Assembly (NCBI GenBank): GCA_938028705.1
Contig: CALIZI010000131.1
Span: forward strand, 1 to 45,832
Source of the DNA: an uncultured Saprospiraceae bacterium
Lineage (GTDB): Bacteria; Bacteroidota; Bacteroidia; Chitinophagales; Saprospiraceae
Direction: 5' to 3'
DNA: 45,832 nucleotides
The position numbers were made by a program, and so were the translations under genes. The notes beneath the pieces are model-generated. The model worked only from the letters and a program-made list of their open reading frames with translations, made no database searches and was not told the origin of the DNA. This document shows positions 1 through 45,832 of this stretch, one piece after another; position 1 is the first letter of the stretch, and every line of letters starts with the position of its first letter.

Positions 1-150
1 GTTTACTATAAATAGGTGCTTCGGTCTGAATTTGACCTAAAACTCGTCTGACATTTTGAAAATGTCTGACGAGTTTTAGGTCAAATTCGGGGCAGATTTC
101 CGATTTTAAGAATAAACATACTTTTATTTTTTTAATTTAACATTGTCAAG
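1..150. repeat. MITE-like element, copy 1 (left end outside window)
   Basis: The core is a 30-bp inverted repeat, arms 28-57 and 59-88, with a single T·T mismatch, centred on 58. The right flank is AT-rich and ends at 142-150 in ATTGTCAAG, the reverse complement of the CTTGACAAT end seen in the other two copies (12145-12320 and 45120-45332). Read in reverse, the roughly 35 bases inside this end resemble the left end of copy 2 closely. The left terminal repeat would lie before base 1. The element encodes no protein. Confidence 0.7.
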
Positions 151-242
151 TTATGTTAGATAATTAAAAATATACTTAAATAAACAATTTATATTATTTT
201 TTATAACCCGTTCTGATACCTTTTTTATTTCCAATAGCTTCA

Positions 243-250
243 ATATCTTC
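243..250 (+). promoter_or_regulatory. Possible -7 box for hisS
   Basis: TATCTTCG differs at one position from the Bacteroidota -7 consensus TAnnTTTG and lies 35 nt before the hisS ATG. No clear -33 TTTG is visible, so this is tentative. Confidence 0.3.
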
Positions 251-285
251 GCACCACAATTCATACATCCATAAATTATCATATT

Positions 286-1629
286 ATGAAACCAAGCATA
301 CCAAAAGGCACACGCGACTTCGGACCGATCCAAGTCAATCGCCGCAACTATATATTCAATACCCTGCGTCGCGTATTTGTCAAATACGGCTATCAGCCTA
401 TCGAAACGCCCGTTATGGAAAACCTCTCTACACTTACCGGAAAATACGGCGAGGAAGGAGACCAACTTTTATTCAAAGTCCTCAACTCCGGCGATTTTCT
501 GCGGAAGGTCAAGGACGAGGATTATCAGGCAGGTAACTACAAAAAAATGACCTTCCAAATTTCTGACAAAGGCTTACGTTACGACCTGACGATTCCATTC
601 GCACGCTACGTGGTGATGAATCAAAATGATATTACTTTTCCGTTTAAGCGTTATCAAATCCAACCCGTATGGCGCGGCGACAGACCACAAAAAGGACGTT
701 ATCGTGAATTTTATCAATGTGATGTGGATGTGGTCGGTAGCGAATCGCTCATCAACGAAGTAGAACTCACGCAGATATACGACGAGGGTTTTGCGGCACT
801 TGGTGTCAATGTTTTGATTAAAATTAACAATCGAAAAATTCTCACAGGTATTGCAGAAGCCGCAGGTATTCCCGACCAAATGATGAGCATGACAGTGGCA
901 ATTGATAAATTGGATAAAATCGGCATGGATGGTGTGAAAGACGAAATGCGTAGAAAGGAAATTGGAGAGGAAGCTATCAATACGATTGAAAAAATATTGA
1001 CAATCAATGATTTAGAAGAGTTGAAATCTTTTTTTGAAAATAGCGAAACAGGACGCAAAGGAATTGAGGAATTACAAACGGTTTTTAATTATTTAGAAAA
1101 AATTGACCTCACCAATGAAATTGTATTTGACATTACACTCGCTCGCGGATTGACTTATTATACCGGAACGATATATGAAGTCGCTGCAAAAGATGTAAAA
1201 ATCGGCAGCATCGGCGGCGGCGGCAGATACGACGACCTGACGGGAATGTTTGGTTTGAAAGGCGTATCGGGTGTAGGTGTGTCATTCGGTGCAGCGCGGA
1301 TTTATGATGTCATGGAAGAACTCGACATCTTTCCCGACAGCACCGCTGAAGGTACGCAATTGATTTTTGTGACCTTCGATGAAAAAGCACTTGATTATGC
1401 TTTTGATGCTTTACAGGCAGTACGCAAGGCAGGTATCAATGCTGAAATTTATCCCGAATCCGTCAAAATGAAGAAGCAGATGAAATACGCTAATTCACGA
1501 AAAATTCCTTATGTAGCCGTAGTCGGTGATAATGAAATGCAAGCCGGAGAAGTTGCGCTAAAAAATATGAAAACAGGCGAACAAGCAAATGTGAAAGTGG
1601 CAGATTTGGCGAGTAAAATCAAGCAATAG
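286..1629 (+). CDS. hisS: Histidyl-tRNA synthetase
   Basis: This cytoplasmic class II aminoacyl-tRNA synthetase charges tRNA-His with histidine using ATP. The 447 residues carry the class II signature motifs. Motif 1 includes GTRDFGP (8-14), motif 2 spans about 121-151 with the ATP-contacting arginine in a WRGDRPQKGRYREF context, and motif 3 is around GGGGRYDDL (310-318). The histidine-specific ARGLTYYTG lies at 286-294, and a C-terminal anticodon-binding domain runs from about 355. Length and domain order are normal for the family. ATG 286 sits in an AT-rich leader without a Shine-Dalgarno site, as is usual in Bacteroidota. The next gene pair follows after 56 nt but has its own promoter-like box and is unrelated in function. 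Confidence 0.97.
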   Translation: MKPSIPKGTRDFGPIQVNRRNYIFNTLRRVFVKYGYQPIETPVMENLSTLTGKYGEEGDQLLFKVLNSGDFLRKVKDEDYQAGNYKKMTFQISDKGLRYDLTIPFARYVVMNQNDITFPFKRYQIQPVWRGDRPQKGRYREFYQCDVDVVGSESLINEVELTQIYDEGFAALGVNVLIKINNRKILTGIAEAAGIPDQMMSMTVAIDKLDKIGMDGVKDEMRRKEIGEEAINTIEKILTINDLEELKSFFENSETGRKGIEELQTVFNYLEKIDLTNEIVFDITLARGLTYYTGTIYEVAAKDVKIGSIGGGGRYDDLTGMFGLKGVSGVGVSFGAARIYDVMEELDIFPDSTAEGTQLIFVTFDEKALDYAFDALQAVRKAGINAEIYPESVKMKKQMKYANSRKIPYVAVVGDNEMQAGEVALKNMKTGEQANVKVADLASKIKQ

Positions 1630-1643
1630 TCGTGGAAAAACCT

Positions 1644-1651
1644 TATTTTTG
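1644..1651 (+). promoter_or_regulatory. -7 box of toxin-antitoxin pair
   Basis: TATTTTTG matches TAnnTTTG exactly, 35 nt before the antitoxin ATG at 1686 and just after the hisS stop codon. This suggests the pair has its own promoter. No good -33 element is visible at the expected spacing. Confidence 0.45.
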
Positions 1652-1685
1652 GAGTGTATTTTATTCACAATAGAAACAAAAAGAT

Positions 1686-1922
1686 ATGAGTACAATAGAA
1701 ATGAAGGCTACCATTCTACGCTACATTAATGAAGATAACGAAGAGAAAATTGCTAAAATGTATGCTTCAGTGGTAGAAGATGATATTGTTGGTTACAATA
1801 TTGACGGAACACCGGTTTATGCGGAAGCATTTAAAAAAGAAGCGGAAGAAATTTTGCAGCGCATGGACGCAGGAGAATCTAAAACCATTCAAGAACTTAA
1901 AAAAGAAATGCTGCAATGGTAG
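1686..1922 (+). CDS. Putative type II antitoxin
   Basis: A 78-residue acidic, mostly helical protein immediately upstream of a RelE/ParE-type toxin gene. Its last 7 nt overlap the toxin start, the usual arrangement for translationally coupled antitoxin-toxin pairs. I do not recognise a named DNA-binding domain. The C-terminal part (about 44-78: AEAFKKEAEEILQRMD, then QELKKEMLQ) looks like an amphipathic helix that could wrap the toxin, and the N-terminal half could be the DNA-binding part. The assignment rests on size, position and overlap rather than on a clear family match. If right, it neutralises the toxin at 1916-2239 and probably represses the promoter at 1644. Confidence 0.6.
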   Translation: MSTIEMKATILRYINEDNEEKIAKMYASVVEDDIVGYNIDGTPVYAEAFKKEAEEILQRMDAGESKTIQELKKEMLQW

Positions 1923-2239
1923 AGTTGTACCAAGTTGATGTATCTTCAGAGACAGAAAAAGACATAAGGAAAATATTTGATTATTTACTTGATAGTTCAA
2001 GTGAAAACGTGGCATTGAAAGTTTCAATAGGAATTGCTGATACGATTGAAAAACTTGAAAAAATGCCCACAGGAAACCCAATTCAACATAATATCAGCAG
2101 TGAAAAACGTACTTTTCGTTTTATCAAAAAATGGAAATACAAAATCATTTATTATGTGGATGAAGATGCGAAAATAGTAAAAGTTGTTGCTGTAAGACAC
2201 TCAAGTCAACACCCTGACAAGTTGAAAGACTTATTATAG
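1916..2239 (+). CDS. RelE/ParE-family toxin
   Basis: A 107-residue protein with the ParE/RelE layout. Two helices (about 10-52, with SSETEKDIRKIFDYLL and IADTIEKLEKMP) are followed by beta strands ending in YKIIYYVDEDAKIVKVVAVRHSSQHP. The RHSSQHP ending is typical of ParE-like toxins. RelE members cut mRNA on the ribosome and ParE members poison DNA gyrase. The ParE-like C-terminus favours gyrase, but this is inference. The start overlaps the antitoxin end by 7 nt. The pair sits between hisS and a minus-strand gene, as expected for a small mobile addiction module in a spacer. Confidence 0.8.
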   Translation: MVELYQVDVSSETEKDIRKIFDYLLDSSSENVALKVSIGIADTIEKLEKMPTGNPIQHNISSEKRTFRFIKKWKYKIIYYVDEDAKIVKVVAVRHSSQHPDKLKDLL

Positions 2240-2264
2240 TCCGTCTCTTTAATCGAATGAACCC

Positions 2265-3260
2265 TCAAAAAACCATCAAATTACACCCACGCACATCGCT
2301 ATTATCAAACCTGCCAAGTACCTCAAAACGCCTATTGGCATACACCCGTCCGAGGTCATCCGTAGCAATAAACGAACAGGTATCTACATTAGCAAGGTCA
2401 ATGATATTCAAGCCGCCCGTGCGTCCATAATCAACATAAGCAAAAGGGTCACTGATGTCTCGTGCAAGCACACCTAAAGTTGGTGCGCCTTGAAAAGTCG
2501 CTTGTTCGCCGCCTTGCGAGTAGGCTTGTGACAACAGTTCCGTCATCCCATATTCCGAATGTATTTGATTGACATTGAATGATTTACAAAGCACTTCATG
2601 CAATTCAGCCCGTATCATTTCCTTCCTTCTGCCTTTCATGCCGCCTGTTTCCATAATGATAATATTGGAAAAATCTTCTTTCGTTTTTTCTGCCAAATCC
2701 AGCAAAGCGAAACTCACACCAATCAACAAAGTCGGTATTCCTTCACGCTGATTTTTTCTTAAAATAATTAATAATTCATCAATATTTTTCAAAAAAAAAC
2801 CACTTTGCGAATACCGAGATTGACGAATAAAAAAATCCACCATACTCACCAATGACGACCCCGACCTTTCTAAGTAGGATGGCAGCAATGCCAATACACA
2901 ATAATCATTAATTTTATGATAAAAATATTCAAATCCACGCAAGGTATTCTCTTGATAAAAAGACAGGTCGCGCACCTCGTGTTGGCTCGTTTGTTGCCCC
3001 GTAGTGCCGCTGCTTGTAAAGGTTGCTTCGGGCAGCCAATCACCTGATTTTATGCTATGATTTTTAAACAGTTGAATAGGTAAAAAAGGGATAGCTTCAA
3101 TGTCATGGACTTCATTAGCCGCTATGCCTAACAGCCCCAAATAACGATGATAAACAGGATTCTCCAATGCCTGATATTGGAACATTTCCAATGCCAAAGC
3201 ATTAAAATTTTCGGGCGTGACCCTACGTATTTTTTTTATTAAATCTATTCTTTTTATCAT
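2265..3260 (-). CDS. LuxE-type acyl-protein synthetase
   Basis: A 331-residue relative of LuxE (acyl-protein synthetase), part of the adenylate-forming superfamily. In luminous bacteria LuxE activates a fatty acid with ATP and passes it to LuxC. The nucleotide-binding loop TSSGTTG lies at 82-88, and a GMTELLSQAY segment follows at about 240. It is close to the usual size for the family but lacks the long N-terminal region of full acyl-CoA synthetases. No luxC, luxD or luciferase gene lies nearby, so a role in light production is unlikely. Stand-alone homologues in Bacteroidota probably activate a carboxylate for an unknown acceptor. It is divergent from the VWA gene at 3439, with a large inverted repeat between them. 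The family call is firm; the substrate is unknown. Confidence 0.8.
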   Translation of the reverse strand: MIKRIDLIKKIRRVTPENFNALALEMFQYQALENPVYHRYLGLLGIAANEVHDIEAIPFLPIQLFKNHSIKSGDWLPEATFTSSGTTGQQTSQHEVRDLSFYQENTLRGFEYFYHKINDYCVLALLPSYLERSGSSLVSMVDFFIRQSRYSQSGFFLKNIDELLIILRKNQREGIPTLLIGVSFALLDLAEKTKEDFSNIIIMETGGMKGRRKEMIRAELHEVLCKSFNVNQIHSEYGMTELLSQAYSQGGEQATFQGAPTLGVLARDISDPFAYVDYGRTGGLNIIDLANVDTCSFIATDDLGRVYANRRFEVLGRFDNSDVRGCNLMVF

Positions 3261-3282
3261 TCGTTGACCTGCAATTTGTTGA

Positions 3283-3425
3283 TTCGTAATTCGTAATTCG
3301 TATATTCGTGCGGTATAGTCGTCTGACGAATCCTTTTAGTGAATGTGAATATGTTGTCAGATAATCAGTGATATTTTATGACAACATTCGTCTGACGACT
3401 ATACCGCACACAACGAATTACGAAT
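3283..3425. repeat. Large inverted repeat with CGTCTGACGA core (H4)
   Basis: Outer arms are about 3283-3331 and 3386-3425. Both begin with an ATTCGTAATTCGT-like end and share a stretch containing GCGGTATAGTCGTC. Each arm carries CGTCTGACGA in the same orientation, giving a T·T mismatch in mid-stem. A second inner stem (about 3347-3359 with 3379-3389) extends the structure. It fills most of the spacer between two divergent genes, so their promoters must lie in or next to it. Confidence 0.8.
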
Positions 3426-3438
3426 AAAACGAACAGAA

Positions 3439-5118
3439 ATGAAATATTGTTTTTTGTTATTATTTTTCATCATGTTAATGCTACCGAAGGCGGAAGCACA
3501 ACAAGTATTGACAGCCAAAGCCCAAGAAGGTTATAATGCTTATGCCGAACTTGCGAATGACTACATGCACGCCTTGTGGGGCTACCGCGTAGAACTCGGA
3601 AAACTCAATTTCAAAATGCTCGAATATATGAACATCAACCCCTTGCAGCGCAAGTCGGTACTCCGCTACGAACACACCAATTTTCTGGAAACACTCACCT
3701 TCAAAAAAGACCCGAAAACTGCCTACATGCGTGTGTTTGATACAGGCGATAATATTCCCCGACCACATCGTGTTGCGCTGAATAAGAGCATACAATATAT
3801 GAAAGAAAGTATGGATAGCATTGCAAAAATCAGCGAAGAAGTAGCACATCATGTAACGAAAAGAAAATATAAAGGCGAGGAAAAACTCGAAACCTTATAC
3901 AAAATATTGGACAGATGTGAGACGCATTTTGAAGCATTCAAAACCGCTAATATGCAAATGATTGCTGCCCTCGAAACTGCACAAAATTATTATCGCACGC
4001 CTTCCATCACCAATGAATATATCCGCCACGCCCTGCAACTAAAAAGCCTTGCCGACCCTGCCCGACGCATATTATATGCTTTGCGCGACAATAATGTTAT
4101 CAAAGTAGCGGGTGCTATGAGTGACCTCGACGTGGCGATGGAACTCATCCGCGAAATAGAGCATGAAAGCCTGACGGGTACACCCTATCAAGGCAAATAT
4201 TACGATAAAGGCGTGTATGTTCGCTACGATTTTGTCCTCAAATTGGCGAGTGACATTCGTGCATACTCGCGTGAGTATATGACTGCCGATGTAGGCAATA
4301 TGCGCTACGAGTTGCAGTCACCGAATTACTATTATTATAATCGTCGTGTCCTTGATAAATTTAATCGGGTAGGGCGTGGATTGATTTTGCAATATAATCA
4401 TTTTGTCGATTCTTCGCAGGTGCAGTTAATCAAAATGGTGGAAGAACCACATTGGTACAAAGTCCGGCATCTTGATGACGAAAGTGTAGCTCCGGGCAGA
4501 AAAGGCAATCAAGAAGATAAGGATTTTGTTGACTCCCTCACCGCTGCCCTCAACGTCCTTGAAGGCTATGCACCTAACAACCTGATTTTCTTGTTGGATG
4601 TGTCTCATTCCATGAATACACCGGAGAAATTGCAACTCCTTAAAAGTTCATTTAAGCATTTGGTGGATGTCATGCGACCGGAGGATAGGGTCGGTATTGT
4701 TACCTTTTCGGGTGAGGCGCAGGTGGTGCTGAATCCGATTTCTTCTACTGAAAAAGAAACGATTTATCAAGCCCTCAACCAACTCCGCCCTACCGGAAAA
4801 TCAGATGTGGAACTTGGCTTAAAAGAAGCATATAAGTTGTTGACAGACAATTATTTAGAAAATGGAAACAACAAAATCATATTGGCTACCGATGGTGCTT
4901 TTGAAACCTTCAAACGCACACTCAAGGTGATAGAAGGTCATAAAAATAAAGGGAAAAACCTGTCTGTTTTTTATTATAGTAAAGAAAAAAGTAATTCAAT
5001 AGGTTATCGGTTAAAACAATTTGCCGAAGCCGGAGACGGACGTTATGCCTACATCCAAGCCGAAAATGCCAATGAAATTATCATCGAAGAAGCGCAGAAA
5101 ACAACGATTAATGATTAA
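3439..5118 (+). CDS. Secreted VWA-domain protein
   Basis: A 559-residue exported protein. A hydrophobic signal peptide occupies residues 1-20, with likely cleavage before QQVLTAK. The middle (about 25-375) is helical and rich in Tyr, Arg and Lys, with no domain I recognise. A von Willebrand factor A domain covers about 380-555, with an intact metal-ion-dependent adhesion motif DVSHS (387-391) followed by a conserved hydrophobic core (EDRVGIVTFSGEAQVVL) and LATDGAF. VWA domains bind ligands through a metal ion, so a periplasmic or surface role in protein-protein contact is plausible. The partner is unknown. No operon partner is obvious, and the MFS-like gene downstream is separated by 143 nt containing a hairpin. 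Confidence 0.8.
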   Translation: MKYCFLLLFFIMLMLPKAEAQQVLTAKAQEGYNAYAELANDYMHALWGYRVELGKLNFKMLEYMNINPLQRKSVLRYEHTNFLETLTFKKDPKTAYMRVFDTGDNIPRPHRVALNKSIQYMKESMDSIAKISEEVAHHVTKRKYKGEEKLETLYKILDRCETHFEAFKTANMQMIAALETAQNYYRTPSITNEYIRHALQLKSLADPARRILYALRDNNVIKVAGAMSDLDVAMELIREIEHESLTGTPYQGKYYDKGVYVRYDFVLKLASDIRAYSREYMTADVGNMRYELQSPNYYYYNRRVLDKFNRVGRGLILQYNHFVDSSQVQLIKMVEEPHWYKVRHLDDESVAPGRKGNQEDKDFVDSLTAALNVLEGYAPNNLIFLLDVSHSMNTPEKLQLLKSSFKHLVDVMRPEDRVGIVTFSGEAQVVLNPISSTEKETIYQALNQLRPTGKSDVELGLKEAYKLLTDNYLENGNNKIILATDGAFETFKRTLKVIEGHKNKGKNLSVFYYSKEKSNSIGYRLKQFAEAGDGRYAYIQAENANEIIIEEAQKTTIND

Positions 5119-5200
5119 TGGTGAACGGTTAATGGTGAATTTTTTTAATGTTAAATAGATACTGATTTTCACAAAGCAAAAACAACATTCGACATTACCC

Positions 5201-5249
5201 GTTTATCATTTAAGCGACTCTTTTCTTCTTGTCCGCTTAAATGATAAAT
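5201..5249. repeat. 15-bp hairpin before the MFS-like gene
   Basis: Arms TTTATCATTTAAGCG (5202-5216) and its exact complement (5234-5248) enclose a 17-nt loop. The motif ATGATAAATG is echoed again just before the next start codon at 5262. There is no T-run after the stem, so a typical intrinsic terminator is unlikely. It may be a leader structure or a small dispersed repeat. Confidence 0.55.
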
Positions 5250-5261
5250 GAATACTGATAA

Positions 5262-6539
5262 ATGATAAATGACATATTAGAGGGGTATAGGAAGGTGGAA
5301 AAATATGTTTTTTACCTGATTGGCGCACAATTTTGTTTGCAACTTATCAACTCGGCTTTCTTCATACTGTTCAATTATTTTATGGAGAAAGAGGGCTATC
5401 CTGATTACGAAATTGCAGGGGTCATTGCCGAGCGATTTGCGGCGGTGATGGTCTTGGCTGCACCACTTGGATTTTTCATTCGGGGCAGGCGATTAAAACC
5501 CTTTTTTTATGTCGCTTGTTTGCTTGTACCTTCTTTTTCTTTGCTTTCTATTTACGCTGCCGAAAACCATTTGGACACTTTATTGACTTGGGGAATGCGT
5601 TGTTGGGGCGGTGGTTTTGTCTTTATGCAAGTGACCGGTTTGCCCTTTATTTTGCTCAATGTCAAACGCGAACAACACTCCGAAGCTATTGCGATATGGT
5701 TTCAAATGTGGAGCGTGACTATCTTCTTTGCAGGCATCCTTCATTTTATTTTAAATGGTATCAATCCTGTCTTTTTCGACGAGCGTAATATGCTGATTCT
5801 CTTTTCATTAATCGGTTATTGCTCCTTCTGGTTTATTTATAAAATTCAAATCAAAGAACAAACATCCGAGCCACTGCCCGTCCGCGAATCATCGGGTATA
5901 TCGAAGGTCTTTTACGCTGTTTACGACCTTGTGCGCCCCTACGACTGGGGGCTTATTTTCAGTGCTTTAGTACCCACTATGATTATTGCCATTGGTGCAG
6001 GATTTACCATTCCTGTTATCAATTTATTTTTCCTCAATATACATGGTATTCAGGCAGATACCTTCGCGGTGATGAGTGCGATGACTTATGTTATGGTGGC
6101 ACTCATCATGCCCTTTATGCCTTATATCCGGCGGCGTTTTGGTTACGGCATTGCCATTACACTTATTCAAAGTCTGGCGGTGATTGCCTTGCTCATTATG
6201 GCAACCACAGAATACTATGCCGAAGCCGGATTTGCAGCAGGCATTGCCGTATTTTTCTACATGATCCGCCAGCCACTTATGAACGCCGCCGGACCGATGA
6301 CCTCCGAACTCACCATGTACTACGTCGGCGAACGCAACCAAGAAATGATTAGTGCTTTGAACGCCTCAATATGGTCGGGCAGTTGGTTTGTTAGTATGCA
6401 AATTTTTGCTTGGCTGCGCCAAATGGATTATCGCTACGTCACCATTTTTCTGATCACTGTGGTCTTATATGCAGTGGGCGTGGCTTGGTATGCATATTTG
6501 ATTTATTTATACAATAAAAATGACGCTTCTTCGCATTGA
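5262..6539 (+). CDS. MFS-like membrane transporter
   Basis: A 425-residue integral membrane protein with about 12 hydrophobic segments in two halves. A more polar loop (about 200-225, KIQIKEQTSEPLPVRESSG) separates them, which is the standard layout of the major facilitator superfamily. A cytoplasmic loop RRRFGYG (about 287-293) matches the basic loops of MFS proteins. The substrate cannot be read from the sequence and no enzyme gene nearby gives a clue. ATG 5262 was chosen because it precedes the first amphipathic helix; an ATG-rich stretch just upstream contains no better start. The gene is followed by a 404-nt spacer with no coding sequence. Confidence 0.75.
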   Translation: MINDILEGYRKVEKYVFYLIGAQFCLQLINSAFFILFNYFMEKEGYPDYEIAGVIAERFAAVMVLAAPLGFFIRGRRLKPFFYVACLLVPSFSLLSIYAAENHLDTLLTWGMRCWGGGFVFMQVTGLPFILLNVKREQHSEAIAIWFQMWSVTIFFAGILHFILNGINPVFFDERNMLILFSLIGYCSFWFIYKIQIKEQTSEPLPVRESSGISKVFYAVYDLVRPYDWGLIFSALVPTMIIAIGAGFTIPVINLFFLNIHGIQADTFAVMSAMTYVMVALIMPFMPYIRRRFGYGIAITLIQSLAVIALLIMATTEYYAEAGFAAGIAVFFYMIRQPLMNAAGPMTSELTMYYVGERNQEMISALNASIWSGSWFVSMQIFAWLRQMDYRYVTIFLITVVLYAVGVAWYAYLIYLYNKNDASSH

Positions 6540-6649
6540 AAAATATCGTAAAACGAGGTCTTTTTATTGTTAAAAATGCTTTTGCTTAACCTTCCCGCAA
6601 GATACCCTTTCCTGTATTTTATATTAACCGATACGAAGTCAGTGTCTTA

Positions 6650-6680
6650 CCCCGTATTCCGATAATTATCGGAATCGGGG
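6650..6680. repeat. Short palindrome with CCGATAATTATCGG core
   Basis: A 31-bp inverted repeat, almost perfect, beginning CCCCG and ending CGGGG. It interrupts repeat copy A between CTTAC and TTCAGG, which are nearly adjacent in copy B. Confidence 0.7.
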
Positions 6681-6713
6681 TTCAGGTATCTATATTTGTT
6701 TTTCACTCTCTGT

Positions 6714-6725
6714 CGATAGCTATCG
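6714..6725. repeat. Short palindrome CGATAGCTATCG
   Basis: A perfect 12-bp palindrome of the same family, again in a position where copy B of the spacer repeat has no such sequence. Confidence 0.55.
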
Positions 6726-6790
6726 GTATAAATATGTGGATAGTCGAATATTTCTCTAAAGGTAAGCTGTGACATAATAAAAACCAATTC

Positions 6791-6943
6791 ATAATACAAT
6801 CTTTGACTAAGTCAAATAACAAATGTTTAAATAATATAATATGCAACCAATCAAACGTTTTTCTATTCTAATTATAAACTGACTAACCACATACTGCACC
6901 CTCACCTACTGACGACTTTGATTTATTAAACTAATATCGAAAG
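6791..6943. other. AT-rich leader of the CotH gene
   Basis: No gene or clear structure is seen. A TATATTTG box at 6691-6698, inside repeat copy A, is the nearest -7-like match, about 250 nt before the start codon. Promoter use is uncertain. Confidence 0.3.
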
Positions 6944-9900
6944 ATGAAATTTAAAATTTTTATTTCACTAATAATCACACTATGCCTTTTTGAAAATATT
7001 TTATACAGTCAAATATATATTAATGAACTCATGGCTGCAAATAATGCCACGATAGCTGACCCGCAAGGTGACTATGATGACTGGATAGAAATATATAATG
7101 CAGGTGCAAGTCCGGTAAATCTAGGTGGTTATTTTATCACAAACGACATCGCGAATCCTGATAAATGGCAAATTCCGACCTACAATCCGACTGCCACAAC
7201 TGTTCCGGCAGGAGGCTATTTACTGCTTTGGGCTGATGAAGATATTACTGACGGTGTAACGCACTTGGACAGGAAACTCAAAAGCGGAGGTGATTTTGTC
7301 GCACTATTTGCGACAGATGCGCTAACACTAATAGATAGCATTGGTTTTCAAGCACAAACAGATGACGTTTCTTACGGACGTGAAACAGATGGCACAAGTA
7401 ATTTTTATAAAATGACAAATCCTACACCCAATGCAACTAATATTTTCAATCCGCTTCCCGGCACACTTACGCCTTATACCAATCTGTATATTAATGAAAT
7501 TATGCCCAATAACGATACCCTTGCCGACGGCTATGGAGACTTTGACGATTGGCTGGAAATTTATAATGGAAATGCGAATACGGTTGACATTGGCGGTTTG
7601 TATCTGACAGATGATTTGGACGATTTATTAAAGTGGCAAATCACGACCAATCACCAAATTGGCGCAAGTGGACATACCGTAATATGGGCAGATAATGAAC
7701 CCGAACAAGGCGATTTACACACTACATTTAAGTTGTCAAGTACAGGTGATTTCATAGCATTAATTCAAAAAATAGGCAATCAAATTACCATTCTTGATTC
7801 ATTGACTTTTGGCGAATTTAGAAGAAATATCTCTTACGGAAGAAAAACAGACGGCAGCAATACCCATTCACAATTTGTTCAATTTAGTCCCGGAAATACC
7901 AATAACGGAAAGAAGAAATTAGTAGATGAAGTCAAGTTTTCTATTAAAGGTGGTCTGCACTCAGCTAGTCAAAATGTGACATTTTCTTGTACTACCCCGA
8001 ATGTCACTATTCGTTATACGACCGACGGTAGCGAACCCACGTCTTCCTCACCTTCGGGTACATCTGTTAATGTGAGTTCGACCCGAAATATTCGCGCTAA
8101 AGCATTTAAGTCCGGTTGGCAGGAAAGTTTCACTACTTCCGAATCTTATTTGATTAATGTGTCGCACCATTTACCGGTGGTCAATATCGCCACCAATCCC
8201 GACAATCTTTGGGATAATCAAATTGGTATTCATGTCATTGGCACAAATGGAAAAGTAGCAAATTGTAGGTCTGACCCACGCAATTACAACCAAGATTGGG
8301 AACGTCCTGCCACTGTTCAAATGTATGAAACTGATGGTACATTGGCATTCAATATTGATGCGGGAATTTCTATTTCGGGCGGTTGTTCGCGCAATAATGC
8401 ACAAAAAAGCATCAACATAGCCACCAAAAAAAGATACGGCACAGAAGAGATTGATTACCAACTCTTTCCGACAAGAAACCAAGACGAATTTCGTCGCTTC
8501 AAACTCCGCAATGCCGGAAATGACTGGAATTTAACGAGCATGCGCGATGCGGTGGTACAAGCACTTGTGAAGGATGAAGTTGATATAGAAACACAGGAAT
8601 TTCGCCCTTCAGTGGTTTATTTGAACGGTGAATATTGGGGCATAATGAGTATTCGGGATGTATTCAGTGAGCATTATTTAAATTATAAATTTCCTGATAT
8701 TGATAAGGATAGTATTGATTTACATTTCCTTCATTTATATGGAGATGTTAATCAATATGATGTAGAAGTCAAAGAAGGGCATCATCAGGCTTTTTTGGAT
8801 TTGTATAATTATATTGACGATAATAGTATGTCAAATGCAAGTAATTATGAATACGTAAAAAGTTTGATGGACATCAACGAATACCTCAATTATCAAATCG
8901 TACAAATACACGTTGCCAATACAGATTGGCCCTCCAACAACACCCGCGTATGGCGTGACCAAAGACAAGGTGGCAAATTTCGCTGGATATTATTTGACAC
9001 CGATTTTGCTTTAGGCAGACAAGCGAATGGCAGCAATAGCCGTACTGCAAATCCGCCTTCTATGAATTCGCTTTACCAAACAGTACGTACCGACCAGGGC
9101 GGTTGGCCCAATGACCCGGCTTCCACCGAAATGTTGCGTAAGTTGCTGCAAAACAATGAGTTCAAGCATGAATTTATCCAACGTTTCGCCACACAAATCA
9201 ATCTTTTATTTACATCTTCACGCACTGCAACTATCGTAGATGACTACAAAGCAACCATGCAGCCCGAAATGCAAGATCATCTCAATAAGTGGAATCTTAA
9301 CGGAGGTTCTCTTAGTACATGGCGGGGGAGAGTGGATTATCTTAAAACGTGGCTGGCAGACCGTCCGCCTTATATGAGGCAGCACATTCAAAGTCATTTT
9401 GGCTTAAACGGCACTTATAATTTGACCATTGATTTTGATGCCAACTCCGGCGGTTACGTATTATTAAATAGTAACGAATATCCTGCACCCTACAATTATT
9501 CGGGGATATATTTTGATAATATTCCAATAGAAATAACGGCAGTCGCGCATGAGGGATACGTATTTTCGCATTGGCAACAAACAGGCGATACCAATGCCAA
9601 AACAAGTTACACAAGCAGTTCCAATGCCACCCTCACACCTGTATTCAGACGTGCGCCAATGATTAGCGAAATTCATTATCACCCTGCCAACGGTGGCGAC
9701 TACGAATTTATAAAAATTACAAACCCCGAAAATGGAACTATTGAACTCACCAACTTCCAATTTACGAATGGTATTGAACACACTTTTGGCAACCTTACTT
9801 TGCAGGCAAATGAAGAAATTATACTTGCAAAAAAGGCTTCGCTACACAGTTCACAGCCTTTGCGTGTCTTTCAATGGACAAGCGGAAGCCTTGATAATGA

Positions 9901-11992
9901 CGGCGAAAAAATCACACTCCGCGACACTGAGCGCAGGCTCGTAGATACCATTCGATACGCCGACATTTTCCCTTGGAATGAGGAAGCTGACGGCTATGGT
10001 CCATCCTTGTGTTTGTCGGATATTTCACTGGATAATGGCATAGCTTCCAACTGGACAATTTGTCCTGTAAGGCATGACGCAAATTGCCTGTTAGGAAATA
10101 TTCAGCCCGACCTTGATATGTGGCTCAAAGCCTCCGAAGGCATAGTAGAAGGTGCCACGCCCAACGCTCCCAAAATATGGCAAGGGCAAAATGGTTCGGG
10201 AGTCAATGGCTCACAATTTACAAATACAAATCAAGCGCAATTTATTGATAATCAAATAAATGGAAACCCCGTTATGCGCTTTGATGGCACAGATGACTGG
10301 ATGAAATATAATGGCGCAGCAACACCTTTGTCGGATAATTCAACAGTGTTTGCGGTCATCACGCCACAGCCCGATAATGATGACGGATACTTTTTATCTA
10401 CCCATTTGGGTGGTAGCAATCGCCTTAAATTTGGGCATAATCCCAACGGACATATTATTTATGATGATGATGTAACTCCGCTGGACACACTCACTGATTA
10501 TCATGGAAAAAGTACGCTGGTTTCCTTTGATATTACTGCCTCACAAGTTGACGGTTTTATCAATGGAATAGCCGCGATTCCTTGGACAACAGATTTAAAT
10601 ATTTCTAATGCAAATCATGCTTCATTAGGACAAGAATTTGACGGTAGTGGCAGCGACAGTGAGACTTCCAACCACTGGAAAGGCGATATGGCTGAAATGA
10701 TGATTTTTAATAATGTTATTAATGCCAATACACGACATCAAATAGAGAGTTATTTTTCTGTAAAATATGGTATTACGATTCCCGTTTCTAATCATAATTA
10801 TTATAATCACGCCTCGCATCCTAATGATTTAGCAGGCATCGGGCGCGACCTTGTACAATGTTTGGAGCAACACAGTAGCCGAAGTATCAACCCCACGAGT
10901 ATCGTTACGATGACAACACCAACGATACTTCCAACGAATAGTTTTTTGGTCTGGGGCAATGACGGTGCAAGCACCAATGAAGTCAATACAGGCCTACCGT
11001 TCAGCATTCCCAATCGCCTTGAACGTACATGGCGAATCACCCAAACAGGCAATTCGGGCGCAGTGGATATTCAATTTGACCTAGCAGGTCTGGGCTTGGA
11101 TTTAAGCGACACTACCCACCTTAACTTATTGATAGACAGCGATGACGGAGATTTTGCTAATGCCCAAATTGTACCTGTCAGTAACATCAATGGTAATATA
11201 TTGACCTTTGAAGCGGTCAATTTTTCGGATGGCGATTGGTTCACTTTAGGTACACAATTTTTGGATTGTATTGACATTCAACTATACGCCTTCCTCGAAG
11301 GTCCTTACGATTCCACTACTACCGAAATGACCACAGCACTCGGCGCAACGCGCGGTTTATTGCCCGGACAAACGCCCGTCAGTAACCTCATTACTCCCAC
11401 TCCTCCCGGACAACCTTATAACGCTGCGCCTTGGAATTATACCGGAACGGAAGGTGCTACATGGACAGATGCAGACTATACAGGCGATGAGGTAGATTGG
11501 GTCTTGGTCTCCTTCAGAACGGCGATAGAAAAGAACACCCAAGTCGCACAAGGTGCAGCACTTCTTCATAAAGACGGTAGCCTACATTTTCCCGATAGAT
11601 GTGTACTCAACAGTGCGCTTGGTGTTACGAGTGCCTATATAATTATAGAACATCGCAACCACGTTGCTGCGATGTCTCCACAAGCTATTCCTATTAGTAA
11701 TGGTATATTTAGTTACGATTTTAGGTGGTCAAATAGCTATACGGCGAGTGGTACGGGCTTTGGTCAAAAACAAACCTCTACGGGCGAATGGCTCATGTTT
11801 ACAGGCGATAGCGACCAGTCTGATTTTCCGAGTTACGACATTCAAGGTACAGATAAAACCCTGTGGCTCAACGAAAACGGCATCTTCGACCAATACCGAA
11901 CATCCGATTTCAACTTAGATGGTGACATCAACGGACAAGACAAATCATTATGGTATGAGAATAATGGTATTTCCTCCAGAATACCAAAGTAG
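6944..11992 (+). CDS. Secreted CotH / lamin-tail multidomain protein
   Basis: A 1682-residue exported protein with a signal peptide at about 1-22. The domains in order are: lamin-tail domain (about 24-160, INELMAANNATIADPQGDYDDW); a second lamin-tail domain (about 175-320, INEIMPNNDTLADG); a chitobiase C-terminal-like beta domain (about 327-400, RYTTDGSEPT); a CotH-type kinase-like domain (about 405-800, with RWILFDTDFALG near 680); a third, shorter lamin-tail domain (about 903-1020); a LamG/concanavalin-like region (about 1057-1290); and a C-terminal pair of dockerin-like repeats (about 1621-1682, DFNLDGDINGQDKSLW). CotH is an atypical protein kinase of spore coats; bacterial secreted CotH proteins are poorly understood. 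It probably acts at the surface. It is followed by a strong terminator. Confidence 0.85.
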   Translation: MKFKIFISLIITLCLFENILYSQIYINELMAANNATIADPQGDYDDWIEIYNAGASPVNLGGYFITNDIANPDKWQIPTYNPTATTVPAGGYLLLWADEDITDGVTHLDRKLKSGGDFVALFATDALTLIDSIGFQAQTDDVSYGRETDGTSNFYKMTNPTPNATNIFNPLPGTLTPYTNLYINEIMPNNDTLADGYGDFDDWLEIYNGNANTVDIGGLYLTDDLDDLLKWQITTNHQIGASGHTVIWADNEPEQGDLHTTFKLSSTGDFIALIQKIGNQITILDSLTFGEFRRNISYGRKTDGSNTHSQFVQFSPGNTNNGKKKLVDEVKFSIKGGLHSASQNVTFSCTTPNVTIRYTTDGSEPTSSSPSGTSVNVSSTRNIRAKAFKSGWQESFTTSESYLINVSHHLPVVNIATNPDNLWDNQIGIHVIGTNGKVANCRSDPRNYNQDWERPATVQMYETDGTLAFNIDAGISISGGCSRNNAQKSINIATKKRYGTEEIDYQLFPTRNQDEFRRFKLRNAGNDWNLTSMRDAVVQALVKDEVDIETQEFRPSVVYLNGEYWGIMSIRDVFSEHYLNYKFPDIDKDSIDLHFLHLYGDVNQYDVEVKEGHHQAFLDLYNYIDDNSMSNASNYEYVKSLMDINEYLNYQIVQIHVANTDWPSNNTRVWRDQRQGGKFRWILFDTDFALGRQANGSNSRTANPPSMNSLYQTVRTDQGGWPNDPASTEMLRKLLQNNEFKHEFIQRFATQINLLFTSSRTATIVDDYKATMQPEMQDHLNKWNLNGGSLSTWRGRVDYLKTWLADRPPYMRQHIQSHFGLNGTYNLTIDFDANSGGYVLLNSNEYPAPYNYSGIYFDNIPIEITAVAHEGYVFSHWQQTGDTNAKTSYTSSSNATLTPVFRRAPMISEIHYHPANGGDYEFIKITNPENGTIELTNFQFTNGIEHTFGNLTLQANEEIILAKKASLHSSQPLRVFQWTSGSLDNDGEKITLRDTERRLVDTIRYADIFPWNEEADGYGPSLCLSDISLDNGIASNWTICPVRHDANCLLGNIQPDLDMWLKASEGIVEGATPNAPKIWQGQNGSGVNGSQFTNTNQAQFIDNQINGNPVMRFDGTDDWMKYNGAATPLSDNSTVFAVITPQPDNDDGYFLSTHLGGSNRLKFGHNPNGHIIYDDDVTPLDTLTDYHGKSTLVSFDITASQVDGFINGIAAIPWTTDLNISNANHASLGQEFDGSGSDSETSNHWKGDMAEMMIFNNVINANTRHQIESYFSVKYGITIPVSNHNYYNHASHPNDLAGIGRDLVQCLEQHSSRSINPTSIVTMTTPTILPTNSFLVWGNDGASTNEVNTGLPFSIPNRLERTWRITQTGNSGAVDIQFDLAGLGLDLSDTTHLNLLIDSDDGDFANAQIVPVSNINGNILTFEAVNFSDGDWFTLGTQFLDCIDIQLYAFLEGPYDSTTTEMTTALGATRGLLPGQTPVSNLITPTPPGQPYNAAPWNYTGTEGATWTDADYTGDEVDWVLVSFRTAIEKNTQVAQGAALLHKDGSLHFPDRCVLNSALGVTSAYIIIEHRNHVAAMSPQAIPISNGIFSYDFRWSNSYTASGTGFGQKQTSTGEWLMFTGDSDQSDFPSYDIQGTDKTLWLNENGIFDQYRTSDFNLDGDINGQDKSLWYENNGISSRIPK

Positions 11993-12016
11993 CTTAGATT
12001 TACATCTAAGATATGG

Positions 12017-12042
12017 AAGCCACCGAAAGGTGGCTTTTTTTT
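12017..12042 (+). terminator. Intrinsic terminator of the CotH gene
   Basis: Stem AAGCCACC / GGTGGCTT closed by a GAAA tetraloop, followed by a run of T. It ends the transcript 50 nt after the stop codon. Confidence 0.9.
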
Positions 12043-12144
12043 GTAGTACGGGCTGCTTTAGCTGCCCTCATTGTATAAAAGTCAAAAAACGGAATATTTT
12101 ATTTTACAAATATTTTAATTAATTATAAATTTTTTTTAAATTAT

Positions 12145-12320
12145 CTTGACAATATTAAATTTAAAAAAATAAGAATGCGTTGTTGTTTGAAATAGTAAAT
12201 CTGCGCTGAATTTGACCTAAAACTTGTCAGACATTTTGAAAATGTCTGACAAGTTTTAGGTCAAATTCAGAACGAAGTGCTTTATTTATATTTAATAAAA
12301 AATTAATATAATATTGTTTT
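12145..12320. repeat. MITE-like element, copy 2
   Basis: The left end CTTGACAAT is at 12145-12153 and a weaker right end (ATTGTTTTA) is near 12312-12320. The core is a perfect inverted repeat with 32-bp arms at 12206-12237 and 12239-12270. Compared with copy 1, the pair C-G in CTCGTC/GACGAG has become T-A in CTTGTC/GACAAG, a compensatory change. Here the mid-stem mismatch seen in copies 1 and 3 is also repaired (GTCAGAC opposite GTCTGAC). Confidence 0.75.
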
Positions 12321-12452
12321 ATCAAATAATTATAAAATTAAATTAATTGAATATATTTATTAATTTTAATAAAAATAAAATACTTGATAATCAATTACTT
12401 ACAATTTAAAACCGAATTTCCCAGTTACCGAATTTCCAAAATGTCCAAGTCC
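12318..12452. repeat. Spacer repeat R, copy R1
   Basis: About 135 bp that match 13411-13543 closely by eye, in the same orientation. The match includes ATCAAATAATTATAAAATTA, then TGATAATCAATTACTTAC, TTTAAAACCGAA and AAAATGTCCAA. R1 and R2 flank the NUDIX gene. Confidence 0.8.
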
Positions 12453-12524
12453 AGCTATCTAAGGCAGCTAAAGCAGCCTGTACTGTGACGAAAAAACCTT
12501 ATCTTACGCCTCAAAACAAGCAAC

Positions 12525-13094
12525 ATGAAGATAGACATCAGCAAACAAGATATACTATTCGATAATTTTTTTAAAATAGAAGCGGCACGACTTCGCTACG
12601 AAAAATTTAGTGGCGATATGTCGGACGAAGTGACCTACTTTAGTCTTGAACGCAAGGATGCTACGGCGGGTATCGTCTATAATACAGACACCAAAAAAGT
12701 GATTTTAATCAAACAATTCCGGTATCCGACCCACAAAAAACGCGATGCGTGGATGATAGAAATCGTAGCGGGTATGATAGACGAAGGCGAAAGTGCCGAA
12801 GCTGCCATCCGGCGGGAAATTTTGGAAGAAATCGGATATAAAGTGAATAAAATCGAGGAAATATCCGTTATATTTACTTCGCCGGGTATCTCCTCCGAGC
12901 GTATATTTTTATTCTATGCGGAAGTAGATACGGCAACAAAAATTGAAACCGGCGGTGGACTTTTGAACGAACACGAAGACATCCAAACACTTGAATATAC
13001 CCTTGATGAATTGAATAAAGCCTTGAAAAACAAGGAAATACAAGATGCAAAAACCATGATAGCTTGTCATTACCTGTTGGATAAATATAATTGA
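12525..13094 (+). CDS. NUDIX hydrolase, ADP-sugar pyrophosphatase type
   Basis: A 189-residue cytoplasmic hydrolase. The NUDIX box GX5EX7REUXEEXGU is intact at about 83-105 (GMIDEGESAEAAIRREILEE, then IG). Strands on either side (VILIKQFRYPTHKKRDAWMIEIVAG) are typical of the NudF/NudK branch, which cleaves ADP-ribose or GDP-mannose to a sugar phosphate and a nucleoside monophosphate with a divalent metal. GDP-mannose is of interest because a GDP-fucose synthase lies in the same window, but they are 27 kb apart and the substrate is not proven. The gene stands alone between two copies of repeat R, and no operon partner is visible. Confidence 0.9.
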   Translation: MKIDISKQDILFDNFFKIEAARLRYEKFSGDMSDEVTYFSLERKDATAGIVYNTDTKKVILIKQFRYPTHKKRDAWMIEIVAGMIDEGESAEAAIRREILEEIGYKVNKIEEISVIFTSPGISSERIFLFYAEVDTATKIETGGGLLNEHEDIQTLEYTLDELNKALKNKEIQDAKTMIACHYLLDKYN

Positions 13095-13096
13095 AC

Positions 13097-13345
13097 TTTG
13101 GACAAAATGGGAATTAGGGAATTAAGAAATTCGGGTGGTGTTCGAGAAAAATAGGATGCGCCTAAAAGCGATATACTCGTCTGACGAATCCCTTTGTTAA
13201 AATAGGATATTTAGGCAATCAAACGGTGGTTTACTATAAAAATATTCGTCTGACGAGTGTACCCTATTTTAATCGAACACCACCGAAATTTGTTTTAAAA
13301 CCGTAACTCATTGATAATTCAATTGAATGAATTTTATTAATAAAA
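13097..13345. repeat. Inverted copy of repeat R, interrupted by palindrome H5
   Basis: 13098-13133 (GACAAAATGGGAATTAGGGA) and 13288-13345 (GTTTTAAAACCGTAACTCAT and on) are together similar to the reverse complement of repeat R2. The two parts are separated by the class H5 inverted repeat at 13132-13287, as if H5 had inserted into an existing R copy. Confidence 0.55.
13132..13287. repeat. Inverted repeat with CGTCTGACGA core (H5)
   Basis: The outer arms share GGTGGTGTTCGA (13135-13146) and TCGAACACCACC (13273-13284). Both inner arms carry ACTCGTCTGACGA-type sequence (about 13176-13189 and 13243-13258), with the same T·T mismatch as H4. The loop region has no coding potential. Confidence 0.7.
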
Positions 13346-13389
13346 TAAAGCATCTGGACTTTAGATATTGGGGAATTAGGAAATTTGGT

Positions 13390-13409
13390 ATCCCGATAGT
13401 TATTGGGAT
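13390..13409. repeat. Short palindrome, CCGATA family
   Basis: ATCCCGATAGTTATTGGGAT is a 20-bp palindrome, with one G·T pair in RNA form, of the same family as 6650-6680 and 13912-13931. Confidence 0.55.
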
Positions 13410-13410
13410 T

Positions 13411-13543
13411 TTTATCAAATAATTATAAAATTAAATTAATTAAATATTTTTTAATTTTAATAAAAATAAAATAACTGATAATCAATTACTTACGGTTTAA
13501 AACCGAAGATCCCAATTTCCTAATTCCCAAAATGTCCAAAATC
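13411..13543. repeat. Spacer repeat R, copy R2
   Basis: The second direct copy of the sequence at 12318-12452. It ends with CCCAAAATGTCCAAAAT, where R1 has TTCCAAAATGTCCAAG. Confidence 0.8.
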
Positions 13544-13579
13544 TAATTCTAAACATGCCCTTATTTTTCTATGAAAAGG

Positions 13580-13790
13580 ACGAACTAACGAGGTCTTTTT
13601 TTATTTTAGAAATGCTTTTGCTTGGCTTCCCCGTAGCGTAGGCTTCCAGCCTGCGTTGCGTTTGAGCGATACGATATCGGTGCATTACAGTTTTCAGGTA
13701 TCTATGTCCGTGCTTTACTCCCTCGCTAAATATGTGGACACGCAGAATATAGCTCTTGGCGTACAGTAGAGCATTTCCCATAAAACAATT
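13580..13790. repeat. Dispersed spacer repeat, copy B
   Basis: It aligns with 6548-6790. On the minus strand it holds an open frame of 70 codons (13569-13781) containing RRLEAYATGKPSKSISKIKK, but the frame is broken in copy A. I do not call a gene here. Confidence 0.6.
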
Positions 13791-13883
13791 CAGCCATCTA
13801 ACAAATCGACAAGTTCATCTAAATCATAAAAGTTTTGACACTTTTGGAATTTGATTTTAAAAATCAAAACAAAATTTAAATAC

Positions 13884-14012
13884 TCCGTTTGCTAAACTTC
13901 AAAAAGTTTGGTCTCCGATAGCTATCGGAGAAGCAATGTGCTGATATTTAGCCAGTTACAAACTTTAGTGCCTTGCCTACGTTTAGCAAACTTGAAAAGT
14001 TTACCAAACGGG
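13884..14012. repeat. Inverted repeat before the glycosyltransferase gene
   Basis: CCGTTTGCTAAACTTC at 13884 onward is mirrored by GTTTACCAAACGG near 13998-14010, and TAGCAAACTTGAAAAGTTT near 13983-14001 matches the left arm in reverse. A CCGATA-family palindrome (13912-13931) lies inside. The region has no convincing gene. Confidence 0.5.
13912..13931. repeat. Short palindrome, CCGATA family
   Basis: TCTCCGATAGCTATCGGAGA is a perfect 20-bp palindrome. Its outer bases differ from those at 6650 and 13390 but remain paired. Confidence 0.65.
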
Positions 14013-14097
14013 TTTATTGTATTTTGTGTAAAATTAATATCGTATAAAGTGTCAACTACACGGATGAATTTATCAATAAATCCAATAATTTTAAATC

Positions 14098-15165
14098 ATC
14101 AAACCGATAAAAAAAATCCTTATTGCGCCCTTGAATTGGGGACTTGGACACGCTACACGCTGTATGCCTGTCATTGACGAATGTCGGCGGCAGGGTGCGG
14201 AGGTCTATTTGGCTTCCGATGGGCGGGCATTACGACTATTAGAAAAAGAATATCCTAAGCTCACCACCCTCGAATTACCTGCTTACAATATTCGTTATGG
14301 CACAGGCAATATGACATGGAATATCGCTCCACAAATGCCAAAAATCTTGTGGGCAATGCAACAAGAAAAAAAAGCAGTGGACAAAATCATTCGCCAATAC
14401 AATATTGACGGTCTGATTTCCGACAATCGCTTTGGTTGTTACAGTTCGCGTATTCCATCCGTATTTCTCACGCATCAAACCAACCTCAAAGTACCTGCTT
14501 TGCTCGGCATCGGCACTTTTGCCAAATGGAATAATCGCCGTCTTATTCGGCGTTATGACCAATGTTGGATACCTGATTTGGAAGGCGAACCGAATCTTTC
14601 GGGCAGTCTTTCGCATGGTTATGCACTGCCAAATATGCGTTACGTAGGTATCCTCTCGCGTATGCGCCCTTTGGAGGTCAAAAAACGCTACGATATTATC
14701 GCTGTCCTCTCCGGTCCTGAACCGCAGCGGACTTATTTTGAAGAAAAAATTATCGAACAATTATCGACGCTTCCTTATCGCACACTCATCGTCAAAGGAA
14801 AAACAGATAGCGAAATCCACAGCCAAAATAACAATATTGAAACCCTAGCTTACCTCACCAAGACCGACCTCAATGAAGCTATCCTTGCTTCCGGTGTCGT
14901 CATTAGCCGTTCAGGGTACAGCACTTTAATGGACCTTGCCGCACTTAGCAAACGACAAGTCATCCTCGTTCCCACACCGGGACAAACCGAACAGGAGTAT
15001 CTCGCTGACCTTTTGCATCAAAAAAATATTTTTTTACAACAAACTCAAAATCAACTCGATATCCAACTCGCTATGACACAATTGGATAATTATACAGGTT
15101 TGGATATGGATACGGATGAACAGCAATTGCAAAAAGCGGTAAGAGATTTTTTGAAAGGAAATTGA
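14098..15165 (+). CDS. MurG-like glycosyltransferase (apparent ATC start)
   Basis: About 355 residues related to family 28 / GT-B glycosyltransferases that resemble MurG. The N-terminal loop is KILIAPLNWGLGHATRC, and the donor-binding half contains ISRSGYSTLMDLAALSK and PTPGQTEQEYLAD, near residues 270-310 of the extended frame. Such proteins transfer a sugar from a nucleotide-sugar to a glycan or lipid acceptor; the substrates are unknown. The frame opens after TAA at 14092 and has no ATG or GTG in the N-terminal region. The first standard alternative, TTG 14131, would cut into the conserved loop. ATC 14098 (then AAA CCG ATA) gives a normal N-terminus. Alternatively, ATG 14064 joins this frame if the A8 run at 14109-14116 is one base too long. 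It is convergent with the sulfotransferase gene. Confidence 0.8.
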   Translation: MKPIKKILIAPLNWGLGHATRCMPVIDECRRQGAEVYLASDGRALRLLEKEYPKLTTLELPAYNIRYGTGNMTWNIAPQMPKILWAMQQEKKAVDKIIRQYNIDGLISDNRFGCYSSRIPSVFLTHQTNLKVPALLGIGTFAKWNNRRLIRRYDQCWIPDLEGEPNLSGSLSHGYALPNMRYVGILSRMRPLEVKKRYDIIAVLSGPEPQRTYFEEKIIEQLSTLPYRTLIVKGKTDSEIHSQNNNIETLAYLTKTDLNEAILASGVVISRSGYSTLMDLAALSKRQVILVPTPGQTEQEYLADLLHQKNIFLQQTQNQLDIQLAMTQLDNYTGLDMDTDEQQLQKAVRDFLKGN

Positions 15166-15176
15166 GCCTTTAGATG

Positions 15177-15208
15177 TCAGACACTTTCAAAGTTCTGATA
15201 TTTTTTTA
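15177..15208 (+). terminator. Terminator of the glycosyltransferase gene
   Basis: TCAGA and ACTTT (with a bulged C) pair with AAAGT and TCTGA, and the stem is followed by ATATTTTTTTATA. It ends at the stop codon of the convergent sulfotransferase gene. The stem resembles the inner part of the MITE-like hairpins, perhaps by chance. Confidence 0.65.
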
Positions 15209-15961
15209 TACATCAAGCCGTTCTATCAGGCGATATTCTTCATCCAATATTTCGCGTAATCGTGCTAATTGTTCGTCATTAATATTTAAAGTATAATCAT
15301 ATCTTTTTTTGTAAGAAAGTTTTAATTCGAGATTAAATCTTACAGATAAATCTGCCATGCCTTCATTTATATTTTCTGTAAAAAAATAAGTCGAACAAGT
15401 GCGTATTTTCTCCTCGGCTTCTTCTATATTATAACTTTTTGAAAACATGTATAATTGATTCATTAAATGTTGTTTAGGAATATTTTTTAAAAAATCATCG
15501 AATGAATTGCCCAACCATTTCCCTTCCGTAAGCATACAAGGGTGCGGCACTTGATTATCACGGAAATAGCACAACATTTTGTAATGTGATAAGACACGCT
15601 GTGCAGGGTCGCGCAGACAGGTAAATGTGAATACATGTTTCGGAAGTTGCAACTCGTAAGCGGGTGTATGTGCAAAGCCATAAAAGTATTTTCCACCTTG
15701 AATCAAGCGTGCATTCCAACCTACAAATACTTTATCATTGGCAATAACCCGTTGATTTTTTTTATGGGCTATCTGTTGGTAAAAAGTATCTAAATCCGCT
15801 ACACCCGAATGAGCAAGAAAGGCATAGTGGATGCTTGTGCCACCTGTTTTTCGGATGTGGTAATTGTAAATTGGTGGAGTGTTTTGTTGTTGAAACAAGT
15901 GCTTTGCTTGTCGGTTCTCTTTAAAATAAGAAAAAGGTTTATAGAAAAAATCGTTCATCAA
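15206..15961 (-). CDS. Sulfotransferase family protein
   Basis: A 251-residue protein of the P-loop-like sulfotransferase fold, close to the Sulfotransfer_2 group that uses PAPS to sulfate carbohydrates. The 5'-phosphosulfate loop RKTGGTSI is at 37-44. A 3'-phosphate-binding segment CLRDPAQRVLSHYK follows at 115-128, with Arg117 and Ser125 in the expected places. There is no signal peptide, so it is probably cytoplasmic. The acceptor is unknown; a cell-surface polysaccharide is a reasonable guess given the glycosyltransferase gene facing it. The gene begins 14 nt from the direct repeat that bounds the restriction-modification cassette, so it may be just outside that unit. Confidence 0.85.
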   Translation of the reverse strand: MMNDFFYKPFSYFKENRQAKHLFQQQNTPPIYNYHIRKTGGTSIHYAFLAHSGVADLDTFYQQIAHKKNQRVIANDKVFVGWNARLIQGGKYFYGFAHTPAYELQLPKHVFTFTCLRDPAQRVLSHYKMLCYFRDNQVPHPCMLTEGKWLGNSFDDFLKNIPKQHLMNQLYMFSKSYNIEEAEEKIRTCSTYFFTENINEGMADLSVRFNLELKLSYKKRYDYTLNINDEQLARLREILDEEYRLIERLDV

Positions 15962-15974
15962 AGTAAATAATGAA

Positions 15975-15997
15975 AATTGTCGGGCTTTTTCAAGTTG
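15975..15997. repeat. Left boundary direct repeat of defence cassette
   Basis: A 23-bp sequence ending GGGCTTTTTCAAGTT that recurs at 19650-19672 with one mismatch (22/23). The two copies enclose four defence genes and fall in the spacers on either side of them. Confidence 0.7.
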
Positions 15998-16046
15998 AGG
16001 TATTAAACCGGCTTTTTCAAGTTGAGGTATTAAACCGGCTTTTTCT
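15984..16046. repeat. 27-bp tandem repeat, 2.3 copies
   Basis: A unit starting GGCTTTTTCAAGTTGAGG and ending TTAAACC occurs at 15984-16010 and 16011-16037, with nine more matching bases to 16046. The last copy provides the stop codon and final residues (KKKPV) of the methylase gene. Confidence 0.9.
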
Positions 16047-17649
16047 TTCCTCTCGACATTCTTCTATTGGATAATTTTTGCCAAATATTGTCAGCTAATT
16101 TAATTTCTTTATTAGAAAAACCGAAACTGTCTTTGAGCATTTTTTGGTTAGTGTCTATTAATATCGTATCAATTGACTCTTTATTTCTCATTCTTTCATC
16201 TATCTCACAAATGTAATCCTGATGTTTTTCATGGTAAGGTATCAATATCTTTTCAGCTTCATTAGGCATCAATTCCAAAACTCCGCCACCATAACTCCGC
16301 CCGGATATTTCGGCAAAAGCAAAAGATAGTGAATTATAAAAACTTGCACATAAAGCATTGATATTCGTATCTTTTTTCAACTTGACGCGGTGCATGGTAT
16401 CCGTAGTATATGCCTCCGCTTCATTGACGATAAGTTTTGGAAAACGATTATTTCTTCTGATAAATAATGCGTCAGAAACCCATGTAGAGGGTACAATTTG
16501 CCACTCATCACGGATGCGGCATTTGTAGCCTTTGTGAATGTCAAGGCTTTCGCCATAGCGTATGTATGAAAGGGCATCGGGATTGCTCTGCATGTCGGCG
16601 ATACGGGAGAAATGCAGAAAATTGGCTCTTGCGCCGAGTTGTTTGTTTTCCTGCCAATCTTCGGGAGTAAAACGTAGGCTTTTGACCTGTACACTGCGCC
16701 CGACCAAAGGCTTGGTATAATCTTGTAAATTGTATTGATTTATAACGGATTGCGGCACGGAAAAGAACTTGTTCGCGCCCGTTGTCATCCCAACTTCTAC
16801 GGCTGCAAGGCTGCCGATAGTGGGTATATTTTTTTCTTTATTGAGGTGTTCAAGAAAGTCAATTTCGAGTTGGTCTAAAAAATAAAATGTCCATTTATTG
16901 GATTGAAAGTCTATTTGTTTTTCGGTGCTTTTCAGGGCAGTCATATCCACCGATTTCAGGTCTTCAATATCATTTAATTCGATGTGTTCGATGTGGTGTT
17001 TTCCTGAATTATTTTTTTCGCATAATAATAAAACTACTTCTTGCTGAATGTCGGGAAAAACTAATGTTTTGAAAGAAATAATATTAATTTTATTAAAAAA
17101 ACGAGCGAGAAACTGGCGAAGCGGTTTGGCATAAGATACTTGCAAAATTTCGGCGGGCAATACAAATCCTATTTTTCCTTTTTCTTTTAATAATAACGAA
17201 GAACCCACCACAAAGGAAACCCAAGCATTGGTCAGTTTTGAATAAGAAAGACGGGCGCGATTAAATATTTTTTCGGCTTCTATTTGTTGTATTCTATCAA
17301 AATATTGGTAACGAATATAGGGCGGATTACCGATTACAAGGTCATATTTTTTGTCGGTTTGATTGCAGAAAGTATGAAAATCTTGTTGGTAAATTTGGGT
17401 ATTATCCAAATCGATATTTGTAGCTTTTTGTGCTTCAACTTCATCTAATTCAATGGCTGTAATTGATTTATAATGAATGTTTTGTGATTTGATACTATCT
17501 AAGAATACACCATCGCCACAACTCGGCTCCAATATCTCATAATCACGCACACCGTTTACCGCCCATTTTAAGATAAAATCAGCAATCGGGGCAGGTGTGT
17601 AAAAGCCGCCACGTAATTTTTGAGCTGTTGCGTTTTCAATTAATTGCAT
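16030..17649 (-). CDS. Gamma-class N6-adenine DNA methyltransferase
   Basis: A 539-residue methylase of the TaqI/Eco57I type. SAM-binding motif I is ILEPSCGDGVFL (39-50) and the catalytic motif IV is IGNPPY (106-111). The N-terminal RGGFYTPAPIADFILKW (13-29) is the typical motif X start. The C-terminal half (about 265-510) should be the target-recognition domain. It methylates adenine in a specific DNA site, protecting host DNA from a partner nuclease. The PLD-type nuclease gene lies 72 nt upstream in the same direction, so together they look like a type II-like restriction-modification pair. The C-terminal residues are encoded in a tandem repeat, which may have changed the original end. Confidence 0.92.
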   Translation of the reverse strand: MQLIENATAQKLRGGFYTPAPIADFILKWAVNGVRDYEILEPSCGDGVFLDSIKSQNIHYKSITAIELDEVEAQKATNIDLDNTQIYQQDFHTFCNQTDKKYDLVIGNPPYIRYQYFDRIQQIEAEKIFNRARLSYSKLTNAWVSFVVGSSLLLKEKGKIGFVLPAEILQVSYAKPLRQFLARFFNKINIISFKTLVFPDIQQEVVLLLCEKNNSGKHHIEHIELNDIEDLKSVDMTALKSTEKQIDFQSNKWTFYFLDQLEIDFLEHLNKEKNIPTIGSLAAVEVGMTTGANKFFSVPQSVINQYNLQDYTKPLVGRSVQVKSLRFTPEDWQENKQLGARANFLHFSRIADMQSNPDALSYIRYGESLDIHKGYKCRIRDEWQIVPSTWVSDALFIRRNNRFPKLIVNEAEAYTTDTMHRVKLKKDTNINALCASFYNSLSFAFAEISGRSYGGGVLELMPNEAEKILIPYHEKHQDYICEIDERMRNKESIDTILIDTNQKMLKDSFGFSNKEIKLADNIWQKLSNRRMSRGKKKPV

Positions 17650-17721
17650 ATTTCGCGCCCTATTTCTTTATAAAACATATTGTTTCCTGAAGGTACGTCT
17701 TTTGTTTTTGTTATGCTAATT

Positions 17722-18894
17722 TTATTCGATTTTTAGTAAAAATAAATTTGTCTCGCCTTCAATTTGGAACAAGGACAAGGTGTTTCCTTTAATATTTTGC
17801 TCACGTATCGCGTCTATCGCATCGCCCCAATGAAGTGTAGTCGGTACGTTATTTTGTCCGGCAACTCTATCGGAGTCGTGGCTGATTCTTAATGTAAAAA
17901 TACCCTTTGACGCGCCGTTAATCTCAATTTGAAAATCCGCATGAGTTTCTTCTAAAGGTGAGTTTTGTTCTCTCATTTTTTGCGTCCAATCCAAATGACC
18001 AAACACCTCGTTTCTGAAATATGTTTTAATATTAATCAAGGCATCATTTGCCTTAAATCGTGCTTGCGCGAGACGTAATACCCCCGTAGGATTGGTCTTG
18101 CCCGACACTTGCTGTGCATCCGAACTTGGTAGGTTGTTTTTTTGCCAAACTAAGGTCTGTTTTCCTTTTGGCAATATTGGTTTTTGTCCTGTTTTTTGTG
18201 CTTTTTTCTTTTGAGATTTGTTTTTCCTTTTCGGAATACTGACGGCAGGAAACATCTTTTTGATTTCGGAAAGCAAGGCTTGATTTTGAGTAGGTTTATT
18301 TGATGCCTGACTTACTTCGCGTCTTTCTTTTTCCTCTGGAATGACCTCTGCATCAACGAGTTGTTCGATTAACTCTCTTGTTAATTGTTGTACATTCGGA
18401 GAGGTTTTGTCCAGTAAGAAACGATAATGATTTTTGATTTGATTGAGCAAACTGACACCTTGTTTTTCGGTCATTTCAAAATCAATAACCAATGATGCTT
18501 CCATATTTTGAAATAAGCCTTGTAAGGTCAAATTCGACGAACCAATAATAATTCTGCCTTGTTTTTCTCCTTCAAAAATATAAATTTTAGGGTGAAAAAT
18601 GATATGAGAAACAGTGTGATAAACGTAAGAATTGACTTCTGATTCGAGCAACAAACTCAAAGCCTCACGCGAGGTTACTTTTTGGTCTATTCCAATAAAA
18701 AAAATAATTTCTGCATAATTATTTTTCGCACTTTTAATGTGGTCGTATATGCTCTTTATGCCTCCTTCGCTTGCAAATGCTACGATAGCCAAGAATTTAT
18801 TAAAAGCCTTATCTCCAAACGAATCAATGATAAGTTGACCAACAGATTCATCAGAAATATCTGCAAAACCTTGTCCGAGAAAGCGTATGTTCAT
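17722..18894 (-). CDS. PLD-family nuclease, probable restriction enzyme
   Basis: A 390-residue protein with one phospholipase-D-type catalytic motif: HPKIYIF at 101-107 (His101, Lys103) and GSSN at 118-121. The usual Asp of HxKx4D appears to be replaced by Glu108 or lost. Families with this layout include the metal-independent restriction enzymes related to BfiI and NgoFVII, which work as dimers so that two motifs form one site. A Lys-rich linker (about 215-265) follows. The C-terminal region (about 285-390, FTLRISHDSDRVAGQNN) looks like the DNA-recognition domain of NgoFVII-type enzymes. The gene starts 7 nt after the PIN toxin gene and is followed by the methylase gene, supporting a restriction role. 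Confidence 0.78.
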   Translation of the reverse strand: MNIRFLGQGFADISDESVGQLIIDSFGDKAFNKFLAIVAFASEGGIKSIYDHIKSAKNNYAEIIFFIGIDQKVTSREALSLLLESEVNSYVYHTVSHIIFHPKIYIFEGEKQGRIIIGSSNLTLQGLFQNMEASLVIDFEMTEKQGVSLLNQIKNHYRFLLDKTSPNVQQLTRELIEQLVDAEVIPEEKERREVSQASNKPTQNQALLSEIKKMFPAVSIPKRKNKSQKKKAQKTGQKPILPKGKQTLVWQKNNLPSSDAQQVSGKTNPTGVLRLAQARFKANDALINIKTYFRNEVFGHLDWTQKMREQNSPLEETHADFQIEINGASKGIFTLRISHDSDRVAGQNNVPTTLHWGDAIDAIREQNIKGNTLSLFQIEGETNLFLLKIE

Positions 18895-18901
18895 TTTTGT
18901 C

Positions 18902-19345
18902 TTACATTTTTACATGTTCCAACTCCAAAAACACTTCATCTAAATGCTCAAAATCTTTATCCGTTGTAATCAAAGGAACTTCAAGAATGGAAGCTGTTGC
19001 GGCAATCCAAAGGTCGTTTTTGCCCATATTGCGCGACGAATTTGGAAGAGGTTTTGAAGGATGTTTGCCCTGACTGTAAGCGTCAATTTCGGCATAACGA
19101 TTGAGGATGCTTTCGACATTTATATCTACCACAACCAAGCGTTTGACGAGATGTACGAGTGCATCAATTTTTTGTTGCCCCCAACCGTTTTTGATGGCTA
19201 TTGATTTTAATTCGCCAATGGTAACAGCCGAAACAATGAGTATATTTTTGTCATTAAAAAGGTTGAGTATCGTCTCAAATTTATCTCGAAATTGAGACCT
19301 TCGCAGGTAAGTTAAAATGATATTGGTGTCCAGAAGAAAACTCAT
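18902..19345 (-). CDS. PIN-domain (VapC-like) toxin
   Basis: A 147-residue PIN-domain RNase. The acidic catalytic residues are visible: Asp6 in LLDTNI, Glu45 in TIGELK, Asp111 in KNDLWIAA and Asp129/Asp131 in TTDKDF. VapC-type toxins cut tRNA or rRNA with magnesium and are held inactive by an antitoxin. The start codon overlaps the antitoxin stop by one base (TAATG), and the PLD nuclease gene begins 7 nt after its stop. It is therefore part of the same minus-strand operon as the restriction-modification genes and could stabilise the cassette. Confidence 0.9.
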   Translation of the reverse strand: MSFLLDTNIILTYLRRSQFRDKFETILNLFNDKNILIVSAVTIGELKSIAIKNGWGQQKIDALVHLVKRLVVVDINVESILNRYAEIDAYSQGKHPSKPLPNSSRNMGKNDLWIAATASILEVPLITTDKDFEHLDEVFLELEHVKM

Positions 19346-19623
19346 TAATCCAACATTTTCAGTAAATCTTCAATCGGCTCTTGAATATCTAATTCGTCTG
19401 CCAATTTATAAAATTCTTCGCGCGGTATGGGTTGGTAGTTTTGCTCTTTGACCAACTCATCTACCGTAACATGCGGACGAGTCGGCTGCATCATTTTTTC
19501 TAATACTTCAACATCCGTATCTGCCGCAATAAATGCTTCAAATTGCGCCAATTTCGCTTCATCTTCCATATCCATAATCGCCTGAATGAGCCGATATTTT
19601 CTACTGTCTAATGGTCGTGTCAT
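19345..19623 (-). CDS. Antitoxin partner of the PIN toxin
   Basis: A 92-residue, acidic protein directly upstream of, and overlapping by one base, the PIN toxin gene. The N-terminus (MTRPLDSRKYRLIQAIMDME) is basic and then helical. The C-terminal half (about 50-92: VDELVKEQNYQPIPREEFYK, then DELDIQEPIEDLLKMLD) is acidic and probably embraces the toxin. No named DNA-binding fold is obvious. The call rests on size, gene order and the TAATG coupling. It begins 26 nt from the right boundary repeat (19650-19672), so that repeat lies in or near the promoter of the cassette. Confidence 0.75.
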   Translation of the reverse strand: MTRPLDSRKYRLIQAIMDMEDEAKLAQFEAFIAADTDVEVLEKMMQPTRPHVTVDELVKEQNYQPIPREEFYKLADELDIQEPIEDLLKMLD

Positions 19624-19649
19624 ATTATTTTTTTTGCTTAAAAATACGG

Positions 19650-19672
19650 AAATTGTGGGGCTTTTTCAAGTT
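19650..19672. repeat. Right boundary direct repeat of defence cassette
   Basis: The second copy of the 23-bp repeat at 15975-15997, in the same orientation. It lies between the antitoxin start and the stop codon of the lipoprotein gene. Confidence 0.7.
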
Positions 19673-19681
19673 AGAGAAGAG

Positions 19682-20419
19682 TTAGTCGATTAAGGTATCG
19701 CCTATTTCTTTGGGGATTATTCCCGAACTTTTTGCAGGGTATTCCATGCTTGTGAATCCATCTTTTATGATAATGAAATACCCATCGGAATCTTTATTTT
19801 CTATACTGTTTTTCTCAATTTTAGAAACAGAACTTTCAAGCATTTCTTGAAAATTATCGTGTAAAACAATAGGATTTTTCTCCATTTCTGCAAATCTCGA
19901 AATTTTGATATTATCATTTTTATCAAAATTAAAATAACTGAATGAGTAGCCTTGATGAAATTCAAAAACTAAAATAGAATCTAAATTAATATTTTTAATT
20001 CCTTCATTTTCAAATAATTCACCCGCCCTTTTTTGATACCGGACAAAATCTCTATAATTTATGTTTTGCCCACAGTAGAATAAATCGCCACAATTTTTTC
20101 CGAAGTTTCTCAGATACGTTTTGAAGGAAATCGGAAATTTTTTGTGAAGTTTTTGTTCAAGAATAATTATTTCATCTTCTAATAAACCTTTAAAACTTCG
20201 TTTTGAGTTCAAGTAATCATTTGCGTCTGCCTTCGTAGTTTCCTTGAAAAAGTAGTTACGATTATCAACTACTTTTTGCAATCTGAATTTTACAGAATCA
20301 CAATATTTTTGGAATGTTTCTCCATTTTGATTCCCTTCTACAAAATCAACGGGTACTTTACTTTGACAGGCATTTAGAAAAACACAAATCATAATAAAAA
20401 ATAAACGATATTGAGCCAT
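19682..20419 (-). CDS. Lipoprotein with SMI1/KNR4-like domain
   Basis: A 245-residue lipoprotein. The signal peptide MAQYRLFFIMICVFLNAC ends in a lipobox with Cys18, so I chose the start at 20419 rather than the longer frame from 20479, which would run into the upstream gene. The region about 75-200 resembles SMI1/KNR4 domains: LEDEIIILEQKLHKKFPISF followed by a strand-rich part with SFSYFNFDKNDNIKISRFAE. SMI1/KNR4 proteins are often immunity proteins against contact-dependent toxins, or scaffolds. Lipid anchoring suggests a periplasmic or outer-membrane site here. It starts 19 nt after the VWA gene and may be co-transcribed with it. The family call is moderate. Confidence 0.6.
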   Translation of the reverse strand: MAQYRLFFIMICVFLNACQSKVPVDFVEGNQNGETFQKYCDSVKFRLQKVVDNRNYFFKETTKADANDYLNSKRSFKGLLEDEIIILEQKLHKKFPISFKTYLRNFGKNCGDLFYCGQNINYRDFVRYQKRAGELFENEGIKNINLDSILVFEFHQGYSFSYFNFDKNDNIKISRFAEMEKNPIVLHDNFQEMLESSVSKIEKNSIENKDSDGYFIIIKDGFTSMEYPAKSSGIIPKEIGDTLID

Positions 20420-20438
20420 TTTGCGTATTTGTTGAAGA

Positions 20439-22544
20439 TTAATACCCACCATAAAATTTACGGAAAAACCACTCCACACCCAACAAGCCCATCAAGACCC
20501 AAAAAATCCATTTCAGATTAATGATAGACCGCGTTTTGGAAGTCGAATATAGGACGGGCTGAATATCCGCCTTCGCATTCAGGATGCGCGGAAGGGCGGT
20601 GATGCTGTCAGGATACACGACTTGTCCGCCGTATTGTTCGCTGAGAAGACGGAGTAGGCGGTGGTCGGCAGTCGTCTCATAAGACTCTAATTCAATGGGT
20701 TGTACACTGAATTTGCCGCGAGAGATGAGTTCCTTGCCTTGCGTAGTGATACGTGCTTTATATTTATAATTTCCTACCGGAAAATAACCTGCATTGAGTG
20801 AATAGGCGCGATTGGTTTTGGAAAATGTGAAATTATAATCCTTGCCTTTCGAGTCGGTGATTGTGAGGGAAGCATCGGGTTCGTTGATGAGTTCGTAAGA
20901 TTGATTGTACAATTCCGCATCGAAATATATCGCCTCATTTTCATCAAAAATATTCTTACTGACACTCGTTCTGAACTTGCGTTTGTCTTCTTTGACGGTC
21001 AGATATTGAACCGTTTTACTCATTACCTCATCAAAAATATCGTGGTTCTGATGTTGCAAATAATCAAAAATACGCCACTTCCAAATTCCCTCTCCCGCCA
21101 ATACGCCAATCTTAATATCGCGTTCTTCGCCAAAGGTCAACAGCGGATATTTTGTCTCTACCGAACCAATTTTTTGATATAATAAAACCTGCGATTCTGC
21201 CGATGCCGAAAACTCACCAAAAGGCGCGACGAGTGGCGCGAATTTGGGCAATTCATTAGCGATATTTTCATTGAGGGTAAATAGATTAAAATCACTTGCT
21301 ATCGTACCCGCTACGTCATTCGTATTGCGTGTGTTACCGCTTCCTGTAAATACGCCTTGCACCTTACTCAATTCCGACAAATCTGTCTGACTACCAATGA
21401 TATACAAGCGCGGTGTTTTTCGACTATCTAATTCTTTGATAATGTCCGTCGCACGATTTCGCGTACTCGGCAATTGGTGTAAAATCACAAAATCATAACC
21501 CGAAATACGCTCTTTCAATTTCCCTGCATAAGCAATATCGACTTCGTAATTTTTATTCTTTGAGACGGTCTGTTTAATCGCCGAAAGGTCGGGGTGTGGC
21601 GCATCTGCCAAGACCAAAATTTTCTGCCGCGCATCCAATACATCGATGAAAATATCTTTGTAATTATTCCTGCGCGTCACTTCATCTTTCACACTCGAAA
21701 CCGATACGCGATAACGCTGCACACCACTACTATTTGCCGACAAAATAATTTCTTTGGTCGTAAAAAAGTCGTTGTTTTTTATCTTAAAAGATTCTTCTTT
21801 GAGTTTGATATTATCGCCATCGTCCACGACCTTATATACACGCACCCGCGAGCGCGAACCCGCGCAATTTCGCGCCGCTACATCCACCTGAATGCTGAAT
21901 TTATCACCCAAATACGCAATGCGATTATGATAAATTTTCTTAATGGAAATATCGCGTTTTGCCACCGTATCGCCGAGCGCAACGGCATAGACAGGTACGC
22001 TCAATTTCGTGCCGGCATACATCGGATTGCTACCTTGATTGTAAATACCGTCCGTAGCCAACACAATCGCGCCCAAATTTTGATTGCTATATGTTTCGTA
22101 CAAATCATTGAGCAATTCGGAGGTGTTGCTGACTTTATCTTTGAAAGTAAAATCGAAGCCCTCCCGCACTTTATCGCCGAATGAATAGGTTTTGATGTCG
22201 TATTGTTCGCCGAGTTGGGTTTCGAGGTCGGTGAGTTGCTCGCGGTAGCGGGTCGAATCCTCGCTCGTCATCGCCGACATTATCGACTCGGAATTGTCTT
22301 GCGCCACTACGACTATCGGCTTCTTCGTCTCCGTCACCAATGACTTGAGCAAAGGCGATAAGAGCAAGAGGCTCAAAAACGTCACCGTTGCCACTCGCGC
22401 AAAGCCCAAGAGCCAATTTAACCAAGCCGATTTTTCACGGAAAGTTTTATTCCCATAATACATCATTATGGCATACCCGATACCGAGTAATAAACATAGT
22501 ATGGCGAACCATGCGGGGTATTGGAAAGAAATGTTTGTATTCAA
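20439..22544 (-). CDS. Membrane-anchored VWA-like protein
   Basis: A 701-residue membrane protein. Hydrophobic helices lie at about 11-29 and 47-65, and a third at about 675-692 close to the C-terminus. The large middle part therefore faces the periplasm or cytoplasm between anchors. A VWA-like domain begins near residue 75 with an intact MIDAS sequence DNSES (83-87). Beta-rich segments follow (SGVQRYRVSVSSVKDEVTRR; the YKYKARITTQGKELISRGKF region). This layout recurs in Bacteroidota proteins annotated as VWA or BatA-like, whose function is not settled. It lies in a minus-strand run between the ATPase/TOPRIM-like pair and the SMI1-like lipoprotein, so it may belong to neither. Confidence 0.7.
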   Translation of the reverse strand: MNTNISFQYPAWFAILCLLLGIGYAIMMYYGNKTFREKSAWLNWLLGFARVATVTFLSLLLLSPLLKSLVTETKKPIVVVAQDNSESIMSAMTSEDSTRYREQLTDLETQLGEQYDIKTYSFGDKVREGFDFTFKDKVSNTSELLNDLYETYSNQNLGAIVLATDGIYNQGSNPMYAGTKLSVPVYAVALGDTVAKRDISIKKIYHNRIAYLGDKFSIQVDVAARNCAGSRSRVRVYKVVDDGDNIKLKEESFKIKNNDFFTTKEIILSANSSGVQRYRVSVSSVKDEVTRRNNYKDIFIDVLDARQKILVLADAPHPDLSAIKQTVSKNKNYEVDIAYAGKLKERISGYDFVILHQLPSTRNRATDIIKELDSRKTPRLYIIGSQTDLSELSKVQGVFTGSGNTRNTNDVAGTIASDFNLFTLNENIANELPKFAPLVAPFGEFSASAESQVLLYQKIGSVETKYPLLTFGEERDIKIGVLAGEGIWKWRIFDYLQHQNHDIFDEVMSKTVQYLTVKEDKRKFRTSVSKNIFDENEAIYFDAELYNQSYELINEPDASLTITDSKGKDYNFTFSKTNRAYSLNAGYFPVGNYKYKARITTQGKELISRGKFSVQPIELESYETTADHRLLRLLSEQYGGQVVYPDSITALPRILNAKADIQPVLYSTSKTRSIINLKWIFWVLMGLLGVEWFFRKFYGGY

Positions 22545-22595
22545 TGTTTATTTTTTTGAACCACTAAGCGACTAAGGTACACAAAGACGACGTGG

Positions 22596-23225
22596 CTATT
22601 TTGCGTTTTCGATTGTGTTTAAAAGGTTTTTTACGTCAGTGAATTGATTAGATAGTTCGTTGACATTCAACAACTCCAACATCATTGCACCGTCTGTAAT
22701 TTTTGATTTATACTTGGGTTTTTTCTTCGTATTATTTTTTTCATAATAAAAATATCGTCCAAGTAATGTATGTAGTTTTTCATCTGGTTTTTCGATGTCT
22801 TGTGGTCGTTTATTCTTTAGAATGTCATCATCTTTAATGTTGTCATCTTCTCGTTTTCTGCCGGATTTGGGATATGTTTCTGCAATATATTTTTCCAAAA
22901 TATCCGGTTGCGAAAGTATCCACGCTTCCATTGCCTGAATCATGAAAAAGACTTTGTCGGGTGTATCATTCAAGTCAAATTGAACTAACCTGTTTTCGCG
23001 TTCTGATTCGGGGGCATCCAAATCCAATAAGACCAAAATATCGGCAGGATTGTTTTTGAAATCTTTGACAGTTTGCTTATTTGGTCCGCGCAAATCAATG
23101 TTTAATTTGAAGTTTTGTGTACCCAAACCGGACATCAATAATTTGCTGAAACCTTCACGCAGAGGAACATTCGCACCTCTATTATTGAGGTTGCCTCCTT
23201 CCACAAATATCGTTATTTCTACCAT
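22596..23225 (-). CDS. DUF4276-like (TOPRIM-type) partner protein
   Basis: A 209-residue protein beginning MVEITIFVEGGNLNNRG. The Glu in VEGG (residue 8) and the paired Asp in VLLDLDAPE (about 65-73) are in the positions expected for the metal-binding residues of a TOPRIM-like fold, which is found in OLD-type nucleases. The region 95-115 (FFMIQAMEAWILSQPDILEK) is typical of DUF4276 proteins. Such proteins often follow an AAA ATPase gene, as here. I chose the start at 23225 because its ATG overlaps the ATPase stop by 7 nt (ATGGTAG); the longer frame from 23285 would run into the ATPase gene. A nuclease role is inferred. Confidence 0.75.
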   Translation of the reverse strand: MVEITIFVEGGNLNNRGANVPLREGFSKLLMSGLGTQNFKLNIDLRGPNKQTVKDFKNNPADILVLLDLDAPESERENRLVQFDLNDTPDKVFFMIQAMEAWILSQPDILEKYIAETYPKSGRKREDDNIKDDDILKNKRPQDIEKPDEKLHTLLGRYFYYEKNNTKKKPKYKSKITDGAMMLELLNVNELSNQFTDVKNLLNTIENAK

Positions 23226-24358
23226 CTTGTGCCACCCATTTTTCCGGTCATCCATAATTGACCTGTTGAATAATCGTTGACCCAATTCTCGTAATCTTCT
23301 TCTGTTTTTCGGGTGACTCGCGTTTCATTATTTTCATCTTTTTCAAACACCAACATATCATCTACCAAGAAACTATCCAATAAAATAGGCGAATGAGTTG
23401 CTACAATCATCTGTGTGCCTGTACGTGCGGCGTGTTTGATACCTTTGGCAATTGTGTTAATCATATCAGGGTGTAAGCCTTGTTCGGGTTCTTCAAGGCA
23501 GACGACTTTTCCGCGATTGGGATTGTATAGAATGGCTAATAAAGCGAGGAATTTTAATGTGCCTGTGGAGATGTGTTGGATGACTACTTCAAGTGGAAGT
23601 CCACCTTCTTCCATTGTGATTTGTATCGAATTTGAGCCATTAGCGATGAATGAAATATCTTTGAAATAGGGATTTACCTCTCTCAAAAGTTCTTTAATTT
23701 TATTGTATTCGGGATAATGGATATAAAGATGGTATAAAAGCCCTGCAAAATTTTCAATGGACGGATTTAGTCTTGTGTCATTTTTTCCGTAATCTGCTGC
23801 CCTTTTACGAATTGAGGAAGCATCAATGTCATCATAAACTACAATTTCTTCTATTTGGCTACGTAACTTACCAATAGCTTTATGTTGAAAAGTCAGACGG
23901 TGCGTAAATAACCTTCTCTCGTCATCTAAATATTTAAATGATAATTGATTTTCTCCTAAGCTAAAATTAATAGTTTCAGAGGTGGGAACATTACCATTAC
24001 CATATTCATTATCTTCATAAGAAAGCGGTTTTAGATGATACGTCCAGTCACTCTTCTTATATTCTGGAAAAGTATCAAAAGTTTTCTCCCCATCAAATGT
24101 ATAAATCAACTCAATTGAGACCTTATCATTATGAAATTTATGATTCTTAATATTACCCCAGTTCCACCATTCTTTTACAACTTTTTCCATTCCCTCTTCC
24201 TCAATCCCCCGACTCAATAACTCAATTGCTTTGATAAAATTAGATTTACCACTGCCATTGATGCCAATTAAGATATTGACATACGGATCCAGTTCTACCG
24301 TTTGTTTTTCGGCAAAACTGAAAAAATTGCTTAATGTGATACTTTTTATCATAATCAT
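23219..24358 (-). CDS. AAA family ATPase (OLD/RecF-like)
   Basis: A 379-residue ABC/SMC-type ATPase. The N-terminus IKSITLSNFFSFAEKQTVEL leads to Walker A GINGSGKS (32-39). The C-terminal half carries the signature region (about 263-275, QHISTGTLKFLALLAIL), Walker B VVCLEEPEQGLHP (about 282-295) and the switch histidine ATHSP. There is no long coiled coil, which fits the AAA_15/AAA_21 type found in anti-phage systems such as PARIS (AriA) and Gabija-like proteins. ATP binding probably controls the TOPRIM-like partner encoded by the overlapping next gene. The start could also be ATG 24352. A GCCGAAGGCGG hairpin lies just upstream. Confidence 0.9.
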   Translation of the reverse strand: MIMIKSITLSNFFSFAEKQTVELDPYVNILIGINGSGKSNFIKAIELLSRGIEEEGMEKVVKEWWNWGNIKNHKFHNDKVSIELIYTFDGEKTFDTFPEYKKSDWTYHLKPLSYEDNEYGNGNVPTSETINFSLGENQLSFKYLDDERRLFTHRLTFQHKAIGKLRSQIEEIVVYDDIDASSIRKRAADYGKNDTRLNPSIENFAGLLYHLYIHYPEYNKIKELLREVNPYFKDISFIANGSNSIQITMEEGGLPLEVVIQHISTGTLKFLALLAILYNPNRGKVVCLEEPEQGLHPDMINTIAKGIKHAARTGTQMIVATHSPILLDSFLVDDMLVFEKDENNETRVTRKTEEDYENWVNDYSTGQLWMTGKMGGTRW

Positions 24359-24360
24359 CC

Positions 24361-24416
24361 CCGCCGAAGGCGGCTAATTTGAACTTGACACTTGAACTTG
24401 CGCTTGCACTTAAAAA
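24361..24416. other. Spacer with short hairpin and ACTTG-rich tract
   Basis: CCGCCGAAGGCGG forms a 5-bp GC-rich hairpin with a GAA loop next to the ATPase start codon. It is followed by a degenerate tract of ACTTGAACTTG-type words. Confidence 0.4.
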
Positions 24417-24974
24417 CTACCACTCACTCTCCTTCCACTCATTATATTCCGCTACGATTTGTTCGAGGTCTTTCTTCTTATACGTACCTTGCTTTATTTT
24501 AGACTGCAATTTCGGAAAATCCTCGAAATATCGCGTCATTTGTCGTTTAAAACCCACAAAATCAACCTCTAATAAGTAATCGCCGTCATTTTCGATGAAG
24601 GTTTGCGTAAAGCCGCGTTCCTTATCCGTATTCCAATAATAATACAACTTTACAATACCATTATTACGACGTTCCATAAATACCCCGTAACCATACGATA
24701 AGGCTAAATCAACATCATAAATCTTAGAATCATACACCGTATTTTCTACATAATAACCTTTGATTTGAAAAGGTTTATACGTAAGCCGTTCCTCGTCTCC
24801 GTTTTTCACAAAAATAACTTTTGAAGAACGTAGTGCAGGTGTCGTGTATTTTATTTTACCACGAATCGTATCATTTTGGTTGCTGATAATGTAGCCATCC
24901 AAAAAATTGAATTGACCGTACAACAGCACCGCACCAAGCATCATTATAAGTATAAATAACAAACGAATTTTCAT
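24417..24974 (-). CDS. Hypothetical secreted protein
   Basis: A 185-residue protein with a signal peptide (MKIRLLFILIMMLGAVLLYG, likely cut before QFNFLDG). I chose ATG 24974 because it gives this signal peptide; the longer frame from 25100 has an unlikely N-terminus. The mature part starts GYIISNQNDTIRGKIKY and is beta-rich. It ends in a helical segment (FPKLQSKIKQGTYKKKDLEQ, then IVAEYNEW). Similar small exported proteins with a GYI-x-N-x-x-DTI-x-G-KI opening recur in Bacteroidota, but I know no function for them. It is the first gene of the minus-strand run. Its link to the ATPase downstream is unclear, as 58 nt with a hairpin separate them. Confidence 0.65.
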   Translation of the reverse strand: MKIRLLFILIMMLGAVLLYGQFNFLDGYIISNQNDTIRGKIKYTTPALRSSKVIFVKNGDEERLTYKPFQIKGYYVENTVYDSKIYDVDLALSYGYGVFMERRNNGIVKLYYYWNTDKERGFTQTFIENDGDYLLEVDFVGFKRQMTRYFEDFPKLQSKIKQGTYKKKDLEQIVAEYNEWKESEW

Positions 24975-25151
24975 TGACCTAATAATTTGAGTAGATTTAA
25001 TGTCCAAAGGTAAGGAATTTGGGATTGAATTTTGACTATTTGAAAATTGTACTCGTATAAAATCAAAAAATGAACAAGGTATATTAAAGTATTCGTACAT
25101 TTTTTTCTACCTTGTCAGTTATTCACAATACACACCAAGACGAATACTGAT

Positions 25152-26141
25152 ATGTCAAACATACGAGCCGCTATAAGGGGCATACACGCATGGATTCCCG
25201 ACTACAAACTCACCAATGCCGAACTTGAAACAATGGTGGAGACCAATGATGAATGGATTGTATCTCGTACAGGCATCAAGGAGCGTCGCATCTTAAAAGG
25301 CGAAGGACTTGGCACATCAGATATAGGTGTAGAAGCAGTAAAGGGCTTATTGGAAAAAACAGGAATGAAAGCCACAGAAATTGACTTTCTGCTATGCGCC
25401 ACGACGACACCTGATATGCAATTTCCTGCTACTGCCAATATTATTTGCGATAAAATCGGCGCAAAAAACGCCTTTGGATTTGACTTAAATGCGGCTTGTT
25501 CGGGTTTTATTTATGCGCTGACGACTGCTGCAAAATTTATAGAATCAGGCACGCATAAAAAAATAGTTGTCGTGGGAGCTGATAAAATGTCTTCCATTAT
25601 TGACTATACAGATAGACGGACTTGCATCATCTTTGGCGATGGTGGCGGCGCAGTTTTGTTGGAAGCTGCCACAGATGAAGACGGCATTCACGATTCGGCT
25701 TTGTATAGCGATGGTTCGGGGCGAGTATATTTGCATCAAAAAGCGGGCGGCTCGGTGCGTCCGGCTACGGCAGAAACAGTGGCAGCAAAGGAACATTATG
25801 TATTTCAAGATGGTCGTCCGGTCTTTAAAGCTGCGGTCAAAGGGATGTCCAATGCCATAGAGACGGTACTTAAAAATAATAATCTCAAGATAGAAGACCT
25901 AAATTGGCTCGTACCACATCAAGCCAATAAACGTATATTAGATTCGGTGAGCAGTATGACAGGTATTGACCCTACAAAAGTCGTTATCAATATCGAAAAA
26001 TATGGTAACACAACCAATGGTACGATTCCATTATGCTTGTGGGAATGGGAAGATAAATTTAAAAAAGGTGATAAAATTATGCTCGCTGCTTTTGGTGGTG
26101 GCTTCACTTGGGGGGCAGTTTACCTGACTTGGGCATATTGA
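25152..26141 (+). CDS. fabH: 3-oxoacyl-ACP synthase III
   Basis: A 329-residue thiolase-fold enzyme that starts fatty acid synthesis by condensing an acyl-CoA, often acetyl-CoA or a branched primer, with malonyl-ACP. The catalytic triad is visible: Cys116 in NAACSGF, His256 in PHQANKR and Asn286 in EKYGNTTNG. The usual GNTSAAS stretch reads GNTTNGT here, a mild variation. Length is standard for the family. It stands alone, without fab partners, between a divergent hypothetical gene and a 554-nt spacer. Bacteroidota often have several fabH-like genes, so this one may be a paralogue with a special primer. The substrate cannot be told from the sequence. Confidence 0.93.
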   Translation: MSNIRAAIRGIHAWIPDYKLTNAELETMVETNDEWIVSRTGIKERRILKGEGLGTSDIGVEAVKGLLEKTGMKATEIDFLLCATTTPDMQFPATANIICDKIGAKNAFGFDLNAACSGFIYALTTAAKFIESGTHKKIVVVGADKMSSIIDYTDRRTCIIFGDGGGAVLLEAATDEDGIHDSALYSDGSGRVYLHQKAGGSVRPATAETVAAKEHYVFQDGRPVFKAAVKGMSNAIETVLKNNNLKIEDLNWLVPHQANKRILDSVSSMTGIDPTKVVINIEKYGNTTNGTIPLCLWEWEDKFKKGDKIMLAAFGGGFTWGAVYLTWAY

Positions 26142-26695
26142 TTTTAAATTTTAACACATTAATTTTATTGAATATTGTTCTTGCTTTATTTATTTATAAA
26201 ATATTGATAATCAGCAACTTAGTGTGTTTTATAACTTTAATTGCATTTTAACAAAACCCTAACATTTAATAGCTAATACCTAGCTACCATTGCTTTAAAT
26301 ACACATAAACTGTATCCTTATTGTCCGAATAATCTCAAAGATAGTATTTCATTTTACTTACCAACACAACACAAACCACATTTTTAACGACACTTTCACT
26401 GATGATAAACACTGATAACTCGATTTTTACATTTTAATTTTAAATTATTTATAAAATACTGATTAATATTTTTTTTAATAAAATTAATTTTTAATAATTT
26501 AAAACAATTGCAATACAAAATTCAGTGATAAGTCTTAAATCCTAAGACATAATATTGTCATGCTCAATTCAAATTTATCGTTACAAATTCAATAAATTAA
26601 GAAAAAATCTTATTTTTGAAGATGTAATCAGAAATTGATAGCTCTATTCATTTCTTGCATTACATCCATCCATTTTTTAAATCAAGAATCAATCT
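26142..26695. other. AT-rich spacer before first susC
   Basis: A 554-nt non-coding region. It contains a TGATAATCAGCAACTTAG motif (26203-26220) like that in repeat R, AT-rich tracts, and a promoter-like segment near 26590-26620. No protein or RNA gene is visible. Confidence 0.5.
26611..26618 (+). promoter_or_regulatory. -7 box of first susC
   Basis: TATTTTTG, exact TAnnTTTG. The surrounding 35 nt (26590-26624) match the segment before the second susC at about 30 positions. The leader to the start codon would be about 70-80 nt. Confidence 0.6.
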
Positions 26696-29600
26696 ATGTG
26701 TATGAAACATTTTTTATTAATGCTCGCAATGATGCTTACAGGCTTGGCTACCATTGTAGCACAACGCACCATTACGGGAACAGTGACAGATGAAAGCGGC
26801 GAAACCGTACCTTTCGCCAACGTCTTTGTAGAAGGAACCACCATTGGTACAACTACCGATATTGACGGTAATTATACCCTTGAAGTGCCTGAAGGCGGCA
26901 CGATTGTCGTCTCTTTTACCGGCTACGAAGATTTCAAACAAACCATTGGTGATGATAGCACCGTCAATGCACTGCTGACTTCGGGGGTTTCGCTCGAAGA
27001 AGTCGTATTGATAGGCTACGCACCACAAAAACGTAAAGACATCACCGGCTCGGTATCTTCCGTCTCAGCCGAAGATATTGAAGATGTACCGCTTCCAAGC
27101 CTTGAAACTGCCCTTCAGGGAGCGGCTGCGGGAGTGATAGTCAACAAAAACTCCGGTAAACCCGGTGGCGGTATTGATGTCAACATTAGAGGTAAAACCT
27201 CTATATCAGCTTCCAATCAACCACTGTATGTTGTGGACGGCATACCGATTATTTCCGGTGATAATTTTGATTTTTCACAAGAGGGTATTGGTGGAAGTAA
27301 TCTCTCTGTCATCTCTGACCTCAACCCTGACGACATCGAATCCATGGAAGTCTTAAAAGATGCTTCTACAGCTGCCATGTATGGTTCGCGGGCTGCCAAT
27401 GGTGTTGTACTGATCACCACCAAACGCGGTAAAGCCGGCAAAACCAAAGTTAATCTCAATGCTTCTTATGGTAATGCTTGGTTGCCCAAGGGGATTGATG
27501 CCATCACAGGCGATGAGTATCAGGAATATTCGGTTGAATTGTGGAGACCTTTACTACAAAGCAATGGACTACCGGAAACCTGGCAATCTATTCAAGACAA
27601 TGTACTCGGACCTGTCGGCGAATCCAATACTGTCTGGCAAGATGAAGTATTCCGCATGGCTCCTCTGCAAGAGTATAGCATAGGCATTTCAGGTGGTACG
27701 GAATCTACCAGATTATATGCTTCAATGGGCATAAAAGATGAGCAAGGTATCATTAAAAGTTCCGGTTTTCAACGCCTATCCGGTCGCTTGAATGTTGACC
27801 ATATTCTTTCCGATAATCTCACTTTTGGGATGAATATGGGCTACAACCGTACCAATACCGACCAAGTACAAAACGATAATAATATATATGGTGTATTAGG
27901 TGCCTCTCTGCTCATTCCACCTGTCGTGCCTGTGACTGAGGAAGATGGCAGTTGGGGGTCCGCATTTGGTATTGAAAATGCCGTAGCTGCCGTTACTGAT
28001 TATCAAAATAATATCATCAGAGGGCGTTTCACGGGTAACGTATTTGGCAAATGGAATATTACCGACTTTTTGAGTTTCAAAACTACATTTGGTACAGATA
28101 TTATTGACTTGGACGAAAGAGTATATGAGCCTCGTACCCTTCAATCTACCAATACAGGACGCAAAGTAGAGGCAAGTATAAAAGATGAAAGATTTGTCAA
28201 TGAAAATACTTTGATTTTCAATGAATCATTTGCTAAAAACAATATCCAAGTCGTTGTAGGAGCAAGTTTTCAAGAAGATAAAATTAATAGTACCTATACC
28301 GAAACCGCTGACTTCCCAACGGATGATTTTACAGGACTTACTTCCGGTGCCACACCCGTTACGGCACTAGGTGATTTTACAGGCGATAATCTTCAATCTT
28401 ATTTCGGTAGTATCAACTACAATTTTGGCGGCAGATACTACTTAGCCGGTACTTTTCGTGCCGACGGTTCTTCAAGATTCATCAATAATAAATGGGGATA
28501 TTTCCCCGGTGTATCGCTAGGTTGGAACATTTCAGAAGAAAGTTTTATGAAAAACGGACCCTTTGATTTGCTCAAAATCAGAGCAGGTTGGGGACAAACC
28601 GGCAACAATACTTTTGACAATTTTGAAGCATTCCAATTGTATGAAGGCGGCGCAAATTACAGAGACGTTCCCGGTACAGTACCTATCCAACTTGGTAATC
28701 CCGACCTCAGATGGGAAACCACTACACAAACCAACATTGGCTTGGACTTCGGCATTATCAATAGTCGAATCAATGGTAGTCTTGATTTCTATGTTAAAGA
28801 TACTGACGATTTATTGCTGGACAAACCTATTCCGACAACGTCCGGTTTTACCTCCGTCCTTCAAAATGTAGGAAAGATGCGTAACAGAGGTATTGACCTC
28901 ACACTCACCTCTTCTAATATCAAAAAAGATAACTTTACATGGGCGACTACCCTTACAGTGGGGTATTTGCAAAATGAAGTCGTCGAACTCGTGGACGGTA
29001 TTCCCTTTGATTCGGGCTTTGCCAACAGAGTTGCAGAAGGACAACCCTTGGGTAGTTTCTTCGGGCATGTCACCGACGGCTTATTCCAAAATCAAGCGGA
29101 GATTGACGCACACGCTACACAAGCTACGGCTGCTCCCGGCGATATTCGCTTCAAAGACATTGCAGGTGGTGCAGGACCTGATAATATCACCGGTACAGCT
29201 GACGACCTCGCGCCCGATGGCGTGATTAATGATGACGATAGAACCTACATTGGTAAAGCACTTCCCGATTTTCAAGGCGGTCTCAGAAACCGATTCAATT
29301 TCTATGGCGTTGACCTCAATATCTTCTTTCAATTTGCCACAGGTTTCCAAATCTACAACAACAACCTTGCTTTTACAGAAGGTATGAATAGCGTATTCGC
29401 GCCCTCGCGCAATGCTTGGGAAAACAGATGGAAAGAAGAAGGCGACCAAACGGATATTCCAAGATTGGTGAGAAACGACCCCAATAGCAACCGTAGAGAC
29501 TCCGACCGTTTTGTAGAAGACGGCGATTATGTACGGCTCAAAACACTCACATTGGGTTACACCGTACCTTCAAGCATTACAGAGAATATTGGTGTACGCA

Positions 29601-29767
29601 GAGCAAGAGTTTACGTCAGTGGTTTCAATCTCTGGACACTGACCAACTATTCAGGTTTTGACCCCGAAGTCAATATGTTTGATGGTAATAATACTGCCTT
29701 GGGTACAGATTTTCTAACATTCCCGCAAGCACGCTCCGTTGTGTTTGGTATAAATATAGGGTTTTAA
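26696..29767 (+). CDS. SusC/RagA TonB-linked outer-membrane receptor (1)
   Basis: A 1023-residue outer-membrane transporter. A signal peptide at about 1-24 is followed by a carboxypeptidase-regulatory-like domain (about 24-105, QRTITGTVTDESG and FVEGTTIGTTTDIDGNY). Next comes a TonB-dependent plug (about 115-245, SVSAEDIEDVPLPSLETALQ) and a long beta barrel ending in SVVFGINIGF. Such receptors import oligosaccharides or peptides together with a SusD-type lipoprotein using TonB energy. ATG 26702 (MKHFLLML) is an equally good start. The partner susD begins 327 nt downstream. No glycoside hydrolase or peptidase lies nearby, so the substrate is unknown. Confidence 0.95.
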   Translation: MCMKHFLLMLAMMLTGLATIVAQRTITGTVTDESGETVPFANVFVEGTTIGTTTDIDGNYTLEVPEGGTIVVSFTGYEDFKQTIGDDSTVNALLTSGVSLEEVVLIGYAPQKRKDITGSVSSVSAEDIEDVPLPSLETALQGAAAGVIVNKNSGKPGGGIDVNIRGKTSISASNQPLYVVDGIPIISGDNFDFSQEGIGGSNLSVISDLNPDDIESMEVLKDASTAAMYGSRAANGVVLITTKRGKAGKTKVNLNASYGNAWLPKGIDAITGDEYQEYSVELWRPLLQSNGLPETWQSIQDNVLGPVGESNTVWQDEVFRMAPLQEYSIGISGGTESTRLYASMGIKDEQGIIKSSGFQRLSGRLNVDHILSDNLTFGMNMGYNRTNTDQVQNDNNIYGVLGASLLIPPVVPVTEEDGSWGSAFGIENAVAAVTDYQNNIIRGRFTGNVFGKWNITDFLSFKTTFGTDIIDLDERVYEPRTLQSTNTGRKVEASIKDERFVNENTLIFNESFAKNNIQVVVGASFQEDKINSTYTETADFPTDDFTGLTSGATPVTALGDFTGDNLQSYFGSINYNFGGRYYLAGTFRADGSSRFINNKWGYFPGVSLGWNISEESFMKNGPFDLLKIRAGWGQTGNNTFDNFEAFQLYEGGANYRDVPGTVPIQLGNPDLRWETTTQTNIGLDFGIINSRINGSLDFYVKDTDDLLLDKPIPTTSGFTSVLQNVGKMRNRGIDLTLTSSNIKKDNFTWATTLTVGYLQNEVVELVDGIPFDSGFANRVAEGQPLGSFFGHVTDGLFQNQAEIDAHATQATAAPGDIRFKDIAGGAGPDNITGTADDLAPDGVINDDDRTYIGKALPDFQGGLRNRFNFYGVDLNIFFQFATGFQIYNNNLAFTEGMNSVFAPSRNAWENRWKEEGDQTDIPRLVRNDPNSNRRDSDRFVEDGDYVRLKTLTLGYTVPSSITENIGVRRARVYVSGFNLWTLTNYSGFDPEVNMFDGNNTALGTDFLTFPQARSVVFGINIGF

Positions 29768-30094
29768 TTCATTTGTGATGATTTGATTATTAATTAGTTG
29801 TAGTATTACAATCAACTAAATGATTAACAAGTAAAATAAAAACGGATGTATATTTAGGATTTTAAAAATATTATGTATAATAATTTATATTAATTTAAAA
29901 TTATGTTTTTAATAAAATTTAATATTAAAAAAATATTTTATAATATAAAATTACTTTTTTTGATAAAATAACATTAAGTAACATAGTAGTGCTTTACGAG
30001 CGAATTAACTGCTAAACAGTGATTTATTCACTCATTCACTCATTGTACTTAATACTATCCGTTCACTCATCACCAATGACCAAATTAATAAATT
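29768..30094. other. AT-rich spacer between susC and susD (1)
   Basis: 327 nt, very AT-rich (29860-29990 is nearly all A and T). No gene is seen. The spacing is wider than in most susCD operons, so a separate start or a processing site is possible. Confidence 0.45.
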
Positions 30095-31429
30095 ATGAAA
30101 TTAACAAATTTTTTAATATTAATAATGACCATATCGGTCTGTGTTTTTTCCTGTGCAGATTTGGAAGATGTATCACCTGTCAACTCTGTTCTTTCTTCCG
30201 CAGCGATTACGAGCAAAGCCTCAGCCAATGCTGCCTTAAATGGTGTTTATGATGAATTGCAAGATGCAGATTTGACATTTGACGGTTGGCTGGCACTCCC
30301 TCAATTTTTCTCTGACGAAGCCAATGCTACCGGAACTTTCCCGACTCGTCTGGAATTTGGCAACCTCAATGTCTTTCCTTCTAATGGCACTATGGCAAGT
30401 GTTTTTACAGATTTTTACGATGCCATCAATGTTGCCAATAATGTGATAGCTTTGGTTCCGGCTATACAGGAAGATGGCTTTACTGATACAGAGAAAAATG
30501 ATATTGTGGCGCAGGCAAAATTTATTCGCGCACAATGTTATTTACAATTAGGAACACTTTGGCAAAGTGTTCCGCTTGTACTGTCTCCTACATCGGACGT
30601 AGGCGAGGTACTTAATGTATCCGTCAGTTCTCGCGATGAAATTTACAATCAAATCAAGGCTGATTTTAATGAGGCAGTCACTAATATTACGGCAGAAACA
30701 GGACCCTTTGTGGCAAGCAAGCAGGCTGCTAATGCTTTTCTGGCTCGTGTTGCTTTATATGAAGGCAACTGGGCAGAAGCAAAAGCAAAAGCCGAAGGAG
30801 TACTCGGTGCAGGATTTGATTTGACCGCCGTAGATTATCTGGCAGACCAGATTTATTCGCTCAATTTCACCACTGCCGATGGCAATAATCTTGGCTTTTT
30901 CTATGGAACAGAGGGCTTGGGTGGTCGGTATTCTATCGGACCTTCTGCCGACATCATAGCTGCCTTTGAAGACGGGGACACACGCTTTGCACAAAGCATC
31001 AATAATGATAATCCGGCTACACCTTACGGACTCAAATATCCCAGCTTTTCTGCTGCGAGTGCAGGTACGGCTACTGACCCGATTTACTTCATTCGCCATG
31101 CCGAAATGGTACTGATTGCTGCGGAAGCTGCGGCTGAAATGGGGGATTTTGCTACGGCAAGCACTCACTTCAATCAAGTCAGAAATCGTGCAGGATTATC
31201 TGAAATTACGCTGGACGCAAGCAATTATGTAGATGCTATTTTGAAGGAGCGTTTTACGGAATTTGCCTTTGAAGGAGCGCAACGATTGATTGATTTGCGT
31301 CGTCGCGGCAAGGCAGAGGAGGTACTCGGACCAATCGGCTACGATGCCTGTGACAAGGTGTGGCCCCTGCCACAGCGAGATGTTGATAGAAACGTCAATT
31401 TACAGCAAAACGACTGCTGCAATTGCTAA
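30095..31429 (+). CDS. RagB/SusD-family lipoprotein (1)
   Basis: A 444-residue nutrient-binding lipoprotein. The signal peptide ends in a lipobox with Cys20 (VCVFSCADLEDVSP). The rest is helical with TPR-like segments (YDAINVANNVIALV, IVAQAKFIRAQCYLQLGTLW) and the conserved SusD C-terminal part EFAFEGAQRLIDLRRRGKAEE. The FIRAQCYL and ERFTEFAFEG segments are hallmarks of the RagB/SusD family. It should cap the barrel of the SusC protein encoded upstream and bind the substrate at the cell surface. It is followed by a strong hairpin at 31491-31524. There are no oddities in length. Confidence 0.93.
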   Translation: MKLTNFLILIMTISVCVFSCADLEDVSPVNSVLSSAAITSKASANAALNGVYDELQDADLTFDGWLALPQFFSDEANATGTFPTRLEFGNLNVFPSNGTMASVFTDFYDAINVANNVIALVPAIQEDGFTDTEKNDIVAQAKFIRAQCYLQLGTLWQSVPLVLSPTSDVGEVLNVSVSSRDEIYNQIKADFNEAVTNITAETGPFVASKQAANAFLARVALYEGNWAEAKAKAEGVLGAGFDLTAVDYLADQIYSLNFTTADGNNLGFFYGTEGLGGRYSIGPSADIIAAFEDGDTRFAQSINNDNPATPYGLKYPSFSAASAGTATDPIYFIRHAEMVLIAAEAAAEMGDFATASTHFNQVRNRAGLSEITLDASNYVDAILKERFTEFAFEGAQRLIDLRRRGKAEEVLGPIGYDACDKVWPLPQRDVDRNVNLQQNDCCNC

Positions 31430-31490
31430 TCATTCAGACAAATTCATTATTGCTGCAAAAGCAATAAATCATATACTTTTTAATACAACA

Positions 31491-31530
31491 CAAACGGTTA
31501 TCGGAATTTTCCGATGACCGTTTGTTGTAT
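31491..31530 (+). terminator. Hairpin ending the first susCD unit
   Basis: A 16-bp stem (31491-31506 with 31509-31524) with one G·T pair and a minimal loop, followed by a T-rich TTGTTGTAT. It probably stops transcription. Confidence 0.7.
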
Positions 31531-31917
31531 CATAAGGTCATTTCAAAGACTTACCTCATAATTTCGTTAATAAAAAGTTAATAAATCAACAAAAAATCCT
31601 ATTTTTGAGGTTGGACACGATAATGGATAGCCGGTATCACATAAAAGAAGTTTACACTTAACTCAATCTATCCAAATTATCATAATATGTTGGACTTTAG
31701 ATAATCGTTAATCCGTTTATTGGTTAATCAGGCTAATTTACTGAATGTCAGTATTATTAGTAATGAATTATTATTAAATGATTTTAAATAAAATTCATTA
31801 TCACCTTTAAATCATTCCTGCAACTATGCCGGATAGCCTGACAAACTGATGAACCAATTAACTAATATCCAAAATCCGTACGATATAATTTCTTAACAAA
31901 AATCAATTAAATAACGT
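31531..31917. other. Spacer before second susC
   Basis: Non-coding. It contains the promoter-like segment at 31581-31610 and an AT-rich leader of about 300 nt. No clear structure or gene is seen otherwise. Confidence 0.45.
31600..31607 (+). promoter_or_regulatory. -7 box of second susC
   Basis: TATTTTTG, exact TAnnTTTG, inside a 35-nt segment shared with the first susC promoter. The predicted leader is about 300 nt long. Confidence 0.6.
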
Positions 31918-34900
31918 ATGAAACATCTCCTATTAGTTATTGCAATGATGTTTTTTTGCTTTAGTATAGCTATGGCACAACGCACCATTTCAGGAACTGT
32001 AACAGATGAAAGCGGCATGCCGCTACCATTTGCCAATGTATTTGTAGAAGGTACCACAGTAGGTACGACTACGGATATAGATGGCAACTACACACTCAAA
32101 GTACCGGATGGTGCTTCTACTATTGTGGTCGCCTATACAGGTTATGGCGATATGAAACTCGCTTTGGGTGATTCCAACACCCTTAGCTTTACGATGGCTG
32201 AAGGTGAAGTCCTCGACGAAGTTATCGTCACTGCCGTAGGGCTTGAAGCCAACAGACGCTCGCTCGGTTATTCGGCACAGAACTTAGATGCTGAAGAAAT
32301 ACTGAGTTCAAGAGAAACCAACCTTGTAAATGCACTTAGCTCAAAAATTGCAGGTGTAACAGTAGGTAGTTCTTCCGGTTCACCGGGTGCTTCTGCCAAT
32401 ATTCGTGTACGTGGTAGCACTTCTATCAATGGTACGAACAGTCCATTATTTGTCATTGATGGTGTACCTATTGATAATAATGAACAAGATGCTGATGTGG
32501 ACGGTGTAGATCAATCTAACCGTGCGGTCGATATCAATCCGAATGATATTGAAAATATGACTATACTGAAAGGTGCTGCTGCAACTGCACTTTACGGTGT
32601 ACGTGCTGCCAACGGTGCAGTTATTATTACGACTAAGAAAGGTGTTGCGGGCAAACCCAGAGTAACTTTATCTACCTCTTACTCTATTGATCAAGTGAAT
32701 AAGTTGCCTGCACGTCAAAGCACTTATTCACAAGGCCGCCCTTCAGGTGGTGTGAATATTCACAGAGGTCCTGAAACGGGTGAAGGTTTTAGCTGGGGAC
32801 CGGCTGCTTCGGAATTGGAATATGACGGTGACAGCGACTATTTTTACAATTCAAATGGTCGCTTAGTACCTAAAGGTACAGGGAATGGAAGAGCTGCCGA
32901 AGTTTACGATCCATTTACATTCTTCGATACAGGTAATACTTATGATTTAAACCTGTCTGTACAAGGTGGTAATGAAAATACTACTTATTACGTTTCGGGA
33001 GGTCGCTTGGCTTCTAATGGTATTGTTCCTAATGCTACTTTTGAAAGAAATTCTTTTAAATTAACGTCCACTTCAAAAATTACAGATAAAATTGATGTAG
33101 GTTTTTCCGCTAACTATATCAACTCAGGTGGTAATCGTATTCAAAGGGGTTCCAATATTCAAGGTGTCATGCTTGGCTTGTTGCGTACTTCACCTACATT
33201 TGACAATGGTAACGGAAGAGAGGGTAGAGATGCCGCAGGTGAAGTCAGCACTTATGTAAATCCTGATGGTTCACAGCGTTCTTACCGTTCAGGTATTTAT
33301 GATAATCCTTACTGGACAGCCAACAAAAATCCATTTAGAGATAATGTCAATCGTATTATCGGTTATGCCTCTGCGGGTTATCAGATTGTGGATTGGGCAA
33401 GATTGAGTTACAAACTAGGACTTGATACTTATTCAGACCGCCGTAATGGTGCATTTGATATTAACCCGGGTAGAAGTTTGGGATTGGTTTATCAGTCTGT
33501 GCAGGAGAATCGAGATTTGAACTCAGACCTTTTATTAACACTATCGCCAAAAATTTCAGAGAAATTTAGTGTTAGTGTAACATTAGGTCAAAATTTATTT
33601 GACTCACGTTTCGTCGAACAATCCTCTGAAGGTTCAACACTTTCAGTAAGTGACTTTTATCACATCAGTAATGCAGCCGACGTTACTACCGATGAAGACT
33701 TTTTACGCAAAAGAATCGTTGCAGCTTTTGGTACGGCTGATTTAAACTATGGTGATTTCGTATTCTTAAATTTGACAGGTCGTAACGATTGGTCTTCTAT
33801 TTTGCCAAGAGACAATAATGCTTTCCAATCTTATTCTGCAAGTCTTGGTTTTGCATTTACAGAATTGTTGAATTTACCAAACAACAGCTTCTTGCAATAC
33901 GGTAAATTAAGAGCTTCTTATGGTAAAGTAGGTAATGATGGAGGGAAGGCATTTATATATGCTACTACCAACTACTTTAATCAAGGCTTTTCCGGTGGTG
34001 ACGGTTTTATAGGTGGGATAGAATTCCCCGCTTTTGGTGTCAACTCTTTTGAGCGTTCTACTGTACTGGGTAATGCCAATTTTGTTCCTGAGACAACGAC
34101 TACTTTGGAACTTGGAGCAGAGTTCAAATTCTTTAAAGACAGACTTGGATTTGACTTTACTTACTTTGACCAAGAATCCAGAGACCAGATTATCGCAGTA
34201 CAACTTCCTGCAACTACAGGTTTTACAGATATTGTTCAAAATGCAGGTGTCATTACCAGTAAAGGTATCGAATTGGTAGCTTATGCCACACCGCTTAAAT
34301 TTAAGAATAATCCCTTACGCTGGGATATTGATTTAAACTTTACTCAAATTGAAAATAGAGTTGAAGAACTCGCTGAAGGCGTTGAAAATATCTTCCTCGC
34401 AGGTTTTACCTCTACTTCATCTCGTGCAGTAGCCGATCAACCTTATGGCGCAATTTTCGGTTCGGGCTTCCAGCGTGATGATAGTGGTAACCTTATTATT
34501 GGTTCAAATGGTTGGCCTCTACAAGCCACAGGTACAGAAGTTTACGGCGACCCAAATCCAGACTGGACGGCAGGTTTGCGTAATACATTCACTATTATTG
34601 ATGGTTTGAAAATCGGTGCATTACTTGACTTCCGTAAAGGTGGAGATATGTGGTGTGGTACATGTGGTATTATGAACTACTTTGGTGTTTCTGAATTGAC
34701 AGGTGAAAAACGTGATGAAGTCGTTGTTTTTGATGGAGTTATGGAGGATGGTACACCGAACAATACGCCCGTTGCATTAGCCGATCCCGCTGCTGGTCTT
34801 GGTGCCAACTACTGGGTACGCTACGGTTTCGGTGGTTTGACAGAAGCCAGTATTTATGATACTTCTTGGATTCGTTTGAGAGAGGTTTCTGTTGGTTATG

Positions 34901-35103
34901 ATATTCCTTCCAAGATTACTGAAGGTCTGCCATTTGAAAATCTTTCATTGACACTCACAGGCAGAAACCTATGGTTGTCAACGGACTTCCCCGGTATTGA
35001 TCCGGAGACCAACCTGACAGGTGCTTCAAACGGTGTTGGTTTGGAATATTTCAATATGCCAAACACGAGGAGCTATAACGTAGCATTAAGAGCTACATTT
35101 TAA
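31918..35103 (+). CDS. SusC/RagA TonB-linked outer-membrane receptor (2)
   Basis: A 1061-residue receptor with the same layout as the first: signal peptide 1-20 (ending AMAQ), carboxypeptidase-regulatory-like domain (about 21-100), TonB plug (about 105-240, with PLFVIDGVPIDNNEQD) and beta barrel. The first 70 residues are very similar to receptor 1, but the barrels differ clearly, so the substrates probably differ. A cysteine pair in MWCGTCGIMNYF (about 917-928) in a barrel loop is unusual. The plug has the common ATALYGVRAANGAVIITTKKG. The partner susD begins 113 nt downstream, consistent with an operon that also includes the lipoprotein at 36702. Confidence 0.95.
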   Translation: MKHLLLVIAMMFFCFSIAMAQRTISGTVTDESGMPLPFANVFVEGTTVGTTTDIDGNYTLKVPDGASTIVVAYTGYGDMKLALGDSNTLSFTMAEGEVLDEVIVTAVGLEANRRSLGYSAQNLDAEEILSSRETNLVNALSSKIAGVTVGSSSGSPGASANIRVRGSTSINGTNSPLFVIDGVPIDNNEQDADVDGVDQSNRAVDINPNDIENMTILKGAAATALYGVRAANGAVIITTKKGVAGKPRVTLSTSYSIDQVNKLPARQSTYSQGRPSGGVNIHRGPETGEGFSWGPAASELEYDGDSDYFYNSNGRLVPKGTGNGRAAEVYDPFTFFDTGNTYDLNLSVQGGNENTTYYVSGGRLASNGIVPNATFERNSFKLTSTSKITDKIDVGFSANYINSGGNRIQRGSNIQGVMLGLLRTSPTFDNGNGREGRDAAGEVSTYVNPDGSQRSYRSGIYDNPYWTANKNPFRDNVNRIIGYASAGYQIVDWARLSYKLGLDTYSDRRNGAFDINPGRSLGLVYQSVQENRDLNSDLLLTLSPKISEKFSVSVTLGQNLFDSRFVEQSSEGSTLSVSDFYHISNAADVTTDEDFLRKRIVAAFGTADLNYGDFVFLNLTGRNDWSSILPRDNNAFQSYSASLGFAFTELLNLPNNSFLQYGKLRASYGKVGNDGGKAFIYATTNYFNQGFSGGDGFIGGIEFPAFGVNSFERSTVLGNANFVPETTTTLELGAEFKFFKDRLGFDFTYFDQESRDQIIAVQLPATTGFTDIVQNAGVITSKGIELVAYATPLKFKNNPLRWDIDLNFTQIENRVEELAEGVENIFLAGFTSTSSRAVADQPYGAIFGSGFQRDDSGNLIIGSNGWPLQATGTEVYGDPNPDWTAGLRNTFTIIDGLKIGALLDFRKGGDMWCGTCGIMNYFGVSELTGEKRDEVVVFDGVMEDGTPNNTPVALADPAAGLGANYWVRYGFGGLTEASIYDTSWIRLREVSVGYDIPSKITEGLPFENLSLTLTGRNLWLSTDFPGIDPETNLTGASNGVGLEYFNMPNTRSYNVALRATF

Positions 35104-35215
35104 TTAACAATTAAGTTTTAATTTAAACTAAAGATTAGGTCAAATAATACATTTTGCCAAAAGCAAATCGAATTATTTAAACTTATTTTTAAATTAAACT
35201 CTTTAATAATTTATA

Positions 35216-36613
35216 ATGAATAATATCATAAAATCCTTATTCTTTGTAGGGTTGATGCTCTTTTCTACAGCTTGTGGTGATACCCTTGAAGAGATTAACA
35301 TTGACCCCACACGCCCAACGGACGTAGATTTAAATCTGATGTTGCCAGAAGCAATTTCACAAACTATTTTCAACCAAGGCACCAATCCGGCTCGTGTTGC
35401 GGGTATCATTATGCAACAGTTTCTAGGTTTTGATGCACAACAGGTAGCATATACAGACTATGTACTTCCTGACGTAACGTTCAACAACTATTGGAGAACC
35501 GGTTTGTACGCAGGCAGTCTTCGTAGCGCACAATTGATAGTGGATAAAGCCGAAGCTGAAGACGCACCATATTATGCGGGTATTGGTAAGATACTATTGG
35601 CAGCCGGATATGGCGATGCTACTTCCTATTTTGGCGATATACCTTTTTCTGATGCCTTGAAAGGTATCGAAGGTTTGAAACCCGCTTACGATACGCAGGA
35701 ACAAGTGTACGCAGGCGTTCAGGCACTTCTAGATGCAGCTATCAGTGACCTTTCGGGAGACAGCGGTCCGGTCAGACCGGAAGCAGATGATTTGATTTTC
35801 AGTGGTGATGCTGCATCTTGGATAGCTACGGCACAAGCCCTCAAAGCACGCTATCTGATGCAAACTATCAAGCGTAATTCGGGCGCAGCTTCTACTATTT
35901 TGAATATCATTAAGAATGAGGCTTTTCAAGCTGCCAATGCTCAACCAAACTTCACCTGGGGTACAGCTCAAATAGATAATAATCCATTGGCTAAATTTGG
36001 TGTTGACAGACCTAATACGCTGGTCATTGACAACCGCTTCGCAGCAAGAATGGAGGCGGCGAGCGATCCTCGTCAAGCTGCTTACATGCTATTCAATGGA
36101 TCTGATTATGTTTACTTTGATAGTGGTTCTGACGGACAATTGGTATGGGCCCAAAACAACTCTACCATTCCATTGATTTCTTTGGAAGAATTACAATTCA
36201 TGGAAGCTGAATTGGAACTTATGGCAGGTGACGATGCCGCTGCTAAAGCTGCTTTGTTGAAGGCTGTTACAACCAATATGGCACAAGTCGGCGTAGATGG
36301 TACTGATTATATTGCTGCTTTGGATGCCGCTTATGATGCCGCTTCCGACAAGCATGAAGTTATCATGAACGAAGCATATACGGCATACTACGGTCAGGCA
36401 TTCCACCAAACATGGGCAAACTACCGCAGAACGGGCTACCCGAATCTGACCCCTTCACCAAATGGTAATATAGGTCTCAATCCGGGAGGAGGTATTCCTA
36501 AGCGTTACATCTACCCGATTTCTGAATCAGAAACGAATGCATCCAACCTTCAGGCAGCCGTTGACCGCCAAGGCGGTGCTTTGATGAACGTTGCACTTTG
36601 GTCATTTCAATAA
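35216..36613 (+). CDS. SusD-like lipoprotein (2)
   Basis: A 465-residue lipoprotein with lipobox Cys20 (LMLFSTACGDTLEEIN). It belongs to the SusD-like family in which INIDPTRPTDVDLNLMLPEA opens the mature protein, a group distinct from the protein encoded at 30095. Conserved parts are LYAGSLRSAQLI, GYGDATSYFGDIPFSDAL and WIATAQALKARYL (TPR-like). The C-terminal part is YYGQAFHQTWANYRRTGYPN. It is the likely binding partner of receptor 2 and is very similar along its whole length to the protein encoded at 38072. The two must have arisen by duplication. Confidence 0.92.
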   Translation: MNNIIKSLFFVGLMLFSTACGDTLEEINIDPTRPTDVDLNLMLPEAISQTIFNQGTNPARVAGIIMQQFLGFDAQQVAYTDYVLPDVTFNNYWRTGLYAGSLRSAQLIVDKAEAEDAPYYAGIGKILLAAGYGDATSYFGDIPFSDALKGIEGLKPAYDTQEQVYAGVQALLDAAISDLSGDSGPVRPEADDLIFSGDAASWIATAQALKARYLMQTIKRNSGAASTILNIIKNEAFQAANAQPNFTWGTAQIDNNPLAKFGVDRPNTLVIDNRFAARMEAASDPRQAAYMLFNGSDYVYFDSGSDGQLVWAQNNSTIPLISLEELQFMEAELELMAGDDAAAKAALLKAVTTNMAQVGVDGTDYIAALDAAYDAASDKHEVIMNEAYTAYYGQAFHQTWANYRRTGYPNLTPSPNGNIGLNPGGGIPKRYIYPISESETNASNLQAAVDRQGGALMNVALWSFQ

Positions 36614-36632
36614 TTAACCAAGTTAGCGAATT

Positions 36633-36667
36633 ACGGGTTACGAGTTTTTTATGAACTCGCAACCTGT
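36633..36667. repeat. Hairpin between susD (2) and the lipoprotein gene
   Basis: ACGGGTTACGAGTT (36633-36646) pairs with AACTCGCAACCTGT (36654-36667), with two mismatches, around a 7-nt loop. It has no T-tail in the sense direction. It may be a partial terminator or an mRNA-processing site that sets lower expression of the next gene. Confidence 0.5.
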
Positions 36668-36701
36668 AAACTAAAATTGACTTTTTAAAAGTAAACATAA
36701 A

Positions 36702-37493
36702 ATGAAAAAAATATCATTATTGCTCGTTGCACTCCTCTTCGTGGGTGTGTTTACAGGTTGCGAAGAGGAAGATACCTTTCCTTTTGATACCCAAGGAGCA
36801 GTCATATCTCTATCAAATATAGCTGGCTTTTTTGATAAGACGGATCCTTCGAGTGTCTATAGCTTTGATGTCTCTACACTTGGAGAAGGCGTATCGTCCT
36901 TTGATGTATTGAAAAGCTATAATGGCGGCTCACCCGTTACTCATACAACTATTTCACAGGTGCCAGCCACTGTAAGTGTCACATTGGCGGAAGCTTTAAA
37001 TGGTTTAGGCATAACGGAAAACGATTTGGAAATTGGCGACCAGATTACCTTCTCATTCGGTAATGTCCAAACCGGTAGCGGTGCTTATGATTCCGCTACA
37101 TCAACCAATGCAGGTGTGGCTTGTTCGTCTGTACTTGCCGGCACTTACGATTTCAGTACCTCCGATTACTTCTGTGCCGGAGATCCTGTAACAGGGCAAG
37201 CTACTTGGACAGAAGTCGGTCCGGGTTTATATGAAATTGATGACTGGGCTTATGGTTCTTATCAAGCCTGCTACGGCGGTCCTGCCGGAAGTTGGGGCAT
37301 GTTACAGCTAAAAGATGTTTGTAATCAAATAACGATTGAAGGAACTGATAACTATGGTGATTCTTGGAGTTTCTCGGGCGTTACCGTAGATGGCTCCAAT
37401 TTGACACTGGAATGGACAAATACTTATGGTGAATTAGGTACTACTGTACTTACTCGTACAGATGGTACAGTGTGGCCTGAACTTGTCAAATAA
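36702..37493 (+). CDS. Hypothetical lipoprotein of the susCD locus
   Basis: A 263-residue lipoprotein with lipobox Cys20 (FVGVFTGCEEEDTFPFD) and the acidic residues after Cys that often mark surface export in Bacteroidota. The mature part looks beta-rich with many Gly, Ser and Thr. It contains repeated aromatic turns near 165-240 (SDYFCAGDPVTGQATWTEVG, then DWAYGSYQACYGGPAGSWGM) and five further cysteines. No named family is recognised. Its position right after susC-susD suggests an accessory surface substrate-binding protein, in the manner of SusE/SusF, but this is inferred from place only. It is followed by a strong terminator. Confidence 0.7.
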   Translation: MKKISLLLVALLFVGVFTGCEEEDTFPFDTQGAVISLSNIAGFFDKTDPSSVYSFDVSTLGEGVSSFDVLKSYNGGSPVTHTTISQVPATVSVTLAEALNGLGITENDLEIGDQITFSFGNVQTGSGAYDSATSTNAGVACSSVLAGTYDFSTSDYFCAGDPVTGQATWTEVGPGLYEIDDWAYGSYQACYGGPAGSWGMLQLKDVCNQITIEGTDNYGDSWSFSGVTVDGSNLTLEWTNTYGELGTTVLTRTDGTVWPELVK

Positions 37494-37512
37494 AATTCTA
37501 TTTTATAGAAAT

Positions 37513-37547
37513 AAAAAAGGTCATCGGAATCCGATGACCTTTTTTTA
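37513..37547 (+). terminator. Terminator of the second susCD operon
   Basis: A 15-nt stem AAAAAAGGTCATCGG / CCGATGACCTTTTTT with an AAT loop and a T-run. The A-run on the left side would let it act in both directions. Confidence 0.9.
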
Positions 37548-38071
37548 TATCTGACAAAAATGCTATTTTTAGCATCAAAATATTTTTTTTTTGATAAAAA
37601 CAGTTGAAGACTAAGTTTTACCAACGATTCGTTAAGTTTTGATAATCAGTTACTTGCATTCTAATTTAAACTGTATGAAATTCATTATACTGCTTTATGG
37701 TTAGATTGTTACATTGTTTTATATAGCCAAAATTAAATCATAAATACCTGTTTATCAACAATATAGCAATATAACAATGAAACATTTTGTAAAATAAAAA
37801 GTATAATTTTAAACCTAATACAGTATATCAAATAATTAATTGACTTGTAATTATTTTATTTATAATTTATTATAAAAAAATATTAAATACATTATTTTAA
37901 AATACCGCACTAAAATATAGCCGTTTTTAAATTAATTAAAATTATTTTATAAATTATATATTATTGAAAATAAATTATTTATAAATGCTTTTTATTATAA
38001 AATAATTTAATTGTCAATACTTAAAGAATTGTTGAGGTTTAACATTAGTCTCCAACTTCAAAAAATCGATT
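37548..38071. other. Long AT-rich spacer before the extra susD
   Basis: Non-coding. A sequence CAAAAATGCTATTTTTAGCATC at 37555-37576 resembles the susC promoter segments, but the -7 box ends in A (TATTTTTA) and the site can also form a hairpin around it. A TGATAATCAGTTACTTGC motif is at 37639-37656. From 37790 on the sequence is almost pure A and T. No remnant of a susC gene is visible. Confidence 0.45.
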
Positions 38072-39469
38072 ATGAAAAACATTATAACATTTTTGTTCTG
38101 TCTAGGATTAATTAGCTCACCTATTGCCTGTGTCAATCTTGAAGATATTAATATTGACCCTACCCGTCCGTCGGACGTAGATTTACGTTTAATGCTCCCC
38201 GAAGCACTTACACAAACAGCTTTCAATCAAGGCACTCATCCTGTTCGTATTGCGGGTGTTACAGTACAGCAGCTTGCCGGTTTTAAGAGTAAGACACTCT
38301 ATTCAGCGTACTCGTCACCCGAAGTAAGCTTCAACGATTACTGGACAGAAGGTCTGTATGCAGGTAGTCTTCGCAGTGCAAAACTCATCGCCGACAAAGC
38401 TGAAGCTGAAAACCTGCCGCACTATACAGGTATTGCAAAAATATTATTAGCCCTTGGTTATGCCGATGCTACATCTTATTTTGGAGATATTCCCTTTTCC
38501 GATGCACTAAAGGGAAACGAAAGCCTGAAACCCATATTTGATACACAGGAAGAAGTATATGAGGGAGTCCAAAAGCTTCTGGACGAAGCGATTAATCACC
38601 TCTTGCAATCCGGCAGTCCGGCAGGTCCCGAAGTAGATGATTTGATATTCGGCGGTGATGCCTCCGCGTGGGTAGCCACCGCCTATGCACTCAAAGCACG
38701 TTACCTCATGCACACCATCAAACGCAAGCCCAATGCTGCTTCCTCCATTCTGGATATTATCAGAAATAAAGCCTTCCAATCTACCAACGCACAACCCGAC
38801 TTTACCTGGGGAACTACACAAACAGATAATAATCCATTAGCTAAATTTGGTGTTGACCGACCCAATACAATATTTATTGACCCGCGCTTTGCACAACAAA
38901 TGGAGACAAATACCGATCCGCGCCAAGATGCTTATATGGCATTTAACACTGAATATAATGAATATCAATATTTTGATAATGGCAACGACGGTACACTATA
39001 TTGGGCGCAAAATAACACTGTCGTTCCATTGATTTCTTTGGAAGAATTACAATTTATTGAGGCTGAATTGGAATTGATGAAAGGTGATGAGACCGCTGCC
39101 AAGGCTGCTTTATTGAAGGCGGTTGCAACTAATATGGCACACATTGGCGTAGATGGTACAGCCTATATGGCATCTTTGAGTACCATTTACGACGCTGCCG
39201 CCAATAAAGAGGAAATCATCATAAATGAAGCCTATACAGCATACTACGGTCAGGCTTTTCACCAAATTTGGGCGAACTATCGAAGAACAGGTTATCCGAA
39301 ATTATTAGCTCCACCGGAAAGTGATATTCCCTTTAACCCCGGCGGTGGCATTCCTCAACGCTACCTGTATCCGCTTTCCGAAGTCGAACTTAATGGTAAT
39401 AACGTTCAGGCTGCCAGAGACCGTCAGGATGGAGCTTTAATGAATATACCACTCTGGGCATTTCAATAA
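38072..39469 (+). CDS. SusD-like lipoprotein (3), duplicated copy
   Basis: A 465-residue lipoprotein with Cys20 (LISSPIACVNLEDIN). It has the same length as the protein encoded at 35216 and matches it over its whole length; by eye well over half of the residues are identical, including NIDPTRP, LYAGSLRSAKLIADKAEAE, YADATSYFGDIPFSDALKG and YYGQAFHQIWANYRRTGYP. There is no susC gene next to it, so it either works with receptor 2 as an alternative lid or is a scavenging surface binder. A 579-nt AT-rich spacer separates it from the previous operon, so it probably has its own promoter. Confidence 0.92.
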   Translation: MKNIITFLFCLGLISSPIACVNLEDINIDPTRPSDVDLRLMLPEALTQTAFNQGTHPVRIAGVTVQQLAGFKSKTLYSAYSSPEVSFNDYWTEGLYAGSLRSAKLIADKAEAENLPHYTGIAKILLALGYADATSYFGDIPFSDALKGNESLKPIFDTQEEVYEGVQKLLDEAINHLLQSGSPAGPEVDDLIFGGDASAWVATAYALKARYLMHTIKRKPNAASSILDIIRNKAFQSTNAQPDFTWGTTQTDNNPLAKFGVDRPNTIFIDPRFAQQMETNTDPRQDAYMAFNTEYNEYQYFDNGNDGTLYWAQNNTVVPLISLEELQFIEAELELMKGDETAAKAALLKAVATNMAHIGVDGTAYMASLSTIYDAAANKEEIIINEAYTAYYGQAFHQIWANYRRTGYPKLLAPPESDIPFNPGGGIPQRYLYPLSEVELNGNNVQAARDRQDGALMNIPLWAFQ

Positions 39470-39514
39470 AACAAATCAATATCGGCTTATCGCCAAATTT
39501 TGATGACCTTTTAT

Positions 39515-39522
39515 TATTTTTG
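39515..39522 (+). promoter_or_regulatory. -7 box of the GDP-fucose synthase gene
   Basis: TATTTTTG matches TAnnTTTG, 37 nt before the start codon at 39560. A TTTG lies at 39499-39502 but is closer than the usual -33 spacing. Confidence 0.45.
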
Positions 39523-39559
39523 CAAAAAGTAACGCTATCAAACAGCCGTAAATCAGATT

Positions 39560-40498
39560 ATGAAAAAAAACGCAAAAATATACATTGCCGGACATCGTGG
39601 CATGGTCGGGTCTGCCATTCGGCGAAAACTGGAAGCGGAAGGCTACACCAATTTCGTAGTCCGCACTTCACACGAATTGGATTTAAGAAACCAACAAGCC
39701 ACCAACGATTTTTTTGAACAAGAAAAACCGGAATATGTCTTTTTGGCTGCCGCCAAAGTTGGTGGTATCCATGCCAATAATACCCAACGCGGTGCATTCA
39801 TTTACGAAAATTTGATGATACAAAATAACATTATCCATGCTGCGTATTTGAATGAAGTTAAAAAACTGATGTTCTTGGGTTCATCCTGTATTTATCCCAA
39901 ATTTGCCGACCAACCGCTACGCGAAGATTCCCTCCTCACCGGCACACTCGAACCCACCAACGAGCCTTATGCCATCGCCAAAATAGCCGGTATCAAAATG
40001 TGCGATGCCTATCGCCACCAATACGGCTGCAATTTTATTTCCGTCATGCCAACCAATCTCTACGGTCCGAATGACAATTACGACCTCAAAAACTCGCATG
40101 TACTGCCTGCCCTGCTCCGCAAATTTCATGAAGCAAAAGTCAATAATACACCACACGTTGTGATGTGGGGAACAGGTACGCCCAAGCGCGAATTTTTACA
40201 CGTCGATGACCTCGCCGATGCCTGTTATCACTTGATGCTACACTATAACGAAGCCGAAACCATCAATGTAGGAACAGGTGAAGATATTGCCATTAAAGAC
40301 TTGGCTTTATTGATAAAAAAAATAGTGGGCTACGAAGGTAAAATAAAACACGACCTCACCAAACCCGATGGTACACCGCGCAAGTTGCTGGATGTCAGTA
40401 AATTAGAATCTCATGGCTGGCAAGCGAAAATTGACCTTGAATCAGGTATCCGGCGTGTGTATGAGGAGTTTCAGGTAAATGTCGCAAATCTGGTATGA
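39560..40498 (+). CDS. fcl: GDP-L-fucose synthase
   Basis: A 312-residue NAD(P)-dependent epimerase/reductase of the short-chain dehydrogenase type. It converts GDP-4-keto-6-deoxymannose to GDP-fucose, a precursor for surface glycans. The nucleotide-binding GHRGMVGSA is at 10-18. The catalytic Ser is in LGSSCIYP (about 105-112) and the Tyr/Lys pair in YAIAKIAG (about 134-141). The RKLLD segment near the C-terminus is also typical. Length is normal. The GDP-mannose dehydratase (gmd) partner is not in the window. It is followed by the tRNA-Pro gene on the opposite strand and a shared terminator region. Confidence 0.95.
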
Positions 40499-40523
40499 TG
40501 AAATTGCATCATCTGCATTAAAA

Positions 40524-40570
40524 AAAGCCTTAATAATCGCGTCTTTGTGAAAACTGATTATTAAGGCTTT
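40524..40570 (-). terminator. Terminator of tRNA-Pro
   Basis: A perfect 15-bp stem (40524-40538 with 40556-40570). On the minus strand it is followed by TTTTTTAATG, so it ends the tRNA transcript. On the plus strand it may also block readthrough from fcl. Confidence 0.8.
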
Positions 40571-40575
40571 ATTAG

Positions 40576-40649
40576 TCGGGATGACAGGATTTGAACCTGC
40601 GACCCCACGCCCCCCAGGCGTGTGCGCTACCGGGCTGCGCCACATCCCG
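40576..40649 (-). tRNA. tRNA-Pro (GGG)
   Basis: 74 nt that fold as a tRNA on the minus strand. The acceptor stem is CGGGATG/CATCCCG, followed by discriminator A. The D arm is GCGCAGCCCGGTAGCGC and the anticodon arm is CACGC-CTGGGGG-GCGTG with anticodon GGG. The T arm contains GGTTCAAATCC. The 3' CCA is not encoded and would be added by CCA transferase. This identifies a proline tRNA reading CCC and CCU. Confidence 0.96.
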
Positions 40650-41010
40650 AATTGATATGATGATTTGTGCAATACAAATCAGAGGATTTTTAATAGGTCG
40701 ACAAAGTTAAGTGAATTTTTAGCAAAAGTCAAATATTTACGCTTTACCCTTCAAACAAAAAAATGGTCTGCCGCGCAGAACGCATCAGACCATTGATTCA
40801 CACAAAACAAACCTTAAAATTGTATAGGCACAAAGTCCTAAAAACAATTTCCTTTAGACGACAAATTTCAAGCCAAAGAGTGTTAAATTTCGTCATTCGT
40901 AGATTCGTCACGTATTTATTGGTAAATTTGTTTCCTTCACAAAAGCACTGGGTTTAAACCCAGTGCTTTTGTGAAGATTAATTTGTATTTTACATTACAA
41001 TCATCTAATC
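40650..41010. other. Spacer between tRNA-Pro and the alkyltransferase gene
   Basis: Contains a hairpin at 40762-40794 (AATGGTCTG pairing with CAGACCATT) and the 42-bp perfect palindrome at 40935-40976. No convincing gene is seen. Confidence 0.5.
40935..40976. repeat. 42-bp perfect palindrome
   Basis: Two 21-bp arms meet at 40955/40956 with no loop; the centre is CACTGGGTTTAAACCCAGTG. It lies 34 nt before the apparent start of the alkyltransferase gene and has no T-tail beyond the stem. Confidence 0.9.
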
Positions 41011-41463
41011 ATCAAAATCATTCAACATACCACACCACTAGGAACTGTTTATATTAAAGGCAGCGAAGAAGGCATTAGATCCGTTCAGTTCGCAGAATCG
41101 GATGAAGTAACAGGTGCAAGCCTACCTATACTCACACAGTGTAAGCGCGAATTAGACGAATATTTTGAAGGAAAAAGAAAACGATTTACCGTAAAATTAG
41201 ATTGGAACGGAGCAACTGTTTTTAATCAAAAAGTATGGACTGCCCTCTTGGATATTCCTTATGGAGAAGTGAGGACTTACGCACAAATCGCCGCACAGAT
41301 AGACTCGCCAAAGGCTGCACGCGCAGTGGGGCGTGCCAATGGCTTGAATCCTATTGCGATTATTGTACCTTGCCACCGGTTGATTGGTGCAGACGGCAAA
41401 TTGCGCGGCTATGCTTATGGATTGGAACGCAAGCAAGCCTTGCTGGATTTGGAATCAGTTTAG
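41011..41463 (+). CDS. ogt: O6-alkylguanine-DNA alkyltransferase (apparent ATC start)
   Basis: About 150 residues of a DNA repair protein that moves alkyl groups from guanine O6 to its own cysteine. The active site is IVPCHRLIGADGKLRGYAYG. An upstream helix-turn-helix region (VWTALLDIPYGEVRTYAQIA, then AVGRANGLNP) binds DNA. The N-terminal domain (TPLGTVYIKGSEEGIRSVQF and ELDEYFEGKRKRF) is clearly encoded from about 41030. Yet between the stop at 40972 and TTG 41248 the frame contains no ATG, GTG or TTG. TTG 41248 would delete the N-terminal half. The likely start is ATC at 41011 (then AAA ATC ATT CAA) or the preceding ATC at 41008, the same ATC ATC AAA as in the glycosyltransferase gene. Confidence 0.88.
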   Translation: MKIIQHTTPLGTVYIKGSEEGIRSVQFAESDEVTGASLPILTQCKRELDEYFEGKRKRFTVKLDWNGATVFNQKVWTALLDIPYGEVRTYAQIAAQIDSPKAARAVGRANGLNPIAIIVPCHRLIGADGKLRGYAYGLERKQALLDLESV

Positions 41464-41764
41464 TTGAACGGGTAATTAGTTGATAAACTATTCAACCAAT
41501 GACCTGATAACTAAAATTGAATAGATGAAAAATAAATTTTTTTGAAAAGGCAACCTTCATATTATTATAGCGTACAATTAAACAGAAACCAAACATCCAT
41601 ACTCATTTAGGATAACATTTGAATTTTTTGACACTCACCCTAAACGAGTATATTCTAAGTTTTACAAAATTTCAATACGGGAACAAACATGAAACATAAT
41701 GGTAACGTGTAATTAGCCGGTCTTTACCTGCCGGCAAATGTAATCACATTCAAAATCAATAATT
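41464..41764. other. Spacer before the TPR gene
   Basis: Non-coding. It has an 11-bp imperfect inverted repeat (ACTCATTTAGG near 41602, CCTAAACGAGT near 41640) and a small GCCGG/CCGGC hairpin at about 41718-41737 just before the next start codon. Confidence 0.4.
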
Positions 41765-42775
41765 ATGAGATTTAATGTAGTACAAGCAGTCTTATGGCTG
41801 TTTTTGCCGGGCAGTTTATTGTCGCAAAAGCTCAATACACCTACCGATTTCAAATCGCTCACCAAGACATCCGTCATCAATTACAAATACAAAACAATCG
41901 AATGGGCTATGCCCACAAGTGAAACGGTGTCAGTAAATCCCAACGTTCCAAGCACTAAATTTTCAGAAACTTCTTTTGTAAAAAAACGCAAAGCGAAAGC
42001 AGCACGATTCATCGCAGAAAAGCAGTACGACAGTGCCAGACAGCAACTGGGCAAAGCCCTCAAAGCCATGCCACAGCACAGCGAATTGATGGTGATGATT
42101 GCCAAAATTTTTGAAGAAGAAGGCAATACGGATGCAGCTTTGACTTGGTATAAAAAAGCCACAGAAGCTAATTATATGGGCTACGAAGCCTATCTGAAAA
42201 CCGCTCAAATACTTGCTCAAGCTGGAGAATACGAACTGGCATTCAAGGCAGTGTTATACGCCAAAGTGCTGAATCGGAATGCGCCTGATGTGCAGGAAAG
42301 TGTCAAAACGATAGCGCATTTGAATGGCTTTGTTTACAAAGATTGGGCATTTGTTCCTAAGTTTAAATTGAGTGGAGAAGCTGACAACATAAAGATTTGT
42401 CATGGTGGCGGACCTTGGGAGGCTTACGCATTGAGTGAAGCATTTTGGGAATACGAACCGGAGTACGCAGCGACAAAAACAGTGAATAGTGAGTATGAAT
42501 TGGAGATGATTCGGTACAAAGAAAATTTATTAAATGGCATTATCGCCTACGAACTTATGCGACTTGCCGATAAGCAGGTACAGTATCCCGAAATTGAGGC
42601 ATTTGGCATCGCCGTAGATGAAGAGTTGATTGACCAATATATTCAATATGAGATTTTCGGAGTCAAAGACCCAAACTTCATACACTCTCTCCAAAGTATT
42701 GATATACAACAGATTGTACAATATTTACTCCTGACACATTTTGAAAAATTACCGGAAAAGTATGCGCTTAAATAG
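41765..42775 (+). CDS. Secreted TPR protein of unknown function
   Basis: A 336-residue protein with a signal peptide (about 1-20, VVQAVLWLFLPGSLLSQ). TPR-like helix pairs occupy about 75-190 (QYDSARQQLGKALKAMPQHS, then AALTWYKKATEANYMGYEAY, then YELAFKAVLYAKVLNRNAPD). The C-terminal third (about 205-336, KFKLSGEADNIKICHGGGPW and the following acidic helices) is not recognised. TPR regions bind other proteins, so a periplasmic scaffold or adaptor role is possible. The gene has no visible operon partner and converges on the glucosaminidase-like gene with a large inverted repeat between them. Confidence 0.65.
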   Translation: MRFNVVQAVLWLFLPGSLLSQKLNTPTDFKSLTKTSVINYKYKTIEWAMPTSETVSVNPNVPSTKFSETSFVKKRKAKAARFIAEKQYDSARQQLGKALKAMPQHSELMVMIAKIFEEEGNTDAALTWYKKATEANYMGYEAYLKTAQILAQAGEYELAFKAVLYAKVLNRNAPDVQESVKTIAHLNGFVYKDWAFVPKFKLSGEADNIKICHGGGPWEAYALSEAFWEYEPEYAATKTVNSEYELEMIRYKENLLNGIIAYELMRLADKQVQYPEIEAFGIAVDEELIDQYIQYEIFGVKDPNFIHSLQSIDIQQIVQYLLLTHFEKLPEKYALK

Positions 42776-42855
42776 TGTTGTCATGCGGTCGTGTCGTGGT
42801 GTTGTAGTTCTTGGTTCTATAACCACAACACTACCACACCACGACACGACAACAC
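42774..42855. repeat. Large inverted repeat between convergent genes
   Basis: AGTGTTGTC (42774-42782) and CGTGTCGTGGTGT (42790-42802) pair with ACACCACGACACG and GACAACACT at 42836-42855, leaving a 7-nt bulge. The sequence is built of GTCGTGTCGTG-type words. It may act as a bidirectional transcription barrier. Confidence 0.65.
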
Positions 42856-43622
42856 TACCGCACCAAGCCATACTGCTCAATGATGCGAATAAGTTTTTCG
42901 GCATAGAGTGGGTCTTTTGAGTATCCGGCAAGTTCCAAGCCTTTTGCCCAGCGTTGGTAATCGGTTTTGTCCAGATTGGTGAGGGCTTTGAATGTGCCTT
43001 CGGAGAGGTGCTTGCTGTGGTTGCGGAAAGAGAACCATGCCGACTCGTAGCTACGCATACAAGTACCATCGTAAGTCGCGGTTTTTTCTGTCCACCCATT
43101 GTCGCATTCTAAATTAAAATAATTATTTGTCTGATTGGCGATAATACTCGTACCTGCCTGACTCGCCAACAAAGACTGTGCAAGTGTAATCGAAGCCGGA
43201 ATATTAAATTTCTCCATTTCAGTTACCGCCACCTTTTCAAATCGCTTCACATAAGCCGCAATAGTCACTTCCGGTGCAATGACAAGTTCGGCATCGGGCG
43301 CAAGTGTGGGCGCACTATCGCCACTAAATACAGAGAGCAAGCCCGTCTTGGAAATAATACTTTCTTGTGCAACAGGTGGCACTTCTTCCGTAAATTTTTC
43401 CCGTTTTTTAATCGACTCTTTGGGCGTATGTAGCAATGGCTGAACGGCTTTCGGTGCTTCCTGCAACATCGGCTGCTCCTCTTGTGCGGGCTTACCCATA
43501 CGGAAATTGACATTCAGATTTTTACCCGCAAATGCAGTCAGCACGATAACAACTATCGCAAGTTTGAACCAGTGGTTTTGCAGAAAAGTAAGGGTGGTGG
43601 CTTGGTATGCTCTCATTTTCAT
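42855..43622 (-). CDS. Glucosaminidase-like protein lacking the catalytic Glu
   Basis: A 255-residue membrane-anchored protein. One transmembrane helix lies at about 19-33, a proline-rich linker at about 40-120, and a glucosaminidase (FlgJ/LytG-type) domain at about 124-255 (YVKRFEKVAVTEMEKFNIPA and onward). Active family members have a Glu in an LAQ-x-x-LES-x-x-G context. Here the aligned part reads LAQSLLASQAG, so Ala153 stands where the Glu is expected. The substrate-groove segment NQTNNYFNLEC is present, as are YESAWFSFRNHS and the C-terminal helices. If the alignment is right, the domain may bind peptidoglycan without cutting it. Confidence 0.8.
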   Translation of the reverse strand: MKMRAYQATTLTFLQNHWFKLAIVVIVLTAFAGKNLNVNFRMGKPAQEEQPMLQEAPKAVQPLLHTPKESIKKREKFTEEVPPVAQESIISKTGLLSVFSGDSAPTLAPDAELVIAPEVTIAAYVKRFEKVAVTEMEKFNIPASITLAQSLLASQAGTSIIANQTNNYFNLECDNGWTEKTATYDGTCMRSYESAWFSFRNHSKHLSEGTFKALTNLDKTDYQRWAKGLELAGYSKDPLYAEKLIRIIEQYGLVR

Positions 43623-43903
43623 GACATATATATTGATGTTTGATGAACAATTTTTTTGTTGAGATTGTGAGTGTTTAGACTTCTCACAACTTATTTATAT
43701 TATAATCAGGGAATGTACCCCACATTAATTTTTTTGGAATTTGGAATTTGTGTTTTGGAATTTTTAAAAAACATGTTGATGTTTATTAAATGCAAATTTA
43801 AAACAAAATGTTTTAAATTTCAATTATTTTGATGAAAATTATTTTTTAAATTTAAAATTGAAGTTGAGTTTGAGGTTGAAGTTGATTTGTATATATTTGA
43901 GGA
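43623..43903. other. Spacer with heptad-like tract and promoter
   Basis: Contains TTTGGAATTTGGAATTTGTG-type repeats (about 43732-43762) and a degenerate tract built of GAAGTTGAGTTTGAGGTTGA words (43859-43885), ending in the -7 box at 43892-43899. Confidence 0.45.
43892..43899 (+). promoter_or_regulatory. -7 box of the EamA gene
   Basis: TATATTTG matches TAnnTTTG and ends only 4 nt before the ATG at 43904. If used, the transcript would have almost no leader. Confidence 0.5.
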
Positions 43904-44800
43904 ATGAATAAAGTCTTATTTGCTCACCTCGCGCTCGCTGCCGTACAAATCATTTATGCAGCAAGTTATACGATTGCCAAAATCGCGATGCCACAATATA
44001 TACAGCCTTTTGGCTTTATTTTGATTCGCGTATTTACGGGTTGCGTATTGTTTTGGTTGGCACATCTGATTTTTATTCGTGAAAAAATCAAGCGGCAGGA
44101 TATTGGCTATCTGATGATTTGCGGAATATTTGGCGCAGGAGTCAACCAACTGACCTTCTTTAAAGGCTTGAGCCTGACCACACCGATTGATGCTTCGCTT
44201 ATCGTGACCACCTGCCCAATTATGGTGCTGCCGATAGCCGCCGTATTGATTGGCGAGCGCATTACGTGGCGCAGGTTGGTGGGTATTTTACTGGGTGCGG
44301 CGGGTGCTGTTTTTTTGATTTTATATGGTAAAAATGTCGTGGACAATCCGGGAGAAAATCGCGCACTCGGCAATATTTATTTATTCCTTAATGCCTCGTT
44401 TTACGCCACCTATTTGGTCTTGGTCAAATCGCTGCTCAAAAAATATCATCCACTCACTATCGTAAAATGGGTCTTTACCTTCGGATTGATTTTAGTCTTT
44501 CCTTTTGGCATTCAGGAACTTATGGTGGTCGAGTGGGCTACGTTTACGCAAGGCGTATGGTGGTCGGTTTTTTATATCTTATTTTTCGTTACTTTTATCG
44601 CTTTTTTATTCAATATTCTGGCATTGCGTGTGGTGAGTCCTGCAGCGGCAAGTGCTTATATTTATTCGCAACCTTTTCTTGCCACTATCATCGCTATGCT
44701 TGCAGGTAAAGACATGATTTCGGTGCCGCAAGTATTGGCTTGTTTATTGATTTTTGCGGGCTTGTATTTGGTGAGTAGTCGGCAGGAAAATGTAGCGTAA
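43904..44800 (+). CDS. EamA-family drug/metabolite transporter
   Basis: A 298-residue inner-membrane protein with about ten hydrophobic helices in two halves. Each half has the EamA fold (VQIIYAASYTIAKIAMPQYI at the start of the first; LFLNASFYATYLVLVKSLLK at the start of the second). The family exports or exchanges small metabolites, amino acids or nucleotide sugars. The substrate cannot be deduced. ATG 43904 fits the first helix well and no alternative start is needed. The gene stands alone and is followed by an imperfect hairpin at about 44801-44861 and then a kilobase without genes. Confidence 0.9.
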   Translation: MNKVLFAHLALAAVQIIYAASYTIAKIAMPQYIQPFGFILIRVFTGCVLFWLAHLIFIREKIKRQDIGYLMICGIFGAGVNQLTFFKGLSLTTPIDASLIVTTCPIMVLPIAAVLIGERITWRRLVGILLGAAGAVFLILYGKNVVDNPGENRALGNIYLFLNASFYATYLVLVKSLLKKYHPLTIVKWVFTFGLILVFPFGIQELMVVEWATFTQGVWWSVFYILFFVTFIAFLFNILALRVVSPAAASAYIYSQPFLATIIAMLAGKDMISVPQVLACLLIFAGLYLVSSRQENVA

Positions 44801-44861
44801 TGCCTCCGGCTTGCATCGCGCACTATCTGACTAAACTAATTCAGCGCAAGCTGGAGACATT
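44801..44861. repeat. Imperfect inverted repeat after the EamA gene
   Basis: AATGCCTCCGGCTTGC (from about 44801) and GCAAGCTGGAGACATT (to about 44861) pair with two mismatches around a 29-nt loop. Six A/T bases follow, but there is no clear T-run. Confidence 0.5.
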
Positions 44862-44940
44862 AAAAATACCCATGTTTTTCATTATTTTAAATAATAATAT
44901 TTACAAATAACTTATTTTCAATATAAAAATATCATAAAAT

Positions 44941-45094
44941 CAATGTGTTCGCCAAATTGGGTATTCAGTATTTTTTGATTATTAATAAATTTAAATTGCG
45001 ATTTATATTTAATTAAAAATAAATTATTTACAAAAATAAAAATAAATAAACTATTCATATTAGATTTGTAATTTTTAATTTGGTGAACACATTG
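44941..45094. repeat. AT-rich segment with 18-bp terminal inverted repeats
   Basis: CAATGTGTTCGCCAAATT (44941-44958) is mirrored at 45077-45094 with one mismatch. The 154-bp unit between and including the ends is AT-rich and has no open frame, the layout of a small non-autonomous element. Confidence 0.65.
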
Positions 45095-45119
45095 AAAATA
45101 ATTTCAATTAATAATACAA

Positions 45120-45332
45120 CTTGACAATTTCATATTTTAAAAATAAAAATGTGTTTATATTTAATATGGGATGTTTTTTCCGAATTTGGGCTAAAACTCG
45201 TCTGACATTTAAACTTTGCTGGGAAAATATGACATCATCGGTGAATTTTGAAAATGTCTGACGAGTTTTAGCCCAAATTCAAGAGCAAAATGCCCACTAT
45301 ATTAAAAAAAAATCGAACATGATATTGTCAAG
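45120..45332. repeat. MITE-like element, copy 3
   Basis: The ends CTTGACAAT (45120-45128) and ATTGTCAAG (45324-45332) are exact complements. The core arms are 45182-45210 and 45252-45280 with one T·T mismatch, and a 41-nt loop replaces the tight loop of copies 1 and 2. Relative to copy 1, the arm sequence GACC/GGTC has become GGGC/GCCC: two pairs changed on both sides. Confidence 0.75.
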
Positions 45333-45832
45333 ATAAGACGACTATATTTCAATTCAATCATTCAAATAAAAATCCCAAAACGAACTTTTTTTTCATCAAT
45401 TACGTTCTCAACTCCGAGTTTAGGTATAACTTTGCAACAAGTGGTTAATCAGTAAATTAGTAAACTTATTAATCAGGTTACGTAAAATCAATACCACTAT
45501 ATTCATTTGGAATTTAGAATTTGTTTTTTGGGTAGTGCTACATTCACGTTTCGCTAAAAAAACATTTTAAATAATTAAAATTTATAAAAATTTGTTTATC
45601 ATTATTTTATTTAATAATAAAAAAATAATTTAATTTGGAGCGAACTGTACTGACGACTTTAGCCGTCAAGTGGCTTGCTTCCTCTGCGATGGCTAAAGTC
45701 AACCTGTGCGATTAAAATAAGTTGAGACTTGCAAATCGACTTTTTGCGATAAAGGTACCTTAGTACCGACCCTGTTTGTAGCAAAATCTAAAGAACAAAC
45801 GATTAAGGTACATAGTACCGACACCCTTATGC
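45333..45832. other. Non-coding end of window
   Basis: No gene is seen. Contents are AT-rich tracts, a 10-bp stem GACTTTAGCC / GGCTAAAGTC at 45655-45664 and 45691-45700, and two similar units at 45747-45770 and 45800-45822, each holding a short palindrome (GGTACCTTAGTACC and GGTACATAGTACC). Confidence 0.5.

Follow-up and report, generated by a model that had tools for sequence, protein, structure and literature searches.

Three related repeats in one contig

What are the three similar repeats in a contig of an uncultured Saprospiraceae bacterium (G000:C131:1-45832; the whole 45,832-bp stretch that was analysed is called the window), and what is the role of the long hairpin in their centre? 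The sequence-only reading had assigned to them an end repeat, an AT-rich flank and a central hairpin in the same order, and these shared layers were recovered in BLAST alignments and by the occurrence of the end and hairpin motifs at the three places only. The end repeat CTTGACAAT or its complement is present four times in the window (at 12145 and 45120, and as the complement at 142 and 45324), and all six occurrences of TAAAACTYGTC or its complement are located within the three repeats. Copies 1 and 2 can be aligned over 149 bp (83%, E 8e-39), copies 3 and 1 over 99 bp (78%) and copies 3 and 2 over 86-92 bp (73-77%). Copies 1 and 2 belong to a short-loop class A with a core of 41 nt, and copy 3 belongs to a long-loop class B with a core of 79 nt.

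Copy 1 (positions 1-150, plus strand) consists of an X arm on the left and a Y arm on the right, which terminates in the complement of the end repeat (142-150); its left end is missing because the contig starts there. The central hairpin of this copy (28-88; GAATTTGACC-TAAAACTCGTC...), which was identified as a self-match and by folding, has one T.T mispair in its stem. In copy 2 (12145-12326, minus strand), the Y arm lies on the left and has an intact end (12145-12153). This copy had been placed at 12145-12320, of which the left end is correct; the end of the X arm on the right is decayed, and its boundary, as read by eye, is only approximate and lies near 12326. The hairpin of copy 2 (12206-12270) is a TAAAACTTGTC variant with all stem positions paired. 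Copy 3 (45120-45332, minus strand, 213 bp) is the only complete copy in the window, with ends at 45120-45128 and 45324-45332 and a hairpin (45182-45280; GAATTTGGGC-TAAAACTCGTC...) that has a long loop and one T.T mispair. None of the three copies in the window contains an open reading frame of at least 90 amino acids or is flanked by an exact target duplication (ACAA and ATAA for copy 3).

A dispersed family with transposon ends

The repeats do constitute a family, as had been suggested, but not one of three copies. A pattern count revealed about 350 hairpins dispersed over the 8.0-Mb genome, in which TAAAACTYGTC has 351 and 369 matches on the two strands and the reversed motif, which served as a control, has 15 and 16. 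CTTGACAATRTYA is present at both ends in 38 of 85 sampled copies, and the remaining 47 hairpins do not have one or both recognised ends. The two-ended copies are mostly 165-215 bp long, within the range of about 70-300 bp for a MITE, and one copy with an enlarged loop reaches 459 bp. In 27 of the 38 two-ended copies, the end repeats are immediately bordered on the outside by an exact 4-bp NTAN target duplication, and exact 4-bp flanks occur at each of eight other offsets in 0-2 of the 38. Moreover, T is found at position -3 beside 69 and A at position -2 beside 72 of the 76 ends. Paralogous empty sites span the insertion junction in three alignments checked at single-base level; one of them (L098) lies outside the filter of the empty-site search. 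This search returned very many matches via other AT-rich repeats, and at least four elements pass its filter. The element may be active or recent, as had been suggested; the closest class B arms among the compared copies are about 96% alike, whereas the two-ended G003 copies described below look near-identical. The earlier proposal of a non-autonomous element, for which further genomic copies, conserved ends outside the hairpin and target duplications were to be sought, is upheld by all three of these features and by the empty sites. The repeats are a family of MITEs with real transposon ends.

An autonomous partner, sought as unpaired or widely spaced ends, was not found in 1.44 of the 8.0 Mb, and six DDE_Tnp_1 loci and two Y1 loci did not reveal a transposase with matching ends. 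The partner transposon may have been lost, or it may reside in the unsampled part of the genome or in an assembly gap. Several candidates were dismissed. At L137, two ends 3633 bp apart enclose no core; they are of poor quality and lack CTTGAC, and the pair was read as a chance match. A hairpin beside the insertion sequence at L164 has the word TTGACAATG in common with the elements, but the insertion sequence itself has different ends. Single ends in other genera (G200, G106, G210, G086, G033, G175 and G235) were likewise attributed to chance; the stretches that were fetched contain no genuine partner for them. Of 61 arms that were listed as solitary when up to two errors were allowed, most are chance matches. 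Among the matches listed in a scan of a genome collection, 10 of 12 belong to Saprospiraceae, and the other two (L078, L081) do not have a second arm.

The elements are placed between genes without a bias in gene orientation: for 61 placements, the neighbouring genes are arranged in tandem in 37 cases, divergently in 21 and convergently in three. These figures bear on the idea that the hairpin is a repeated functional RNA or a transcription terminator, in favour of which one could cite a stem that is strong and has changed on either side. However, the elements have no match in Rfam, gene ends are not preferred among the 61 placements and relatives carry an unrelated hairpin sequence in its place. 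Furthermore, scans for intrinsic terminators (a stem followed by a T-run) did not detect any at the three hairpins of the window. The repeated RNA structure that had been offered as the other option is thus highly improbable. The terminator scans each reported one site elsewhere; one of these sites lies in an arm of copy 3 and has a stem of 5 bp.

The hairpin is a separable module

The same ends have been combined with unrelated hairpins in other bacteria, namely in three two-ended copies of the congener G003, which appear near-identical by eye, and in three copies of G090, which belongs to another genus. As read by eye, each of these copies has identical 4-bp flanks. Conversely, the same hairpin recurs between different ends in elements that have a 9-bp duplication (3 of 6). 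The latter elements might go back to a single capture event with later amplification because they retain remnants of the CTTGAC element. These combinations show that ends and hairpin are exchanged and that the hairpin is a separable module.

The hairpin belongs to a group of palindromes with paired GTCNGAC. A related palindrome is inserted in frame in the lpxB gene of the congeners G003, G005 and G002; it is missing from lpxB of G001 and G004, and the lpxB gene of G000 carries a different insert. One further copy of the palindrome group lies within a RAYT-like open reading frame in G037. The hairpin may also resemble the attC sites of integrons, whose hallmarks are R and L boxes with extrahelical bases, and yGTC-N-GACr may be akin to operators of the GntR/FadR type.

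A largely paired stem with a mispair and a loop in two orientations

The stem has 29 positions, and at least 73 of 80 copies are paired at each of them apart from the centre of GTCWGAC, which is paired in 25 and mispaired in 55 copies. Among the class B copies with both bases scored, 44 of 54 have the mid-stem mispair. Class A on its own has the mispair no more often than chance would predict (17 of 30 scored). Among the hairpins listed, the mispair occurs in 43 of 55 within the genus and in one of 18 outside it. T.T, A.A and A.T are found at this stem position in this genome, and T.C and G.A occur additionally in congeners. Symmetric changes have been observed at stem positions -3 to -1 and +7.

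The loop occurs in both orientations (32:23). Nearest neighbours agree in orientation in 33 of 55 cases, with about 51% expected, and in a smaller set 24 of 28 pairs in the 93-95% bin are alike. Loop orientation is not entirely independent of how closely the copies are related. The two orientations, together with near-palindromic site pairs that are common to several element types, would be compatible with an invertible switch, in which a site-specific recombinase acting at the GTCWGAC pairs flips the loop and alters the expression of neighbouring genes. However, the loop of class A is so short that there is hardly anything to flip. Moreover, no clear association is seen between the W letters of GTCWGAC and the loop orientation, both of which vary; this argues against a single fixed crossover point. 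We regard such a switch as very unlikely.

It is possible, albeit doubtful, that the hairpin is only a passenger, which neither contributes to transposition nor has its own mover. Template switching during replication would then generate the paired stems, the double changes and the loop flips; indeed, flipped loops and symmetric stem changes are expected from strand switching between arms or copies. Yet template switching should erase the mispair, which has been kept in the majority of hairpins and above all in class B, and congeners show other mispair combinations. The large central hairpin had been called unusual for a simple MITE, and it is so in being separable, in its exchange between elements, in the retained mispair and in the flipping loop.

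Proposed explanation

The elements, mostly 175-215 bp long, are probably non-autonomous terminal-inverted-repeat transposons that carry the hairpin as a separable and exchangeable module, and we read them as a MITE chassis of the DDE type whose cargo is a REP/RPE-like hairpin. A DDE-type transposase would act in trans on the ends and thereby move the element. The hairpin would be exposed as a single strand or a cruciform, as is thought for REP and RPE palindromes, and this exposure would permit the loop to flip. The hairpin may also draw the two ends together, and the mid-stem mispair would be tolerated or favoured with the rest of the stem kept paired. In a more far-reaching version, which we consider rather unlikely, the GTCNGAC hairpin would be a mobile palindrome in its own right. 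It would depend on single-stranded DNA processing by a novel enzyme without a link to the observed Y1 genes, need the mispair, ride on several unrelated MITE chassis and flip its loop when processed, and it could land in frame in a lipid A gene.

Comparison with known systems

According to two reports (PMC3733652, PMC10969869), the Correia/NEMIS, RUP, Nezha and ERIC elements resemble the present family in size, terminal repeats, target duplication, high copy number, intergenic location and transcripts or strands that can fold. Whole Correia elements can invert (cited in PMC10969869), whereas the elements described here flip their loop. In contrast to the bacterial MITEs as portrayed there, the long hairpin of the present family is separable, has been exchanged between differing ends and keeps a mispair in the middle of its stem. 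The family is thus one whose ends and middle evolve separately. With its stem variants, both loop orientations and hundreds of copies, it provides a natural series for asking whether long MITE hairpins are passengers or working parts.

REP sequences are also palindromic repeats, and a mid-stem mispair matters in those of E. coli (PMC8266576). This requirement and the palindrome copy in the RAYT-like frame of G037 could suggest that the whole unit is REP/REPIN-like, that a Y1 (RAYT) transposase copies it through a single-stranded DNA stage and that its outer ends are incidental. However, the elements have terminal repeats and a 4-bp target duplication. To our knowledge, neither is expected from a Y1/RAYT mechanism. 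Furthermore, paired GTCNGAC was present in the fetched flanks of none of the 17 Y1 loci of the genus, and G005, in which such hairpins abound, yields no Y1 match in an assembly that is 69% complete. A REP-like origin of the whole unit is therefore highly improbable, and a Y1/RAYT enzyme as the dedicated mover of the hairpin is equally unsupported by these loci. The present palindromes also differ from REPs in structure and setting: neither end of the hairpin bears GTAG or CGTC as an unpaired tag, its CGTC forms part of the stem and is paired (positions +7 to +10), and the palindromes flank none of the 17 Y1 genes in the fetched stretches and are carried inside terminal-repeat transposons. Some REP dimers regularly occur inside larger palindromes (PMC8266576, PMC3733652), and CGTC-type palindromes are on record without a dedicated transposase (PMC3733652). 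Travel inside MITEs is a testable route by which CGTC-type palindromes could spread.

Finally, the Rickettsia palindromic elements (RPE; named in PMC3733652) are likewise palindromes that occur in frame in protein-coding genes, as the present group does in lpxB. It is the palindrome group and not the MITE that shows this behaviour, with an in-frame lpxB insertion that is absent from some orthologues. In contrast to RPE, the present palindromes belong to a different phylum, differ in sequence and have relatives that also ride in MITEs.

Architecture and copy number

The window, which is an entire contig (C131) of an 8.0-Mb genome in 483 contigs (G000), carries one repeat in two classes at three places, class A at 1-150 and 12145-~12326 and class B at 45120-45332. 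Each element is laid out as X arm, hairpin and Y arm, and the core of the hairpin measures 41 nt in class A and 77-80 nt, with a long loop, in class B. X and Y arms start alike, with CTTGACAATGTCATG in class B and CTTGACAATGTTAAATT in class A, with variants, and the arms listed mostly finish with GAATTTGGGC or GAATTTGACC, followed by TAAAACTYGTCWGACATTT.

A genome-wide count of the hairpin word TAAAACTYGTC gave 351 matches on one strand and 369 on the other, and the word read backwards has 15 and 16. With WGAC appended, 338 and 357 matches were obtained versus 0 and 0 for the control. Since a single hairpin gives one match on each strand, the genome holds about 350 hairpins, and the three-copy family proposed in the sequence-only reading extends well beyond the window. 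A sample of 1,436,845 bases (18% of the genome), which gives no density because its contigs were partly picked for holding copies, yielded 85 paired hairpins: 27 with a core of 41 nt, 51 with 77-80 nt and seven of other lengths. One of the 85, at window position 13172, is a member of another family. The assembly breaks inside copies of the repeat, at window position 1 and at contig ends such as L048, L107, L111, L112, L116 and L149, and its gaps therefore affect both the copy number and the search for partners.

Ends, target duplication and placement

Both ends, recognised with up to two mismatches, were found in 38 of the 85 sampled copies; the other 47, in which one end or the pair was missing owing to contig ends, decay or different ends, were excluded from the end counts. 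Directly outside CTTGAC, a part of the terminal repeat, the 4-bp flanks are identical in 27 of the 38 two-ended copies, compared with 0-2 of 38 at eight alternative offsets. The target site reads NTAN, with T at -3 in 69/76 and A at -2 in 72/76 ends. Moreover, searching with the element-free joined flanks uncovered paralogous empty sites. Three inspected alignments cross the junction, two with a single clean target (CTAA, TTAA) and a third (TAAA), less exact, within an A-run. Conserved ends, the target duplications that the sequence-only reading had suggested looking for, and empty sites at paralogous loci are thus present, and because of them the outer part of the element is a MITE by structure. 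What is generally expected of DDE and Y1 transposition is textbook background; the ends would be moved in trans by a DDE-type mechanism, for which we infer a transposase. A search of 1.44 of the 8.0 Mb and of six DDE_Tnp_1 loci yielded no autonomous partner with these ends.

Neighbour orientation, based on mechanical ORF calls, was scored wherever the ORFs on either side were known (61 copies): the flanking pair is tandem at 37, divergent at 21 and convergent at three, the expectation for random intergenic points being 57%, 35% and 7.5%, respectively. Among all 85 copies, two lie mostly within an ORF and 22 are at contig edges or unclassified. Such a placement is evidence for nearly neutral insertion between genes and against a role as terminator. 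Rfam at gathering scores matched only one tRNA across the window.

Exchange of the hairpin between chassis

TAAAACTYGTCWGAC occurs in 3 of 60 genomes, all within the genus (three of its six). TANCTTGACAATGTNA ends were detected in 10 of 199 family genomes, and on inspection only G000, its congener G003 and G090 of another genus have paired ends. With a slightly different end word, single or few ends were also found in the congeners G002, G005 and G001; the single end of G001 reads as coding. The literature searched, with subscription papers largely outside it, contained in the parts available no description of this MITE family, nor any of MITEs whose mispaired hairpins can be exchanged (PMC3733652, PMC8266576, PMC9769881, PMC10969869), which is no proof of novelty.

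In G003, the same ends enclose an unrelated hairpin; three copies have both ends, each with 4-bp flanks that are identical, and five further ends sit in truncated stretches. In G090, they surround a third kind of hairpin in two copies, and a third copy comprises just 46 bp in total; by our reading, the 4-bp flanks are identical in all three. These loci are L267 (1501-1549), L270 and L271, and the 46-bp copy barely exceeds its two terminal repeats. Two single ends in G000 lead into other inverted repeats (L153, L133). Conversely, TAAAACTYGTC hairpins also lie within elements bearing GGGTGCGATTCGTTTTTGTACCC ends, six of them two-ended, of which three have an exact 9-bp duplication. On one side, those listed still bear a CTTGACGAT-like remnant, which suggests that they arose by capturing the first element. 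Paired GTCWGAC sites, the mid-stem sites, were also found in GGCTACCCGTCTAA-ended elements (12 pairs; 8-bp duplication exact in two, one of them without core) and in CCCAAGTTGAATATGTAG-ended elements (eight pairs; 4-bp YTAR exact in five). Paired YGTCWGACR, 8-60 bp apart, numbers 459 in G000, 149 in G005, 144 in G002, five in G003, two in G004 and 0 in G001. Taken as a whole, the hairpin is probably a REP/RPE-like cargo that is traded between chassis, often mispaired in mid-stem and with a flipping loop.

Two more inverted-repeat elements with paired GTCTGACGAA sites occupy window 3308-3409 and 13134-13284, and their outer arms differ (GTGCGGTATAGTC; GGTGGTGTTCGA); the second type was seen again at the contig starts L092, L137 and L138. 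Copy 2 is bracketed by the inverted repeats GTACGGGCTGCTTTAGCTGCC (12046-12066) and GGCAGCTAAAGCAGCCTGTAC (12463-12483) and is therefore nested in a larger repeat element. The stretch L120 (G000:C61, 11791-18581) combines other palindromic repeats with eight diverged hairpins of the group, in most of which CTTGAC ends can no longer be recognised.

Related palindromes, lpxB and Y1 genes

With any base allowed at its centre, the 25-bp core is present in 9 of 148 relatives, namely G000, G002, G003 and G005, members of four further genera in the family and, from a different family, G037. The lipid-A gene lpxB is a palindrome hot spot. A double palindrome (SSDTSKVSDD...), found in three congeners, lies in frame in G003 (L208, 425-502) and G005 (L199, 400-477) and is translated as S-S-D-(T/I)-S-K-(V/M)-S-D-D, and a near copy is present in G002. 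The G003 ORF matches NCBIfam TIGR00215 (225.9 bits, cut-off 190.25). G000 has a different insert at the same place, and the inserted stretch is absent from the orthologues of G001 and G004. The further lpxB loci compared were L255, L256, L257 and L258.

One RAYT-like ORF, in G037, contains a GTCAGAC...GTCTGAC palindrome (L220, 1135-1767; NF047646, E 2.4e-13, 50.2 bits, under the cut-off of 80). The Y1 genes of the genus (L169, L170, L277-L291) sit amid palindromes of their own, the set differing per gene; inverted repeats or palindromes were found at 15 of 17 loci, several of the 17 being weak Y1 matches. Paired GTCNGAC was absent from the fetched stretches of all 17 (0/17), and a dedicated Y1 mover is therefore not supported.

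Loop orientation and mid-stem mispair

Loop orientation was determined relative to the X and Y arms in 55 class-B copies, 43 from the sample and 12 from a further 15 loci, of which two did not pass the arm test and one yielded no additional copy. Of the 55, 32 have the loop in one orientation and 23 in the opposite one. Orientation agrees in 7/15 pairs whose arms are 96% or more alike and in 26/51 at 94-96%, and nearest neighbours agree in 33/55, compared with about 51% predicted by the proportions. Contrary to full independence, 24 of 28 pairs in the 93-95% bin of a smaller set are alike. Flipping of the loop has occurred repeatedly, either within the element or via exchange between copies. 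Comparing the W letters with loop orientation revealed no evident link.

Five of the 85 hairpins are too near a contig end, and stem pairing was scored in the remaining 80; nine rows with at least two mismatches, several out of register or of another family, were kept. Positions -10 to +18 are Watson-Crick paired in 73-80 of 80 hairpins, except for the GTCWGAC centre, which is paired in 25 of 80. The stem letters covary, paired cells having G 50, A 20, T 3 and C 2 at -3 and C 55, T 19 and G 3 at +7. In class B, the centre is mispaired in 43 hairpins, paired in seven and unscored in one (44 of 54 scored mispaired in the enlarged set). In class A (cores of up to 45 nt), 17 mispaired stand against 13 paired, with two unscored, so that the mispair is not above chance. 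Among the forward rows listed, mispairs occur in 13/13 of G003 (T.C or G.A), 11/14 of G005 (14 of 34 listed), 11/14 of G002 (14 of 61 listed) and 8/14 of G000 (14 of 111 listed); outside the genus, counting all rows listed, 1/18 is mispaired. Furthermore, GGCTACCC-type cores are mispaired in 11/11 and CCCAAGTTG-type cores paired in 3/3 cases. The mispair is thus a frequent feature, not a universal one.

Template switching could keep the hairpin paired; however, it alone fails to account for the mispair kept in class B. Alternatively, the hairpin may aid transposition or be selected for itself. As for known systems, what matters to TnpAREP in the REPs of E. coli is reported to be the lack of pairing and not the sequence (PMC8266576). 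The likeness between the mid-stem mispair of the E. coli REPs and that of the hairpin described here is an analogy.
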